Shown in pieces: positions 1-64,000 of a DNA stretch of 64,000 nt. Positions within the stretch are counted from its first letter, which is position 1, and each line of letters starts with the position of its first letter. The notes under the pieces were generated by a model. It worked only from the letters and a program-made list of their open reading frames with translations. It was not told the DNA's origin and made no database searches. Both the position numbers and the translations under genes were made by a program. Origin of the DNA: Nakazawaea peltata (taxonomy: Eukaryota > Ascomycota > Pichiomycetes > Alaninales > Pachysolenaceae). The DNA lies in NCBI GenBank assembly GCA_001599355.1, contig BCGQ01000002.1, forward strand, positions 571,554 through 635,553, in the 5' to 3' direction.

Positions 1-653
1 CTACTGATCCAAAGGCTAAGCCTGCTCCAAGAAATGTATTGACTATTGTTCATAGATTATTGAGAGATTTAGTTCCTTTGTCATGCCACGAAAGAGCCGA
101 AGTATTGAAAGAGACTCAAATTTCTATGGGTAATGAGGGTGTGTCAGAAAAACAAAATGAGATTCCGGCTCCACAACCTCTGGCTGTCGCTCAACAGCAA
201 GCACCAGAAGTAGCAAAAGTGATGCGTCCTCAATATATCTCACCTCAACAGCAACATCTGCTGAACACTCCACAATATGAACACCGTAAAATTGTTCAAC
301 AGATTCCTGTTCAAAGTCCATACCAACATCATCCGCAGCATCTGATTCCAGCCCACTCACCTCCTCCAGGTTATGAGTCTTATTCGGTACCACATCCAAT
401 GGCTGGGTATGCAATGCAACCGATGTCCAACGGACCACCACCACCACCTCCTCCACCTCATCACCACCCTCTGCAACAACCTCCTCAATTCTACATGAAG
501 CCAGGCCAATTCTATGGAATCCCTCAACAAGTGATCCTGACAGGTCCTCCTCCTCCTCAATCTGGTTACCTTTATCAACAACCAGGTTACGTACCTATGG
601 AAAGGATGCCTTCACAACCAAAAATGTATTCTGTACAAACCGAATGGAGATAA
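1..653 (+). CDS. C-terminal part of an unrecognised Q/P/H-rich protein
   Basis: The reading frame (first full codon at position 3) is open from the window edge to the TAA at 651-653, so this is the 3' end of a gene that begins outside. About the first 35 residues look ordered (RNVLTIVHRLLRDLVPLS, then ERAEVLKE). The rest is low complexity: Gln-, Pro- and His-rich, with an eight-proline run followed by histidines and many Tyr-Pro-Gly pieces. That composition is common in fungal transcription or RNA-binding regulators, but I recognise no domain and assign no function. No start codon should be placed inside the window. Confidence 0.75.
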   Translation, partial: TDPKAKPAPRNVLTIVHRLLRDLVPLSCHERAEVLKETQISMGNEGVSEKQNEIPAPQPLAVAQQQAPEVAKVMRPQYISPQQQHLLNTPQYEHRKIVQQIPVQSPYQHHPQHLIPAHSPPPGYESYSVPHPMAGYAMQPMSNGPPPPPPPPHHHPLQQPPQFYMKPGQFYGIPQQVILTGPPPPQSGYLYQQPGYVPMERMPSQPKMYSVQTEWR

Positions 654-1194
654 AAAGAGATAAACTAGACCGTTTTGCATTCATTTATAGCAGCACTTTG
701 CCTATAGTGGTCAACTGGCTTGATTTCATTTAAGTCAAACTGCTGTTTTAATTATATATCATTTTGCTTATTATATAATGTCATTGACATAGGGGTTATT
801 CTAATTGATTAATTTAGTGATAGAGTTGTAAGAGGTGTAGATGACAAAGATGAAGTGCTCTAACCTCTTGGAGAGGTATCACCATCTTCAGGGAACCATC
901 ATCAAGAGACATAAGTAAGCGATGGGGGTATGATTACATAAGCTATCCCAATTAGGAAATATAGGTAGTACACGACCTTACCCCCAAATTACCCCCAATT
1001 ATCACCCCTATCAAGAGATATTGCAAGAGAAGATTCAAATGACCCTCGAAAGATATAATAAATAAGACCTTACTTTTCCCATCTAAGAAAGCATAATTAT
1101 ATTATATTTTGTTTAATATACACCTTTAACAACCGTAAAAATAACAAATAGCATAAAGCTAGTCAACGACTAGCAAAGTTAGAGACTAACAAAT
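654..1194. other. Convergent 3' intergenic region
   Basis: This 541-bp gap lies between the 3' ends of the Q/P-rich gene and ENG1. It is AT-rich with several CCCC/GGGG tracts around 960-1010. I see no ORF with coding character, no tRNA and no clear repeat. Confidence 0.5.
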
Positions 1195-4128
1195 TTAGGT
1201 GGCACCAGAAATACCAGCAGAGAATGCCAAACACCAAGTCAAACTTTGTCCATCATCAAGATAGTCACTAGAGAATGAAGAAGATGAGAAGAAAGAATAA
1301 GAAGTAGCGGCGTCATACAAAGCTTGGTTAAGACGCAAAATACCAGTCCATCCACTCGAGACAGAGTCGATAATTGAAGAGAGAACTTCATCCCACTCTT
1401 GTTTAACGTAAGTAGAACCACGAATCAACGAAGAAGCTGGAGTAATTGGCAACATGTGGATACCATGGATGTACTCAATGTTTGTACCAAAGTAGGTGGT
1501 GTAATCAATTTTATTGTCGAAGAGAATACCAGCTACCTTGTTTGGAGTGAAGTTGCTTGGCTCAACATCGTTGTCGTCAGAGTATAAGTAGTATTTGTTC
1601 ATGGATCTAGCGGAAACAGCCAACATCAAATCACCTCTGGATTCCATAGATTGGTCTCCAATGACTCTACCCCACAATTTCATACCATAAGCGAAGTTGT
1701 AATCTTCAGAAGAAGATTCTTGGTTCTTACCATCGGCACTAGCAGCCAAACCAGCAGCCCAAGAGTGTCCTTGGAACCAATCGAACATTCTGGAGACTGG
1801 GAAATAGGTGTCATCGGAAGATGGGTTAGCAACGTCTCTGATCAAGGAATTAACGTAATCCTTGTTGTCTTGAGCCCAGGTACCTCCAAATTTAGAATCA
1901 ACGTAACCAATGACAGCAGCAGCATGGACGAAATAACCGTAATGGAAATGGTGGTCATTGTAAATAGTTCCACCAAAGTCCAGGTTAGTATCTTGGCTGG
2001 CTTGTCCGGCACTGGAGGTGACACCCTTGTATTTGGTGTCGTAGAATAATGGATAATACTGGGTGTTATTAGCAAAGAGACTGAAGGCATACTTCATTTC
2101 CTCCAAGGTAGACTTAGTAGTGTCCTCATCACCAATAATGTCACTGACAGTCAACAAAATGTAAGCATATTTGTCAATAACCTTACCAGAATAATAGTTA
2201 GAGTCCATAGAAGCAACAGTTGATTCAATATCAACGCTCAACTCAGAGTTAGCGGCATCGGCAATTGTTTGCAATTGGTCAGAGGTGTAAGAGAGTTCAC
2301 CCATGTCAGAAACCCAAGGTAAGAACATCATACTGGTCTCCAAAGTTTCAGACATGACAAGAGAATTAGTCAAGTAACCATACATGACACCCTTTGTAGT
2401 AGAATCCAAGGCAATACCGGTAGCCAGCTTAGAAGTTGCAGCAGTGAGAGAATCGACATGATGAGGTAATGCGAAGATCATAGTGGTACCACCAGCAGAA
2501 GAACCTTCGGTGGAATAAGTGATCAGATATTCAGCAGAGCTACCTCCGGTGACAGAACCAGAAACAGCAGCACTTACTGGGTACATACCTGCAGCTTGGT
2601 CGTAGTAAACGTCTTGAGAAGAGGAGCTTGGAGCTACTGCTACTTGAATGATTAAGCCATCCATAGCAGTATTAGCCTGTACATTGTAAGAACTCTCACT
2701 AGTGAACTCGAAATCAGAAGATGAGTATCCGTTTGGAATTGTGACGTAGATTAACCAGTCAACATCATTGTACAAGGTAGCACGATACTTCAAGATACCT
2801 TCAGCCAAAGCAGAGGAGTCTTCTTGGGCAAAACTCTGGATACCAACTTGAGAGTTGATTTCAGCAACAACGTCACCATGATAGATAGCGGTAGTAAAAC
2901 CCATACCTTCTACCAATGGGAATTCGATGTAGTTCTCTGAGGAGGCATCATTGGCCAAGTATACAGTGGCACTGAACTCCATCATATTGGTGATGTTCAA
3001 GACAACAGAATCTTCGAATTTAGTAGCCGAAAGAACCAATTGCCCAATGTCGACTGGACTGTAATAATAACCAGCCAGAGTGGTGTAACTGTAGTTACCG
3101 TAGACATATTGGGAAGAAGTGGTGTGAGAGACTGCAAGACCATGGTAAGTGTCGTTCAACCACCAGACAGCATAAGGATAAATATAAACCATATCATCCT
3201 GGGAGCCCATCATCATATTGGTGTAGAACTTGTTGGTCTCGTATGGATTCTCACCATTGTCAACGTTAGTAGCAACACTCAAGAACATTTCTTCACTTGG
3301 GAAGACTGTTGGTGGAGAGTTTGAGTCAATGACTTTGAACAAATCACCAGTATAGTCAGAGGCATCGGTGGATACCCCAGAAGAAGTAGACAGAGTGCTG
3401 GAGCTGCTAGAGGAACTTGAACTTGTTGAGGTAGTAGTTGCATCTTCTACCAAAGTGAGCTTTGTAGTACTAGAGGATGAGCTACTAGATTTTGAGCTAG
3501 ACTTGGAAGAAGAAGAAGTGCCAGAAGAAGTTGAAGTAGTTTCATCAGTGGAAGTTCCACTAGATGTAGTAGCAGCTGTAAGAGTAACGTTATCAGTCAA
3601 TGTGGAAGTGTTGATGGTAACAGACTTCGAGGTAGTGGAAGTCGAAGCTGTCGTGATCAATGGGTTCAAAGAAGTGTTGATAGTGACACTGCTGGCCAGA
3701 GAACCAGTGACAGTTGAACTAGCTGACAGAGTAGCAGAGAAAATTGTACTGGTGACTGTTTCAGCTGAGTAGATGGAAGATTCTGTTACAGCAACAGGGA
3801 GAGGAGAAGAGCTTGAAGAGCTGCTTGTCACGTCATTAACCAGAGTCTCCAAAGTAGAAGTGGAGCTAGTAGTTGCTGACTTTCTGACAACTCCAATAGT
3901 AGCAGTGCTGTAAAGAGTTGTGGAGTCATAAATATCTTCGTAAACAGTGAACAATAATTCACCGTCTTTGACAATAGAAGTGACGAAATCAGTATGAGTG
4001 ATAGCTTCGGTGTGAGTTCTTTGAGTAGTGTGCATCCTAGTGGAGGTCGATCCCAGAGCCTGAGAGACGTCCACTTGGGTTAAAAGACCCAAGATAGATA
4101 AGATGAACAATTTTTTGTTCATTTTCAA
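1195..4128 (-). CDS. ENG1: Secreted endo-1,3-beta-glucanase, GH81 (Eng1)
   Basis: The 977-residue protein starts with a signal peptide (MKMNKKLFILSILGLLTQ). About 240 Ser/Thr-rich residues follow, likely O-mannosylated, and then a GH81 catalytic module (about 270-977). Family landmarks are FALPHHVDSL, the DHHFHYGYFVHAAA segment, DWFQGHSWAAGL and the acidic cluster DGKNQESSSEDYN, which carries the conserved glutamates and aspartate of GH81. In yeasts Eng1 hydrolyses beta-1,3-glucan of the septum so that daughter cells separate. The S/T-rich N-terminus separates it from cytosolic Acf2/Eng2. Two ACCAGC boxes upstream fit control by Ace2. It is an intronless gene with one ATG, whose context is preceded by a long AT-rich leader. 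Confidence 0.95.
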   Translation of the reverse strand: MKMNKKLFILSILGLLTQVDVSQALGSTSTRMHTTQRTHTEAITHTDFVTSIVKDGELLFTVYEDIYDSTTLYSTATIGVVRKSATTSSTSTLETLVNDVTSSSSSSSPLPVAVTESSIYSAETVTSTIFSATLSASSTVTGSLASSVTINTSLNPLITTASTSTTSKSVTINTSTLTDNVTLTAATTSSGTSTDETTSTSSGTSSSSKSSSKSSSSSSSTTKLTLVEDATTTSTSSSSSSSSSTLSTSSGVSTDASDYTGDLFKVIDSNSPPTVFPSEEMFLSVATNVDNGENPYETNKFYTNMMMGSQDDMVYIYPYAVWWLNDTYHGLAVSHTTSSQYVYGNYSYTTLAGYYYSPVDIGQLVLSATKFEDSVVLNITNMMEFSATVYLANDASSENYIEFPLVEGMGFTTAIYHGDVVAEINSQVGIQSFAQEDSSALAEGILKYRATLYNDVDWLIYVTIPNGYSSSDFEFTSESSYNVQANTAMDGLIIQVAVAPSSSSQDVYYDQAAGMYPVSAAVSGSVTGGSSAEYLITYSTEGSSAGGTTMIFALPHHVDSLTAATSKLATGIALDSTTKGVMYGYLTNSLVMSETLETSMMFLPWVSDMGELSYTSDQLQTIADAANSELSVDIESTVASMDSNYYSGKVIDKYAYILLTVSDIIGDEDTTKSTLEEMKYAFSLFANNTQYYPLFYDTKYKGVTSSAGQASQDTNLDFGGTIYNDHHFHYGYFVHAAAVIGYVDSKFGGTWAQDNKDYVNSLIRDVANPSSDDTYFPVSRMFDWFQGHSWAAGLAASADGKNQESSSEDYNFAYGMKLWGRVIGDQSMESRGDLMLAVSARSMNKYYLYSDDNDVEPSNFTPNKVAGILFDNKIDYTTYFGTNIEYIHGIHMLPITPASSLIRGSTYVKQEWDEVLSSIIDSVSSGWTGILRLNQALYDAATSYSFFSSSSFSSDYLDDGQSLTWCLAFSAGISGAT

Positions 4129-4454
4129 ATTAATGTCTGGAAGTAAATCAATATCTTAGTTTGAATATAGCAGTCTGCCAATGTGTCAAGTCTGTTGATA
4201 AATAAAGAATGGATATAGTTGGACTGAAAATGAATCAGTTATTAATAAATGAAGGACTAAAGTTAAACTTTGACTTGGACTGGAAGGTCTCGACTAACTA
4301 ACAAACAGTGATGATTTAGTGAAGCAAACAGAGGGAAATAAATAACCCATTACACTTCTAGCCGAAAGCAAGTTATTTATATATTTGATCCATCGGGATC
4401 ACCAGACAGGTCCTTTCATGCAGACAATAGATTTAAAATTTACAAAACCCGAAT

Positions 4455-4460
4455 ACCAGC
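4455..4460 (-). promoter_or_regulatory. Ace2/Swi5-like site ACCAGC, copy 1
   Basis: ACCAGC on the plus strand, GCTGGT on the ENG1 coding strand, about 330 bp upstream of the ENG1 ATG. Both copies have the same orientation. The ACCAGC/GCTGGT core is the known Ace2/Swi5 target, and ENG1 is a classic daughter-specific Ace2 target in S. cerevisiae and C. albicans. Binding in this species is inferred. Confidence 0.5.
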
Positions 4461-4579
4461 CATCTTTCAAAATACTCCATACTAAACCACCCCCAATTCT
4501 AATTGAAAAAAAACCTTTTCTCCCTTTTTTTTCGCTGCACTTGCATGAACTTGCATATTTAAAGAAAATAATCAAAAAA

Positions 4580-4585
4580 ACCAGC
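4580..4585 (-). promoter_or_regulatory. Ace2/Swi5-like site ACCAGC, copy 2
   Basis: Second ACCAGC, in the context AAACCAGCCATTT, 125 bp further upstream of ENG1. Copies 1 and 2 share the longer string ACCAGCCAT, which makes chance occurrence less likely. Confidence 0.5.
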
Positions 4586-5156
4586 CATTTCTCAGCTATA
4601 GTTGCCGGGAGATGCGTTAGCCAACGTCTGGGTACGGGTCAGATATGTTGAATCTTGCGCTAGATGTCATACTAAAACCGAATTAGTAGAAAGATGTGAT
4701 TCAAGGTAATTACAGAGCTCCGAGTATTCGAGATCTGAAGTGAGAAGCGAATTGAACTCGAACTCAATTGATTTGAATTAAATGGCAAGTTATTCATCAC
4801 ATAGCCCCACTAATTAATCTAAGCAATTAGCCATAACCATTGTCTCATATCCTCTTGAGGACCGCCTCCAAATAGATTACCTCTACGAACTAAGCTTGGA
4901 AGTGGATAATCACTTCCATTTTGGGATTAATTACCAGTGTTATCATTTTGCCTAAATAGGAAATCACACATATAATACCTTCAGATTCAATTAGAGGTAG
5001 GGCTTGCATACGAATCATGTTCTCGTGAATCGCTACATAATAGGATATGTGTAAAGAGATCTGGTGCAGATTCTCCGCTTATTGAACTACATAAAAAAAT
5101 GAAAAATCCCATACGTATGATGATAACTATACAAAAAGCCTGCTTGTGTGTTTGAA

Positions 5157-5807
5157 TCACGAGGTCCACCAAGACAACCGACGTTTGAGCTGGCTCATGT
5201 CGTTTGGTGCATTTGGATCCAGATCATCTTTGGTAGGTTTAGCATTAATAGGTGAATGATAGTGCATCTTTGGCAGCTTAGAAGTATCCGAATCAAAACT
5301 AGGTGGGTGATCCAACAATCCAGTATGAACATCAGGACTAGCAGTATCGTTGTAGTGAGTCAAGGCAGACCTTGACGATGCAGATGTAGACAGATCTAAA
5401 GGTGAGGTCAAAGGTGATTTCATTTTGAGTGTCTCCAGCTCCGAATTTTGCCTTTGCTGTAAGTAAAAAGCTTCATTCAGACTATTTGCGCCCTTCGATT
5501 CACCCCCATGCAGGTTCCTAAGCAGAAGCTCATCACGATAATTAGATGACCGTCTTCTTTGGAACATTTGATCCTTTCTGAAATTCAGATCTTCAAATGG
5601 ATTAGGCGTCAGAACAGGCTCAGGAGGGCTAATATCCGTCTTAGGTCTGCGTTCGCAAAACTTGTTCCTATACAAAGATCCTGACTGGTGTAATGGCGTA
5701 GGCTGCAAAAGCGTATGGCTGCTTTCTTCCGGCAGCAGTGTATCATACAGCCTATTATCGGGTTCCTTAACTTCTGAATTATTCATTTGATCTCTTTCAA
5801 CAATCAA
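5157..5807 (-). CDS. Unrecognised 216-residue hydrophilic protein
   Basis: I do not recognise this gene. The frame is a clean 216 codons, with a second in-frame ATG at codon 8 (5786) that could be the real start. The protein has no signal peptide or membrane span. It is rich in Ser, Pro, Asn and Arg, and contains an NPF tripeptide in the context TPNPFEDL (the EH-domain binding motif in endocytic proteins). A basic RRRSSN site resembles an AGC-kinase target, and SP/TP sites cluster near residues 130-170. The C-terminus KRRLSWWTS is basic and aromatic. This looks like a disordered signalling or adaptor protein. The frame and composition support a real gene; function is open. Confidence 0.6.
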   Translation of the reverse strand: MIVERDQMNNSEVKEPDNRLYDTLLPEESSHTLLQPTPLHQSGSLYRNKFCERRPKTDISPPEPVLTPNPFEDLNFRKDQMFQRRRSSNYRDELLLRNLHGGESKGANSLNEAFYLQQRQNSELETLKMKSPLTSPLDLSTSASSRSALTHYNDTASPDVHTGLLDHPPSFDSDTSKLPKMHYHSPINAKPTKDDLDPNAPNDMSQLKRRLSWWTS

Positions 5808-6173
5808 TAGTCAATAGTTAACAACAAGCAAATATCTTACACTAATTCATTAAATAAATATTACAGCCAAAAATCATATCGTGATAATTTCCCCCTTTGT
5901 AATAGGAAAGCCTCGGCTTATTTTGCTTCCCCTTTTGTTTTTTCTTTTCCAACCGGAGTGCCTCCATCTGGAGCGGAAACTTCTGGAGAATTAATGGAGA
6001 GCACTAAATAATATTATGGGGAGACGTAGGTGCGTGACGATTCTAGGCTCTGCGCTGCTACACAAGGATCTGATCAGGGAAATAACATACATAAAATAAA
6101 AAAAAAATGTATAGACAATATGGAATGCAAATGCAATTCTGTGGATTGGGATGAGCAGAAGTATTAAGCTCTC
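5808..6173. promoter_or_regulatory. Upstream region of the 216-residue gene
   Basis: A 366-bp gap between UBC13 (3' end) and the start of the orphan gene, both on the minus strand. It has T/C-rich stretches (5889-5945) of the kind common in yeast promoters and an A9 run near 6099. No specific site is recognised. Confidence 0.4.
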
Positions 6174-6808
6174 TCATTTGGCATACTTCTCGGTCCATTC
6201 TTTAGCAGTACTGATGGCCTTGGCCTCATCAGATTTCCATTCTTCAGCGACATCATTGGCCAATGGATCATCCTAAAATAAATGGTGTTAGTGATATAGT
6301 TCCATATTTTGGGGCGCAATATAAACTACTTACTGGATTTGGTGCACCTAAAAGGGCTTGGATAGACAACAAAATAGTTCTTATTTGAAGAGCTGGAGAC
6401 CAGTTGGCTAGATTGAAAGTTGAGTTAGTATGAGTTTTCTCCAGGTCAGACTCCGGTCATTACTTACATTTTAACACATCCAAGCAGATTCTTCCCAATC
6501 TATCTATATTAGGATGGTAGATCTTAGTTAAAAACCTCACCTTAGGGGCAACCATAGGATAATCATCCGGTAAGTACAATTCTAATTTGAAAACACCTCC
6601 CTCAAAAGGACTCGACAGTGGTCCTTGCATGGTCACATCGAAATATCTAAGGTTGTCTTCATGTGGCAGAGCGGCTATCCCAGGAACAGGGTCTGATACC
6701 AATCTTTCAGTTTCCTAGTGGTGTTAGTATAAGTTGCAAGCAAAATGACGATGGTTCTCTCGATGAGATCGTATTACTTACTTTAATAATTCTCTTTGGT
6801 AATGACAT
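6174..6808 (-). CDS. UBC13: Ubiquitin-conjugating enzyme E2, Ubc13 (four exons)
   Basis: The CDS is split into exons 6808-6782, 6714-6468, 6407-6334 and 6272-6174, giving 148 residues. Introns of 67, 60 and 61 nt start GTAAGT and end TAG; branch points are TACTAAC, TACTAAC and CACTAAC. The protein begins [18 protein letters not shown] and keeps the E2 HPN motif, the active-site Cys in GRICLDVLK, and [15 protein letters not shown], almost identical to S. cerevisiae Ubc13. Ubc13 pairs with Mms2 to build K63-linked ubiquitin chains in PCNA-dependent, error-free damage tolerance. All junctions keep frame with family alignment (phases 0, 1, 0). S. cerevisiae UBC13 has one intron, so this copy is intron-rich. 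Confidence 0.97.
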
Positions 6809-7045
6809 CGTACTTCTCTGATTGATCACCTTTCTTTGATATGAGGGGGCAATCACTTCTTAATCGCCTATTTTTCCTATAGAATTTGGTCGTGCGGTTG
6901 GTGTAAATTCTCTTTATAGTTGTTTTGTCATACTTTGCACGACACTTTCTTCGATTTTGTTCTTCTGCATTTAGCGGGGGCTACATAGAAATCGGATGTT
7001 ATTCAGGTCACGATTTGGATAGACCATTGCGGAAAGAGTCACGAA

Positions 7046-7345
7046 ATGAAGGGCCCGGGATTATCCACATCGAAAAGGTTCTGGATTCTGCTTGCGGGTG
7101 GATTCATTGGTTACTACATAGGGATAGCTTTCTCATTTAAAGATTACCAGTTGGTGAAGTATACCCCACCTGAGTTAGATGAGAATGGAAAACCCAAGAG
7201 AGTCCCATTTAAGGTGACATTTACAGAGATGACACCGTTGGAATTAAAACCTGAGCTGAAACTGAAGCAAATGGAGATGGAAAGATTAAAACAACAGCGC
7301 CAAGAGGCAAAGGAACTGGATAAGTTGAAGGCTGAATCCTCATAG
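7046..7345 (+). CDS. Small single-pass membrane protein, unrecognised
   Basis: The 99-residue frame starts at ATG 7046, in the 237-bp region divergent from UBC13. A short basic N-terminus (MKGPGLSTSKRF) precedes one membrane span (WILLAGGFIGYYIGIAF, about 13-29). Then comes a soluble tail with a KYTPPEL segment and a charged C-terminal coiled coil rich in K, E, Q and L. This architecture resembles small mitochondrial inner-membrane assembly factors. I cannot place it in a named family, so the location is only an inference. The tail has a normal amino acid composition and no homopolymer, so I take it as a real gene. Confidence 0.65.
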   Translation: MKGPGLSTSKRFWILLAGGFIGYYIGIAFSFKDYQLVKYTPPELDENGKPKRVPFKVTFTEMTPLELKPELKLKQMEMERLKQQRQEAKELDKLKAESS

Positions 7346-7678
7346 TAGAACAGGGTCCTCTTTTCCGACTAAAATTTAGTACAATTGTACACGACTATTT
7401 ATCAATGGAACTATATTTATTTAGGTGTAATACATTCACTGATTTTTAACCTAATCTAGGTAGTAGAAGATGATGGTATTGTGTTTCATGTGTATGGGAT
7501 TGTGGTATGTCGACTACACTACCCCATGATTATTAGCACATCCCATACTATTTCTGCAGATGTCTGATGTTTTCCCCTTTGATAGTTTTTTCACCAATTT
7601 AGGTTAAGATGACTAAATATGCATCATGTTATCCACAATTATTTGAAACAAGTCCATGTGTCCCTTTTCTGCACTCAT

Positions 7679-7685
7679 TGAGTCA
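7679..7685. promoter_or_regulatory. Gcn4-type site TGAGTCA
   Basis: A perfect TGAGTCA core in the context TTGAGTCAT, about 350 bp upstream of the first ARO3 codon. ARO3 is a general amino acid control target in S. cerevisiae through a TGACTC element. Use in this species is inferred. Confidence 0.6.
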
Positions 7686-7763
7686 TTCAATAGTATCAAA
7701 AACTCATTTCCCGAAGCAAAAAATTCTTTTCCCTTCGAAAACCTCCAACAACCGAGCTCGTGC

Positions 7764-7772
7764 ATGAGTCAT
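7764..7772. promoter_or_regulatory. Gcn4-type palindrome ATGAGTCAT
   Basis: A full 9-bp Gcn4 consensus ATGA(C/G)TCAT, about 260 bp upstream of the ARO3 start and 85 bp from the first site. The pair is strong sequence evidence for amino-acid-starvation control. Confidence 0.7.
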
Positions 7773-8028
7773 GGTTTCCTAATTAAATTAAGATTCTCGA
7801 TTCTCGATAATGTCAAAGCACGCACAGATCCGAAATAGGTAGGAAGGTGACTAAAAAATTTTTCAGACGTTTTTCACTCTCGACGAGGGGCTCAGCGGAG
7901 GATTTGTAATATAAATATAGTTCGATCTTTCGAGAGACGGTAATTATCTTCTGTTCATCATCACATCACATCACATTCTTCTAGCTCATAAGCCAAAAGA
8001 ATAAATCGTATATAGAAAATACTTGAAG

Positions 8029-9528
<1,500 letters not shown>

Positions 9529-9673
9529 AAGCGATCAAGCATTCTTTGGACTATTTAAAATGTATTTATCTATCGGTTACCCAAAATTATATAAAATAAA
9601 AGGATCATAATAATATAAGGTAAAAAATAATGTAGATAAATAATTCTCCTGTCATGCCATATATGGATTGATT

Positions 9674-10702
9674 TTAGTTCTCTTCCAATTCCTTGATTCG
9701 TTTTCGAAGAATTTGCAACTCGATGTCCTTTTGTTTGGACCGTCCAAAGCTCAACATTTTGGACATCTCCTTATTCTCCTCCAGTAACATCTTCATTTTG
9801 ACGATTATTTTATGCGCCAACTCTTCCTTATCGTACCTGCCATTCTCTGTGGATTGCTGCTGAGTTCCAAAATATTCCGAAACAAGTACAGCTTCAAGTC
9901 TTGATTCGGTTTCCTCTAATTTCTTCTGTAATTCTGTAATTTTATCAGCCATACGTCTATATAGTTTTATGTGATTTACAGGTAAATTCAATTTTGGGGA
10001 GACTTCTTCCTCGCTTTTAGTATCGAGTTTTGCTTGTAATGATTCGACTTTGGACTCTAAATTCAGAATAATTTCATTTTTTACCTTCAAATTGAACCTC
10101 AGCTTCTCGAATTCCAAATCTGTGCTGCTATCTCTATGCTCAGACGGGTTATTTAATGTCATAGAAGACCCAATTTCAGCATTTCCTGGCAATGGAGATT
10201 GCAATTGAGGAGTATTGCATTCCGATATATTGATCGGATACCTTTGGTTTCCCTGACTGTAATCAACTTGATTATAAGGAAACCTAGTTGAAGCTGGAAT
10301 CAGCATGTTTCTCAGAATCAGCAGTTGTGAGTCAGTATTATAAGGTTGTGTAGATTTATAATTGTACCCCATATTCATTCCATTGAAAGGCATATTAGCA
10401 CCCGAAACACCACCCCCTCTATTAGCCATCTTCCCATTATTCCAACCATTATGAGATATAGGAGATACGGGACCGCCACCAAATCCACTCAGCTGATGAA
10501 AATCAGCCTCGTTAGTCCCCAAAATTTGCATTTTCATACCTCCCATCGAGCCGCCATGGTTCATCTCCATAGGATTATTGGAATATCCTGACGGAGCCCC
10601 AAAAGACGAAGTATTGGATCCCGCAGTGAACATATTGGAGCTGGTAGAAGCCGACTCAGTACTATTTTGGTTCAATTGGAATATACCGAAAGGAGGATCC
10701 AT
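9674..10702 (-). CDS. MUM2: Mum2-like protein, WTAP family subunit of the m6A writer
   Basis: The 342-residue protein has a low-complexity N-terminal half rich in Asn, Gly, Ser and Met (about 1-180). A long coiled coil follows (about 195-342), ending in a conserved block: ELAHKIIVKMKMLLEENKE, then KMLSFGRSKQKDIELQI. That block is characteristic of Mum2/WTAP proteins. In S. cerevisiae Mum2 works with Ime4 and Slz1 to methylate mRNA adenosines early in meiosis. It is convergent with ARO3 (145 bp apart) and divergent from UBP14. The assignment rests on the C-terminal block; the N-terminus is not conserved. Confidence 0.75.
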   Translation of the reverse strand: MDPPFGIFQLNQNSTESASTSSNMFTAGSNTSSFGAPSGYSNNPMEMNHGGSMGGMKMQILGTNEADFHQLSGFGGGPVSPISHNGWNNGKMANRGGGVSGANMPFNGMNMGYNYKSTQPYNTDSQLLILRNMLIPASTRFPYNQVDYSQGNQRYPINISECNTPQLQSPLPGNAEIGSSMTLNNPSEHRDSSTDLEFEKLRFNLKVKNEIILNLESKVESLQAKLDTKSEEEVSPKLNLPVNHIKLYRRMADKITELQKKLEETESRLEAVLVSEYFGTQQQSTENGRYDKEELAHKIIVKMKMLLEENKEMSKMLSFGRSKQKDIELQILRKRIKELEEN

Positions 10703-10941
10703 CTCACAGTATACTAAATATTATGAATTCCTCTTATTTGTATCTCCCCAACAACTTAATTAACTTATTAATTATCTCTAAAGGGGCAACATTTATTAAA
10801 TTGAACCCCCTTTAGCCCCTTTTGAATTTTTGTTCGCGCGATGCGCAAAAGGTAGTGTGCGAGTTACAAATATGGAGCTCTTATTTGATTTGTATTTCTT
10901 GCCTGCTCATTGCCACTAGAGAGTTGAAGAAGGGGTCAAGA

Positions 10942-13248
10942 ATGAGTTCATTAAGCCAGCTTGCTTCTCAAATTAGAGCTCCTGAGTCATCTCAGGAGAT
11001 ATTCAAAGATGATTGTATGTTCTGTTTCACAACAGTTATCGATGAACCAGGTTTATTTATCTGTCTCCACTGTTACCAGAGCTTCTGTCAACTGCATATT
11101 AAGAGCCATTGTGATGCCTTTAGTGGACATTCGTTATATTTGAATTATTATAAGACTCTTAAACCAATCGAGGAGAGAGAAGAAAGTCCTCTGAAAATGT
11201 TGAAGCTCGAGATTAAAGAGAAGTCTGAGGATGAATTGTACGATTTACACACTAAGATATTTAACTCTGTCACTTCAGAGACAGTAGAGTACAAATCTGC
11301 CGATGATGTGCCAATGTCCATTGGTATGGCTATCGATGATGTTTTAAAGTCCAGATCATCTGAAAAGAAAGAAGAAATCAAAGCTTGGGAGCAGGAAATT
11401 ATCCCCTGTCAACATGCTTTCGATATAGTCCAAACGCCTTTAGAGAAAGTTGATTTGAAGTCGTGCTGCGATTGCGAACTTGAAGAAAATCTTTGGATTT
11501 GTTTGCAGTGTGGATTTACTGGGTGTGGAAGAGCGCAATTTGGGGGTGTTCCGGGAAATTCACATGCAAAACTGCATGCCGAATCAACTGGTCATCCAAT
11601 TGCCGTCAAGCTCGGTTCTTTAACTTTTGATTCTGCCGACCTGTTTTGTTATAATTGTGATGACGAGATTAAGGTACCTGATTTACCAAATTTGCTCAGC
11701 ACCTTCAATATTAACATCCTGAGCGTGGAAAAAACTGAAAAATCGCTTACTGAATTACAACTTGAGCAAAATATCAAGTGGGATTTCAATATGGATAGTG
11801 CTAATGGAGAGCTGTTGAAACCGATTTTTGGACCTGAACTTACAGGGTTCAAAAATTTAGGGAATTCTTGTTATTTGGCATCTGTTTTACAAGTGTTGTT
11901 ATCTTTTGATTCGTTTGTCGAGGAATTTTATGGGCTGGAAATCGATTTTTCTGACGCTTCTCCTAATAGAAGTTTGAAGACTCAATTGATCAAAGTAGCA
12001 AATGGGCTTTTGAGTGGAGAATTTTCTATTCCCGATGAAAGTACCACTGATACCATTAAATATCAGAGAGGTGTAAAGCCATCTTCTTTTAAGTATTTAG
12101 TAGGGAAAGATCATCCTGAATTTGGTACAATGAAGCAACAAGACGCTTCAGAATTTTGGGATTTTTTACTTGAGAAAATTGATGAGCTTTACAAATCGTC
12201 TTTTGATTCAAACCCCTCAAATATTTTCAAATTTGTGGTAGAAAACAAACTTTCCTTGGGTGACGGGAAAATCAAGTTAGATAGCGAACTTTATCACTCT
12301 CTTAGCTTACCATTGATACTGGATATTGAGTCAGTCGATGAAGAAGGTAATAAATCTTATAAGCCTGTGACATTGGAATCTATGCTTGAAAATTGGAATA
12401 GTGCTGAGTCAATTGAAATTGGAGGTGAGGTTCGTCAAAGACGCAGTGGTTTTAAATCTTTACCTAAAGTATTCACAGTTACTGCTCAAAGAATTCAATT
12501 AGTAAATTGGGTCCCTACTAAAGTGGATGTACCTATAAAAATTGGTGACGAACTCGACTTATCCCCCTTCATTTCTGAAGGTGCATTAGAAGGCGAGATT
12601 ATTGTAGAAGATGACAAGAATGCTGAAGACCAATGGACTGCCGATAAAGATGCTCTCGATCAGTTATTGGCCATGGGATTCCCAGAGCCTCGTTGTTTGA
12701 GAGCTTTATATAATACTGGTAACAACTCTCTGGAAGATGCTATGAATTGGTTATTCCTGCATATGGAAGATCCAGATATCGATACTCCATTCGAAGCTCC
12801 TAAGGCAGACACCCAAAAAGCCGGCCCATCTGAGGAGCAAGTCTCGATGATTTCCAGTATGGGATTCTCGGCTCAATTGGCTAAGAAGCTGTTAATTCTT
12901 AACGATAACAATGCCGATATGGCTATAAATTGGATTTTCGAGAACCCAGATGACGATGGAGTTATCGAAGTCTCTGACTCTGGATCTTCCTCTCTGTTAT
13001 CTGATTCCGATATTATCTCGAAGTTAGTCACAACCAATATCCCCTCAGCAAAATACGAGTTAAAGGCTATTATTTGCCATAAAGGCTCGTCTCCTCACTC
13101 CGGTCACTATGTTTGCTTCGTAAAGAAACAATTAGAAGGACAAGAGAGATGGATTTTGTTCAATGACGAGAAAGTGGTGCTTGCCGATGACTCCAACATC
13201 AAAGAAATGGAATCCAATGGGTATATGTATCTTTTCAAGCAAAAGTAA
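10942..13248 (+). CDS. UBP14: Ubiquitin carboxyl-terminal hydrolase Ubp14 (isopeptidase T)
   Basis: The 768-residue deubiquitinase disassembles free, unanchored ubiquitin chains. Domains in order: an N-terminal variant zinc finger (CMFC...CLHC), a ZnF-UBP domain (CCDCELEENLWICLQCGFTGCGR, then HAKLHAESTGHP), a USP core with Cys310 in LGNSCYLASVLQVLL, and two UBA domains inserted in the core (LLAMGFPEPRCLRAL and ISSMGFSAQLAKK). The His box SPHSGHYVCFVKK carries His722. The order matches USP5/Ubp14. The start is ATG 10942 (MSSLSQLASQ); upstream in-frame codons lack an ATG. CTG at 12889 in the second UBA sits where alanine is usual. It runs tandem with MAK32. Confidence 0.96.
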   Translation: MSSLSQLASQIRAPESSQEIFKDDCMFCFTTVIDEPGLFICLHCYQSFCQLHIKSHCDAFSGHSLYLNYYKTLKPIEEREESPLKMLKLEIKEKSEDELYDLHTKIFNSVTSETVEYKSADDVPMSIGMAIDDVLKSRSSEKKEEIKAWEQEIIPCQHAFDIVQTPLEKVDLKSCCDCELEENLWICLQCGFTGCGRAQFGGVPGNSHAKLHAESTGHPIAVKLGSLTFDSADLFCYNCDDEIKVPDLPNLLSTFNINILSVEKTEKSLTELQLEQNIKWDFNMDSANGELLKPIFGPELTGFKNLGNSCYLASVLQVLLSFDSFVEEFYGLEIDFSDASPNRSLKTQLIKVANGLLSGEFSIPDESTTDTIKYQRGVKPSSFKYLVGKDHPEFGTMKQQDASEFWDFLLEKIDELYKSSFDSNPSNIFKFVVENKLSLGDGKIKLDSELYHSLSLPLILDIESVDEEGNKSYKPVTLESMLENWNSAESIEIGGEVRQRRSGFKSLPKVFTVTAQRIQLVNWVPTKVDVPIKIGDELDLSPFISEGALEGEIIVEDDKNAEDQWTADKDALDQLLAMGFPEPRCLRALYNTGNNSLEDAMNWLFLHMEDPDIDTPFEAPKADTQKAGPSEEQVSMISSMGFSAQLAKKLLILNDNNADMAINWIFENPDDDGVIEVSDSGSSSLLSDSDIISKLVTTNIPSAKYELKAIICHKGSSPHSGHYVCFVKKQLEGQERWILFNDEKVVLADDSNIKEMESNGYMYLFKQK

Positions 13249-13367
13249 GCTTTAGCCCAATCCAGTAATAAATTCGATAAGAGTGAAAAAAATAGATAAG
13301 CTTTAGATTTTCATTGAAGAAAATTCTGTAGAAGTAGTTCAGTAGGCCAGTCTAAGTTGGAGCAGAG

Positions 13368-14420
13368 ATGGAGTCGAAAGAAAATATCGTGTTTGCCTCA
13401 ATGGGTATGTTCATCATTGATGAGATCCATTTTCTTGATGCTCCTCCGGTGTTTGATATCATTGGTGGTGGAGGTACCTTTGGACTGCTTGGAGCTCGTG
13501 TCATTTTGACCGAGAAACATTCGAAGCAAGTAGGCTGGGTCGTGGACTATGGATCAGATTGTCCTGCATCTGTAGAGGAGGAAATACTGCATTGGGACAC
13601 AGGTGTGGTTGTCCGTAGAGACAACTCTAGACTCACTACAAGAGGCTGGAATGGGTACGGAGATAATGAGTTTCGTAGCTTCAAGTATCTCACGCCCAAG
13701 AAACGGATAGACGTGGATGATTTAATACGTTATAAACATTTATTGATGTCAGAGTCGTTTCATTTGATCTGTTCTCCAGATAGGTCCACAGAGATCCTTG
13801 GAAGATTGAAAACTGAACGGGAGAAAGAAGATCTGCTGGCTCCAGAGCCTGTCGTTATTTGGGAACCAATCCCAGATGATTGTGTCCCAGAACATTTACA
13901 GAAATGTATAGATATCTTACATAAGGTGGATATCTTATCTCCTAATGCCCAAGAACTGGCACTGTTTTTCGGATTACCCGAGCCAACTACTCGTGAAGGT
14001 CTGGAACTGATCCTGAACAAATTCTTACCCCATATGACAAAACCAGATTCAGGTATTGTCTTAAGATGTGGAAAAATGGGATGCTATTTACTCAACAATT
14101 CGGGATTATCCAAGTGGTTCCCTCTGTATCATCAACCACAGAACCCTGACTACAAAGTAGTCGATGCAACTGGCGGAGGTAACACTTTCGTTGGTGCTAT
14201 GGCCGCAGGTTTTTGTAAAAGCAACAGAGATTGGATTATAGGCTGTGTCTGTGGTAACATAGGGAGCGGTGTAGCTATCGAGCAAGTCGGTATGCCTAAA
14301 TTGTCGTTAAAAGGAGATCAATGGAACGGATTGAGCGTGCACGAAAGAATAAAACTTTATCTTGAGCGCAACAATATTGGTGTCTCCTTTGATTACATTG
14401 AACAAAAGATCTACACATAA
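13368..14420 (+). CDS. MAK32: PfkB-family sugar-kinase-like protein Mak32
   Basis: The 350-residue ribokinase-fold protein has a GGGGTFG-LGARV N-terminal motif, where the codon after the G of TFG is CTG (13485), read as Ala. The C-terminal PfkB signature is DATGGGNTFVGAMAAG. The usual GAGD catalytic motif is GGGN here, with Asn in place of the catalytic base Asp, so classic kinase activity is doubtful. In S. cerevisiae Mak32 is needed for stable maintenance of the L-A dsRNA virus in some backgrounds. It is followed by MAK31 in convergent orientation, as on S. cerevisiae chromosome III, which strengthens the assignment. Confidence 0.88.
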   Translation: MESKENIVFASMGMFIIDEIHFLDAPPVFDIIGGGGTFGLLGARVILTEKHSKQVGWVVDYGSDCPASVEEEILHWDTGVVVRRDNSRLTTRGWNGYGDNEFRSFKYLTPKKRIDVDDLIRYKHLLMSESFHLICSPDRSTEILGRLKTEREKEDLLAPEPVVIWEPIPDDCVPEHLQKCIDILHKVDILSPNAQELALFFGLPEPTTREGLELILNKFLPHMTKPDSGIVLRCGKMGCYLLNNSGLSKWFPLYHQPQNPDYKVVDATGGGNTFVGAMAAGFCKSNRDWIIGCVCGNIGSGVAIEQVGMPKLSLKGDQWNGLSVHERIKLYLERNNIGVSFDYIEQKIYT

Positions 14421-14472
14421 TTAAAAGCAAATGTATATTCCATTAATAGATTATCATCAAGTCGTAATTATA

Positions 14473-14766
14473 TCACAGCAGAAGCTGTCCTTTCTTCCAT
14501 TCTACAGTACTTTCCCAATCTTTTTTGTTCACCTCCACTTTCTTAATTGTATTGCGTGGTATACTCATTGGACCCAACTTTCTTTGTTTAACCTCCTTAG
14601 TCTTCTCATCGGTATAGAACTCGGTCACCTCGGTAAGTAATAAATTCGACTGGTCATCAATAGCTACTAAGATACCTTCGATAACACGTCCATCCACTAC
14701 GGAAACATGGAACTTTTGTGAGATGTAATCCTTCGCTTCGAGGATATTCGATCCAGTATTTGTCAT
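14473..14766 (-). CDS. MAK31: LSM-domain NatC auxiliary subunit Mak31/Naa38
   Basis: The 97-residue protein is essentially one Sm fold. Sm1 is YISQKFHVSVVDGRVIEGILVAIDDQSNLLL without a break, followed by an acidic/basic loop, and Sm2 is LGPMSIPRNTIKKVEV. S. cerevisiae Mak31 has the same SVDR-ILVGSLVAVDAQMNLLL and VSVPRRSVK arrangement. Naa38/Mak31 binds Mak3-Mak10 to form the NatC N-terminal acetyltransferase, which acetylates the L-A Gag protein among others. The gene starts at ATG 14766 and is divergent (200 bp) from the HTL1-like gene. The alternative, another LSM protein such as Lsm8 or Lsm1, is less likely given the position next to MAK32. Confidence 0.85.
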   Translation of the reverse strand: MTNTGSNILEAKDYISQKFHVSVVDGRVIEGILVAIDDQSNLLLTEVTEFYTDEKTKEVKQRKLGPMSIPRNTIKKVEVNKKDWESTVEWKKGQLLL

Positions 14767-14966
14767 ACTTTCGTCTTAGAGAGGATCTTCAAGTTGGCCC
14801 TTCTAGTTAGCCCTTCACGATGATCCTTTACGAAACGAAGAAGAAAAAGGATCCAAAAACAGGAGCGAAAAAATACCAAAAATCGACCAAAAAAAGGTGA
14901 CCGAAAATTATAAACAAGTTGTAAAGGGGCTAACAAGAAGTAGGTGAGTGAAGTCGAATAGAGGAT

Positions 14967-15758
14967 ATGACCGTTGCACATGAAAGCGCTGTTGCGCCAG
15001 AGATGAGAAATATCAAATATAGTTCGAAAAAGTCGGATAAACCTTCCACTTTATTGGCTACTTCTTCTGATCTGACGGAATTGAGAGGCGTGTCGCTCAA
15101 GAATATAATAGCTACTAGATATGTTCAGTTAAACGAGACATTACTTGATGTTCTTGACGTAAAAAGCCAACACAAGATTGGAGATGAGCTTGAAGATGAG
15201 AAAGTTACAGATTATGAGGAACTTAGCAAGAAACTTGAGATTGAAGTTAAAGAATTGGAAAAGGAAGTGGCTGTTACTGCTGGCGCTCTGCCTACAAATG
15301 ATCTCGACCTGAAAATAGCAGCAGCTTTAGCGAGTGAAGGAATTAGAAGAAAACGTCTGTTGTCATATGAGCTGTCTACTTATACAAGTCTGGCTCCTGT
15401 TAAGAGCCGGAAGTTTGAATATAAAAGTGCAACTGATGAAGAGAAGAGAAGTATAATTACTGAGATTATTAATCTTAAGAAAGGGAAGGAACTGCCTAAA
15501 GAAGAGGATGTTGAGATGAAGCTGGAAGTAGAACAGGATCTGAGTCTGAGCATGCCACTGGAGCCAATTGTGCTGGCACCTCTTGCTCTGGAGCTGATTG
15601 TACTGGAGCCAATTGTACTGGAACCACTTGCTCTGGAACCTCTCGCTCTGGAACTGAACCTGATCCCACTGCAATCACTCCCTCAGCAACCACCTATCAC
15701 CCATCTTCCAACCAATGATCCAGAACCTTCAGTCCAACTGCCCGGCGCAGGCAATTGA
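14967..15758 (+). CDS. HTL1: Htl1-like protein (RSC subunit candidate) with P/A/E-rich tail
   Basis: The 263-residue frame occupies the exact place and orientation of HTL1 beside MAK31 in S. cerevisiae. Residues about 40-72 (LRGVSLKNIIATRYVQLNET, then LLDVLDVKSQHKI) resemble the core of the 78-residue yeast Htl1 (V-T-LKNL, then ELLNLVES). Htl1 is a small subunit of the RSC chromatin remodeller. A Lys/Glu coiled region follows (70-170). The tail at 15543-15670 is a degenerate DNA repeat which, with CTG read as Ala, becomes a Pro-Ala-Glu-Ile-Val repeat instead of a leucine-rich one. The extra length is unlike Htl1. Position is the stronger argument and similarity is weak but collinear. Confidence 0.55.
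   Translation: MTVAHESAVAPEMRNIKYSSKKSDKPSTLLATSSDLTELRGVSLKNIIATRYVQLNETLLDVLDVKSQHKIGDELEDEKVTDYEELSKKLEIEVKELEKEVAVTAGALPTNDLDLKIAAALASEGIRRKRLLSYELSTYTSLAPVKSRKFEYKSATDEEKRSIITEIINLKKGKELPKEEDVEMKLEVEQDLSLSMPLEPIVLAPLALELIVLEPIVLEPLALEPLALELNLIPLQSLPQQPPITHLPTNDPEPSVQLPGAGN
15543..15670 (+). repeat. Degenerate coding minisatellite in the HTL1-like gene
   Basis: Repeated CTGGAGCCAATTGTA / CTGGAACCACTTGCT units, in multiples of three bases, encode a Pro-Ala-Glu-rich tail when CTG is read as Ala. The frame is kept through all units. Confidence 0.7.
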
Positions 15759-16467
15759 TCATCCCTCTTTTAATAAACATCATAACACCAATACACATTT
15801 AGTTTAAAGATCCGAAAATAGCTCAAACGTAGTCAGATACCCCTTTCGTTTACAAGAGCTCTAACTGCCCAAGAAGCTCAGATGGTAAGTTACTTGCTCT
15901 TGGTTTACTAAATAAATGAAGCATCTAGTCGAATTGCTCTCTATTTACTAAATAGCTTCAGTAACTTGACTATAAAAATTCAGATGAGTTACATCTAAAT
16001 TGTTAATCTCATTAATCCAACATCTGTTTCACATACACCTGTTCCAGATACATCACCAACTACATCCTTTCCGAGATTCTTGCCGAGGATCTAATTTAAA
16101 ACCTCCCTGCTTCTAACCAAACCCCCTCACCCCCCTAATTGATCTATATTACACTTTGTTTTGCCTGCGCCGCGCCTAGTCTTGATGCTAAAATTAGGTC
16201 ACAACTTCCCCATTAAGCCTTCTCTCCGAAATGCGCAACGGCATTCTATGCCGCTTGGACATTTTTTCGCACTAGCATTATGCTTAATTGACAAGGAGTC
16301 AAGATGGGAAAAATTTTTCCACTCAGATCTGTCGGATGCAGTACAGAAAAATCTTGTTTCCGAATCCGGAAGCGAAATCCGAGCAGCACTTCGATTTGGA
16401 TATAAAAACAAGGTGAAGACTTTTTCCAGCTACAACAAGGAGTTGATCACATCAAAAAGTTAGAACA
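15759..16467. promoter_or_regulatory. TEF4 upstream region (709 bp)
   Basis: Tandem gap between the HTL1-like gene and TEF4. It is pyrimidine-rich at 16085-16140 and includes GGAAAAATTTTTCC (16308-16321), a perfect inverted repeat. A striking ATGGTAAGT at 15882-15890 resembles a start codon joined to an intron donor, but no acceptor gives a frame into TEF4. Otherwise I see no gene. Confidence 0.5.
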
Positions 16468-17697
16468 ATGGCTATTACATTATACGAATTTCCAGGTTCC
16501 CCAAGATGTTACGTCGTCCAGGGAATCCTGAAATACTTGGACGTTGAAATTAAGACCCTCAACGCCTATGAGCACCCAGAGTACAAGGAGCTTTTCCCAT
16601 TGGGTAAGCTCCCAGCTATTGTTGGTGAGAAGGGAATCAAAGTTTACGAGACCTTGGCCTGTGTCGACTATGTTATCTCCATCTCCAAGAGTGACAAGGC
16701 TGCCACTTTCAAGGGTAAGACTGCTATGGAGCAAGTCCGTACTGTCCAATGGACTTCTATCTTCACCACTAGTTTATTGGAGAGTATGGGCGACTATATT
16801 CTTCCACTTGTTGGTAAGGGAAGTTACAACAAAGTCAAGTCTGATGCTGCCTTTAAGAACATCGAGAAGATTGCCGAGCTCGTCGACAGCAGATTGAAGG
16901 AATTCACTTATTTGTCTGCCGAGTTTATCACTCCTGCTGATGTCTTTGCTGCTCAATCCTTTGCTACTCTCTTCAAGTTTGTCTTGGATCAAAAATGGGC
17001 TGCTGCTCACCCAGAGACCATCAGATGGTACAAGACTGTCATTGAGCACCCTCTGGTCAAGTGTGTTGTTCCAGGATTCTTCGTCACCGACAAGAGAGCT
17101 GTCTACACTCCTCCAAAGAAGGAAAAGAAGGCCGCTGAACCAAAGGCCGAGAAGCCAAAGGCCGCCGAGGCTGCCGCTCCAGCTCCAGCTGCTGAGGAAA
17201 TCAAGAAGCCAAAGCACCCATTGGAACTGTTGGGTAAGCCAAAGATGGCTCTTGACGAGTGGAAGCGTGTCTACTCTAACGAGGAGACCAGAGAAACCGC
17301 TTTGCCATGGTTCTGGGAACACTACGACCCATCTGAATGGTCCTTGTGGAAGGTTGCTTACAAGTACAACGATGAGTTGACTTTGACTTTCATGTCCAAC
17401 AACTTGGTCGGTGGTTTCATGAACAGATTGTCTGCTTCCACCAAGTACATGTTCGGTTGTATGGTTGTCTACGGTGAGAACAACAACAACGGTATCATCG
17501 GTGCTTTCTTGGTCAGAGGTCAAGAGCACGAGCCAGCCTTTGATGTTGCTCCAGATTGGGAATCTTATGAATTCGAGAAATTGGATGGTTCCAAGCCAGA
17601 GGTCAAGGACTTCGTCGACAACATGTTCGCTTGGGACAAGCCAGTCGTTATCAACGGTGAATCCAAGGAGATTGCCGACGGTAAGGTCTTCAAATAA
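16468..17697 (+). CDS. TEF4: Translation elongation factor eEF1B gamma subunit
   Basis: The 409-residue protein has an N-terminal GST-like domain (about 1-205), a Lys/Ala/Pro/Glu linker (210-250) and the conserved eEF1-gamma C-terminal domain (255-409). Typical segments are ALPWFWEHYDPSEWSLWK, NELTLTFMSNNLVGGF, RLSASTKYMFGC and FDVAPDWESYEFEKLDGS. It anchors the eEF1B guanine-exchange complex that recharges eEF1A. In S. cerevisiae TEF4 has an intron hosting snR38; here no in-frame 5' intron is supported. CTG 17227 lies in PLE-x-LGK, where the family has Ala. The stop is only 16 bp from the CWC23 stop on the other strand, so the transcripts must overlap. Confidence 0.97.
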   Translation: MAITLYEFPGSPRCYVVQGILKYLDVEIKTLNAYEHPEYKELFPLGKLPAIVGEKGIKVYETLACVDYVISISKSDKAATFKGKTAMEQVRTVQWTSIFTTSLLESMGDYILPLVGKGSYNKVKSDAAFKNIEKIAELVDSRLKEFTYLSAEFITPADVFAAQSFATLFKFVLDQKWAAAHPETIRWYKTVIEHPLVKCVVPGFFVTDKRAVYTPPKKEKKAAEPKAEKPKAAEAAAPAPAAEEIKKPKHPLELLGKPKMALDEWKRVYSNEETRETALPWFWEHYDPSEWSLWKVAYKYNDELTLTFMSNNLVGGFMNRLSASTKYMFGCMVVYGENNNNGIIGAFLVRGQEHEPAFDVAPDWESYEFEKLDGSKPEVKDFVDNMFAWDKPVVINGESKEIADGKVFK

Positions 17698-17713
17698 ACT
17701 GTTTAAGTCTAAT

Positions 17714-18601
17714 CTAACTAATCTTATCGAGTTTCGTAATAACAGAATCAAAGTAATCTTCAAAATAAACTACTCCAGAGTCAGCACCTTCTTCTTTCAC
17801 ATTGTATTGCTCCACGGATCTGAGTAAACTGCTAACTCTCCTCAAACCTGCTTCATCCCAAATATCAGATGTCTTTGAGTAGTCATGTCTTAAAGCCCTA
17901 GAGAAACTGTCAAACTCTTTATATTTTATAATGCAATAGCCATACCTTGATGAGCTGGCCTGGTTTTGAAGAGGAGTGATTGTTTGTATATCTCCAAATA
18001 TCTCCATTAATGATTGTATGACTCCGCTTTCTACCATATCAGGTACATCTGGCCTCACTTTCCATTTCAATTTAAGTAAGGGAGCCGCTGAATGAGACGA
18101 ATATTTCAATTGATACTCAACTTCAGAATTGGATACCAGTTGATGTTTCTGCCTCTTGAGTTGTTCCTCTTTCTCACGACACTTCTGAATGCCTACTTCC
18201 CTCAAATGTTTCAGCTTCTGATCACGGGTCCTCAGTTTCACCACCTTACTTTGATATTCTTGCTCACTTCTCTGAAGGTTAACTCTTAAATTATGAAGGT
18301 CCCTTGATAATTTTTCATTCTTCTCTCTCTGTACTTCAAGGACTCTTAGCTTCAGATCATATTCCCTTTTCAAATCTGACGATGAAAGCACTTCTAAAGC
18401 TTTGCTTATCTGTTCAAATTTGATCCTGGCATCTTCGGAAGGGTTCTTATCAGGGTGATAAAGTAAAGCCTTCTTTCTGTACTGTCTTCGTACTTTAGAC
18501 TCATCTATGGAGTCGGATCTTTGGATCTCCAACAACTCATAGAGGTTGAGATTGCTGGAGATGAAATCATCTAGGTCTTTAGAAGTGATCTTCCGAGACA
18601 T
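17714..18601 (-). CDS. CWC23: J-domain spliceosomal protein Cwc23 (DNAJC17-like)
   Basis: The 295-residue protein has an N-terminal J domain (about 17-88, HPD in KKALLYHPDKNPS), a charged coiled coil (90-165) and a C-terminal RRM-like region with the RNP1-like stretch GYCIIKYKEFDSFSRAL. DNAJC17/Cwc23 proteins share this order. Cwc23 aids spliceosome disassembly with Prp43/Ntr1, and this yeast has many introns. The retained RRM-like part is present in most fungi but degenerate in S. cerevisiae. The promoter contains three copies of a 10-bp motif. Confidence 0.85.
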   Translation of the reverse strand: MSRKITSKDLDDFISSNLNLYELLEIQRSDSIDESKVRRQYRKKALLYHPDKNPSEDARIKFEQISKALEVLSSSDLKREYDLKLRVLEVQREKNEKLSRDLHNLRVNLQRSEQEYQSKVVKLRTRDQKLKHLREVGIQKCREKEEQLKRQKHQLVSNSEVEYQLKYSSHSAAPLLKLKWKVRPDVPDMVESGVIQSLMEIFGDIQTITPLQNQASSSRYGYCIIKYKEFDSFSRALRHDYSKTSDIWDEAGLRRVSSLLRSVEQYNVKEEGADSGVVYFEDYFDSVITKLDKIS

Positions 18602-18927
18602 CTATACTCACGGAATGTATACGTTGTATAAACTGTGGGAATTGTCGCCTTTTTATATGGTGAGATGAGTGTACGGATAAGAGGGGGATATTATGCAAAT
18701 TTTAGTTCGATTTACGGTTAATGGGGGGTTTTCTCGAGTAGTATTACGAATAATCCGGGGATTATGAGAGTGTCTTTACGGTTAAAGCGAGGAATCTTGA
18801 GTATTTTTACGGTTATTCAGGGGTGTGGATCTCGTTTTTAAAAAAGCAGTCTAAAATTCATCATCTCTATTGTTATGCAAGATTCAATATTCCAACAAAT
18901 TCCAGTTTATTTTTGATATATACATAT
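18602..18927. promoter_or_regulatory. CWC23 promoter with three TTTACGGTTA repeats
   Basis: A 326-bp region between the starts and ends of two minus-strand genes. TTTACGGTTA occurs exactly three times in the same orientation, at 18711-18720, 18775-18784 and 18806-18815. An inverted repeat TAATCC-GG-GGATTA lies between copies 1 and 2. All are within 110-215 bp of the CWC23 ATG. I do not know a yeast factor for this exact 10-mer. Confidence 0.6.
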
Positions 18928-20316
18928 TTAATCCAATCTGTTAACAATATAATCCACTGAAGGTAAGGTCTTGACATTACCCAAAGCTGCAACGGCGATT
19001 GGTTTTTGAGCCAATCTCCAATTGGCCCAATTGATAACATCCTTCTTAGTGATATTGTCAACTCTTTCAAATACCTCTTCTGGAGACATTCTATGACCAG
19101 TAGTGACGATTTGTCTACCAATGTCTTCAGCAATTGGAGTACTTCCATCCAAAGATAAAAGTAAGGATCCCTTTAATTGAGCCTTAGCTGTCTCCACTTC
19201 CTCATCGGAGATATCACCCTTCTTAATTCTCTTCCATTCGTCAACTACTGCATTAATTAATGGCTTCAAATCGTTAGATTTGTCGGCAACTAAATAGATA
19301 CCCCATAATCCAATATCAGAGTACGAGGTGGAGAACGACATATAAGAATTGGCCAAACAGTCTCCTCTATTAGAGACAGTATTAGCCAATGGAGAAGGAG
19401 AATTAGAACCGGAATTCAAAGCTCTATCCCAATTTCCAACAATAGCTTGAGTTACTAAAGCTGTAAAGTAATCTGGAGCATTCCATGAAACTCCCTCTAA
19501 TGAAATTGCAATATGAGTAGTTGGTAATGAATCATCTTGAATCTTTACTTCTCCTTGATAGAAAATTGGTAAATCTCCTCTAGGGGAACCTAAAGGAACT
19601 TTATCTTCTGAGATTGGAACATGACCAAATGATTTTTGAGCAAACTGAACAAGCTCATCATGATCTACACATCCAGCACCGACAAGAACCATTCTATCAC
19701 CTTTATAATTAGTAGTGATATAATTTCTCAAATCATCACGACTGATTGTCTTGATATTATCTATTGGACCCAAAATAGTTCTTCCTAAAGGTTGACCTTT
19801 AAAACAAACCTCGTGTAATCTGTCGAAAACAACCTCATCATACATCTTATCAACCTCTTCACTCTCACGAATAATGACCGGTCTCTCCTTCTCTACATTC
19901 ATTTTATCCAAGGTAGATCTAGTCAAAATGTCAGCTAAGATGTCTACAGCTCTTGGGATATCTTCTTTGAGAGCCTTAGCATAGTAGACTGTATTCTCTC
20001 TCGAAGTGTAAGCGTTCAAATGAGCACCAATATTCTCAATCTCAATCTCCAATCCATGTTGACTTCTGTTTTTAGTTCCTTTGAAGGCTAAATGTTCCAA
20101 AAAATGAGCAGTCCCACTAGTCGCATCTGTGACATCGGCTCTAGATCCGGCATCAATCCAAATTCCAACCGTAGCTGTAGAAGTATTAGGTATCTTTTCG
20201 GACAGAACAGTCAATCCATTAGGAAGAACCGAGGTTCTTGTGAGAGGGACAGAAGCTGTCGAATATAACCGCCTAGACACCGAAAGTCCTCTAATACCGT
20301 TGAGTCTAGTTAACAT
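18928..20316 (-). CDS. MAS1: Mitochondrial processing peptidase beta subunit
   Basis: The 462-residue M16 metallopeptidase begins with a mitochondrial presequence (MLTRLNGIRGLSVSRRLYST). It has the inverted zinc motif HFLEH at about 70-74 in the context TAHFLEHLAFKGT, with the downstream glutamate in the ENTVYYAK region. Together with Mas2 it removes presequences in the matrix. Conserved parts include ERPVIIRESEEVDKMYDEV and GNWDRALNSG; the latter marks MPP-beta rather than a bc1 core protein. The start is ATG 20316; a TTG two codons upstream is not a likely initiator. It is divergent from UBA1. Confidence 0.97.
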   Translation of the reverse strand: MLTRLNGIRGLSVSRRLYSTASVPLTRTSVLPNGLTVLSEKIPNTSTATVGIWIDAGSRADVTDATSGTAHFLEHLAFKGTKNRSQHGLEIEIENIGAHLNAYTSRENTVYYAKALKEDIPRAVDILADILTRSTLDKMNVEKERPVIIRESEEVDKMYDEVVFDRLHEVCFKGQPLGRTILGPIDNIKTISRDDLRNYITTNYKGDRMVLVGAGCVDHDELVQFAQKSFGHVPISEDKVPLGSPRGDLPIFYQGEVKIQDDSLPTTHIAISLEGVSWNAPDYFTALVTQAIVGNWDRALNSGSNSPSPLANTVSNRGDCLANSYMSFSTSYSDIGLWGIYLVADKSNDLKPLINAVVDEWKRIKKGDISDEEVETAKAQLKGSLLLSLDGSTPIAEDIGRQIVTTGHRMSPEEVFERVDNITKKDVINWANWRLAQKPIAVAALGNVKTLPSVDYIVNRLD

Positions 20317-20669
20317 GATCAAGTCTTTAGACTATATACACCGTTAAGTAATCAGTTCCAGTATATTCACACCGTAGTTGATCTTCAATAACCGCCGTCA
20401 AGCGCCCCCTTACAAATGAGACTTCTAGACTTTGAAAATTTTATAACTACTAAATGCGGCAGGTACTTGCTTAGGTAAATATCCACAGTTCTCGATGAGC
20501 CATTGCCTATTACAGAAATACCCAATACGGAAGTCATCCATCCGCGCGTACACGACTCAAAATTACAAATTCCAAAGGCAAATTCAAATACCTTTCAATC
20601 ATTTAAAGGATACTTGACTAACTTCATACGATACTTAATCAGACGACCAGATATCTAAATCTTCTGAAT
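20317..20669. promoter_or_regulatory. MAS1-UBA1 divergent promoter (353 bp)
   Basis: Shared intergenic region for two housekeeping genes. It includes a GC-rich patch (20388-20408), a GAAAATTTTATAA stretch near 20434, and CCGCGCGTACACG near 20543 with an NsiI-free Rap1-like look that I could not confirm. No coding frame. Confidence 0.4.
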
Positions 20670-23600
20670 ATGAGTGTAAGTACATGATTGTAATTGAGAT
20701 TGATGTGTTTTAGATGATCTCGGGCAGGTTTTCCCATCGGCGCTTAATACTAACATTATTAATCATCAGGACAACACGATGCAAGTCGATCAACCAGAGG
20801 TTGGCAAGATCGATGAGAGCTTGTATTCAAGACAATTGTATGTCTTGGGTAAGGAGGCTATGTTAAAGATGCAAAATTCTAACGTATTGGTGATCGGATT
20901 GAAGGGATTGGGTGTTGAAATCGCTAAGAATGTTGCTTTGGCAGGTGTCAAATCATTGACTTTATATGACCCTGAAAATGTCGAATTGGCTGATTTGTCG
21001 AGTCAATTCTTCTTGACTGAGGCTGATATTGGTAAGCCTCGTGCTTTGGCTACGGCTGGAAAGTTGGGTGAGTTGAATCAATACACTCCAATCACTGTTA
21101 TTTCTGAGTTGACTCAATTAAGTGCTTATCAAGTTATTGTTTCTACAGGATTGTCATTGGAACAGAACTTGGAGATCAACAAGTTCACTCATGAAAACAA
21201 TATCAAATTCATCATTGCCGATGTTAAAGGTTTATTTGCCCGTGTATTTGTTGACTTCGGTGATAAATTCACTGTCTATGATCAAACTGGTGAAGAACCT
21301 CATACTGGTATTGTTTCTGATATTGAGAGTGATGGTACTGTTACTATGTTAGATGATAATCGTCATGGAATGGAAGATGGTGACTGGGTTAAGTTCACTG
21401 AGGTCCAAGGAATGGACAAATTAAATGATGGTACTCCTTATCAAATTGAAGTGCTTGGTCCATATCTGTTTAAGATCAAGATTGACTCATCATTTGGTAC
21501 TTATCAAAAGGGAGGTATTTACACACAAGTCAAAGTTCCAAAGGACTTTTCTTTTGAACCATTAGCTAAGCAATTGGAGCAACCAGAGTTCTTCTTCTCT
21601 GATTTTGCCAAATTTGATCGTCCTTCTCAATTACATTTGGGTTTCCAAGCTCTTGATGTCTTTGCAACTGAAAATGGAGCCTTACCTAGACCTATGAATG
21701 CTGAAGATGCTTCTAAAGTTGTCGAGATCACCAGCTCTCTCAAACTGAAATATCCTCAAGTCTTGGAAGATGATGTCAACGAAGAATTGATCAAAGAATT
21801 AGCTTACCAAGCCAGAGGTGATATCCCAGGTATGGTTGCCGTTATTGGTGGTATGATTGCTCAGGAAGTATTGAAGGCCTGTTCCGGTAAATTCGTTCCT
21901 ATTAAGCAATGGATGTACTTCGACTCGTTAGAATCTTTGCCTGAATCTGAACAATTCCCAAGAACTGAAGAAACTTGTAAACCTTTGAACTCAAGATACG
22001 ACAACCAAATTGCCGTTTTCGGTGTCGATTTCCAAAAGAAGATCGCCAACGTCAAGGTTTTCTTAGTTGGTTCAGGTGCTATTGGTTGTGAGATGTTAAA
22101 GAACTGGGCTATGATGGGTCTTGCCTCCGGACCTGAGGGTAAAATCATCATCACTGATAACGACACCATTGAGAAGTCCAACTTGAATAGACAATTCTTG
22201 TTCAGACCAAAAGATGTTGGTAGAAACAAGTCAGAAGTTTCTGCTGAAGCTGTTGCCGCTATGAACCCTGAGTTGAAGGGTAAAATTGAATCCAAGTTGG
22301 ACAAGGTTGGCCCAGAAACTGAGAATATCTTTGATAACAAATTCTGGGAAAGCTTAGATTTCGTTACCAACGCTTTAGACAATGTCGAAGCCAGAACCTA
22401 TGTCGATCGTCGTTGTATCTTCTACCAAAAGCCACTTTTGGAGTCTGGTACTTTGGGAACTAAGGGTAACACTCAAGTCGTTATTCCTCACTTGACTGAA
22501 TCTTATTCTTCTTCCCAAGATCCACCTGAAAAATCGATCCCATTGTGTACCTTGAGATCTTTCCCTAACAAGATTGACCATACTATTGCCTGGGGTAAAT
22601 CGTTGTTCCAAGGTTACTTTGCTGATGCTCCAGAAAATGTCAATTTATACCTTTCTCAACCTAACTTCGTCGAGGCCACTTTGAAGCAAAGTGGTGATAT
22701 CAAGGGAATATTAGAATCTATCTCTGATTATCTCAAGAAGAGACCATACACTTTCGAGGAGTGTATTAGCTGGGCTAGATTGGAATTCGAGAAGAAGTTC
22801 AACCATGACATCAAGCAATTGCTTTACAACTTCCCTAAAGACGCCACTACTTCCACTGGAGCTCCATTCTGGTCTGGACCTAAGCGTGCTCCTGATGCTT
22901 TGGAATTTGATATCAATAATGATGACCATTTCCATTTCATTGTCGCCGGAGCCAACTTGTTGGCCTACATTTATGGTTTGAAGGGTGATCAAGGAGAACC
23001 TGATAAGAGTTACTACTCTAAGGTTCTCAATGATGTTGAGATTGCCGAGTTCACTCCTCTTTCAAACCTCAAAATTCAAGTCAACGATGAAGATCCAGAT
23101 CCAAATGCCGGCTCCGGTGATATGGGTAATGATGTTATCCAACAAATCACCAACAGCTTGCCATCCCCATCAACCTTAGCTGGCTTCAGATTAAACCCAG
23201 TCGAGTTCGAGAAGGATGACGACACTAACCATCATATTGAGTTCATCACCGCTGCCTCTAACTGTAGAGCTTTGAATTACAGTATTGAAACTGCCGACAA
23301 GCAGAAGACTAAGTTCATTGCTGGTAGAATTATCCCTGCCATTGCTACAACTACTGCTTTGGTAACCGGTCTTGTATGTTTGGAATTATACAAGGTTGTC
23401 GATGGAAAGACTGATATTGAAAAGTACAAGAATGGATTCGTTAACTTGGCTTTACCATTCTTTGCCTTCTCAGATCCAATTGCTTCTGCTCAAGGTTCTT
23501 ATAACGATAAGAAGTTCGATATGATCTGGGGCAGATTCGATCTCCATGGTGATATGACTTTACAAGAGCTCATCGACCACTTCGAAAAGGAAGAAGGTTT

Positions 23601-23823
23601 AGAGATCAGTATGTTGTCCTACGGAGTCACATTGTTATATGCTTCATTCTTCCCTCCAAAGAAGTTGAAGGATAGATATCCATTGAAGATGACTGATTTA
23701 ATCAAAGAAGTCAGTAAGAAAGAAGTTGCTCCACACGAAACTATTTTGATTTTCGAAATTTGTGCTGATGATAAGAATGGCGAAGATGTCGAAGTACCAT
23801 ATGTTGCTCTTCACCTTGACTAA
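20670..23823 (+). CDS. UBA1: Ubiquitin-activating enzyme E1 (two exons)
   Basis: Exon 1 is 20670-20675 (ATG AGT), the intron 20676-20769 (GTAAGT donor, TACTAAC at 20748-20754, CAG acceptor) and exon 2 20770-23823. The 1019-residue protein begins [20 protein letters not shown] and aligns end to end with S. cerevisiae Uba1. The two ThiF-like halves carry [13 protein letters not shown] and [15 protein letters not shown], the latter followed by [17 protein letters not shown] for ATP and ubiquitin adenylation. The catalytic Cys595 is in [16 protein letters not shown]. The C-terminal ubiquitin-fold domain recruits E2s. Translation from the internal ATG 20779 would lose only four residues. CTG 21466 replaces the Ala of the yeast GPFAFRI motif. 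Confidence 0.97.
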
Positions 23824-23904
23824 ATATTAAATTAAATTGATAGTAACTATGTTCTGTAGAAAGACCTTCCTATAAATTACTTTAAATAAATAAATAAATA
23901 CCTG

Positions 23905-24831
23905 TTAATGGTTACCAGAAATATGGTCGACAAGCCAAGTACCATACAGTTCACACATCACTTCATTAGAAGCATGTCCATACTCGGGATAAACGGTCTT
24001 AGTAATAGAACCATCATAACATCTGGCCTCGTCCATCTCACTAAACCATCCCTCACTAAAGAATGGTGGAACAAGAGTATCGAGTCCACCAAACAAGGCA
24101 AATACCTTAACATGATTAGGGAAGTGCTCGGCAACGTCATAATCTTGTTTGGCTACATAATTATGTAAATACTCTGGCCATAACTTCTTCTGATCGTCGG
24201 TCAAATTCAAATCTTCATAGGCCAATTTACGTAACCCCTTCTGCAGATTTTCAACACTAATACCTTTGACTCTATTGATCAACAATGAACTCAAATCGGT
24301 ACACCCTACAATTGGAATGATCAGTTCAGCATCTTTAGGGAATTTAGCGGCAAATCTGAAACATACATGTCCACTAAGAGAAGTACCACTAAGAATTGTA
24401 TGGAAGTTGTAACCTGGGAAGAGCAGAGGTAAGTAATCGATAATCAACTTGCAATCAAGTACAGTGGCATCGATAAACGAACACAAGTCAACAGCATGGG
24501 TAGGATTTCCTTCACCCCACATCTTGTTTCTGAGAGGGTCTACCTCTCTCTCACCATGGTTGGTCACATCAAAGGTGATACATACTAAAGGCATAGTATC
24601 TTTAGTCTTCTTCTTCTTATAAATGTCGTGCATAATATAACAGATTGACTCTGTGAATTCTTTCGTACTTCCTCTTCCGTGCATAGAAAACAAAACGGCC
24701 ACATCAGGGGGCGAACTAGTTGATGGCTTTGGTAATTGATCAAAGTTGAATAACGAGCACTTGATTCCTCCAATCAGCTTGTATTCTAAGGTACATACTG
24801 AGGGGTCATGTTTCAAAGGTGGGCGGGGCAT
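23905..24831 (-). CDS. Alpha/beta hydrolase of unknown substrate
   Basis: The 308-residue protein begins MPRPPLKHD at ATG 24831. Hydrolase-fold signs are the oxyanion strand VLFSMHGRGS (about 57-66), the nucleophile elbow SGTSLSGH (about 155-162, Ser in G-T-S-L-S-G), a late acid in FALFGGLDTLVPP and the catalytic His in YPEYGHASNE. No signal peptide or obvious peroxisomal tail; the C-terminus is GNH. I cannot assign a substrate. The neighbours UBA1 (convergent, 81 bp) and STE6 (upstream) give no functional hint. Confidence 0.75.
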   Translation of the reverse strand: MPRPPLKHDPSVCTLEYKLIGGIKCSLFNFDQLPKPSTSSPPDVAVLFSMHGRGSTKEFTESICYIMHDIYKKKKTKDTMPLVCITFDVTNHGEREVDPLRNKMWGEGNPTHAVDLCSFIDATVLDCKLIIDYLPLLFPGYNFHTILSGTSLSGHVCFRFAAKFPKDAELIIPIVGCTDLSSLLINRVKGISVENLQKGLRKLAYEDLNLTDDQKKLWPEYLHNYVAKQDYDVAEHFPNHVKVFALFGGLDTLVPPFFSEGWFSEMDEARCYDGSITKTVYPEYGHASNEVMCELYGTWLVDHISGNH

Positions 24832-25224
24832 TTTTATCTCTACTAATTTCCAATTGACTCTAATTGACCCAACTAAACAGTATAATCTCACACTATCACC
24901 TCTCTCTTCTTCAGGGATACCCTCCGTATTTATATCCTCTTCTTCTTTATTATCCCTCTTTACCTAAAAGGGAAATTGGGCCCTTTTTGTATAGGAGCCG
25001 AGCATAATTTTGACTTATTTCCGCCGATCAACTAAGAATCACAAGAGATCGAGGTGATCAATCTCCTTTATGCCGCGCAAGAAAAAATGAGCATCAGCAT
25101 AGAAATGATTCGTATTAGAACGGTTGGAGCTCGGGTTATATTGAAGCTCGGATTTTAAAGAAAACTCGGGTGCGGCAATGGAGACCCCTAAAAAAGAGAC
25201 CCTAAAAGGAACCTTAAAAGGGGG
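24832..25224. promoter_or_regulatory. Hydrolase promoter and STE6 3' flank (393 bp)
   Basis: Intergenic between two minus-strand genes. Three CTCGG words occur within 50 bp (25130-25170), and AAAAG-GGG runs lie near the STE6 stop. Nothing else is recognised. Confidence 0.35.
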
Positions 25225-28200
25225 TTAGTAAGCAGGGGAAGGGGCGCAGTTGATTAACTTCGCAAGCAGCCCAGTTTGATCTGCGATAAGAGATTGATAC
25301 TCCCCTTGTTGTACTACACTTCCTTCACTCAACACTACCATCTCATCTGTGATTCTCATCATCTCCTCATCATGTGTGATCATAATAATAGTCATATTCT
25401 GATGCCTTAATTTATTCTCAATTACATTCCGTACCCCCTCTGTATTTAAAGGATCTAATGCGCTAGTGCATTCATCCAAAATTAATATTTTTGGTCTTCT
25501 CAAAAGTGCCCGTGCGATACAAAGTCTCTGCGCTTGACCCCCTGAGATAGTGCACGAAGCACCATTGCCGAGCTGTGTGCCAAGTCCATCTGGAAGCGAA
25601 AGAACAAACTCGTACATATTGACAGCTCTAAGCACCCCTATTATATCCATATAGGTTGGCTTGGAATCATTGTCAAGCCCATAGGTCAAATTGTAGATTA
25701 TAGACCGATTCACAAATGTAGGCGTTTGTTCAACTATGGCGATATTCTGACGAAGATATTGAGTATCCACTTCTTCTAGATTGGTTCCCCATATTTTGAT
25801 TCCTTTAGATGGGTATAATTTAGTCAATAATGAAATCAATGTAGATTTACCTGACCCTGACTCCCCAACTATCCCAAATATTGAGTTCTTTCTGATTTGG
25901 AAAGATACGTTTCTCAATGTTATTGCCCCTTCTTTTCCATAGCTGTAATTCAAATCATTGCAGCTGATAACTGTCTCACAAAACTCCGTGTATGGCCTGA
26001 AATAACCTTCAAACTCGTGATTTGTTGAACTAAATGTCGAACGGAGTTTATTGAGATAAGTTGCCAGTCTCTTGGCTTTTGAAATATCGGGTATCTGATT
26101 GAGAATACTGCTTGCACTACTGATAGTAAAAATCAACAATGTGAGAACCTCGGTGAATTGGGCTACAGTGTACTCTCCCTTACCCACAAGCATCAGACCA
26201 TAGTATAAAACTATTGACTGAACACTAAGAGTTAAAAGAGAGGACATACCGAAACTAAAGCCGGTCAGGAAAGAACGAAGCCTTCCCAGACTTTGAACTT
26301 TGTTCTTATCGAGTTTGAATTTGTTCCAAAAGAACGTATTCAGTCTTACTGTTACTATCGTCAACATGTGATCAATACTGTAGTGTTGATGTGCCTCTAA
26401 TTTGGCGATACAGCTTTTATATGCCTCCTCCTGTACTTCCATCACTCCGGAGAATAAGGCAGTGACAACTGCCACCATAGGAATGAAAGCTACCCCAACA
26501 AATGTGAGCTTCCAGCCTATCGTAAAAGACCAAGAAATTCCAGCCAAGGTCATAACCGTTGCGGTGAACATGACGTCTAAAAATTCATTCAAAAGACATC
26601 TCATATCTCTGGTATCATTCATCACCAAAGCACTTATCTCGTTCACGTTAAGACTATCTCCACCGTACCATGAGAGACTTTGCTCTTGAATTTTTTGAAA
26701 GTAATAACCCCTAATTTTATTGATCCAATCCTCAGAAGAGTATCCAAGACTAAATTTCTTCAAAAATATAGAGATAGCATCAAAGAAGGTGATACTGATG
26801 AGAATCACTGCCCATTTCAGTATATATTCTGAACCAAAGTGGCTGTTCATGTCTGTGGCAGATGTAAGTAATTTACTGAAACAGAATGAGAACAGGGGAT
26901 TCAGGGCTCCATTAATAATGGAGGAGAATATACCAAGCATCACTAATCCTCTTAGAGATATAAATTCTTTCAATGAAGAGAAGCATTTCCGGATTGTTAA
27001 CAACTTTGTGGAATGAGTTATTTCCGAATCCGCTTCAGTTTCCTTAATTGAAGAGCTCTCACTGCATTCCGATTCAAACTCAGGTGAAAGACCAGTTTTG
27101 GTTTGCACTTCCAAATCAAAGGGAGCCTCATGTACTAAAGTTGTTGGCGTTTCAAACTCAAAAGTTGAGAGGTTCTTATCAAAACTTCCTTTGAATGTCG
27201 GTGTTTGGGGATTTCTGTCCTCTCCAAACATAAGTAACTCTTTCTTTAGTCCACTATTAATTATGACACCATTATCAATTACATAAACCTTATCATCATC
27301 TTCAATATCGTCATAATCATGTGTCATGATTATGGTTGTCTTACCTTTTCTCCATTTTCTGATTCTTGACATCATCATTCTTTTTTGAAAAATATCCAAA
27401 GCACTCAAAGCTTCATCCAAGATTAAAATTGGAGTATCCCTAATTTTGGCACGAGCTAAAAACACCTTCTGCAGTTGTCCCCCACTCAATTTCTTACCAT
27501 TAGAAGATATCATAGTGTCTAATCCTTCTGGTAGCTCAAGTATGAGTTGCAGTAAAAGTGAAAATTGAACGGCATCATTTATTCTCTCTTCTGACAATGT
27601 ACAGATATCTTGTCTCCCCGCCAATCCAATAGTGATGTTAGTTCGAATACTTTCATCAAGCAATTGACTCTTTTGCTGCACAAATGTGATGTTATCTGTT
27701 AACCAAAGTTGACTCACGCTATTTATCTCATGATTATCAACAAATATACTGCCGCTTAGTAAAGAATATAGGTTGAGTAACAAAACCGGTATTGTAGATT
27801 TTCCGGAACCTGACTTTCCAACTATAAAAACCGTCTCACCAGCATCTACCTCTAAACTCAAGGATTTGAGAGTTTCAGTTTCTGGTCGACTGGGATACGA
27901 GAAGCTGACATTTTCCAACCTCAATTGACCTTCACAATGTTGAGGATATATTTTCTGTTCAATTGCTTTGTTCTCTATATCACCCGTTGGGTTTTGTTCA
28001 ATATGACGATCAATAACCCTCATGGCCAGTTTCGCCTTTAAAATATGCAATATCTGGTCACCCAGTCTTCTTAAAGTTTCAGCTAGTGACAAGCATGCAG
28101 TGAAAGAAGTTATTACTGAACCGCTGGTCAGTAACCCTTTCACTATTAAGAAGTAACCAAACCAAAATGAGAAAATGAACAACGACAATATGAGAAACCT

Positions 28201-28986
28201 AGTGAGACTTTGATTAAGAGATACAAAGAATGTTAATTTGGTAAAAGAATCTTTAGATTCTTTAACTTGTGACTCAAACTCCTTCACCTCCAGTTCTTTC
28301 CCGTTAAAGTTCTTGATAAATTGAGGTTTTGAAAGGTTGAAATCCAATATTTTGGATGCTTCTGCGGTTCTAAAATTTTCAGATTCAGCTGCCTCTTGGA
28401 TCTTCGGATTGATGAACTTCAAAATTATTGCTACTGGCAAAGAGATTCCCAAAATCAAAGCTGAGATTCTCCAATTGTAATAAAAACTAGTGGCCAATAA
28501 GGCGAAACAGGAGAAGATGTCTTGAATAAGCACAGCAGTGGACTCACTGACCGCAGCCCTCACCTCTTCAATACATCTATTGACTTGTATAATATCACCT
28601 TTCACTTCATTATTCAATTCGTACCATGATATACCTTTCTCCATGAGTGACCTATACAATTGCTCTCTCATCCTGACCTGTTGCCTTTCTCCTAAAAGCA
28701 TCCAACAAGATAAAAACCCCCAATTTGAAAGGAGAGAAACAAGTGCCAAAGCTAACATTGAAAGACTGTACCGTTTCAAATCCCAATTATACTCATCAAA
28801 TCCGTTGTATTTTCCTGCAGTATAATTGGTCAATGTCTGAAAGGTAGCACCTGTCAAAATTGAACTTCCTGCTGACACTAAGGACGCTCCTAAAGTTAGC
28901 ATTAGGGCTATTCCCAAGAGAGGAGCATCTCTTCTCTCCAAAAACCGATAAATATCCTTCAATCTTGACTCCCTTATACTACTCAT
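25225..28986 (-). CDS. STE6: ABC transporter, a-factor exporter Ste6 type
   Basis: This full ABCB transporter of 1253 residues has the order TMD1-NBD1-TMD2-NBD2. NBD1 has Walker A GKSGSGKST (about 388), the signature LSGGQ-x-Q, Walker B ILILDEALSALD and H-loop MTHD. NBD2 has GESGSGKST (about 1040), ISGGQAQRLCIARALL, ILILDECTSALD and MITHDEE. Ste6 exports farnesylated a-factor from MATa cells. Other ABCB roles (Mdl1/2, Atm1) are excluded because those are half transporters with presequences. The CTG codon at complement(27472-27474) is the x in LSGGQxQ; NBD2 has GCG (Ala) in the same place. The start is ATG 28986; two short upstream ORFs precede it. Confidence 0.9.
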   Translation of the reverse strand: MSSIRESRLKDIYRFLERRDAPLLGIALMLTLGASLVSAGSSILTGATFQTLTNYTAGKYNGFDEYNWDLKRYSLSMLALALVSLLSNWGFLSCWMLLGERQQVRMREQLYRSLMEKGISWYELNNEVKGDIIQVNRCIEEVRAAVSESTAVLIQDIFSCFALLATSFYYNWRISALILGISLPVAIILKFINPKIQEAAESENFRTAEASKILDFNLSKPQFIKNFNGKELEVKEFESQVKESKDSFTKLTFFVSLNQSLTRFLILSLFIFSFWFGYFLIVKGLLTSGSVITSFTACLSLAETLRRLGDQILHILKAKLAMRVIDRHIEQNPTGDIENKAIEQKIYPQHCEGQLRLENVSFSYPSRPETETLKSLSLEVDAGETVFIVGKSGSGKSTIPVLLLNLYSLLSGSIFVDNHEINSVSQLWLTDNITFVQQKSQLLDESIRTNITIGLAGRQDICTLSEERINDAVQFSLLLQLILELPEGLDTMISSNGKKLSGGQLQKVFLARAKIRDTPILILDEALSALDIFQKRMMMSRIRKWRKGKTTIIMTHDYDDIEDDDKVYVIDNGVIINSGLKKELLMFGEDRNPQTPTFKGSFDKNLSTFEFETPTTLVHEAPFDLEVQTKTGLSPEFESECSESSSIKETEADSEITHSTKLLTIRKCFSSLKEFISLRGLVMLGIFSSIINGALNPLFSFCFSKLLTSATDMNSHFGSEYILKWAVILISITFFDAISIFLKKFSLGYSSEDWINKIRGYYFQKIQEQSLSWYGGDSLNVNEISALVMNDTRDMRCLLNEFLDVMFTATVMTLAGISWSFTIGWKLTFVGVAFIPMVAVVTALFSGVMEVQEEAYKSCIAKLEAHQHYSIDHMLTIVTVRLNTFFWNKFKLDKNKVQSLGRLRSFLTGFSFGMSSLLTLSVQSIVLYYGLMLVGKGEYTVAQFTEVLTLLIFTISSASSILNQIPDISKAKRLATYLNKLRSTFSSTNHEFEGYFRPYTEFCETVISCNDLNYSYGKEGAITLRNVSFQIRKNSIFGIVGESGSGKSTLISLLTKLYPSKGIKIWGTNLEEVDTQYLRQNIAIVEQTPTFVNRSIIYNLTYGLDNDSKPTYMDIIGVLRAVNMYEFVLSLPDGLGTQLGNGASCTISGGQAQRLCIARALLRRPKILILDECTSALDPLNTEGVRNVIENKLRHQNMTIIMITHDEEMMRITDEMVVLSEGSVVQQGEYQSLIADQTGLLAKLINCAPSPAY

Positions 28987-29335
28987 TCTTCCTCTTGCTC
29001 TATTTTGATCCACAACTTCATTCCTCAGATTCACCTCTCTTAATATATCTTCTCTAACCCCCTTCTGCAAAAAAGGGAGACAGCTCGCTCATATTACCCG
29101 TTCGGGATGACACAATACTCATGCTGATTTTCGTAGTTTGCTCTCTGATAAATCACATGCTCTGCCGCTCGAGGGTCCTGCCTAAACTCGCTCGCCTGCG
29201 CATATGCAAAACGTATGGGGAAACAGGAACCCAACAATCCTGAGCCTAAAAGGCGAAGGCGATAAATATATAAAAAGGGGGTTTTTTTGGGACTAATGGA
29301 AAGATTGCCATAATCGCACGCAAGAGAGTTAAAAA
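28987..29335. promoter_or_regulatory. STE6-OPI3 divergent region (349 bp)
   Basis: Contains two short upstream ORFs on the STE6 strand: complement(29054-29092), 12 codons, and complement(28983-29021), 12 codons. The second ends in TGA overlapping the STE6 ATG (ATGA). On the OPI3 side, TCACATG at 29153-29159 matches the core of the Ino2/Ino4 element of phospholipid genes. Confidence 0.45.
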
Positions 29336-29971
29336 ATGGGATACCAAGATCAGCTGCTTACATTATCTGAACAGTTCATCGATCACATCGATTTCAACAA
29401 CAGGGACTACCAAATAGCCCTTGCTATTATTTTGTTCAACCCGATCTACTGGAACATAATGGCAAGATTGGAGCACAAGACTCATTTCTTGACCAAGGCT
29501 GCTTTAGGTAACCCTAAGTATGGTTGTTATGCTTTGGCCCTGAGTATTTTCTCGTTAGGTATCGTTAGAGATGAGATCTACAAGAATGCCATTGCTCAAC
29601 AACCTACTTTCCTGTTATTAGAAAATATTTACGTCAAGGCTGCCGGAGTTGCCTCTTTTGGTTTTGGATCCATATTGGTTTTGACATCTATGTATCAATT
29701 GGGAGTAACTGGTACTTACCTTGGTGATTACTTTGGTATTTTGATGGACCACAGAGTCACTAGCTTCCCATTCAATATCAATGATAATCCAATGTACAAT
29801 GGTTCATCTTTATGTTTCCTTGGTACAGCTCTTTACTTTGCAAAGCCTGCAGGAATCTTTGCTACTATGATCGTTTTCCTTAACTACAAGTTTGCTTTGT
29901 TATTTGAGGAGCCTTACACCGCTAAAATTTATGCTGATAAGCTGAAGGAGGATGCTAAGAAGCTGCAATAA
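29336..29971 (+). CDS. OPI3: Phospholipid methyltransferase Opi3
   Basis: The 211-residue multi-span ER membrane protein performs the last two methylations from phosphatidyl-monomethylethanolamine to phosphatidylcholine. Family motifs are NPIYWNIMARLEHKTHFLTK, the TGTYLGDYFGILMDHRVTSF region with the catalytic and AdoMet-binding residues, and DNPMYNGSSLCFLG followed by the EEPYTAKIY motif near the C-terminus. Length matches Opi3 (206 in S. cerevisiae), unlike the larger Cho2. CTG 29540 occupies the second alanine of the family segment LAATIFSLGI. Initiation at ATG 29336 is preceded by five A's, a good yeast context. Confidence 0.95.
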   Translation: MGYQDQLLTLSEQFIDHIDFNNRDYQIALAIILFNPIYWNIMARLEHKTHFLTKAALGNPKYGCYALALSIFSLGIVRDEIYKNAIAQQPTFLLLENIYVKAAGVASFGFGSILVLTSMYQLGVTGTYLGDYFGILMDHRVTSFPFNINDNPMYNGSSLCFLGTALYFAKPAGIFATMIVFLNYKFALLFEEPYTAKIYADKLKEDAKKLQ

Positions 29972-30127
29972 GTATAAAATCGGCATCTGAGTTGCTGATT
30001 GTAATAGGACTTGTATAAAATTATGTATAGACCACCCCTGTCCATTGGACTTATTCAATGGCTTACCTTAATCGATGAATATCTCTCTGATCTGAGCAAA
30101 AAAATAAAACAGAACTAATCAGTAGAG

Positions 30128-30134
30128 AAAAAAA
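30128..30134 (-). terminator. RNA polymerase III terminator of tRNA-Thr
   Basis: Seven A's on the plus strand, which is T7 on the tRNA strand, three bases past the discriminator region. Confidence 0.85.
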
Positions 30135-30137
30135 TTT

Positions 30138-30209
30138 TGCCCGTTGCTGGAATCGAACCAGCGATCGCCTCATTACGAGTGAGGCGCCTTACCACTTGGC
30201 CAAACGGGC
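30138..30209 (-). tRNA. tRNA-Thr (anticodon CGU)
   Basis: The 72-nt cloverleaf has acceptor GCCCGTT paired with AACGGGC and discriminator A. The D arm is GCCAAGTGGTAAGGC, the anticodon stem CCTCA/TGAGG with loop CTCGTAA (anticodon CGT), and the T arm GCTGG TTCGATT CCAGC. It has no intron. It resembles S. cerevisiae tT(CGU). A T7 run follows the 3' end as terminator. It is the only tRNA I found; the tRNA that would read CUG is not in the window. Confidence 0.97.
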
Positions 30210-30907
30210 GATAATTTTTTTAGTTTCTCCCAATGAGCAGTACATATTTAAAGAAATGAATCCGGTTTTAGTAATATTGAAAGTATGATTTAACGATCAA
30301 TTGAAGCTTCAGAATTAACAAAAACCCCTTAGTTCGCATTTTTGGTATTCTCTTCATATTGGGAGCAGATGGTTGGAGCACCGGGTTGATTGCGTAGCTC
30401 TTTGTATTAGATACATCAAATCTTGACAATCGATGCAAGGATTTCGAAATTTTACCGTTTTGGGGGTTTGTGAGTAGGTCAAATGAACCGATTTGGACAC
30501 TGAACCGAAGACTGTGACAGATATGTTGATATTCAGTAAAAGTTGTTTAAAGAGAAAACAGATCTTTAATTGAATTTCGTCCAGCATTTAATTGTATGAA
30601 TATCTATTATATATCAGTTTTCTTAGTGGAACTTAGAGCCAAAATGGAGTCTAGATTATCGTCCAAGGAAAGGCCATCCAACTGCCAATGATTAACAACT
30701 ACAGCATTCTGTTTGGGTTTCAATATCTGAAATTTTGATGCCCATTGTGCCCATCTTCCTTGGTTCACCTCTCCAAAATCCCACCACTACCAAAGGGGGT
30801 GGAATTTTTCCATAGAATTCTCATCGAGGGAAAAAAATAACCCAAAAGAAAATCTTAAGATGACTTGCTAACCCAAGAAGAGATTCGATTGATAAAGTGT
30901 AAATAGG
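30210..30907. other. tRNA-MOG1 interval with a coding-like stretch
   Basis: A 698-bp region. The part next to the tRNA (30210-30600) has no coding signal. On the minus strand, 30607-30786 looks like coding sequence and is listed separately. The remainder up to 30907 is the MOG1 promoter. Confidence 0.4.
30607..30786 (-). pseudogene. Coding-like 59-codon stretch without a start (last exon or relic)
   Basis: Read on the minus strand from 30786, this frame gives 59 sense codons and a TAA. Composition is protein-like: GRWAQWASKFQILKPKQNAV, then NHWQLDGLSLDDNLDSIL. An in-frame TAG lies immediately upstream (30787-30789), and the next in-frame ATG is eight codons further (30813), giving MEKFHPLW before the TAG. 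GGTAG could be a splice acceptor, but I see no good branch point or donor. It may be the final exon of a small gene, a decayed gene, or chance. Family not recognised. Confidence 0.3.
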
Positions 30908-31604
30908 ATGCAGTTTGTAGCACAGGATTTATATGGAGGCGCCATTACAACCAATATACCTTCTGGTCTCATTGATGCGTCAAGATTCAGACAGATTCCA
31001 GATACTCAGGAAGTATTTGTGAACTCGACCTCAAATGACAGCGACTTCTCACAGATGTGCAAAGACGATAGTTTGATTGTGGATCTTTTGGAGATGGTAG
31101 AAGGAACCGATGAAGAGAGTATCAAATGGCATTTGGCAGAATTGAGTAATTTGAATAGTGTTGGAGAGAATGAGTGGGCATTAGTTGATTTGAAGAAAGT
31201 TGAGCTCAATCATTTCGAGTAAGTAAAGCGGCACTACCCCAGGGAGCTACTCCAGGGCAAACCTAGATCAGATGATGTGGATACTAACATACTACTATAG
31301 ATCTACAAATGCATACATTGCTACATGCATTGAGCCATCGAAGAAATGGGGTCGTGATGATGGTGGAGCCTCGTTGATTCTCATATTGGGATTGATAAGA
31401 ATACCAAAAGTTCAAACTGATCTTCTTATAACGCTGAACTGTCCAGTTAGTCAGGCGGAATTTGGTGAGCAAATCAAACTTTTGGAAGCAGGTCAAACGG
31501 CATCTGTTAACTCGCTGTTGAAGACTAGAATTTCAACCGCAGAAAGTATTGTGAAAAAACTGGTGAGCGAATTGCAAATTAAGGATTGGGGTTTGTTTGC
31601 ATAG
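30908..31604 (+). CDS. MOG1: Ran-binding nuclear transport factor Mog1 (two exons)
   Basis: Exon 1 is 30908-31218, the intron 31219-31300 (GTAAGT, TACTAAC at 31282-31288, TAG) and exon 2 31301-31604, giving 204 residues. The start DLYGGAITTNIPSGLIDASR followed by PDTQEVFVN is the hallmark of Mog1 (S. cerevisiae ELYGGAITTVVPPGFIDAS). Mog1 binds the GTPase Gsp1/Ran, releases nucleotide and supports nuclear protein import. The splice joins a split Glu codon (GA/A). The C-terminus DWGLFA parallels the yeast DTSLFA. Confidence 0.95.
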
Positions 31605-32095
31605 TGAAATAAAAATACATCATTATTATCAATGTAGATCTTTAAACAGACGGATTAAAATGAGAGAGGAGATCAATCGGGAGGGCGATAACAAGGAGGG
31701 CTAAATCGATTATATCTTACAGTATCTTAACAATTTGATCTAATGTATTTAGTTATGTCCGGTGTGACGCAGTCAGGTCATCTCTAACCACCTGCCTTAT
31801 CCACCCTTACTCACCCCCATTCCTAGCCTCATCCTCAAATTGTCCTACCCCCTGGCCTCCTACTCAGTGGCCCCCTGGCCCTACGCTCACGCACTCTACC
31901 TGGCCTCCCCTTTGTTTTGTTTTTTCCTTCTTCGCGTGCGCCAAAAATACACCTTAATTTAACTTAATTACTGCCCAAACAAGGGAAAAATTTTCGTAAG
32001 TGAAATCGATCTGAGCTGTCTGTTTTGATAGGACGGTGGCACAGGCTGATCTATACGGGCTAATACACGGACTCATACACGGACTGGTCCACGCC
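31605..32095. promoter_or_regulatory. OCH1 upstream region (491 bp)
   Basis: C-rich stretch 31780-31910 with three CCTGGCC words (31851, 31874, 31899), then T-rich sequence. The OCH1 frame is open upstream to about 32036, but the first ATG is 32096. No separate gene is seen. Confidence 0.45.
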
Positions 32096-33289
32096 ATGAA
32101 ACCTAATACATTCAGAAGACTCATAATATTGGCGATCAGCTCGATTATCGCGATCATCGTGATATTCAAATTGTCGTCTAATAAATCCTCAGATTTACAA
32201 GAGGTGTTGAAACAGAGCGCTAACATTATACCACAAGAGTTCATTAACAACAACAATGCTAAGAAGCAGCAAGAAGAATTCACCAAGAACTTGGAGAAAG
32301 TGACAGAAAGTTTGTTGAAGAAACAAGAGGAGAGGTTGTCTAAATTGGAGAAGGAGAGACAGCACTTGGAGAAACAATTGAAGGAGTTGAGAAGAGCTCC
32401 GGAGGGGTCAACTTTGAGAGAACAATTGGCGTTTTTGTTCCCTTATGATCAGAATAGAAAGTTCCCTGCGTACATTTGGCAAACTTGGAAGTATGGTTTG
32501 AACGATGAAAGATTCGGTGATAAATTCAGAGAAGGTGAGACTCAATGGGCTGTCAAGAATCCTGGATTTGTTCATGAATTGTTCAATGACGATACTTCAT
32601 CGGCTATTATCCATTACTTATTCAAGAATATCCCGGAGATTGTCAAGCTGTATGAGATTCTTCCCGATGTGATCTTGAAGATGGACTTTTTCAGATATTT
32701 GATTCTTTTAGCTAAGGGAGGTGTCTATGCCGATGTCGATACTTTACCATTACAACCAGTTCCTAATTGGATTCCAGAAAATGTATCTCCTTCAGAAATC
32801 GGTATGATCATTGGTATCAGTTCTGATCCAGATACTGCCGATTGGAGAAAACACTATGCCAGAAGATTACAATTCAGTAATTGGTGTATTCAAACCAAGC
32901 CAGGTCATCCTATATTGAGAGAAGTGGTGGCTAAGATCACCGAATTAACTTTGGAGAAGCTGAAGAATGATGATTTGTCATTGAGTCAATTGACCGACTC
33001 TTCTGCTACTACTATGAAGACCAAGAATTTGGACATTATGCAATGGACTGGTATGGGAGTTTGGACCGATGTGATCTTTACTTATTTCAATGATTATGTT
33101 CAAAGTGGAATTTATTCGAAGGTTACTTGGAAAGATTTCACCAAATTAGATGTTCCAAAGTTGGTGAGTGATGTTTTGGTTCTTCCGATCACTAGTTTTG
33201 CTCCTGGATTGGGTAAAATGGGATCTCAAACAGAAGATCATCCTTTGGCATTTGTTAAGCATTATTTTGAGAACAATTGGAAGAATTGA
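32096..33289 (+). CDS. OCH1: Initiating alpha-1,6-mannosyltransferase Och1 type (GT32)
   Basis: The 397-residue type II Golgi membrane protein has a short cytosolic tail (MKPNTFRR), a membrane span (LIILAISSIIAIIVIFKL), a coiled stem (about 60-100) and a GT32 catalytic domain. Motifs are PAYIWQTWK, LKMDFFRYLILLAKGGVYAD and the DXD metal site YADVDTLPLQP (DVD about 213-215). It ends VLVLPITSFAPGLGKMG, as in Komagataella Och1. Och1 adds the first outer-chain alpha-1,6-mannose to N-glycans. Hoc1 is a possible alternative within GT32, but the C-terminal motif favours Och1. CTG 32648 sits on the conserved Ala of the A-(F/Y)-x-(L/I)-(L/M)-P segment. The GTG frame extension upstream is ignored. Confidence 0.88.
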   Translation: MKPNTFRRLIILAISSIIAIIVIFKLSSNKSSDLQEVLKQSANIIPQEFINNNNAKKQQEEFTKNLEKVTESLLKKQEERLSKLEKERQHLEKQLKELRRAPEGSTLREQLAFLFPYDQNRKFPAYIWQTWKYGLNDERFGDKFREGETQWAVKNPGFVHELFNDDTSSAIIHYLFKNIPEIVKLYEILPDVILKMDFFRYLILLAKGGVYADVDTLPLQPVPNWIPENVSPSEIGMIIGISSDPDTADWRKHYARRLQFSNWCIQTKPGHPILREVVAKITELTLEKLKNDDLSLSQLTDSSATTMKTKNLDIMQWTGMGVWTDVIFTYFNDYVQSGIYSKVTWKDFTKLDVPKLVSDVLVLPITSFAPGLGKMGSQTEDHPLAFVKHYFENNWKN

Positions 33290-33360
33290 CGTTTATAATT
33301 TATACATGATTGATATATGTGTGTGTAATGTGGACTTCTACTGTATGATTCATTAATCTT

Positions 33361-33662
33361 CTAGCATAAAATCTACTACAGAAATCTACTACTATAAATA
33401 TCCCCTATAAAAAATACTATAGAAATTCACTACTATAGAAATTTACTACTATAGAAATTTACTACTATAGAAACCTACCACTATAAAAAATATACTATAA
33501 AAATATACTATAAAAATTCACTACTCTACTACTCTACTACTCTACTACTCTACTACTCTACTACTCCACCACTCTAGTGCTCCACTTCTCACTACTCTAC
33601 TACTCTGCCACTCCACTGCTCCACTACTCTACCACTTCACTGCTCCACTGCTCCACTTCTCT
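33361..33662. repeat. Tandem array with 16-bp then 8-bp period
   Basis: From about 33361 to 33519 the sequence repeats a 16-bp unit (ATTTACTACTATAGAA and variants). From 33520 to 33662 it continues as about 18 copies of an 8-bp unit (ACTACTCT, ACTGCTCC and variants). The first five 8-mers are identical. The strand has almost no G. The array fills the OCH1-SPB1 gap, 160-460 bp before the SPB1 ATG. Short open frames across it are repeat artefacts. Confidence 0.9.
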
Positions 33663-33711
33663 ACCTCCGTCTGCCATACCCCTTATCTTATCAAAGGTCG
33701 TGTACCCCCAA

Positions 33712-33779
33712 CTCATCTCAAAAATTTTTAGTATGGAGAAAAAATTTTCGATACAAAAATTTTCTTTTTAAGAGATGAG
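33712..33779 (+). promoter_or_regulatory. PAC/RRPE-like promoter block of SPB1
   Basis: Two GAGATGAG words (CTCATCTC at 33712-33719 and GAGATGAG at 33772-33779) flank three RRPE-like elements: AAAAATTTTT (33720-33729), GAAAAAATTTTC (33738-33749) and CAAAAATTTTC (33754-33764). PAC (GCGATGAG) and RRPE (TGAAAAATTTT) are the paired motifs of yeast ribosome-biogenesis promoters. SPB1 is such a gene, so the match in kind and place (45-110 bp from the ATG) is convincing. Confidence 0.65.
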
Positions 33780-33822
33780 GTAGTTTGTAAGGGCGGTTAA
33801 TTTAAAAGACCAACGGTTCAAG

Positions 33823-36306
33823 ATGGGTAAGACTCAAAAGAAGAATAGTAAAGGTCGTTTGGATAGATACTACTACTTGGCGAAGGAGAAGGGATACAGA
33901 GCCCGTTCTTCGTTCAAGATTATCCAAATTAATGAGAAATATGGCCATTTTTTGGAGAAATCCAAAGTGGTGATCGATTTATGTGCCGCTCCTGGTTCGT
34001 GGTGTCAAGTCGCCTCGAATTTATGTCCCGTTAATTCGTTGATCATCGGTGTCGATATTGTTCCTATCAAGCCCTTGCCTAACTGTATCACTTTCCAAGC
34101 TGATATCACCACAGATGATTGTAGATCCAAATTGAGAGGTCATATGAAGACATGGAAAGCCGACACCGTGTTACATGATGGTGCTCCAAATGTGGGTTTA
34201 GGCTGGGTCCAAGATGCTTTCACCCAATCTCATTTGACTTTACAAGCTTTGAAGTTGGCTGTAGAATATTTGGTACCTGGAGGTACCTTTGTCACCAAGA
34301 TTTTCAGATCCAGAGATTATAATAATTTGATGTGGGTATTCCAACAGTTGTTCGACAAGGTTGAGGCCACTAAACCACCAGCCTCTCGTGGTGTTTCTGC
34401 TGAGATTTTTGTCGTATGCAGAGGTTACAAATCTCCAAAGAAAATCGACCCAAGATTATTGGATCCTAAGGAAGTATTTGAAGAGATTGACCAAGTCAAA
34501 AACAACGAAGCCAAAGTTTATAACCCAGAGAAGAAGAAGAGATCCAGAGAAGGTTATGAAGATGGCAATTATTTACAATACAAAGAGATGCCTATCATGG
34601 AATGGGTCAGATTAGAAGATGATCATATCAACATTTTGGGATCTTTGAATGCGTTCTCGATCGATGAAGAAGCTCATGAATGGAAAGTGTTGAAGAAATT
34701 GAAACAAACCACACCAGAATTTATGGAGCTTTGTAAAGATTTGAAAGTCTTGGGTAAGAAGGATTTCAGAGTATTGATCAAATGGAGAAAATACGCCAGA
34801 GAATTGTTTGGTTTGGATAAAGAAGAAAAGAAGCCAGCCGTTGAAGTTGAACCTTTGACCGAAGACCAACAAATAGACAAAGAATTGGAAGAGTTGGCAT
34901 CGAAGGACAAACAAAAAGCCAAAAGAGAGAAGCGTAGAAGAAACGAGCTGAAGCAAAAGGAAATCCAAAGAATGCAAATGAACATGTTGACCGATATGCA
35001 AGTTGGTATCGATGCTGCTCTGAATGGACAAGATTCTTTGTTCAATTTGAAGCAAGCCGAGAAGACCGGTAAGTTGAATGACTTGACCAAGGGTAAGAAG
35101 TCTATGGTTATCAGTCATGAAGATTTGATCAAGGACACCGAAATCAATTTCGAAGACAAGGCCGAAGAAGTCAACAGTGCAGACGAGTTGGATAACTTGG
35201 AACTGCAATTGGATGACATGTACCATCATTATAAAGAGCGTAAGATGGAGAAAGATGCTAATTTGAAGGCTAAAATGGCCAGAGGAGACGATGATGAAGA
35301 AGCTTGGGACGGTATCAAGGAAGCTCAAAGTGGAGATGAAGACAACGATTCCGATTCAAGTGATTTCGAATCCGATAGCGATATCGATAGTGATGATGAT
35401 GAAGCTATTAACAACTTGATTGCTCAATTGAAGGAGGAGAAAGAACTGCAATCTTTGTCAAAGAAAGCTAAGATGTTCTTTAATGATTCTGTTTTCAATG
35501 AATTGGGAGATGAGATCAGTCCGATTGTCCCATCAACCTCCACCGAAGCTACATCTAATGGTAAGAAATCCGAGGGTGGATCGGCAACAGCAGCAGCTCC
35601 GGTCAATTCTAGTGATGAAGAGGCCGAAGATGATGACAGTGACTTCGAGATTGTTCCTAATGCCGAATCTGACCTGTCAGACGGATTCGACTCCGATGAC
35701 GATGACTCCAATTTCTCCAAAAACAAGAAAACTCATAAAGATGAAATCGATCTTGCTACAGTGGAACTGATGACTTTACTGCACGAAGTTGCCTTAGGTC
35801 GAAAGACCAAGCATGACTTGATCGAAGAAGGTTACAACAGATACTCTTTCAGAGACAAGGAAGGATTACCAGAATGGTTCTTAGAAGATGAAGGAAAGCA
35901 TTCCAAGATTGTCAAGCCGATCACCAAAGAGGCCCTGATCCTGATCAAAGAAAAACAGAAACTGTTGAACGCCAGACCTATCAAGAAGGTCATGGAGCTG
36001 CGTGGACGTAAGAAGATGAGACTGTTACGTAGATTGGAGAAGATGAAGAAGAAGAGTGACTTGATCAATGAAGATAGTGGGAAGTCCGAGCTGGATAAGA
36101 GTGAGGAAATCAACAAATTGTTCAGAAAGTTGTCCAAGAAACAAAACACCAAACCAAAGGTCACCGTCGTGTTTGCTAAGGGATCTAACAAGGGTCAAGG
36201 TAGACCTAAGGGTGTCAAGGGTAAATATAAGATGGTTGATGGTGTTTGGAAGAACGAGCAAAGACTGTTGAAGAGAATTGCCAAGAAGAACAAGAAGAAG
36301 CATTGA
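33823..36306 (+). CDS. SPB1: rRNA 2'-O-methyltransferase Spb1
   Basis: The 827-residue nucleolar protein methylates G2922 (and U2921) in the 25S A-loop and is needed for 60S maturation. An FtsJ/RrmJ domain (about 10-230) shows DLCAAPGSWCQVAS (AdoMet site), the D-A-P of LHDGAPNVGLGWVQDA and the catalytic lysine in FVTKIFRS. A middle acidic region (480-660) has long Asp/Glu/Ser stretches, and the C-terminal Spb1 domain ends in basic tails (GRPKGVKGKYKMVDG). Four CTG codons in the C-terminal part (35962, 35998, 36022, 36265) fall exactly on alanines of the yeast sequence, such as KALNARPIKK and NEQRALRRIAKK. Confidence 0.98.
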   Translation: MGKTQKKNSKGRLDRYYYLAKEKGYRARSSFKIIQINEKYGHFLEKSKVVIDLCAAPGSWCQVASNLCPVNSLIIGVDIVPIKPLPNCITFQADITTDDCRSKLRGHMKTWKADTVLHDGAPNVGLGWVQDAFTQSHLTLQALKLAVEYLVPGGTFVTKIFRSRDYNNLMWVFQQLFDKVEATKPPASRGVSAEIFVVCRGYKSPKKIDPRLLDPKEVFEEIDQVKNNEAKVYNPEKKKRSREGYEDGNYLQYKEMPIMEWVRLEDDHINILGSLNAFSIDEEAHEWKVLKKLKQTTPEFMELCKDLKVLGKKDFRVLIKWRKYARELFGLDKEEKKPAVEVEPLTEDQQIDKELEELASKDKQKAKREKRRRNELKQKEIQRMQMNMLTDMQVGIDAALNGQDSLFNLKQAEKTGKLNDLTKGKKSMVISHEDLIKDTEINFEDKAEEVNSADELDNLELQLDDMYHHYKERKMEKDANLKAKMARGDDDEEAWDGIKEAQSGDEDNDSDSSDFESDSDIDSDDDEAINNLIAQLKEEKELQSLSKKAKMFFNDSVFNELGDEISPIVPSTSTEATSNGKKSEGGSATAAAPVNSSDEEAEDDDSDFEIVPNAESDLSDGFDSDDDDSNFSKNKKTHKDEIDLATVELMTLLHEVALGRKTKHDLIEEGYNRYSFRDKEGLPEWFLEDEGKHSKIVKPITKEALILIKEKQKLLNARPIKKVMELRGRKKMRLLRRLEKMKKKSDLINEDSGKSELDKSEEINKLFRKLSKKQNTKPKVTVVFAKGSNKGQGRPKGVKGKYKMVDGVWKNEQRLLKRIAKKNKKKH

Positions 36307-36385
36307 TCTGCATACTACATTTATATATGATAATAATAAATTAAAGTTTATATTAAGAGTTTTTGTAATTTGGTCCATGTGACTT

Positions 36386-37645
36386 TCACATGAGCTCCTC
36401 AACATCACTGGCCGAATTGGCAAGGTAATTTTGTAAACTTTGAATCAATGTAGCAATCTGGTCTCTATTCAAATTCAAGATAATCAACTGTAAAATAGAA
36501 GCAATGTTCATACGATGTTGATCGATGAAACTTTGAACGTACAAGTAACTGAAACTTCCCATTAAGAATTGACAATCCATTCTATCGGTGATACCACCAT
36601 GACCTGGAATGGTGTCACCGAAATCCTTTATTTGGAAAGCTCTTTTCAAACCACTGGCGAAGAAACCACCGAAAGGAGCAATCAATGAGGCAAAGGTGGC
36701 TAATACCATCGAATGGAAGTAGATTGGTCTAATTGAAACATACTCATATGAAACGAGATCTGCAATTGATGGTGGTAATTTGAATACTTGGGGAATGAAT
36801 ACTGGATTGATATCACAGGTCAATCCGGTGAACAGATTCGATCTTAAATCTGGATCAACTGGACACACCATATAGTTGTATCTACAAAGAATATAACTCA
36901 AGAGAAGTGACATAAAGCCGGTACAAACCCAAGCACCGACAAAACCTTCTACAGTTTTCTTTGGACTGATCTCGAGTAATTGAGTCTTACCAAATGTGAT
37001 ACCACATAAGTAAGCAAAGATATCATTGGTGATAACCAATCCAACAGGCAACAAGAACCAAATCAATCCACTCAAGATATTATTGATGATCAAATGCAGT
37101 TGGAATACTACTAATAATAAGGTCATCGTAGTGACACATAACTGAGCAAATTGGAATTTATAGTAACCCTTTGTCAAGCTTGCGACAAAGAATACAAATC
37201 CTAATACATACATGAGATATGAGATCAATTTATGGTTCAATACCAAGATCTTTAACAGCTCCTCCAACTGTACTGGCATTCTCAAATGATTGAGTAAGTA
37301 AACGATGGCAGTCTCACCATCTAAATAATAACTGGAAGTGAATAAGAAGTACCAGTTCAAAGATCTTGTGAATGGCAATTTCTCCAATCTGGCGTGCTCT
37401 GTGGTAATACTAATACATTCCTTGAATACCATTGTCTGTAATACAAGGATAAATAAGATGGTTGGGAAATGTCCGAATGCTAAGATGGAAAACAATCCAA
37501 TGATCATCACCAAAGTCCATATTGTCCTTACGATGAATGCTGATTTCTTCTTTTCTTTCTCATTGACAACTGGGGTCTTGGTGGTCGACTTAGGCTCTAC
37601 TTTCACCTCGGCCTCTTTGTTCTTTGTCTCTTTTGCAGCGGCCAT
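36386..37645 (-). CDS. CDS1: CDP-diacylglycerol synthase
   Basis: The 419-residue polytopic ER protein converts phosphatidic acid and CTP to CDP-DAG, the precursor of PI, PS and cardiolipin. The CDS signature reads S-G-L-K-R-A-F, then IKDFGDTIPGHGGITDRMD near residue 345-370; this is the metal and CTP site. About eight hydrophobic spans precede it, with KTVEGFVGAW and LVITNDIFAYLCG, both family motifs. A hydrophilic Lys/Glu N-terminus (1-50) follows the ATG at 37645; codons further upstream lack an ATG. Convergent with SPB1 (79 bp). Confidence 0.96.
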   Translation of the reverse strand: MAAAKETKNKEAEVKVEPKSTTKTPVVNEKEKKKSAFIVRTIWTLVMIIGLFSILAFGHFPTILFILVLQTMVFKECISITTEHARLEKLPFTRSLNWYFLFTSSYYLDGETAIVYLLNHLRMPVQLEELLKILVLNHKLISYLMYVLGFVFFVASLTKGYYKFQFAQLCVTTMTLLLVVFQLHLIINNILSGLIWFLLPVGLVITNDIFAYLCGITFGKTQLLEISPKKTVEGFVGAWVCTGFMSLLLSYILCRYNYMVCPVDPDLRSNLFTGLTCDINPVFIPQVFKLPPSIADLVSYEYVSIRPIYFHSMVLATFASLIAPFGGFFASGLKRAFQIKDFGDTIPGHGGITDRMDCQFLMGSFSYLYVQSFIDQHRMNIASILQLIILNLNRDQIATLIQSLQNYLANSASDVEELM

Positions 37646-38075
37646 TTTATATGTGTATGATGTAGCTTTGGCCAATGCTATTCTGTAAAGGGGCAAAGTA
37701 TGCTTGCTTCAGGGTTTGATAAGCTGAATATACGACCGGAAACAGGAATTCTTTTCCAATGACAACAGCGCAGAAATCTAAACGAAATAACAAGAGTCAA
37801 TTCTTCGAGAAATGTTCGTCCGAAGTTGCTCCAAAGTTGCTGCTCCTTCTCCAATTCCACTATGAAGCAGGTTTTTTGCCTTTTTATTTAGTGTGTTTTT
37901 TTTTCCTTTTGTTTCTTTCCGATTCTATTTTTTACATGTGAAAATCTGTTTTTTGTTGAGTTAAGGGAGGAAGCAGAGCATTAATTTTTAGTATGCGCAT
38001 GTGTTAAGGAGATTGGGGGGAAGGGCAGGGGCAGAAAGGGCAGGGTTAGAGAAGGGGTTAGAGAAGGGCGGTTTA
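37646..38075. promoter_or_regulatory. CDS1 promoter and transporter 3' flank (430 bp)
   Basis: T-rich tract at 37870-37930 and a G-rich stretch 38010-38075 (GGGG-AAGGGCAGGGGC). No gene. The G/A-rich part abuts the transporter stop. Confidence 0.4.
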
Positions 38076-39797
38076 TTATGAAAAGGGATTATTAATAGAA
38101 GGGGATGATTGGGGAGATTGGGAGGTTTCGGGTGATTGAGTCGATTTGGTTGATTCTTTAGATCCACCAGCAATATACGGAGTCAGGCTCTTTCTTTTAC
38201 CAGGTTTTTGTATCTTGGTATTGACAACCTTCACAAGATTTCTCTCCTCATCTTTTGCCCCGATCCGGGATCTTAGAAAAAACTTGCCCTTATTATGCGC
38301 ATAGATCTCGTCTAGTTTATCCGAGTCTACCCTTCTTGTCTCGGGGACAAATAAAATAACAAACACCAGACTAAGGGCAACATTGCAACAGAAGAAATAT
38401 CCGTACTTGAACTTGATGAGTCCAACTATGAATGGGGTGAAAAATCCAATGACAAAAGTGGTCATCCAATTCAGAGCTGACAGAGTAGACATCCCCTTCC
38501 CTCTCAAATTCTGGGGGAATAACTCACTGACCACTAAAACCGATATCGGGCCCCAAGTTGTAGCAAACAGTGCAATAAAGATACATGTACATAAAACCAT
38601 TACTATTCCTGTACTTTTCAGTGCTATTAATTGGAAACTTCCAACTGTAGAAAATGTAGCCAAACAGACAAGCATGACACAAGCTCCGAAGACGAGTGAA
38701 TTTCTCCTTTGGAATAAATCACTAGTAAATACTGATAAAACAGAGAAGCATAGGTTGACTGTTGCCATTGAAATGGAGACAATGTAAGGATTATCGATTC
38801 CAGCACTCAGAAATATTGCTGTTCCAAAGAAAAAGAAGTAGTTAATTCCTGTCAATTGTTGGAATACCATAAGCAAAGTACCAACAACAAATCTCTTTCT
38901 GATTCCTGGATGAGAATTCAGAGAAGGTGTAGGCTTTTCAGTCTGAACTTTACAAAGGCTCTCTACTGTTTCACGGACATACCAATGTGTAGGTTCTAAG
39001 TTGTTCAACCGGGCGACTACTTTTAGAGCATCATCTTCTCTATTTTTGCTCATCAAGTAAACTGGAGATTCTGGTATGACAGTCATTAATCCGAGACCCG
39101 AGAATGCCAAAATTACAAATGATACAATCAAAGGTAGTTCATATTGCATATCTCCCTCAATATCTTTCGAAAGATATAACATAATAGATCCAATGAAGAT
39201 CCCACTAGTTGTCATGAGCTGCATCAATGCTATCAAAATTCCTCTCAATTTTAATTGAGGTAATTCTCCAATAAAAATCGGTGCTACAACTGTGATGATC
39301 CCGACCCCAAAGCCATTGAAAATTCGGGCAACAATTACTTGAATCCAATTATTACTCATTATAACTAGGAAATTTCCAATAGCGTATGATGTAATCAGAA
39401 GCATAAGAGTGTGTCTGCGACCCAATTCCTTGCTCAAAAGATTGGATACCGACCCTCCTAAACATCCAAATATGCTGGAAACACCTATAATTGACCCAGA
39501 AATAAGCTGAGACAGACCGTTTCCAGGAATAAATTTTGCCCTGAAACTAGGAGAATTCACCAATCCTCCAATCACTCCTATATCATAACCAAAATTTAAC
39601 CCACAAAGTGATATCTGTATACAATAAAGAATACTGTACTTCAACTTCAACATTTCTTTTACATTCAACCGGGAATTGATGGTACCAAGACTACCGGCAG
39701 TTCCAAGAATAGAAACAACTGGTGACTGTATAACAGTTCCCGAATCACTTCCATTGACTGCTCTATCAGATAGACCAGTATTATTTGATAAAATCAT
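38076..39797 (-). CDS. MFS sugar-porter-family transporter, divergent
   Basis: The 573-residue protein has 12 predicted spans and sugar-porter marks: FGYDIGVIGG in TM1, LGRRHTLM, PESPVYLM after TM6, QQLTGINYFFFFGT in TM7 and VPETRR at the end. The GR-K/R and PESPR motifs are altered (R to V in PESPVYL). The loop after TM4 reads IGELPQLKLRG instead of the usual E-x-AP-x-x-RG. The N-terminal cytosolic region (about 45 residues) and a Ser/Pro-rich tail (about 530-573) are longer than in simple hexose carriers but shorter than in Rgt2/Snf3 sensors. Substrate cannot be told from sequence. Confidence 0.85.
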   Translation of the reverse strand: MILSNNTGLSDRAVNGSDSGTVIQSPVVSILGTAGSLGTINSRLNVKEMLKLKYSILYCIQISLCGLNFGYDIGVIGGLVNSPSFRAKFIPGNGLSQLISGSIIGVSSIFGCLGGSVSNLLSKELGRRHTLMLLITSYAIGNFLVIMSNNWIQVIVARIFNGFGVGIITVVAPIFIGELPQLKLRGILIALMQLMTTSGIFIGSIMLYLSKDIEGDMQYELPLIVSFVILAFSGLGLMTVIPESPVYLMSKNREDDALKVVARLNNLEPTHWYVRETVESLCKVQTEKPTPSLNSHPGIRKRFVVGTLLMVFQQLTGINYFFFFGTAIFLSAGIDNPYIVSISMATVNLCFSVLSVFTSDLFQRRNSLVFGACVMLVCLATFSTVGSFQLIALKSTGIVMVLCTCIFIALFATTWGPISVLVVSELFPQNLRGKGMSTLSALNWMTTFVIGFFTPFIVGLIKFKYGYFFCCNVALSLVFVILFVPETRRVDSDKLDEIYAHNKGKFFLRSRIGAKDEERNLVKVVNTKIQKPGKRKSLTPYIAGGSKESTKSTQSPETSQSPQSSPSINNPFS

Positions 39798-40046
39798 TGC
39801 TTCACTTCTATTTCCTTCAATGTTCTCCTCTATCCCCTCCAGAAGTATCCCCTTTGTGTAAAAAAATAACCGCCAAGTTACCCCCTTTCTGCCTATGGCA
39901 GCAACTTACGAATATCTTGGAATGTTCCCCCGTTTTCTTCTCCCTTTGCTCTCCCTCTGCTCTCTGCGTGCACCCTTTTTTTCCCTATTTAAAAAGAAAA
40001 CGGGCCACGATTTATTAATTTTAGACCACCAGATCAAGAAGGAGAT

Positions 40047-40499
40047 ATGTTCAATCCTATCGAGTATTTAGAGATTCATCACTACTTTGCGATCTTCGCT
40101 ATTGTCCTGGCGATAGTCGCATTCCATAAAAGACGGGCTATCAAGGACAAATGGGTTGACCTCAAAGAGCGCATAGCCTACGAAAGACAGAGGCGCCTGC
40201 ATTTCTTGCCATTGACAGAAAGTGACCTTACATCGGAGTCTTCATTTGGTTCATGGGTTGGAGACATCAGAGACGGGTTATCTTCTAAGAATTTCAACTT
40301 ATTTTCACTGAATCTTGACCGTAATGATCAAAGAAAGGGTTTAGATGAGGAGGCTAAGAGTCTGGTTTTGGCTATTATGGAGCAGAAGGGCATCTCGTTC
40401 GATAAGGCTAGACTCGAATATATGCAAGGGAAGATGAGTGAGAACGGTATTGGACAAGATGGATTACCAAATGATCCGAAATTCTTTAGCTTCAGCTGA
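40047..40499 (+). CDS. Small membrane protein, DUF2015-like
   Basis: The 150-residue protein has one N-terminal span (YFAIFAIVLAIVAFH, about 13-27), a basic stretch (KRRAIKDKW) and a conserved C-terminal block, GISFDKARLEYMQGKMSENG, then GLPNDPKFFSFS. The pattern (x)FDxARxxYxxxxxxxNGI-x-x-x-GLPxDPKxxxFS is what I know from the fungal DUF2015 family, of unknown function. Divergent from the transporter across 249 bp and convergent with the M20 peptidase. Confidence 0.7.
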   Translation: MFNPIEYLEIHHYFAIFAIVLAIVAFHKRRAIKDKWVDLKERIAYERQRRLHFLPLTESDLTSESSFGSWVGDIRDGLSSKNFNLFSLNLDRNDQRKGLDEEAKSLVLAIMEQKGISFDKARLEYMQGKMSENGIGQDGLPNDPKFFSFS

Positions 40500-40661
40500 G
40501 ATTTAGTACTTGGTTGAACTTATGGCGAAACATGACAAAATTTTGATACGGCCAAGTTTAACGATAGCTCCATACGGCCGAAGGTAGTCCCGGAACTACC
40601 TCAAGTAACTGGATTACTGGACTTTACAATATATGTATAACAAATTTGATATTTTAGGTGT

Positions 40662-41870
40662 TTATTTCTTCGATTTACCTAACTTGTACAATACAATATC
40701 CTGGTACAAATCAACGGCCTTAACAAGCTCTTGCACACTAATGTGTTCATTAGCAGCATGAATAGTATCAAAAGTACCTGGACCAATTAAATATTTGGTG
40801 AAATTACCTCTCAAAGTAGCAGCATCAGTTCCTCCTGGCATAATCAGAGTCTCATAACCAGGAATGTCGTAATCAAAGAACACTGGGTCATGAGATCTGT
40901 AACCAGTCATTTCAATTCTATCGTACTTAGCTACGATACTCTTGAACATTTCATCGATGGTATTGAGATCGGTATGGGCATTTCTTAATAACAATGTCAG
41001 CTCCAGATCACCTGGGATAACGTTAGCTGCGACACCACCTGAAATCTTACCGATGTTCAAGGTCGATTTACCCAATTCTTCACTACCTGGGAATTCAGTA
41101 GCTCTGAATTCCTCCAAAACATCCATAAGTAACTCGATCAGATTGATACCCAATTCTGGAATGGAAGAGTGACCAGCTTTACCATGAGCTTTGAGGGTAC
41201 AAGCTGCGTTTCCCTTGTGACCTACAATCAAATGGAAATCGGTTGGCTCACCAAAGATGACGGTTTCCCAAGGAAGACCCAAATTCTCATAAGCGTCTCT
41301 GGCACCATCACCACCACTTTCTTCACCGACGTCTAATAACAAGGCGACATCTCCATCCTCAATGCTTCCAGACTCTACAAGCTTCTCAAATGCAACAACC
41401 TGTGCTGCAACAGACAGCTTGTCATCGGTAGCACCTCTGCCATAGATATCATCACCTTCAATCCTATAAGGGAAGTAAGGTGGAACGGTGTCAATATGAG
41501 AAGTCATCAAAATCCTGGTTTCCCTCTTCTCTCCATAGTAAATGAAAAGGTTCTGTCTACCGGTAGTCTCATCAATGATGAAGTTCTCAACAGTAAAGCC
41601 CTTGCCCTTCAAATAACCTTCCAAATATTCAGCTACTTTGGCCTCATTGTAGCTGACACTTGGAATCTCAATAATATTCTTATGTAAGTCAATCAATTCA
41701 GCATTCTGCTCCCAAATTGACCCAGCAGCATGAACTTCTTCTGTCAGTTGGCCCTCCTGCAAGGTACCAAGTGGATTCTGACTTAAGTCCGAGCCTCCAA
41801 ATGGAAATAAAGGAGAACCCAAACAAAGAGAACCATATAACGCAATTGATTTAATAGACTTCACCAACAT
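40662..41870 (-). CDS. M20-family zinc peptidase/deacylase, secretory N-terminus
   Basis: The 402-residue protein has M20 metal and catalytic motifs in order: SHIDTVPPYFP (His ligand and catalytic Asp), GRGATDDKLS (bridging Asp), GEESGGDGA (base Glu and ligand Glu), GEPTD, HGKAGHSS and HAANEHI (last His). The N-terminus (MLVKSIKSIALYGSLCLGSP) is hydrophobic enough for a signal peptide or anchor, so vacuolar or extracellular location is possible. M20 enzymes cleave dipeptides or N-acyl amino acids (carboxypeptidase S, ArgE, DapE types). It lies 216 bp upstream-to-tail with the flavin oxidase on the same strand. Substrate unknown. Confidence 0.85.
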   Translation of the reverse strand: MLVKSIKSIALYGSLCLGSPLFPFGGSDLSQNPLGTLQEGQLTEEVHAAGSIWEQNAELIDLHKNIIEIPSVSYNEAKVAEYLEGYLKGKGFTVENFIIDETTGRQNLFIYYGEKRETRILMTSHIDTVPPYFPYRIEGDDIYGRGATDDKLSVAAQVVAFEKLVESGSIEDGDVALLLDVGEESGGDGARDAYENLGLPWETVIFGEPTDFHLIVGHKGNAACTLKAHGKAGHSSIPELGINLIELLMDVLEEFRATEFPGSEELGKSTLNIGKISGGVAANVIPGDLELTLLLRNAHTDLNTIDEMFKSIVAKYDRIEMTGYRSHDPVFFDYDIPGYETLIMPGGTDAATLRGNFTKYLIGPGTFDTIHAANEHISVQELVKAVDLYQDIVLYKLGKSKK

Positions 41871-42086
41871 TTCGTATCTTTTAATCGTCTCCTAAACCGA
41901 TCTACGTCAATTCACACTCCCCTTATTTATACCCACCTTCCCATTACCCCCAAAATGAAATGCAGCCCGATAAGAAATTTCGGCAAAGCGAATTTCCTAT
42001 TTGGGAAATAGCTGATCCTTATCTATTACGGTACACAGAATAAAGTTTGGGGGGTTTACTTTACGAGATAAAAGGTTGCATGTCAT

Positions 42087-43409
42087 TTATTTGGAGTCTT
42101 GGCCTATATGGGTCCATTCATCTAAGTCTTGTAAGTCTTGTTGCTCTCTATCTCCACCCATTCTGAGTTTGGAGTCATCTCTATCGACGGCTTTCTCTGG
42201 TCTCCATCTCCATCTATCTCTTTGTTCTTCTGTCAAAGACAGGTCTCCGAATTCGACTACCCCAGCAATATATTTACCGATTACAGGCATGAATTTAAAA
42301 CCGTGACCCGAGTCTCCAGTACCTAAAACTAAGTTTTTGTGGTCTGGATGTACACCGATCAAGAAATTTCTGTCTACTGTATCGGTACACCAACAAATTC
42401 TAGCAAACGTGAAAGGTCTGTCGACAAATTGAGGAATAGTAATTCTCATCAAATCTCTAATTTCCTCTTCGGCTTGTTTAGGAATTTGCTCTCTTACGTA
42501 GGGAAGAGAAGTTTTCTCTCCATTTTCCTCTACATAATTGGTGAAACCTGGACATTCGTTACAAATTTTGACCTCACCATTTGAATCAGGCTCGAAAAAG
42601 AACCCATGTTCGGAATTAATAATAACAGGAGTATCTTTGAAAATTTTGATTTCTTCCTCAGTCAACTTAAAATGAGCATATGTCCAACATTTGGCCAATA
42701 ATTGGTTAGCCCATTTCAAGTTCATCGAAACAGAATTGGCCCCCGCACTAAGCACAAATTTAGATCCAGTAATTAAAGTACCACTCTCTAACTCTAAACT
42801 CTCGATATCACCATTTTCGGCGAAATTGAACTTCTTAGCCCCATCAACGATGAATTCACCTCCCAATTTAGTAATCTCTTCAGAGGCACTGATTAAAGAG
42901 TTCTTAGCATGACCCCAACCACAGTTGAATTTTTGGAAATAACCTTCCCAATTCTTAAAATCTCCTGTAACACCAGGGTGGTACTTGCTGAAGTCCTCCT
43001 TGGTCTTGAGCCATGGCAACTTGTCCTCTGGTATTCCATATCTCTCCAATTTCTTGGTTCTCACCTCCTTTTCTTTCGAAATACTACGCTCCTTACTTCC
43101 AGTGTAAATAATACCAACCTCATGGAAACTCTCTTTGAAAACTGGGTCAGATTTCCACGACTCCAATGACTCCAAAGCTAAGTAGTAGTAGAAGTCGTCG
43201 CTGTAGTCGGAATGGACTAATTTGTTGACATCACAGGCGGCAGAGAATCTAGATGGCTGAGGGTACTTGTCGACCACAGTAACATTCTTGTATCCGTCTC
43301 TTAACAAATGTAAAGCTGTGGATAATCCAAAGGTACCTCCTCCGATGACCACGACTTTCTCATCCACAGATAACTTTTCTAATTTTGAAGTCAATTGTTC
43401 GACACTCAT
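42087..43409 (-). CDS. FAD-dependent fructosyl-amino-acid-oxidase-type enzyme
   Basis: The 440-residue DAO/MSOX-family flavoprotein has the N-terminal dinucleotide fold VVVIGGGTFGLSTALHLL (about 18-35), followed by TVVDKYP. The motif RICWCTDTVDRNFLIGVHP and the late GTGDSGHGFKFMPVIGKYIA are typical of fungal amadoriases (FAOX) and saccharopine-oxidase relatives. These bind FAD covalently through a cysteine; a Cys in the CWC or near it may serve. They oxidise the amine of glycated amino acids to glucosone, amino acid and H2O2. The C-terminus is DSK, not a clear PTS1. Sarcosine or pipecolate oxidase is the alternative. The M20 peptidase next door would fit release of glycated residues, as inference. 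Confidence 0.82.
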   Translation of the reverse strand: MSVEQLTSKLEKLSVDEKVVVIGGGTFGLSTALHLLRDGYKNVTVVDKYPQPSRFSAACDVNKLVHSDYSDDFYYYLALESLESWKSDPVFKESFHEVGIIYTGSKERSISKEKEVRTKKLERYGIPEDKLPWLKTKEDFSKYHPGVTGDFKNWEGYFQKFNCGWGHAKNSLISASEEITKLGGEFIVDGAKKFNFAENGDIESLELESGTLITGSKFVLSAGANSVSMNLKWANQLLAKCWTYAHFKLTEEEIKIFKDTPVIINSEHGFFFEPDSNGEVKICNECPGFTNYVEENGEKTSLPYVREQIPKQAEEEIRDLMRITIPQFVDRPFTFARICWCTDTVDRNFLIGVHPDHKNLVLGTGDSGHGFKFMPVIGKYIAGVVEFGDLSLTEEQRDRWRWRPEKAVDRDDSKLRMGGDREQQDLQDLDEWTHIGQDSK

Positions 43410-43611
43410 TTCCCTAACACTTCAATAACACTAATACTGGGAGTATCCTCTACTTAAATACCTTTCTGGAACGGAACGACCTCCCAATCCAATCTTCGGG
43501 TCAACCCCACCGTCGATGGGATCGACCTTCCCAGGTGAAATCTACAATCGTGCATAACGTGAGCAATTTACAATTTCCGAGATACAATAAATAGTCTATT
43601 CACATTAGTTA

Positions 43612-44561
43612 TTAACCCAAGAGTCTCAAGGTCCATTCGACTGTAGTGAAGGTTCCAGCACTACAAGGAATTGCTCTAAGCATAGTAGGAGTCAAACCTC
43701 TCCAAAATCCAAAAAATCCTTCTTTGAGGTAAATTGTTCTTGCAACATTGAGGATCGACCTGTGGTATTTGGGATTTTTGAAGTCATCTGAATGAAGTCT
43801 TGTTTTAATTAAGTCTAATGGGTACGAGAAGAACCATAACAGTTCACCGGCAAGTGCACCACAAATCATAAGTTCATAAGTTTTGATATCACGACGGTCC
43901 ACTTGTGAAAAGTTACATTTCAGTTTAATGAGCAGCTCATAGGTAGCAAACCATACCCCATAAGCTTGTATTTCACGCATCAAAGTGATATCATATCCTC
44001 TTAGTAATCCTCTTATTATACCATGGTTTCTATAAATATTAAGAAATGCATCTTTAGGGCCCTTAAATTGTTTAGTTGATTGTAACAAAATTCTGATCTG
44101 TTCTTCAACATTGGTAATGGAAGCATTGAAGATACCTGCTGATGATCCGGCAACATAAAACTGTGGAATAGTAAGCTCTTTTTGTCCTGTATATTCTAAG
44201 ATTTGTCTTTTCAGCTCATGAAACCCATAGAATTGAGCCGATACACACAGTCCAACTGATACTAATGGAGTTAAAGTACCTCTATAAAGCAGTAATACAC
44301 CTTCTGCCTTGACAATTTTTTGGAAAGCTTCATATGGTGTTTTATAATTTCCTACTTGGACATTGACTTTCACCATATCCCATGGTTGTCCCAACATCAC
44401 CTGGACAGCTCCTCCCACAAACCCTGCCGTCTACAGTTGGTCACAGTTAGTAAAATGTTGGAGTCACCTAAAAGTCCAAATTACTAACTTACAAAATCTT
44501 TCGCCTTTCTTGTCAAACTGTGATCAATACTCTCGATCTTCTCAAACTCTTCAGCCTCCAT
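43612..44561 (-). CDS. Mitochondrial carrier, YMC1/CRC1-like (two exons)
   Basis: Exon 1 is 44561-44493 (23 codons), the intron 44492-44431 (GTAAGT, TACTAAC, TAG) and exon 2 44430-43612, giving 295 residues. Three carrier repeats are visible. Repeat 1 has GQPWDMVKVNVQ in the P-x-D-x-x-K position; repeat 2 has a degenerate TNVEEQIRILLQ, lacking the proline; repeat 3 has SYPLDLIKTRLHSDDF. The end GLTPTMLRAIPCSAGTF matches the YMC1/YMC2/Crc1/Ort1 branch (amino acid or carnitine type). The substrate cannot be fixed. Without exon 1 the protein would lack the first helix start, so the intron is well supported. Confidence 0.88.
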
Positions 44562-44845
44562 GTCTCCTCACTTCCTACCTGTCCAACTAACCCTACCTCA
44601 TCTCTGATAGACAGCTGAATTTTTCACCATCTAATAACATTTCCCAATCGGGAATTTGAAATGCACACGACCTCACCGATGCTCCACATTCTAAAGAAGG
44701 AAATTTGTAAACAACAGGAAACAGAGAAATTTTCTAAGGGAAATTCAGATCTCAAGTCAATGAGAGTAATTATATAGGTGTTGATGGAGATAGATTGAAG
44801 AGTTATTTCTACAAATAGACCCTTACAAAGGATATAGAGTTGAAG

Positions 44846-45679
44846 ATGTCGTTTTTCCAAAGTTTGTAAGTATGAAAATCTAGTGAATTTAAGAGCGCTG
44901 TGCTAACAAATTCCAGGCATTTGAACCCAACAACCCCAAACAACCATTCTATTAAGACGACTAGAAGTTATAGAAAGAATCAGGCACCAGGATCGCCTCA
45001 TCTGTTTTTCAAGAGTCAACAACATCAGCAGCAGCAGCAACTGCAACAACTGTTGGAACAAGAACAATACCAAGGTAATGGTCAATCGCATAAGGATATA
45101 AGGATTTATGCCGAGTCTACTTTGGGATCAGGAAGTGTATTAGCCCAAGCGGTTAAATTGCCTAAAGATGAAGATGCCAACGAGTGGATTGCTGTCCATG
45201 TTGTTGATTTCTACAACCAAATTAATATGTTGTATGGATCTATTACCGAGTTCTGTTCTCCAAAAACTTGCCCAAGAATGATTGCTACACCTGAGTATGA
45301 ATACTTATGGCAGGACTCGTTAACCAAGAGACCAGTTTCCTTGAGTGCACCAGAATACGTTGAAAGTTTGATGAAATGGATCCAAAACTTCTTCGACGAT
45401 GATAATGTGTTTCCTTCAAAAGTTGGAGCTCCGTTCCCTCCTCAATTCCAGACTTTGGTTAAGACTATGTTAAAGAGATTATTCAGAGTTTACGCTCACA
45501 TATATTGTCATCATTTCGATGAGATCACCGAATTGGGATTACAAACACACTTGAACACCTCATTGAAACATTTCGTATTGTTCTGCAGAGAATTTGGATT
45601 AATACAAGAGAAAGATTTCGGTCCATTGACCGAGTTGGTGCAAACAATGTTAGAAGATGACCTGAAGGGAGTCAATTGA
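44846..45679 (+). CDS. MOB1: Mitotic exit network kinase activator Mob1 (two exons)
   Basis: Exon 1 is 44846-44865, the intron 44866-44916 (51 nt; GTAAGT, TGCTAAC branch, CAG) and exon 2 44917-45679. The spliced 260-residue protein starts MSFFQSLHLNP, like S. cerevisiae MSFLQNFHISP, whose gene also has an early intron. The Mob core (about 75-255) keeps the zinc ligands in FCSPKTCPRM and the HIYCHHF site, plus WIAVHVVDFYNQINMLYGS. Mob1 binds and activates Dbf2 for mitotic exit and cytokinesis. The N-terminal stretch 35-65 is Gln-rich. Divergent from the carrier (284 bp). Confidence 0.97.
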
Positions 45680-46560
45680 TCTTGACGGTCTCGGAAGTTT
45701 GCTATATGTTTTTTTGAGTATTTTAATTTTCAGCTAAGGTTCACATTATATTTCGTTCGTTCTTTTTTTTATCTCCAGGTGGTTTTACTCATTTCCTTCT
45801 ATATATAAATAATCCTATCACTTATTTTGATGTAATAAATTGGGAGTGATCCAATGAGCCGCAGATTTTATCCTCTGTGCTGAGAGATGAAGGCGGAGCT
45901 AGTGTGAGCAAATTACAGTTTTTGAAATTCAGGGAAAAACTGCTGGCCCGTCCCCTCTTGTCGTATTTGGAGATTGTCGCTCGTCATGCTTTATTGTTGC
46001 GTGCCGTCTTGCTCCTCCAAAGAATGCAATCTTAGCCTATCGAGAATATCTGATCTAATCTGACTTTGTTTGTGTTGGACAAAGTTTTAAGAGCACGATT
46101 GATGGTGTTTTTTTGAAGTCTTCCCCTAGTCAAACATATCTGAAATTCTGTGCCTCGCTGTCTCTTATAACTTCCGTATTACCGGAAACGCAAGTATCCG
46201 TTCTGCTTCTGCACCGAATCTGCATAAAAAGAAGGCTGGTTTCTCTGCCCACCTCCTTACGTACACGACCCCCTCGCTACACCTTTTTTTTTCCTTTCTT
46301 TTTTCCCAAAGTAGAAACAAAATGAGAAAAACAGAAAGCGGAGGTATTTTGAAGGAATTAGAAAAGGCAAAGAATCCAGGACTCAGACATTACAGGGCAC
46401 TGTTCTATAAGGCTTGAGTAGGTGTGTTTCATATCTTGTATAGTTTAACTTTCGTTGAATCCAACCGTTGTCATTGCTGGTACCGTTAGAGCCAAGCTTG
46501 TATTATTGTTTTAAAGCAGAGCAGAACGAAAGATTATCGGATTTAAAGCCTCTTGCCATC
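45680..46560. promoter_or_regulatory. SLM1 upstream region (881 bp) with a 31-codon upstream ORF
   Basis: MOB1 3' flank, then SLM1 promoter/leader. T/C-rich tracts are at 45755-45775 and 46281-46305. An upstream ORF at 46322-46417 is listed separately. Nothing else is recognised. Confidence 0.45.
46322..46417 (+). CDS. Upstream ORF of SLM1 (31 codons)
   Basis: ATG at 46322 with an AAAA context opens a 31-codon frame (begins MRKTESGGILKELEKAKNPG, ends ALFYKA with CTG read as Ala giving AAFYKA). It closes 143 bp before the SLM1 ATG. It directly follows a pyrimidine-rich tract, where yeast transcription often starts. It may be a regulatory uORF or a microprotein. Evidence is position and frame only. 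Confidence 0.35.
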   Translation: MRKTESGGILKELEKAKNPGLRHYRALFYKA

Positions 46561-48516
46561 ATGTCGAAGAATCATACCATGGACTCCAACGTCACGAATG
46601 CTTCGTTGTCGATTTTGTCACAACAACAGCACCATCAAAATCAGATCCAGTTGATGAATTTACAACAGCAGCAAGAATTACAGCAGAAAACCAAGTCTTT
46701 CCAATCTACTAGATCATTGGAGTCGGCCAAGAATTTGGCTAGAACGTCTACTCAAACTCATAACAACCGTCAAAATTCGGTTCATAAAGATCCAAGAGAC
46801 CCATTGACTGTACAGATCCCAACTTCTTCAAATCCGACCGATGTACTCGCAGCCAGATTTGCTACCTGGAGATCGATTATCAAGCTGCTTTCTGTCTACT
46901 TGAAGGAAGTTGCTTCTGTCCATGAAGAAGTGGTTAGACAACAGGTCAGATTACAGCATCTGATCAGCTTCCCATTCAATATGCAAGGTTTGAATGGTGA
47001 GTTATATCAACCTTTTTCCCAGCAACCAAACAATTCCTTGCAAGAAGAAGTGCAACAACTGTCCAAGTTCTTCTTGCCTTTAGGAAATGGGTCGATCCAA
47101 GATTTACCTTCCACTTTGTTTCAATTCCATACTGTAAGTTCTCAAATGCTGTCCAGTATAGCTAAAGAATTAAATACGACTACTATTCCAAGATTAGAAG
47201 AGTTGAGGAGAGATTTGTTAGTGAAGATCAAAGAAATCAGAGGCTTACAGAGTGACTTTAAGAATTCTGTCGGGAAAGAGCAACAACAAACCAAGCAAGA
47301 ATTACAAGGGTTCTTGAATGCTCTTAGTTTGTGTAAGAAGAGTAGCTCAAGTTTACAACCTCGTCATGATCCATATTTGCTTAAGCTATCATTAGATAAG
47401 CAAATCAAGAAACAGTTAACAGAGGAGAATTATTTGCATGAACTGTTCATTAACTTGCAAGGCTCAGGTAGAGAGTTAGAAAAGGTCGTGGTGATCGAAA
47501 TCCAAGCCCTGTTAACTACTCTGGCCAAATTATTGGGTCAAGAGCTGCAATTATCATTTGATATCTTGATCACCAAATTGGATTCCGGTTTCATCACCAA
47601 AGATGCTGTTTTTGAATGGGACAGCTTTATTTCAAGAGATTCCAATTTTGTGGATCCTAGTTTGCCAATGAGACATACTACCGATATCAAGTATGATGGT
47701 CAACACAGTGCATTAACCACCGAGGTTCGTTCAGGATACCTTGAAAGAAGATCCAAATTCCTCAAGAGCTACTCTAAAGGTTACTACGTTTTAACTCCTA
47801 CGTTCATACATGAATTCAAGAGTCCTGACCGTAAAAAGGACCCAATTCCTATAATGTCTTTATCGTTGGATGACTGTCAGGTTGCAGAACACTCGAAGAA
47901 AGAAGGAGACGGTTCATCATGGCACAAGTTTGTATTGCATGCTAAGCAAAACGGTATCATCCACAGAGGTCATAACTGGGTATTCCGTGCGGAGTCTTAC
48001 GATGAGATGATCTTTTGGTATAATGATATCAAAAGATTAACATCTTTACCTAGTCCAAGTGCCAGACTGCTGATGTTAAGCCAAGGTCAAGATGAACAAC
48101 GTAAAGCTTCGATGAAGACCAAATCGATCAGCTCTCTGAGAAATTCGACTCATGCCTATGCTAAGAGAGGTGATCATCTGTCATTGATTGATAACACTGG
48201 AGTAATCACCGTCTCTAGCAACCAAGACCCTTTACCTGAAGATGGACATCAAATATTCACCCCAACTCACCCACCGCCACAAGATTTGACTAACACGACT
48301 TTGTCGTCGGAGGTGGATTTTAGCACACTTTCCGAACACAATCATAATCTGGGCTCAAACAAAAAATCAACTGGAACTGTGACAGAGGAAAGCCTGATTA
48401 CGCCACCTGATCTATATGATAATTTAAGTGAGAATCAAAAGAAGGCGTTTAAGAAATATTCGTTAGACGATGAGATAGAGGTGCAACAGCATCCAGTTGA
48501 TCGTATATTTGAGTAG
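46561..48516 (+). CDS. SLM1: TORC2 effector with BAR-like and PH domains (Slm1/Slm2)
   Basis: The 651-residue protein has a Gln-rich N-terminus (1-60), an F-BAR-like helical region (about 95-350; starts RFATWRSIIKLLSVYLKEVA) and a PH domain (about 390-505, SGYLERRSKFLKSYSKGYYV to NWVFRAESYDEMIFWYNDI). A phosphorylatable Ser/Thr-rich tail ends PVDRIFE. Slm proteins bind PI(4,5)P2 at eisosome-linked plasma membrane sites, deliver Ypk1 to TORC2 and are calcineurin substrates. The start is ATG 46561 (MSKNHTMDSN); the frame is open upstream but without ATG. Confidence 0.92.
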   Translation: MSKNHTMDSNVTNASLSILSQQQHHQNQIQLMNLQQQQELQQKTKSFQSTRSLESAKNLARTSTQTHNNRQNSVHKDPRDPLTVQIPTSSNPTDVLAARFATWRSIIKLLSVYLKEVASVHEEVVRQQVRLQHLISFPFNMQGLNGELYQPFSQQPNNSLQEEVQQLSKFFLPLGNGSIQDLPSTLFQFHTVSSQMLSSIAKELNTTTIPRLEELRRDLLVKIKEIRGLQSDFKNSVGKEQQQTKQELQGFLNALSLCKKSSSSLQPRHDPYLLKLSLDKQIKKQLTEENYLHELFINLQGSGRELEKVVVIEIQALLTTLAKLLGQELQLSFDILITKLDSGFITKDAVFEWDSFISRDSNFVDPSLPMRHTTDIKYDGQHSALTTEVRSGYLERRSKFLKSYSKGYYVLTPTFIHEFKSPDRKKDPIPIMSLSLDDCQVAEHSKKEGDGSSWHKFVLHAKQNGIIHRGHNWVFRAESYDEMIFWYNDIKRLTSLPSPSARLLMLSQGQDEQRKASMKTKSISSLRNSTHAYAKRGDHLSLIDNTGVITVSSNQDPLPEDGHQIFTPTHPPPQDLTNTTLSSEVDFSTLSEHNHNLGSNKKSTGTVTEESLITPPDLYDNLSENQKKAFKKYSLDDEIEVQQHPVDRIFE

Positions 48517-48901
48517 ATTACTCAGTGATGTTGTATTTAATAAATTGATGATTGATAATGTGTAGATGTTTATTTAGGTGATTGTTTATGGGGGTGTCCC
48601 ACTCTTCCTTGTGCTCACCCAGGCAATACGCTAACCCCTTTACGCCCCCTTTACGCCTCTTTAAGATCCTAAATGAACTTTTTCCCTCTTCCCCCTTTTC
48701 CCCCTTTCTCTCCTTTTCCTTTTCCTTCTCTTCCTTTTCCTCCTTTTCCTTTTCCTCCTTTTCCTTCTCTTCTTCTCTTCTTCCCTTCTTTCCCCTTTGC
48801 CCCTTTACGCGCAGCACAAAATTAAAACCGGAACTTACCGTCATCTTACAACCTTTATCAAACTACCTATCGTTGCTAAGATTGCAAGACACTCTATCGC
48901 C
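48517..48901. promoter_or_regulatory. ALG11 upstream region with a 121-nt pyrimidine tract
   Basis: A 385-bp gap between SLM1 and ALG11. The middle is the homopyrimidine tract listed separately; the rest has no gene. Open frames on either strand across the tract encode only K/E or F/S/P low-complexity sequence. Confidence 0.6.
48678..48798 (+). repeat. Uninterrupted homopyrimidine tract (121 nt)
   Basis: No purine occurs on the plus strand from 48678 to 48798; the pattern is CTTTTCCTTTTCC-like without an exact period. It ends 103 bp before the ALG11 ATG. Such tracts can form triplex DNA and exclude nucleosomes; either role here is inference. Confidence 0.9.
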
Positions 48902-50680
48902 ATGGGCTACTTGCAACTTGTCTTTAACGCTGTAAGCAGCTTCTTTGATCAACCATTAGTCGTGCAAATCATTGTCATTGTCGGACTCATTGGCGCCGTC
49001 ATTTACTCGGTCTTGACCAAAGTCCTCCCTAAATTGTTCGTCGTACCGCCATATGATTGGATTGATAAATTGGTGTTGCTGTTGCAATCGAAGCTGCAGA
49101 ACCCGAAATTGAAATCCACCAACAAATCTGGTTCATATAGACGTCGTTTGGTCTTGGGTTCTGCCCGTCCTGCCTTGTACTCTACCACCGAAAGTATAAG
49201 GGGCTTAAGAATTGCCGCCATCGATAAGGAGAATCAGATCGAGTTCTTGAGACAGTGCAAGATCAAGAGACCTGATGATGAAACAAGAAGAAAGATTTAT
49301 GGGTTCTTCCACCCATACTGTAACTCCAGTGGTGGAGGAGAGAAGGTACTTTGGGAGATGGTGAAGGATGTTTTACAGAATGATGAAAAGAACATTGTTG
49401 CTATTTATCATGGAGAATCACTGACTCCAAAGGACATTTTACTCAACGTTGGACTGAAATTTCATTTGACTGGATTACCTAGTGATAGAATTGTTTTCAT
49501 TTATCTCCCTCATGTATCATTAATTGACCCTCGTTCATGGCCATTTTTCACTTTGGTAGGTCAACTGATCGGGTCGATTGTCTTGCTGTTTGAACTGCTT
49601 TATCAATTGAGTCCTGACGTTTGGGTCGATACCGTCGGATTACCATTTTCATATCCTCTTGTTGGTCTTTCCCTTAAGATCCCAATCCTCGCTTATACTC
49701 ATTTCCCTGTCATTCAAAGTGAGATGTTAGGCAAATTGAATGTTTTTTCGATCAAAGGATCCATTAAATATGTGTATTGGTACTTATTTATGGGGCTGTA
49801 TAAGATGTGTGGAAAATTTGTCAGCTTGCTGTTTGTCAATTCCACCTGGACTTACAATCATATGTCTGAGATTTGGGATTTCATGGAAGAAGGTAGCATC
49901 GTGAAATGTTACCCAGTTTGTTCTCCTGATTTATTGCTTGAGAAGTCTCTGAAATCTCTGAAATCTCTGAAAAGAGAACATACAATTGTTTCTTTATCTC
50001 AATTTAGAGACGAGAAGAGACATGATTTGATATTGACTGAATATCTGAAATATCTTGAGTCAGTTCCTATTGAAGATGCATTTGACTTGAAATTAATTGG
50101 CTCTACAAGGTCTGAGGCCGATCTCCTGAAAGTGAAGAGCTTACAAAAATTATGTCAAGATTTGAAAATACCTACAGGTAAAGTGCATTTCTTAGTTGAT
50201 GTAAAATATGAACAGTTATTGGAGGAATTGGTGTCATGTGAAGTGGGGTTGAATGCTATGTGGAACGAACATTTCGGAATTGTTTGTGTTGAGTACATGG
50301 CTGCTGGATTGATTCCATTAGTTCATGCATCTGCTGGACCTTTACTTGACATTGTGGTGCCGTGGGATTCTAAGGCTAAAGCTCAAGTTGAGGAAAATAC
50401 CGAGTCTACAAGAACTGGATTCCATTTCAAAAGTGAGACCGATCCAGATTACAATGAATCTTTCAAAGAGTACAAGTCATTGAGTGAGAACCTTGTCATT
50501 TTGTCCAAATTGTCAGAAATTGAAAAGCAGGAGATTAGACAACGTGGAAGAGATTTGGTAAAGACTAAATTTGCAGACTCCAAATTCGTCTCATTACTTG
50601 AGAAGGGCTTAACCTATATTGACGAATTAGAAGTGTTCAACAGAGTGGATAAGCGTGATAAAGTGGATCAAATGTACTAG
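48902..50680 (+). CDS. ALG11: Alpha-1,2-mannosyltransferase Alg11 (GT4)
   Basis: The 592-residue ER enzyme adds the fourth and fifth mannoses to the dolichol-linked oligosaccharide on the cytosolic face. An N-terminal span (PLVVQIIVIVGLIGAVIYSV) is followed by YGFFHPYCNSSGGGEKVLWE (family signature), SPDVWVDTVGLPFSYPL, and the GT4 E-x7-E motif NEHFGIVCVEYMAAG near residue 455-470. CTG 49595 in FE-x-LY corresponds to the Ala of WEAL in animal Alg11. The start is ATG 48902; a longer open frame upstream has no ATG. Convergent with WSC1 (70 bp). Confidence 0.96.
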   Translation: MGYLQLVFNAVSSFFDQPLVVQIIVIVGLIGAVIYSVLTKVLPKLFVVPPYDWIDKLVLLLQSKLQNPKLKSTNKSGSYRRRLVLGSARPALYSTTESIRGLRIAAIDKENQIEFLRQCKIKRPDDETRRKIYGFFHPYCNSSGGGEKVLWEMVKDVLQNDEKNIVAIYHGESLTPKDILLNVGLKFHLTGLPSDRIVFIYLPHVSLIDPRSWPFFTLVGQLIGSIVLLFELLYQLSPDVWVDTVGLPFSYPLVGLSLKIPILAYTHFPVIQSEMLGKLNVFSIKGSIKYVYWYLFMGLYKMCGKFVSLLFVNSTWTYNHMSEIWDFMEEGSIVKCYPVCSPDLLLEKSLKSLKSLKREHTIVSLSQFRDEKRHDLILTEYLKYLESVPIEDAFDLKLIGSTRSEADLLKVKSLQKLCQDLKIPTGKVHFLVDVKYEQLLEELVSCEVGLNAMWNEHFGIVCVEYMAAGLIPLVHASAGPLLDIVVPWDSKAKAQVEENTESTRTGFHFKSETDPDYNESFKEYKSLSENLVILSKLSEIEKQEIRQRGRDLVKTKFADSKFVSLLEKGLTYIDELEVFNRVDKRDKVDQMY

Positions 50681-50750
50681 GTATTAATAAAAGTCATTCT
50701 ATCATTATTATTTCGGAACTATATCAGTAATGCATAATTTTTATGAGAGC

Positions 50751-51869
50751 TCAGATGTCATCCCAATCGACATCCGGGTTGATAACTCTTAACCCGGAGC
50801 CTGAATTGTTATGTCTGGCATCTGGAAGAGAGCCGTCACTTAAACGTCTCTTCCCCAGTAACAGCAGCAGCAGTACCTTCTCAACTTCGTAGTAGTCTGT
50901 CAAGGTAGAGTTGGAGTTCTTTTGCTTCAAGTTGTAGGCATTGTTCATGACAAATTCTTGAATCATCAGATCGGAGTTATCGTAGCTATCATCTTGGCCA
51001 GCACTCAGAGCCAGCAGCAGGTCTTCTTCCTCTTGTCTGCGCTTTCTATAGCAACAGAAGAAGAAGATGGCCAACATCAGCAATATCAGAAGACCCAAAA
51101 TGACACCAACAACGATTCCAGCAATGGCACCCTTACTGAGACCTGAGCCTGAAGTTTTGTTGGATTTTTCATCTGGATCAGCGGTAGAAGAATGCTTTGA
51201 TGAAGATGAAGATGCAGACAGTGTCTTGGTGACAACTATTTGAGAATTCGATTCAGTTACTGTGGTGATTTGAACCGAGTGTGTGGCATCTGAAGAAGAA
51301 GCAGACGTGGATGTAGGAGATGGCGACGACGAGGAGGATGAAGAGGAGGAGGATGATGATGATGATGTAGTTGTGGTCTCGGTTGGTGGAGAGCTCGAAG
51401 TTGGAGTCGTTGTTGTTTCTTCTTCAGAAGAGCTAGAAGAAGAGGAGGAAGTTGTAGTTTGAGTAGTCTTAGTTGAAGAGGTCGAACTAGAAGATGAAGA
51501 AGTGGTATCATTGTCATCATCATCGTCGCTTTCAGCATCAGAATTCTCATAGAGAGAGAAATAGTTACTTCCACCACAATTTTCATATGGATATCCAGCA
51601 CATTCTGTACTACAATTACTATCATCGACAGTATCGGCATCGATGGTGGAGTCTCCACAATAACATTGATCACCACCTAATAAAGCAGCGTACAATTTTC
51701 CGGAACACTCATCCTCACAATATGAAGTAGACTGGTAAGTATACTCACCCATCGAAGATAATGAAGACTTGATATCGGACGATTTGTAACATCCCACGTA
51801 AGAGAAGGAATCCAGTCGTATCTTTAGCAGCAAAGCCAGCAATGCTATGAGGGAACTAGTTTTGACCAT
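50751..51869 (-). CDS. WSC1: Cell wall integrity sensor Wsc1/Slg1 type
   Basis: The 372-residue type I membrane protein has a signal peptide, a WSC domain (about 22-112) with eight cysteines (YVGCYKS, YCEDECSG, DQCYCGD, CSTECAG, NCGG), and a long Ser/Thr stalk (115-225). A membrane span (GAIAGIVVGVILG onward, about 247-272) precedes a basic cytosolic tail. The C-terminal GKRRLSDGSLPDA and LRVINPDVD are Wsc1-type motifs that contact Rom2. Read with CTG as Ala, the cytosolic run that looks like six leucines becomes VAAAALA, another becomes DAAAAASAG, and the signal peptide ends KIRA before DSFSYVG, a proper -1 Ala. It senses wall stress and activates Rho1-Pkc1. Confidence 0.93.
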   Translation of the reverse strand: MVKTSSLIALLALLLKIRLDSFSYVGCYKSSDIKSSLSSMGEYTYQSTSYCEDECSGKLYAALLGGDQCYCGDSTIDADTVDDSNCSTECAGYPYENCGGSNYFSLYENSDAESDDDDDNDTTSSSSSSTSSTKTTQTTTSSSSSSSSEEETTTTPTSSSPPTETTTTSSSSSSSSSSSSSSPSPTSTSASSSDATHSVQITTVTESNSQIVVTKTLSASSSSSKHSSTADPDEKSNKTSGSGLSKGAIAGIVVGVILGLLILLMLAIFFFCCYRKRRQEEEDLLLALSAGQDDSYDNSDLMIQEFVMNNAYNLKQKNSNSTLTDYYEVEKVLLLLLLGKRRLSDGSLPDARHNNSGSGLRVINPDVDWDDI

Positions 51870-54071
51870 TTCTCGAAATTCAAATGCAGGGCCAGTTATT
51901 CAAATGCAAATTTAGTATATCCCAGGATAATCGTTACCTTTTGTATGGCTAATTCTTTGTGTATGCAAGAGAAAAAATATCCCCTTTTCTTGTAACTAAG
52001 TTGAGCGTAAGGAAAACTTTCTTTTGACAAGGGGAAATAAGCGAGAGTGGAGAGTTTTTGGAGCGTTTGGAGAACTCTTAATAAATATACGCCAATCAGG
52101 AGAGGGAAATGGAGTGCAATTGGGTATCAATAATGAGCACACCTGACCTGTGTAATGCCAAACTAATGTAAATGATGATGGTAAATACTCTAAACCTCCT
52201 AGATCAGTTGTTCTAAACAAATGTGGATCAAGTCGGATTATATAGAAAACGAAAAATTTTCGATCCCAGAAAAGAAAAGAAAAACAACAACAAAAGTACG
52301 TAGTTGCCTACAGATTAAAAACAAAAAAACAACAACAAACAACTGCAAAGGATCAAAGCTGCGCACAAAGTTAATTTAAAACAGTGCTTAGAAAAGTTGG
52401 TTAGGCAGAGGTACATTGCCTTGCGATACATGTTCCACGAAATCTGATGCGAGTAACCGCATTATCCGTAGAGATCTGAAATAAGGCGTTGTACACTTCA
52501 GGTTAGTGGGGGTTATAGTAGTAAGGCTTTTTCTGTTATCTCGGTCGAGATCTCAACTGTCGAAAATAGTCTCCAAGTGACAACCCAAATAGTGTCTCAC
52601 GCAGTCTCAATACAAATAATTTATCGCTCGATTGGGATTACGAAATCGTATACACTTCCTGCATTCGGACCCTCAAAAACTTAGTGTTTACCATTTCCCG
52701 ATCCAGCCTCGAATTATCAAGTTTGGGGTTGATATTGCAAAGGAAGATCCTTCGCTCTTACTAGTGTTCTCTCGCAGTAACAAATACGCAACGTGTCGAG
52801 GTAGAAGGCGCAGACTTAACAATAGAATACCATGCAAGGGGGTGATAATTTCATAGCAAAGTGACTATTTTGAGCATTATATCATTTTTCTTTAATGTTG
52901 TTGCCATGTCTCAGCCATGACAACCAGTAGTGGGATTGGTTGTTGTTATGACTCGAAAATCTAAGACATTCACTCCGAATTACTCTTGATACTGATTCAA
53001 TTTCAAGGCTCAGTGACAAGACTTCAATTCCACCACCATACATGCTATCCCCTTTGAACCCCAGGGGTCTCTCACTCCAATCGATCAAATTCCCGTAATA
53101 TTCAAGGTCGAGACTCGCATCAAAGAACGAAAGTCTTCATCGGAAGTGCACAGTTGCATACTTTCTATTATGTGTAGCGCATACTTTTCAATGTTATTTT
53201 CCGGATAACTTTTTTCTTTTGCGTTTCTTTTTTGTTTGTGTGTGGTTGAAAAGTTTCGCCTTTAATAGTGATGACAGATCGGCCGGAAACAGACGAACTT
53301 TAGACTGGGTATCTGACTCATTGGAAATCAATCTCTGTTGAAACATCAACTTCCTGTTTATAGTGTTGATGTCATCTGGTCTCACCTTGGTCTCTCCTCT
53401 CGTTTCTCCTCTGGTCTCAGGTATCTCATTTCAGCGGCCACTTCATATTTACCTTGGCAACTTTACCACCTTAACTGATCTCGCGTTTAGCGTGTACTTC
53501 TCCATCCTTGTTTTCTTTTCTTTTTCGGCTTTTCGGTTGTTAGTTTACCTTCGAGCGGCGCGCTCCTCTGTTATGCTCACACTAAAAAGCACTCTTCGAC
53601 GCGTAGAAGCAAATTCCACTCGACTCGCATGGCTTCTATCCTGTTCTCTTACCAATCTTACTCGATCCTTGGTTTTTTTTCAGTTAAGGTTTGAAGTATC
53701 TTTATCTTTGTGCTTTGATTAGCGGTTTTTCTTTGTAATTGTTCAAAGAAGGTTGAAAGGATTATCGGTATAGTGGGTTGAATGCCTTTAACATATAGAC
53801 TTAACTCCTCTTAAGATCACAATTTCTCTTTATGTCCACCACCTTTCTGTAATTCCTCTTTTCCTCATATCTTCGTGTTGCAGCACCACTCTATACCACT
53901 CCATCCTCGTCCCTGATATAGTACCCACGAAAGTCTCCTCCGTCTTGCCCATCTCATCGTCCTTGAGCATTTTATCATTTAATTTCTACCAAATAACCGT
54001 TTTTTATTTCTGAAAAATTTTTTGAGCGCTTGACTATCTGAAGGCTGGATATAGTGAAGGAAACGAAGATT
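51870..54071. other. 2.2-kb intergenic region with no recognised gene
   Basis: By far the longest gap in the window, upstream of both WSC1 and BCS1. It includes an A-rich block with CAACAACAA repeats (52254-52360), a central mixed-sequence part of higher complexity (52400-53150) and pyrimidine-rich sequence (53380-53960). I looked for SRP RNA, RNase P RNA, U1-U6 and U3 signatures and tRNA B boxes and found none that convince. The longest frame (ATG 53369 to 53722, 117 codons) is F/L/S-rich and probably chance. It may hold an unidentified non-coding RNA, a replication origin or long leaders. Confidence 0.5.
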
Positions 54072-55451
54072 ATGAGTGAAAGTACAGCTCCTTCGATGTC
54101 TGAAGGGTCTTCGAATCCCATGCCTGGACCTCCGAAATTGGATATACAGAAGATTTATCTGGACAGTGATGGTACAGTCTCGGGAATGTCGAAGTCTGTC
54201 TTCGACCAGGCTGTTATGAATAATCCATATTTTGCAGCTGGTGGTGGATTGATGCTTTTGGGAGGTGCATTGCTGATTCTGAGATCACTTGTGGTTAAGG
54301 GAGCTGGATTTCTGTATCGTCAGCTTCTTGTTGACTTAGAAATTTCCTCCAAAGACAGATCATATGGCTGGTTCCTCGAGTGGATGTCTCAGCACAAGAC
54401 CAGAGTATCCAGACACTTGGCGGTGGAGACTAACTATGCTCAACGTAAAAATGGAAGTGTTGAGACTGATTTCTCGTTGGTTCCTGGTCCAGGTAACCAT
54501 TTTTTGAAATACAAGGGAGCTTTTATGTTTGTAAAGAGAGAAAGATCTGGGAAGTTATTGGACATGCATAGTGGAGCTCCATTTGAGACCGTGACATTGA
54601 CTACATTATACAAAGATCGTAATTTATTCTATAATATGTTGGACGAACTGAAAAGATTACTGTTGAAATCTTCGATTGGAAAGACCGTTATTTACACCCC
54701 ATGGAACAAAGACTGGTTACCCTTTGGTCTGCCCCGTAAGAAGCGGATGATAGACAGTGTCATTTTAGACAAGGGGGTTAAGGAAGAAATTTTGAAAGAT
54801 GTCAAAGGTTTCCTCAAGAACGGTGATTGGTACCATGAGAGAGGAATCCCTTACAGAAGAGGATATTTGCTCTATGGACCTCCAGGAAGTGGTAAGACCA
54901 GTTTTATCCAGCTGTTAGCTGGTGAATTAGACTATGACATTTGTCTTTTGAATTTGTCGGAGCTGAATTTGACCGACGACAGATTAAATTATATAATGAA
55001 CCATATTCCTGGCAGAAGTATTTTGTTATTAGAGGATATTGACCTGCTGTTCAACAAAAGAGAACAGTCTACCGAGTCTGGTTACACTAGTAAAGTCACA
55101 TTCAGTGGGTTGTTGAATCTGCTCGATGGTGTGACATCAGCCGAGGAAATCTTGACTTTCATGACCACTAATCATCCAGAAAAGTTAGATCCTCTGTTAA
55201 TGCGTCCGGGAAGAGTAGATTATAAAGTACTTATCGACAATCTGACTGAATACCAAGTTGAACATTTGTTCAAAAAATTCTACCCAGACCAAGACGAGAA
55301 ATGTGCTCAATTCTTAGACAAGTACAGAGCATTAAATCTCACCAATGTCAGTACAGCCGCATTACAGGGTTTATTTGTCTACAATAAATTTAATCCTCAA
55401 GGCTCTATTGACATGATCGAGGTGTTGAAAAATCCTCGTCATTCATTCTAA
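54072..55451 (+). CDS. BCS1: Mitochondrial AAA translocase Bcs1
   Basis: The 459-residue protein has a short N-terminus, one membrane span (about 57-76), the BCS1-specific domain (about 80-220) and an AAA domain with Walker A GPPGSGKT (269-276), Walker B ILLLEDID and second region of homology ending MRPGR. Bcs1 moves folded Rieske protein Rip1 across the inner membrane into complex III. Eight CTG codons, including those in ED-I-D-x-x-FNKR, LLN-x-LDGV, LDP-x-LMRPGR and N-x-TEYQV, sit where other Bcs1 proteins have Ala. The start is ATG 54072 ([10 protein letters not shown]); the preceding in-frame GTG is not a yeast start. Confidence 0.98.
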
Positions 55452-55489
55452 AACTTGTATATAATTTCTATAATGAATTTTAGCTGTAA

Positions 55490-57016
55490 CTACAATTTAA
55501 GACCAACCTTGGCGATCATACAAAGATGGTCACTTCCGTACATTCCTTCTCTTGGTTGACCACTTGGTTCTGGACCCATTTCCAGAGGCATTGGCATACG
55601 GAGCAAGGCTCTGATCCTAACCGAATTTTCAGTCTCAAAAGTCTCTAACTCATCAACCTCACGTCTATCCTCAGATTCTGGATCCCAGTCTCGGATCAAG
55701 AAAATGTAGTCCAAAAGACCTCTCCAAGCATGAGCCCAATTACTGAAAATCGGCTCATTTCTATCATTGTCGGTGTTCTCTTTATGAACTTTGTTATAAG
55801 CTACAGAATACAAAGAAATAGCACGCTTGTCAAGAGAGTTGTGCAAGTCCAGGATCTGGGTCAATAAAGTCTGCTGTTGTGGTGTAATTTCGTGTTCTTC
55901 CGGGTTTGGAGTCTTGGGTTGATTCTCACCGACGATCTCAATATTCTCTTCACGATCTTCGTCTACACCAGTACCTCTCAAATTGGAGTACTGGAATGAC
56001 GTAGAAACGGCTAAAACTTTGGATGCTCTATCACTATAAGAAACCGGTTTCTTGGTGATAGACAAGTATGGAGAATCGTATGGCTGAGAATTGAAATCCC
56101 CAGCAAAGAACTTGAACCAACTCTCATCAGATGTCTTATGTAATACATTGACACGATGTTGAAGCTCTTTCATCTTATTCAAAAGAATGTACGTTTGTAA
56201 AGTTCTTGCAAAGGTTCCAAATGGATGCCAGAACATGTGGGTGGTCCCAATGATAATTCCTCTCTTCTTGCAGTCGGAAGAAACGTTCTTGAATTCTAAT
56301 ACACACATAAGGGCTACATTACGGGTTAAAGTTGGGGGTTTTACGTCTCCAGTGTCTTCGTTATCAAACTGGATTTGAGATACGTCGATACAATTGAACT
56401 TTTCGCGTCTCCAAAATATACATATACCATGATTTTTGTCCCCCTCACGATAGTACTTGTTGTCATATCCCAATTTCCCGAGTTCTATCTTCCAATAGCT
56501 GTTGAACTGAACGAAGTCAACCTCTTGTAAACACAAGATGTCTGAATTATAATGTTTGATTTCATTGAGCAAGACAATTGATCTTTTGAACCATTTCAAG
56601 GCATTTCCATTTGTGGGGAACAATTTGCGTCTGATAAGAGCTTGGGCCAACAAGTTATAGGTCATAATCTCGATGTCCATGTAATCTCCCTCATCTTCAG
56701 TGGCATGGGGCACTTCTAAGAATGGACGCTTGATAAAGCGAAGATCATTCGGGGTATCGATTTGAGTTGGGTCCACACCTTGAGCAATCAGTTCCAGCAG
56801 TTTTCTCTCTTTCTCCAGCATCTTCAAAGCTCTTTGTTCCGCAATGTACTCTGGAGTCAACTTCGAGGGATCCATGGCTCCCTTCCTCTTCTTCAGCTTC
56901 TTTGAAGGCTTCTTCAGTTCATTATTAGTGGGGGTAATGGAGAGATTTTCGAGTTTAGATTCGATATTCGAACCTTCTATAGGTACATCTGGTGAATCAG
57001 TCGTTGGTTGAGTCAT
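55490..57016 (-). CDS. NGL2: RNA 3' exonuclease Ngl2 type (EEP family)
   Basis: The 508-residue Ccr4-related endonuclease/exonuclease/phosphatase-fold protein has a Lys-rich N-terminus (about 30-50, KKPSKKLKKRKG) and the catalytic motifs MTYNLLAQALIRRKLFP, DILCLQEVDF (metal-binding Glu), GTTHMFWHP, FAGDFNSQPYDSPYL and the final GSDHLCM. Ngl2 trims the 3' end of 5.8S rRNA. A 50-residue acidic insert near 370 separates it from Ccr4 itself, which also carries leucine-rich repeats that are absent here. Convergent with BCS1 (38 bp). Confidence 0.9.
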   Translation of the reverse strand: MTQPTTDSPDVPIEGSNIESKLENLSITPTNNELKKPSKKLKKRKGAMDPSKLTPEYIAEQRALKMLEKERKLLELIAQGVDPTQIDTPNDLRFIKRPFLEVPHATEDEGDYMDIEIMTYNLLAQALIRRKLFPTNGNALKWFKRSIVLLNEIKHYNSDILCLQEVDFVQFNSYWKIELGKLGYDNKYYREGDKNHGICIFWRREKFNCIDVSQIQFDNEDTGDVKPPTLTRNVALMCVLEFKNVSSDCKKRGIIIGTTHMFWHPFGTFARTLQTYILLNKMKELQHRVNVLHKTSDESWFKFFAGDFNSQPYDSPYLSITKKPVSYSDRASKVLAVSTSFQYSNLRGTGVDEDREENIEIVGENQPKTPNPEEHEITPQQQTLLTQILDLHNSLDKRAISLYSVAYNKVHKENTDNDRNEPIFSNWAHAWRGLLDYIFLIRDWDPESEDRREVDELETFETENSVRIRALLRMPMPLEMGPEPSGQPREGMYGSDHLCMIAKVGLKL

Positions 57017-57399
57017 TGCCAGCTGTACTTCCTATCCAGTTCTCGAGACGGATTTTAGGTCAAAGTCGAGATGAGATGAAAAATAGGTCAGTTATTGATA
57101 AACTGCTCAAGTGAAAAATACAGATATGATAATTGATAAAATGCTATTGATGACAAATTATGTATGATAATTGATAAAATGCTAAACACAATATAATACA
57201 GTCTGATAATTGATAAAATGCTAAGAATGGATAGGTGGGCTTACGATGATAGTTTAAATTGGATAATTCGGTATAATGACAAGAGGTGATTTCATTAGTT
57301 CAGCCTTGAACATCCTGAACGGGTAAATCACCCCATTCGGTACTATAAGAGATATAACTACTATGTACTTTGAAGATTAAGAGAAGAAGTCCTAAAGAT
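57017..57399. promoter_or_regulatory. NGL2 promoter with 38-bp-spaced repeats
   Basis: A 383-bp gap upstream of NGL2 and downstream of NAB3 (both minus). It contains the repeat series listed separately. No gene. Confidence 0.5.
57090..57223. repeat. Three exact 20-mers plus one diverged copy, about 38 bp apart
   Basis: TGATAATTGATAAAATGCTA occurs exactly at 57127-57146, 57165-57184 and 57204-57223 (steps of 38 and 39 bp). A diverged copy (GTTATTGATAAACTGCTCA) begins near 57090, a further 37 bp back. The interspersed 18-19 bp differ between copies. The location is 75-210 bp from the NGL2 ATG. Confidence 0.85.
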
Positions 57400-59613
57400 T
57401 TATCCGTTTTTCAATCTAGTCAAGGCATTTAACAAGGCAGCAGTGCTGGAAGATCCAGAGCCCTGAGAAGGAGCTTGCTGTTGTGGTGGAGGGCTTTGGT
57501 GAGGAGGTGGAGCCTGTTGGGGAGGAGGGGCTTGTTGAGGGATGGCCTGTTGCTGGTACCCCCCGTAAGGTTGTTGAGGAGGGGAAGCTTGAGGAGGCAT
57601 CTGCTGAGGAGGAGGAAATCCACCATACATTTGCTGAGGAGGAGGTTGTTGATAACCACCGTATCCTGTAGGAGGTTGTTGATATTGTTGAGGAGGACCT
57701 TGAGGAGGCTGTTGTTGACTGTTAAGCAAAGCTAAGACCTGTTGAATGGTGTTAGGATCATAATTCTGTAACTGAGCGTAAACATTAGGTGGGAGACCTT
57801 GTGGAAGGCCAGGAGGAGGAGCTTGAGGCATTCCTTGAGGTGGGTACCTTTGGTTATTAGTGTAGGCATTACTGGTACTATTATATCCTGAACCATATCC
57901 TCCTCTAGGTCTTTGATTATTACGTCCCTGACCTCTTCTATCTCTTTCTCTATCTCTGTCCCGGCCAGAATTATTAGAATAACGGTTGTTGGTATTAGGA
58001 CCACCTCTACCACTATTTCTATAGTGATCTTTTTGATCGTAACTGCTACTGGAGGATGGACGAGGTTCCACACCGAGCTTTGACATAGATGTAGTCAAGA
58101 TACTTTCGGCATCTTCGGTGCTAACATTAGTATATTCATCGAATTTGATACCACCATCGGCTACCTTTTCGAAAGTCTTAACATTCAAGTCTTCAGATCC
58201 TACAACGATTACAGCAATAGCACCGGCATAAGCAGCATCATTTCCTGCGTTTTCAATCTCATGAGCAGGAACTTCGGTCTCCAATTTGTAAGTGACACCG
58301 AGATTTCTTAAGATTCTAGTCAAGTTTCTTTTCAAGAGCATATCTGACTCTGGGGTTTCAAATACAGCTACAGTTAACTTTTCGGCTCCATTAGAGCTCA
58401 AATGAGCCAGACTTTGCAGTGGAGATCTTGTTCTATAAGGCTCATCTCTACGAGGGGATGGAGATCTGGATCTAGATCTTGTCAGACCAGATTCTCCGAC
58501 TGCAGCTCTTCTTTGACGTTCTTGATATTCCTGTGCTTGTCTAATCTGAGTCTTAGAAACCTCTAATTGTAACATTTTTCCATGCAAAGGAACATTCTGT
58601 TCACCTTCTAATGCATCATGACATCCTTCGGCAGTTGCAAATTGGACAAATCCATACCCTGGTTTGATACTGACTTGAACAATCTCACCGTAAGGTCTGA
58701 AAATCCTATAGCAATCCTCCTTGTTGATAGTATGTACAGGTAAGTTACCAATGAACAATCTGGACCCACTTGGTAAGGTCTCCATACGGCCAGTTCTCAT
58801 CCATTCAGTTTCCTTTACGATGAAATCGTTGAAGTCCATTAAGAATTGGGTGGATTTTGGAGCCTCGATATCAGGTCTTTTACAGAACGGATTGAGGGGA
58901 ACCAATGGGAATGGGGTCTCGTATCTCTTCAAGTTCTTTTTGTTGAAGGAAGTGGTGGCACCGAAATTGATTGGTGTAGTATAATTGGTGTTATGGGCCT
59001 TGTTATAAGCCAGTAAGACTACCATACTTTTCTGTTCAGGAGTGATTATTTGGAAGTCTGGATCAGAGATGAGAGGAGACTCGACGAAATGGGTGATGAT
59101 GGCATTGAAACGACGGATCTTCTCTTCATTACTGAGATTTGATTCATCTTCCTCCAGTTTAGGCAGAGGAGCTGAAGAATCGAGACCAACTTCCGAGGCA
59201 GGATCATATTCATCTTCATCATCGACGTCTTCAGTTGGTTTGGATTCGTTAGATGGAGAAGGTTCATCATCAGATGCGTAGGGGTTATAATCATCGAATG
59301 GAGAGAGGGTGTCCAGGGGCTCCAGGTGCTCCAGAGGTTTCAGAGGTTTCAGTGGTTCCAGAGAATCCAGAGGCTCCAGAGATTCGGTCTGAGATTCGGT
59401 CTGAGATTCTGCCTGAGGTTCGTCCTGAGGTTCGTCCTGAGGTTCCAGAGATTCCTCCTCTTCAGGTTGCTCCAGAACATCAGACTCAAGTTCTACCTTA
59501 CCCTTCTCCTTCTCAGACGAAGTCAGAACAGTAGTTTCCGCAGAATTCTCTTCTTCAATAGGATTCGACCCCATCGAGATAGATGGATCGTATTCTTGTT
59601 CACTATCAGACAT
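57400..59613 (-). CDS. NAB3: RNA-binding protein Nab3 (Nrd1-Nab3-Sen1 termination)
   Basis: The 737-residue protein has the Nab3 layout. An acidic N-terminus (1-150) carries Glu/Gln/Pro repeats, then a conserved helical region (KSMVVLLAYNKAHNTNY), one RRM (about 285-355; RLFIGNLPVHTINKEDCYRI and GYGFVQFAT), an Arg/Ser patch, an anticodon-binding-like domain (about 395-500, LTVAVFETPESDMLLKRNLT), an Arg/Gly/Asn region and a Pro/Gln tail with a final conserved helix (AALLNALTRLKNG). The tail helix matches the polymerising C-terminal helix of Nab3. It binds UCUU-type RNA and terminates non-coding transcripts. The start is ATG 59613. Confidence 0.88.
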   Translation of the reverse strand: MSDSEQEYDPSISMGSNPIEEENSAETTVLTSSEKEKGKVELESDVLEQPEEEESLEPQDEPQDEPQAESQTESQTESLEPLDSLEPLKPLKPLEHLEPLDTLSPFDDYNPYASDDEPSPSNESKPTEDVDDEDEYDPASEVGLDSSAPLPKLEEDESNLSNEEKIRRFNAIITHFVESPLISDPDFQIITPEQKSMVVLLAYNKAHNTNYTTPINFGATTSFNKKNLKRYETPFPLVPLNPFCKRPDIEAPKSTQFLMDFNDFIVKETEWMRTGRMETLPSGSRLFIGNLPVHTINKEDCYRIFRPYGEIVQVSIKPGYGFVQFATAEGCHDALEGEQNVPLHGKMLQLEVSKTQIRQAQEYQERQRRAAVGESGLTRSRSRSPSPRRDEPYRTRSPLQSLAHLSSNGAEKLTVAVFETPESDMLLKRNLTRILRNLGVTYKLETEVPAHEIENAGNDAAYAGAIAVIVVGSEDLNVKTFEKVADGGIKFDEYTNVSTEDAESILTTSMSKLGVEPRPSSSSSYDQKDHYRNSGRGGPNTNNRYSNNSGRDRDRERDRRGQGRNNQRPRGGYGSGYNSTSNAYTNNQRYPPQGMPQAPPPGLPQGLPPNVYAQLQNYDPNTIQQVLALLNSQQQPPQGPPQQYQQPPTGYGGYQQPPPQQMYGGFPPPQQMPPQASPPQQPYGGYQQQAIPQQAPPPQQAPPPHQSPPPQQQAPSQGSGSSSTAALLNALTRLKNG

Positions 59614-59864
59614 GTTCAAGGCTAATTTAGTATGGTGAGATTCGTGGTGTATGCCGCCCTAGAAAAAATGAGAGATTCAGGAAAGCAAAGAGTACAATTA
59701 ATGAACAATGATTCCAGAACTGATAATTAGAATATACTGAGACAAGGAAAACTAGATGATAGGTGGACCTAACCGAACTCACCTTCTAACCTCCTTCTAC
59801 AGACTATCAAAAACATAAATAAGCAGGTGGAAAATCGTTGAGAGAGGGAAAAAACATTTCTTAT

Positions 59865-61637
59865 TTACACGTGAAAAGTGGATAATTTGTCAGTGCCTTT
59901 CATTTTCCCTGTGCCCAGTTGCATTTTGGCACTTTTGGCTCCGAATTGGATGGCTCGTTTGGCCTCATCGGATACCCATTGTAAGGAGAGATGGGTTCTG
60001 GCGAGCTGACGAAGCAGTAATTTCCTAGTTGGGATTCCCGAATCGGGATCATAGTGCATTTTATGCATCAATGGAATTTTTGCAGCAAAACTAATGACAT
60101 GTGTATCTAAAAAGGGGTAACGTAGTTCTTTTGACCACGATGAGATGAGTTTATCATCACGTGCTAAATTTCTAATGTAAAGATTTGAGAGATCTTGTTG
60201 AAGTTCATCGCGGAGGAGTGAAAACAAGTGGGGTATATCGAATTCCTGTTCCTCCTGTGATTGGCCCTTTAATTCTCTTTTGCGGTAATTACTAAGAGGG
60301 GTAAAGATTCTTTCATGTCTTGTATAGCCCCCGAATAGCTCATCTGCACCTAATCCACTGAGGAGAACTTTGCATGTGCTTTCATATGGGGTGCGTTGGA
60401 GGTTTGAAATCTCAGGAATGTCAATTGGGGTATCTGGGGTAGTGACAACTCGATGACCTTTACCTCTGGATGCAAAATAGAAGGCAATCGCAATAGAAAG
60501 GTCCATCTCGGTATCGTTGGGGTAAATCATATCGATGACTCTTTGTCTGTGTGACAAATATTCTTCATAAGGAACGTCGATCTCCACAAGCTGGAATTCC
60601 ACCCCCTTTTCTATGTACATGCTGTAGAGATGGGCCCAACTTTTTTGAGAGAGTTTTCTGTCAGGAGTCATTGAGGGGTCCATTTTGGTGCGGGGATTAT
60701 AGAAGGATACATTTAAAAGATCTATTTTGGACCCCTTTTCACTTAAAGATGCAGCCATGGCTGCTAAGATTGTGCAGTCAATTCCTCCACTGAATAAAAT
60801 GCCAAACTTGGATGATGATTCCAGAAGAGGGAAGATATTTCTGATTCTTGATTCCACTGCGTGGCTAAGTTTCAGGTTCAATTCGTTTAACATCTTCTCT
60901 TCATCAGTACAGTATGGTTCCCCACTCACTATATAAGGATTAGGCAAACTTTCAACTTCAGCATAGTCAACTACATCGAGACTATTGGATTTTGTATCGA
61001 AAATGTACACTTTCGCATTCAAACACTCTTCAAATTGGTGTTTTAACGCATGTCTATAAGGTGTACAACTCGATACATATAACTCACCCTCTTGAAGACA
61101 GTAACTCAATGATTTTTTGCCCAAAATGTCCTTCCCAAAATACAATTTTCCAGAATTTTTGTGGAAAATAGTGTAGGCGAACTCTCCTTCCAACATACCT
61201 ACTGTAGCGATTACATCTTGAGTCTCGTTCAATTTGCTGAAAATGAAAGCAGTGTCATTAACATGACTGTCCCCATCAATTTCGCTATTGTATAACTCTC
61301 CATTGAACTGTAAAATATATGAGTCATTCTCTATAGGCTGTTGAGTGAAAGGTGATCTCAACGACAACACGGCAGAAAACATTTCAATATTTGAGTCTTG
61401 TCTCAAATATCTTGCAAAGTCACTACCTCTAGAGAGAACTTGAGGTATCAAATATTCAAATAGATCTGAATTTGGTTCCTCCTCTTTACTCTCTGACTCT
61501 GTCAGCTCATCTTGTAATCTCCCTACAGTAGTTCTAGCCAAATCATCAGCGATAATCGCTTTGATATCTATATTTTCGAGCCTAGTTTCTCTTTCGGGTA
61601 CTCCCTCACCGTTATAATGCAACAATATACCACACAT
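59865..61637 (-). CDS. Asparagine-synthetase-like protein (ASNSD1/YML096W type)
   Basis: From ATG 61637 the protein begins MCGILLHYNG, exposing Cys2, the N-terminal nucleophile of class II glutamine amidotransferases. The 590 residues comprise an amidotransferase domain (1-230; FNGELYNS, GEFAYTIF, KDILGKKSL) and an asparagine-synthase ATP-pyrophosphatase domain with FSGGIDCTILAAMA and the GLGADELFGGYTRH motif. True asparagine synthetases are shorter in the first domain and carry SGGLDSS; the IDC variant is typical of the eukaryotic ASNSD1/YML096W group, whose reaction is not established. An upstream TTG in frame would bury the Cys and is rejected. Confidence 0.88.
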   Translation of the reverse strand: MCGILLHYNGEGVPERETRLENIDIKAIIADDLARTTVGRLQDELTESESKEEEPNSDLFEYLIPQVLSRGSDFARYLRQDSNIEMFSAVLSLRSPFTQQPIENDSYILQFNGELYNSEIDGDSHVNDTAFIFSKLNETQDVIATVGMLEGEFAYTIFHKNSGKLYFGKDILGKKSLSYCLQEGELYVSSCTPYRHALKHQFEECLNAKVYIFDTKSNSLDVVDYAEVESLPNPYIVSGEPYCTDEEKMLNELNLKLSHAVESRIRNIFPLLESSSKFGILFSGGIDCTILAAMAASLSEKGSKIDLLNVSFYNPRTKMDPSMTPDRKLSQKSWAHLYSMYIEKGVEFQLVEIDVPYEEYLSHRQRVIDMIYPNDTEMDLSIAIAFYFASRGKGHRVVTTPDTPIDIPEISNLQRTPYESTCKVLLSGLGADELFGGYTRHERIFTPLSNYRKRELKGQSQEEQEFDIPHLFSLLRDELQQDLSNLYIRNLARDDKLISSWSKELRYPFLDTHVISFAAKIPLMHKMHYDPDSGIPTRKLLLRQLARTHLSLQWVSDEAKRAIQFGAKSAKMQLGTGKMKGTDKLSTFHV

Positions 61638-61841
61638 ATCTACCGTAATATCGTGCCCCAAGTCTCTTCTCAGTCTCTTCTCCCCTCGAGGATCTCCTTG
61701 AGATGAGCTCTCGGACTGAAAAAAAAAAGCTTCAGCGCATTTCTTAGCGACCGCTGCCTAAGTAATTTTTTCGCGCTGTTTGTTTTGATTTTATATGGCG
61801 ATTGTTTACATGAGAAGGGAGGAGCAGAAGAATCAGTGACG

Positions 61842-62528
61842 ATGCCACCGAAGAGAGGAAGCAAGAAGAGGACCGGGCGTCTGAACACTACACTGACTGG
61901 AGTAGAGGATGTAAGGCCTTCTGAAGAATTGAAAGAACCAAGATTGGAGATCATCCGGTATAAAAGATTTAAAGAAGTCGTGGAAAAGGCTTTGGCGCAG
62001 ACATTGAAGCTGATGAGTGTGGAGCAATTGGAGTCGTGTTATCCCAACATTGCAAAGACCGAGACGGGAAAGAAGTATTTGGAACTGGCACAAGCACAGA
62101 TATTCGAATTTTGGAGAAATGAATGTACAAAGGAGTTTGGACTGATCTATGAAGAGAGAGATTTAGAAGCTAAATTGGATTCATTAGACAGATTGATTTA
62201 TGATGCGGAGAATCTCAGGTTCAATGGTGATGAGAATGCTAAATTATTTCCAAATGAACTCAAACCGGAGAATATCATACTGGCTAGACTCATAAATGCC
62301 AAACGTGAGAAGATCGATTTATATAACCACCAGATAGAGTTACTCCGAGAACAGAACGAAAAGGAAATTATAAATCTCCAAAATTTGATGCAAGAGTCAG
62401 ATAATTTGATCAGTGGGATGGTATCTGAAGTTTCGGATCACTTCAAAGGAGTGGATGATGAAGTCAAGAATTATGAAGAACTGAACCAAAAGATCAAAGA
62501 ATTGCTTCGACAAATCCAGGATATTTAA
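61842..62528 (+). CDS. NNF1: Kinetochore MIND/Mis12 complex subunit Nnf1
   Basis: The 228-residue protein starts at ATG 61842 with a basic PPKRGSKKRTGR tail. An Nnf1-type helical core follows: IIRYKRFKEVVEKALAQTLK, ESCYPNIAKT, FWRNECTKEFGLIYEERDLE, LDSLDRLIYDAENL. It ends in a long coiled coil (about 150-228). Nnf1/PMF1 pairs with Mtw1 in the MIND complex, linking Mif2 (CENP-C) to the Ndc80 complex. The YP in CYPNIA and the LDxLI-x-x-AE helix are the best family marks. Assignment is by pattern, since the family diverges fast. Confidence 0.75.
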   Translation: MPPKRGSKKRTGRLNTTLTGVEDVRPSEELKEPRLEIIRYKRFKEVVEKALAQTLKLMSVEQLESCYPNIAKTETGKKYLELAQAQIFEFWRNECTKEFGLIYEERDLEAKLDSLDRLIYDAENLRFNGDENAKLFPNELKPENIILARLINAKREKIDLYNHQIELLREQNEKEIINLQNLMQESDNLISGMVSEVSDHFKGVDDEVKNYEELNQKIKELLRQIQDI

Positions 62529-62821
62529 CTGGTGTATTTATAAGTGTATATTAGTGTAATGTATTAATGATCAAGCATAATTAACAATTGGATCCATTAG
62601 CTTGGGGAGGCAGTAAACACCTCCCTGCAAACACTACCCCTCCCCTCAACTTTAATCTCTTATCGTGATGCTCAAGGTAGTGATATCAATATCAATTTCC
62701 ATTTTAGGCAATCGCTCCATGAAGATTTAAGAAGGAAATTGACACTGTGAATTGTTAGGAGATTTCACTAAGAGAGACCAAGTGTTGGATTAGAATATTG
62801 AGAAGACACTAAATCGTCAAG

Positions 62822-63897
62822 ATGGATCCTTTAGAGTTGATTGAGCAGGTATGTGTGACAAATTTAGTGGGAAATGTGATTGATTTCGGCAGCTGAGCAT
62901 GATTAGAAGTGTAACGCCTCCTAAGAAGCTCTGTAGGAAACGATGGGGCGATGGGAGCAAGCTGTAGAAACAGTTCTGAGGTTATTCATCATCTTTTTGA
63001 GTTCCATTACTAACTATTGAATTCTAGGCTGAAAAGAAAGCCAAACCAGCTTCTGGATTTGCCTCTTTCTTTGGAGGTTCTTCCGCTTCAAGGTACGAGG
63101 ACGCAGCTGATTTATACACGCAAGCTGCCAACCAATACAAATTGCAAAAGAACTTTCTGCAAGCAGGTAAGACGTTTGAGAAGGCTGCTGAATGCTTCCA
63201 GAAGGCCTCATCCCCAGATGAAGCTGGAGGTAGCTTGATCGAGGCCTTCAAGGCATACAAGCTGGCCAGTCCAAGCGATGCCGCAAGATGCTTATCAAGG
63301 GCCATTGAGCATTTCACATCCAAGGGTCAATTCAGAAGAGCTGCTAACTACAAATGTGACTTGGGAGAAATATATTTGACTTTAAATGAGAAAGATAACG
63401 CTATTAAGTCATTTGAAGATGCCGGAGATTGGTACTTGTCCGATTCTGCTGAAAGTCTATCGAATAAGTGCTTCTTAAGAAGTGCTGATTTGAAGGCTGA
63501 GATTGGTCAATACGTCGAAGCTTCCGAATTATATGAATCCATTGCTGAGAAGGCTGTTAACAACAACTTGACCAAATGGTCTGTCAAAGACTACTTCACC
63601 AAGCTGGTATTATGTAGACTCGCACTGTCAGACTATGCTGGTGGTGTCAATAAGTTGGATTTATTCATCAGTTGGGATCGTGGTTTTGTTCAGACTAGAG
63701 AATATAAGTTCTTAACTCAGATTTTGGATGGTGTCAAGGACAGAGACCCTGATGTGATAGGTCAAGCTTCTGCAGAATTCGATCAATACAGTAGATTAGA
63801 TAACTGGAAGGTTGCTATTTTGACCAAGATCAAAGACAGCATTGGAGGTGGCGGTTTCGAGGCTGGCGGTGATATGGACGATGATGATTTGACCTGA
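62822..63897 (+). CDS. SEC17: Alpha-SNAP, Sec17 (two exons)
   Basis: Exon 1 is 62822-62848 (nine codons), the intron 62849-63027 (GTATGT, TACTAAC at 63008-63014, TAG) and exon 2 63028-63897, giving 298 residues beginning MDPLELIEQAEKKAKPASGF. TPR-like helices run throughout: YEDAADLYTQAANQYK, GKTFEKAAECFQKA, GQFRRAANYKCDLGEIYL, ESLSNKCFLRSADLKA. Sec17 recruits the ATPase Sec18/NSF to SNARE complexes. The end DNWKVAILTKIKDSI plus an acidic DDDD tail matches the NSF-activating C-terminus. CTG at 63604 and 63625 replaces family alanines (K-A-x-LC and LAA). The S. cerevisiae gene also has a 5' intron. Confidence 0.97.
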
Positions 63898-64000
63898 TCA
63901 CTGCATATATATCAATCTATATATAATACATATGGTATTCAAGCTTAGCAAGATTATAGACTTCTTATTTGGGAAAGTACCAAACTTGGTAATTTCCAAT

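Follow-up and report, generated by a model that had tools for sequence, protein, structure and literature searches.

The window, the whole 64-kb stretch of DNA that was analysed, contains genes on both strands. BCS1 (54072..55451, + strand) and SPB1 (33823..36306, + strand) carry 14 CTG codons each, and their products are 64% and 65% identical to yeast relatives, respectively. ARO3, which encodes a DAHP synthase (8407..9528, + strand), contains five CTG codons, UBP14 (10942..13248, + strand) contains 12, and ALG11 (48902..50680, + strand) contains 14. SEC17 (62822..63897, + strand) is built from two exons (62822–62848 and 63028–63897, stop codon included), and its four CTG codons are located in exon 2. 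The SEC17 intron (62849–63027, + strand) follows nine codons, starts with GTATGT and ends with TAG. EF1B-gamma (TEF4-like; 16468..17697, + strand) and UBA1 (20779..23823, + strand) have only three CTG codons among 42 Ala-coding codons and two among 68, respectively. A protein with BAR and PH domains, presumably SLM1/2-like, is encoded at 46561..48516 (+ strand; 14 CTG codons). The − strand encodes a sugar-transporter-family protein (38076..39797; ten CTG codons), an M20-family peptidase (40662..41870; six CTG codons) and an ABC exporter (25225..28986; 15 CTG codons) in which membrane and ATPase stretches each occur twice.

The highest CTG count, 22 codons or 54% of the Ala codons of the gene, is found in an unnamed protein (14967..15758, + strand) to which no Pfam family was matched. 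Most of these codons lie in the C-terminal half, where the tail around them repeats Pro, Glu, Ile and Val residues. A MOG1-like protein is split over two frames (30908–31222 and 31272–31604, + strand) with an intron or a frameshift between them; the upstream frame is taken to be the first MOG1 part, and the 3′ part (31272..31604) contains an in-frame CTG at 31434. A UBC13-like E2 enzyme lies in pieces at 6177–6708 (− strand), probably owing to an intron, and its CTG codons presumably correspond to Glu and Gln positions of human UBC13. The gene at 45077–45676 (+ strand) has an unsettled 5′ end and, judging from its translation, is presumably MOB1-like. The window yielded a single tRNA gene, tRNA-Thr(CGT) (30138..30209, − strand); no tRNA with the anticodon CAG was found within the 64 kb.

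CTG codons in the columns of Protein Data Bank relatives

The meaning of CTG was read from aligned columns after each CTG had been masked as X. Eight window proteins were searched against the Protein Data Bank and re-aligned to the best relative, with one relative per protein except for UBP14 and EF1B-gamma, whose two halves required two relatives each. Every CTG codon of the eight proteins was taken because the sites listed in the first-pass annotation were a hand-picked selection, and 65 of the 68 codons of this unselected set were aligned. Distant relatives (GlcP, 30% identity; TEF3, 34%; the M20 relative, 36%; USP5, 37–38%) were kept despite lowering the Ala count. The 20 CTG codons of ORF 23905–24831 (cut-off 1e-20) and the ABC exporter (cut-off 1e-140) fell outside the column test through cut-offs that were too strict. 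The tables give only the molecule of each Protein Data Bank entry, and the species named here for the relatives are assumed.

The 65 CTG columns contain Ala in 27 cases, followed by Ser (8), Val (4), Leu, Met and Ile (3 each) and other residues at lower counts. As controls, Ala is found in 103 of the 217 columns of the window's own GCN codons; the 332 columns of the other five Leu codons hold 189 Leu and 13 Ala, and the 269 columns of the Ser codons hold 98 Ser and 22 Ala. CTG thus sits on Ala positions of the relatives about as often as the GCN codons do (Fisher p 0.48), and there is therefore no sign that CTG avoids conserved sites. In 20,000 random draws of 65 columns from the other Leu codons, at most 9 were Ala, and in draws from the Ser codons the Ala count never exceeded 13, which excludes chance as the source of the 27 Ala columns.

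BLOSUM62 scoring of the CTG columns gives 39.9 bits for Ala, 13.6 for Ser and −5.6 for Thr, with every residue other than Ala and Ser below zero, so that the column test alone also prefers Ala to the 17 residues other than Leu and Ser. When profiles derived from the window's own codons are used instead, the CTG columns reach 42.9 bits for Ala and −3.5 bits for Ser. The same BLOSUM62 scoring recovered the standard meaning of all 54 other codons that had eight or more columns, and these codons thus keep their standard assignment. In a closer subset of four proteins at 46–75% identity, the CTG columns hold Ala in 23 of 36 cases, Ser in four and Leu in one, and the standard meaning was returned for 45 of the 46 control codons; CTT, with ten columns, failed and was called Ile. 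The hydrophobicity around the codons was also tried as an indicator of CTG meaning and did not discriminate between the readings (CTG −0.62, Leu −0.37, Ala −0.21, Ser −0.39).

In BCS1, Ala occupies ten of the 13 aligned CTG columns in yeast Bcs1 (6sh3; positions 54273, 54279, 54648, 54660, 54912, 55044, 55047, 55119, 55194 and 55242) and nine of 13 in the mouse protein (6uko). In SPB1, nine of 14 CTG codons align with Ala of yeast Spb1 (6elz), including those at 35767, 35779, 35935, 35941, 35962, 35998, 36022 and 36265. Three of the ARO3 codons (8635, 9406 and 9496) lie on Ala columns of 6u8j. In UBP14, two codons (12730 and 12889) face Ala of human USP5 and the remaining ten of 12 face mixed residues. 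One of the four SEC17 codons (63625) faces Ala of yeast Sec17, and Ala is found in one of nine aligned columns of the sugar transporter in the distant GlcP and in one of five aligned columns of the M20 peptidase. None of the three EF1B-gamma codons faces Ala in the two counted relatives, which have Val, Phe and His; at 16528, the counted relative has Val and three uncounted relatives have Ala.

The first-pass annotation had listed 22 CTG codons as sitting on conserved alanines. All 22 coordinates are indeed CTG and in frame, as judged by the ORF starts or, for SEC17, by the exon. Conservation of Ala is borne out for most but not all of them: among the 17 sites with an aligned Protein Data Bank relative, 14 have Ala in the best relative and three have another residue. 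At 9040 (ARO3), 6u8j has Ser and yeast ARO4 has Ala; at 63604 (SEC17), yeast Sec17 has Lys and alpha-SNAP has Ala; and at 17227 (EF1B-gamma), human EF1-gamma, the sole relative covering that stretch, has His. For the other five sites (21466, 32648, 29540, 13485 and 49595), the surrounding Pfam domains were consulted. ALG11 and OCH1 favour Ala, the UBA1 domain around 21466 slightly favours Ser (Ser 105.7, Ala 104.5, Leu 102.8), and the OPI3 and MAK32 sites fall outside their matched domains.

Domain profiles under three genetic codes

Thirty proteins or protein parts went through three Pfam scans, in which CTG was translated according to table 26 (Ala), table 1 (Leu) or table 12 (Ser). The scan covered all coding stretches except 3–653, 5157–5786 and 9674–10702 (three of 33), and two of the 30 scanned proteins matched no Pfam family. 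Minor families that overlapped better ones were dropped, and the remaining 48 domains, some of which contain no CTG, were summed. The total score under Ala exceeds that under Leu by 117.6 bits and that under Ser by 73.8 bits. Among the informative domains, defined by a difference of more than 0.25 bit, 28 of 33 favour Ala over Leu and 23 of 29 favour Ala over Ser. The matched stretches of PfkB and Asn_synthase shift with the code, so the score differences of these two domains reflect the alignment as well as the residue.

For Spb1_C, the scores under Ala, Leu and Ser are 275.3, 256.2 and 263.5 bits, and Ala likewise scores highest for M20_dimer (82.1, 70.9 and 74.6), ALG11_N (229.1, 220.0 and 225.3), UBA_7 of UBP14 (119.5, 111.3 and 115.1), ABC_membrane of the ABC exporter (273.0, 266.2 and 266.3), Sugar_tr of the 38076..39797 protein (348.6, 342.3 and 347.7), BAR_4 of the BAR and PH domain protein (175.6, 169.6 and 172.6) and DAHP_synth_1 of ARO3 (324.1, 318.9 and 322.3). 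Leu scores higher than Ala in five domains (Asn_synthase, GST_N, CTP_transf_1, the C-terminal GH81 domain and Mog1) and Ser scores higher in six (UCH, Nnf1, CTP_transf_1, the N-terminal GH81 domain, E1_FCCH of UBA1 and SNAP), each by at most 2.0 bits. Mog1 had been put forward in the first-pass annotation as a counter-example, with its CTG placed in the 31430 region. The exception is real but small, with Leu exceeding Ala by 0.3 bits (Leu 24.7, Ala 24.4, Ser 23.4) in a profile whose scores all lie below the cut-off of 27.4.

CTG usage among alanine codons

The 33 coding stretches (window positions 3–63891) contain 267 CTG codons and 823 GCN codons, and CTG accounts for 24% of Ala codons. Its frequency is 17.3 per 1000 codons over 32 coding stretches. 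At least one CTG is present in each of the 33 coding stretches, which upholds the expectation that translation by the standard code introduces errors into almost all proteins.

CTG is unevenly distributed among the genes. Its share of Ala codons ranges from 3% in UBA1 and MAS1 to 63% in the weakly biased ORF 5157–5786. In TEF4, UBA1 and MAS1, the share is 3–7%, and the three genes together use CTG for six of 143 Ala codons compared with 261 of 947 elsewhere (Fisher p 7e-12). When these three genes are used as the codon-bias reference, the CTG share falls with codon bias (rho −0.50, p 0.005, 30 genes); the reference genes were left out of the correlation, which would otherwise be circular. A reference-free analysis yields a first axis that correlates with the CTG share (rho 0.64, p 6e-5, 33 genes). 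The CTG share also rises as GCA and GCG make up more of the GCN codons (rho 0.49, p 0.004), and its relationship to TTG among Leu codons is weaker and negative (rho −0.34, p 0.05). The ABC exporter and an Asn-synthase-like gene are exceptions that combine weak bias with a low CTG share, and a WSC-domain gene shows the reverse.

Judged from codon usage, CUG looks like a disfavoured Ala codon that is kept low in strongly biased genes, and a scarce tRNA probably reads it. The decrease in CUG among the Ala codons of strongly biased genes provides an easy way to test, genome-wide, whether codons that have been captured remain translationally disfavoured after reassignment. CTG avoidance in Serinales and Ascoideales is reported in the available text of PMC11540330. 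Among the literature matches listed, no title concerns the CTG share and codon bias in the Ala clade, which is no proof of absence.

Decoding of CUG and comparison with known systems

The column test and the Pfam comparison agree with the first-pass reading of CUG as Ala, and both select Ala over Leu and over Ser. The window almost certainly stems from the nuclear genome of a budding yeast in which CUG is translated as Ala (NCBI table 26); this yeast most likely belongs to Alaninales.

The standard code, with the Ala matches produced by a biased choice of sites, could be suspected because the sites of the first-pass annotation were hand-picked and five domains prefer Leu to Ala. In the unselected columns, however, Leu is found at three of 65 CTG codons in comparison with 189 of 332 for the other Leu codons; the column test refutes this reading, whose probability is negligible. 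Decoding of CUG as Ser, as in the Ser1 or Ser2 clade, with the Ala columns arising from easy replacement of Ala by Ser, is another alternative. Ser ranks second, after Ala, in both column scorings of CTG, it surpasses Leu by 43.8 bits in Pfam, and six informative domains slightly prefer it to Ala. True Ser codons nevertheless behave differently from CTG, with Ala in 22 and Ser in 98 of 269 columns against 27 and 8 of 65 for CTG, and under the own-codon profiles CTG loses its score altogether when it is treated as Ser. Decoding as Ser is thus highly improbable.

A refinement of the Ala reading, in which CUG is mostly Ala with a real minor share of Ser or Leu and the proteome is partly ambiguous, has a slight chance of being correct. 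A mixture model of the sites fits best with 0.80 Ala (95% interval 0.57–0.99), 0.13 Ser (0–0.35) and 0.07 Leu (0–0.21). The interval for Ala reaches 0.99, however, the best fit from closer relatives is 0.92 Ala (0.69–1.00), and mixed sites do not amount to mixed charging. Decoding in Pachysolen is more than 99% Ala according to the available text of PMC8645108, which contests a previous value of 10% Leu. The window reveals the main meaning of CUG and leaves room for a minor second one. It is similarly unlikely that the source yeast lies outside the CUG-Ala genera described so far and either moved CUG to Ala independently or still mixes Ala with Ser or Leu.

Under the preferred reading of CUG as Ala, and by analogy with what is published on the clade, CUG would be decoded by a tRNA-Ala with an anticodon mutated to CAG, and the ancestral tRNA-Leu(CAG) would have disappeared. 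AlaRS would tolerate the CAG anticodon because it needs no particular anticodon bases. A standard-code protein set from this genome would contain a wrong residue at approximately 17 per 1000 codons, some of them at invariant positions, and annotation must therefore use table 26.

The CUG-Ala code itself is already known, as the first-pass annotation had stated. A clade that reads CUG as Ala is described in the available text of PMC5951914, and the code, NCBI table 26, occurs in Pachysolen, Nakazawaea and Peterozyma. In the available text of PMC8629427, the meaning of CUG was inferred for 462 yeast species, 453 of which are consistent with the known distribution. The order Alaninales includes the family Pachysolenaceae, within which Nakazawaea is placed. 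The window shares its reassignment with these three genera, and membership in the CUG-Ala clade, assigned by the code alone, is most likely. CUG means Ala both in Pachysolen tannophilus (table 26) and in the window, and no code difference is observed as far as tested. The G+C content of Pachysolen is lower than the 40.0% of the window, which makes a different genus within the clade the likelier source. The primary papers on Pachysolen are Muhlhausen 2016 and Riley 2016. The CUG-Ser1 clade (table 12, Candida albicans) has reassigned the same codon to Ser, whereas the window has reassigned it to Ala, and CTG is found at Ser-conserved positions far less often than the window's own Ser codons are. 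The CUG-Ser2 clade (Ascoidea and Saccharomycopsis) has likewise reassigned this codon; in the window, CUG is common and sits on Ala columns.
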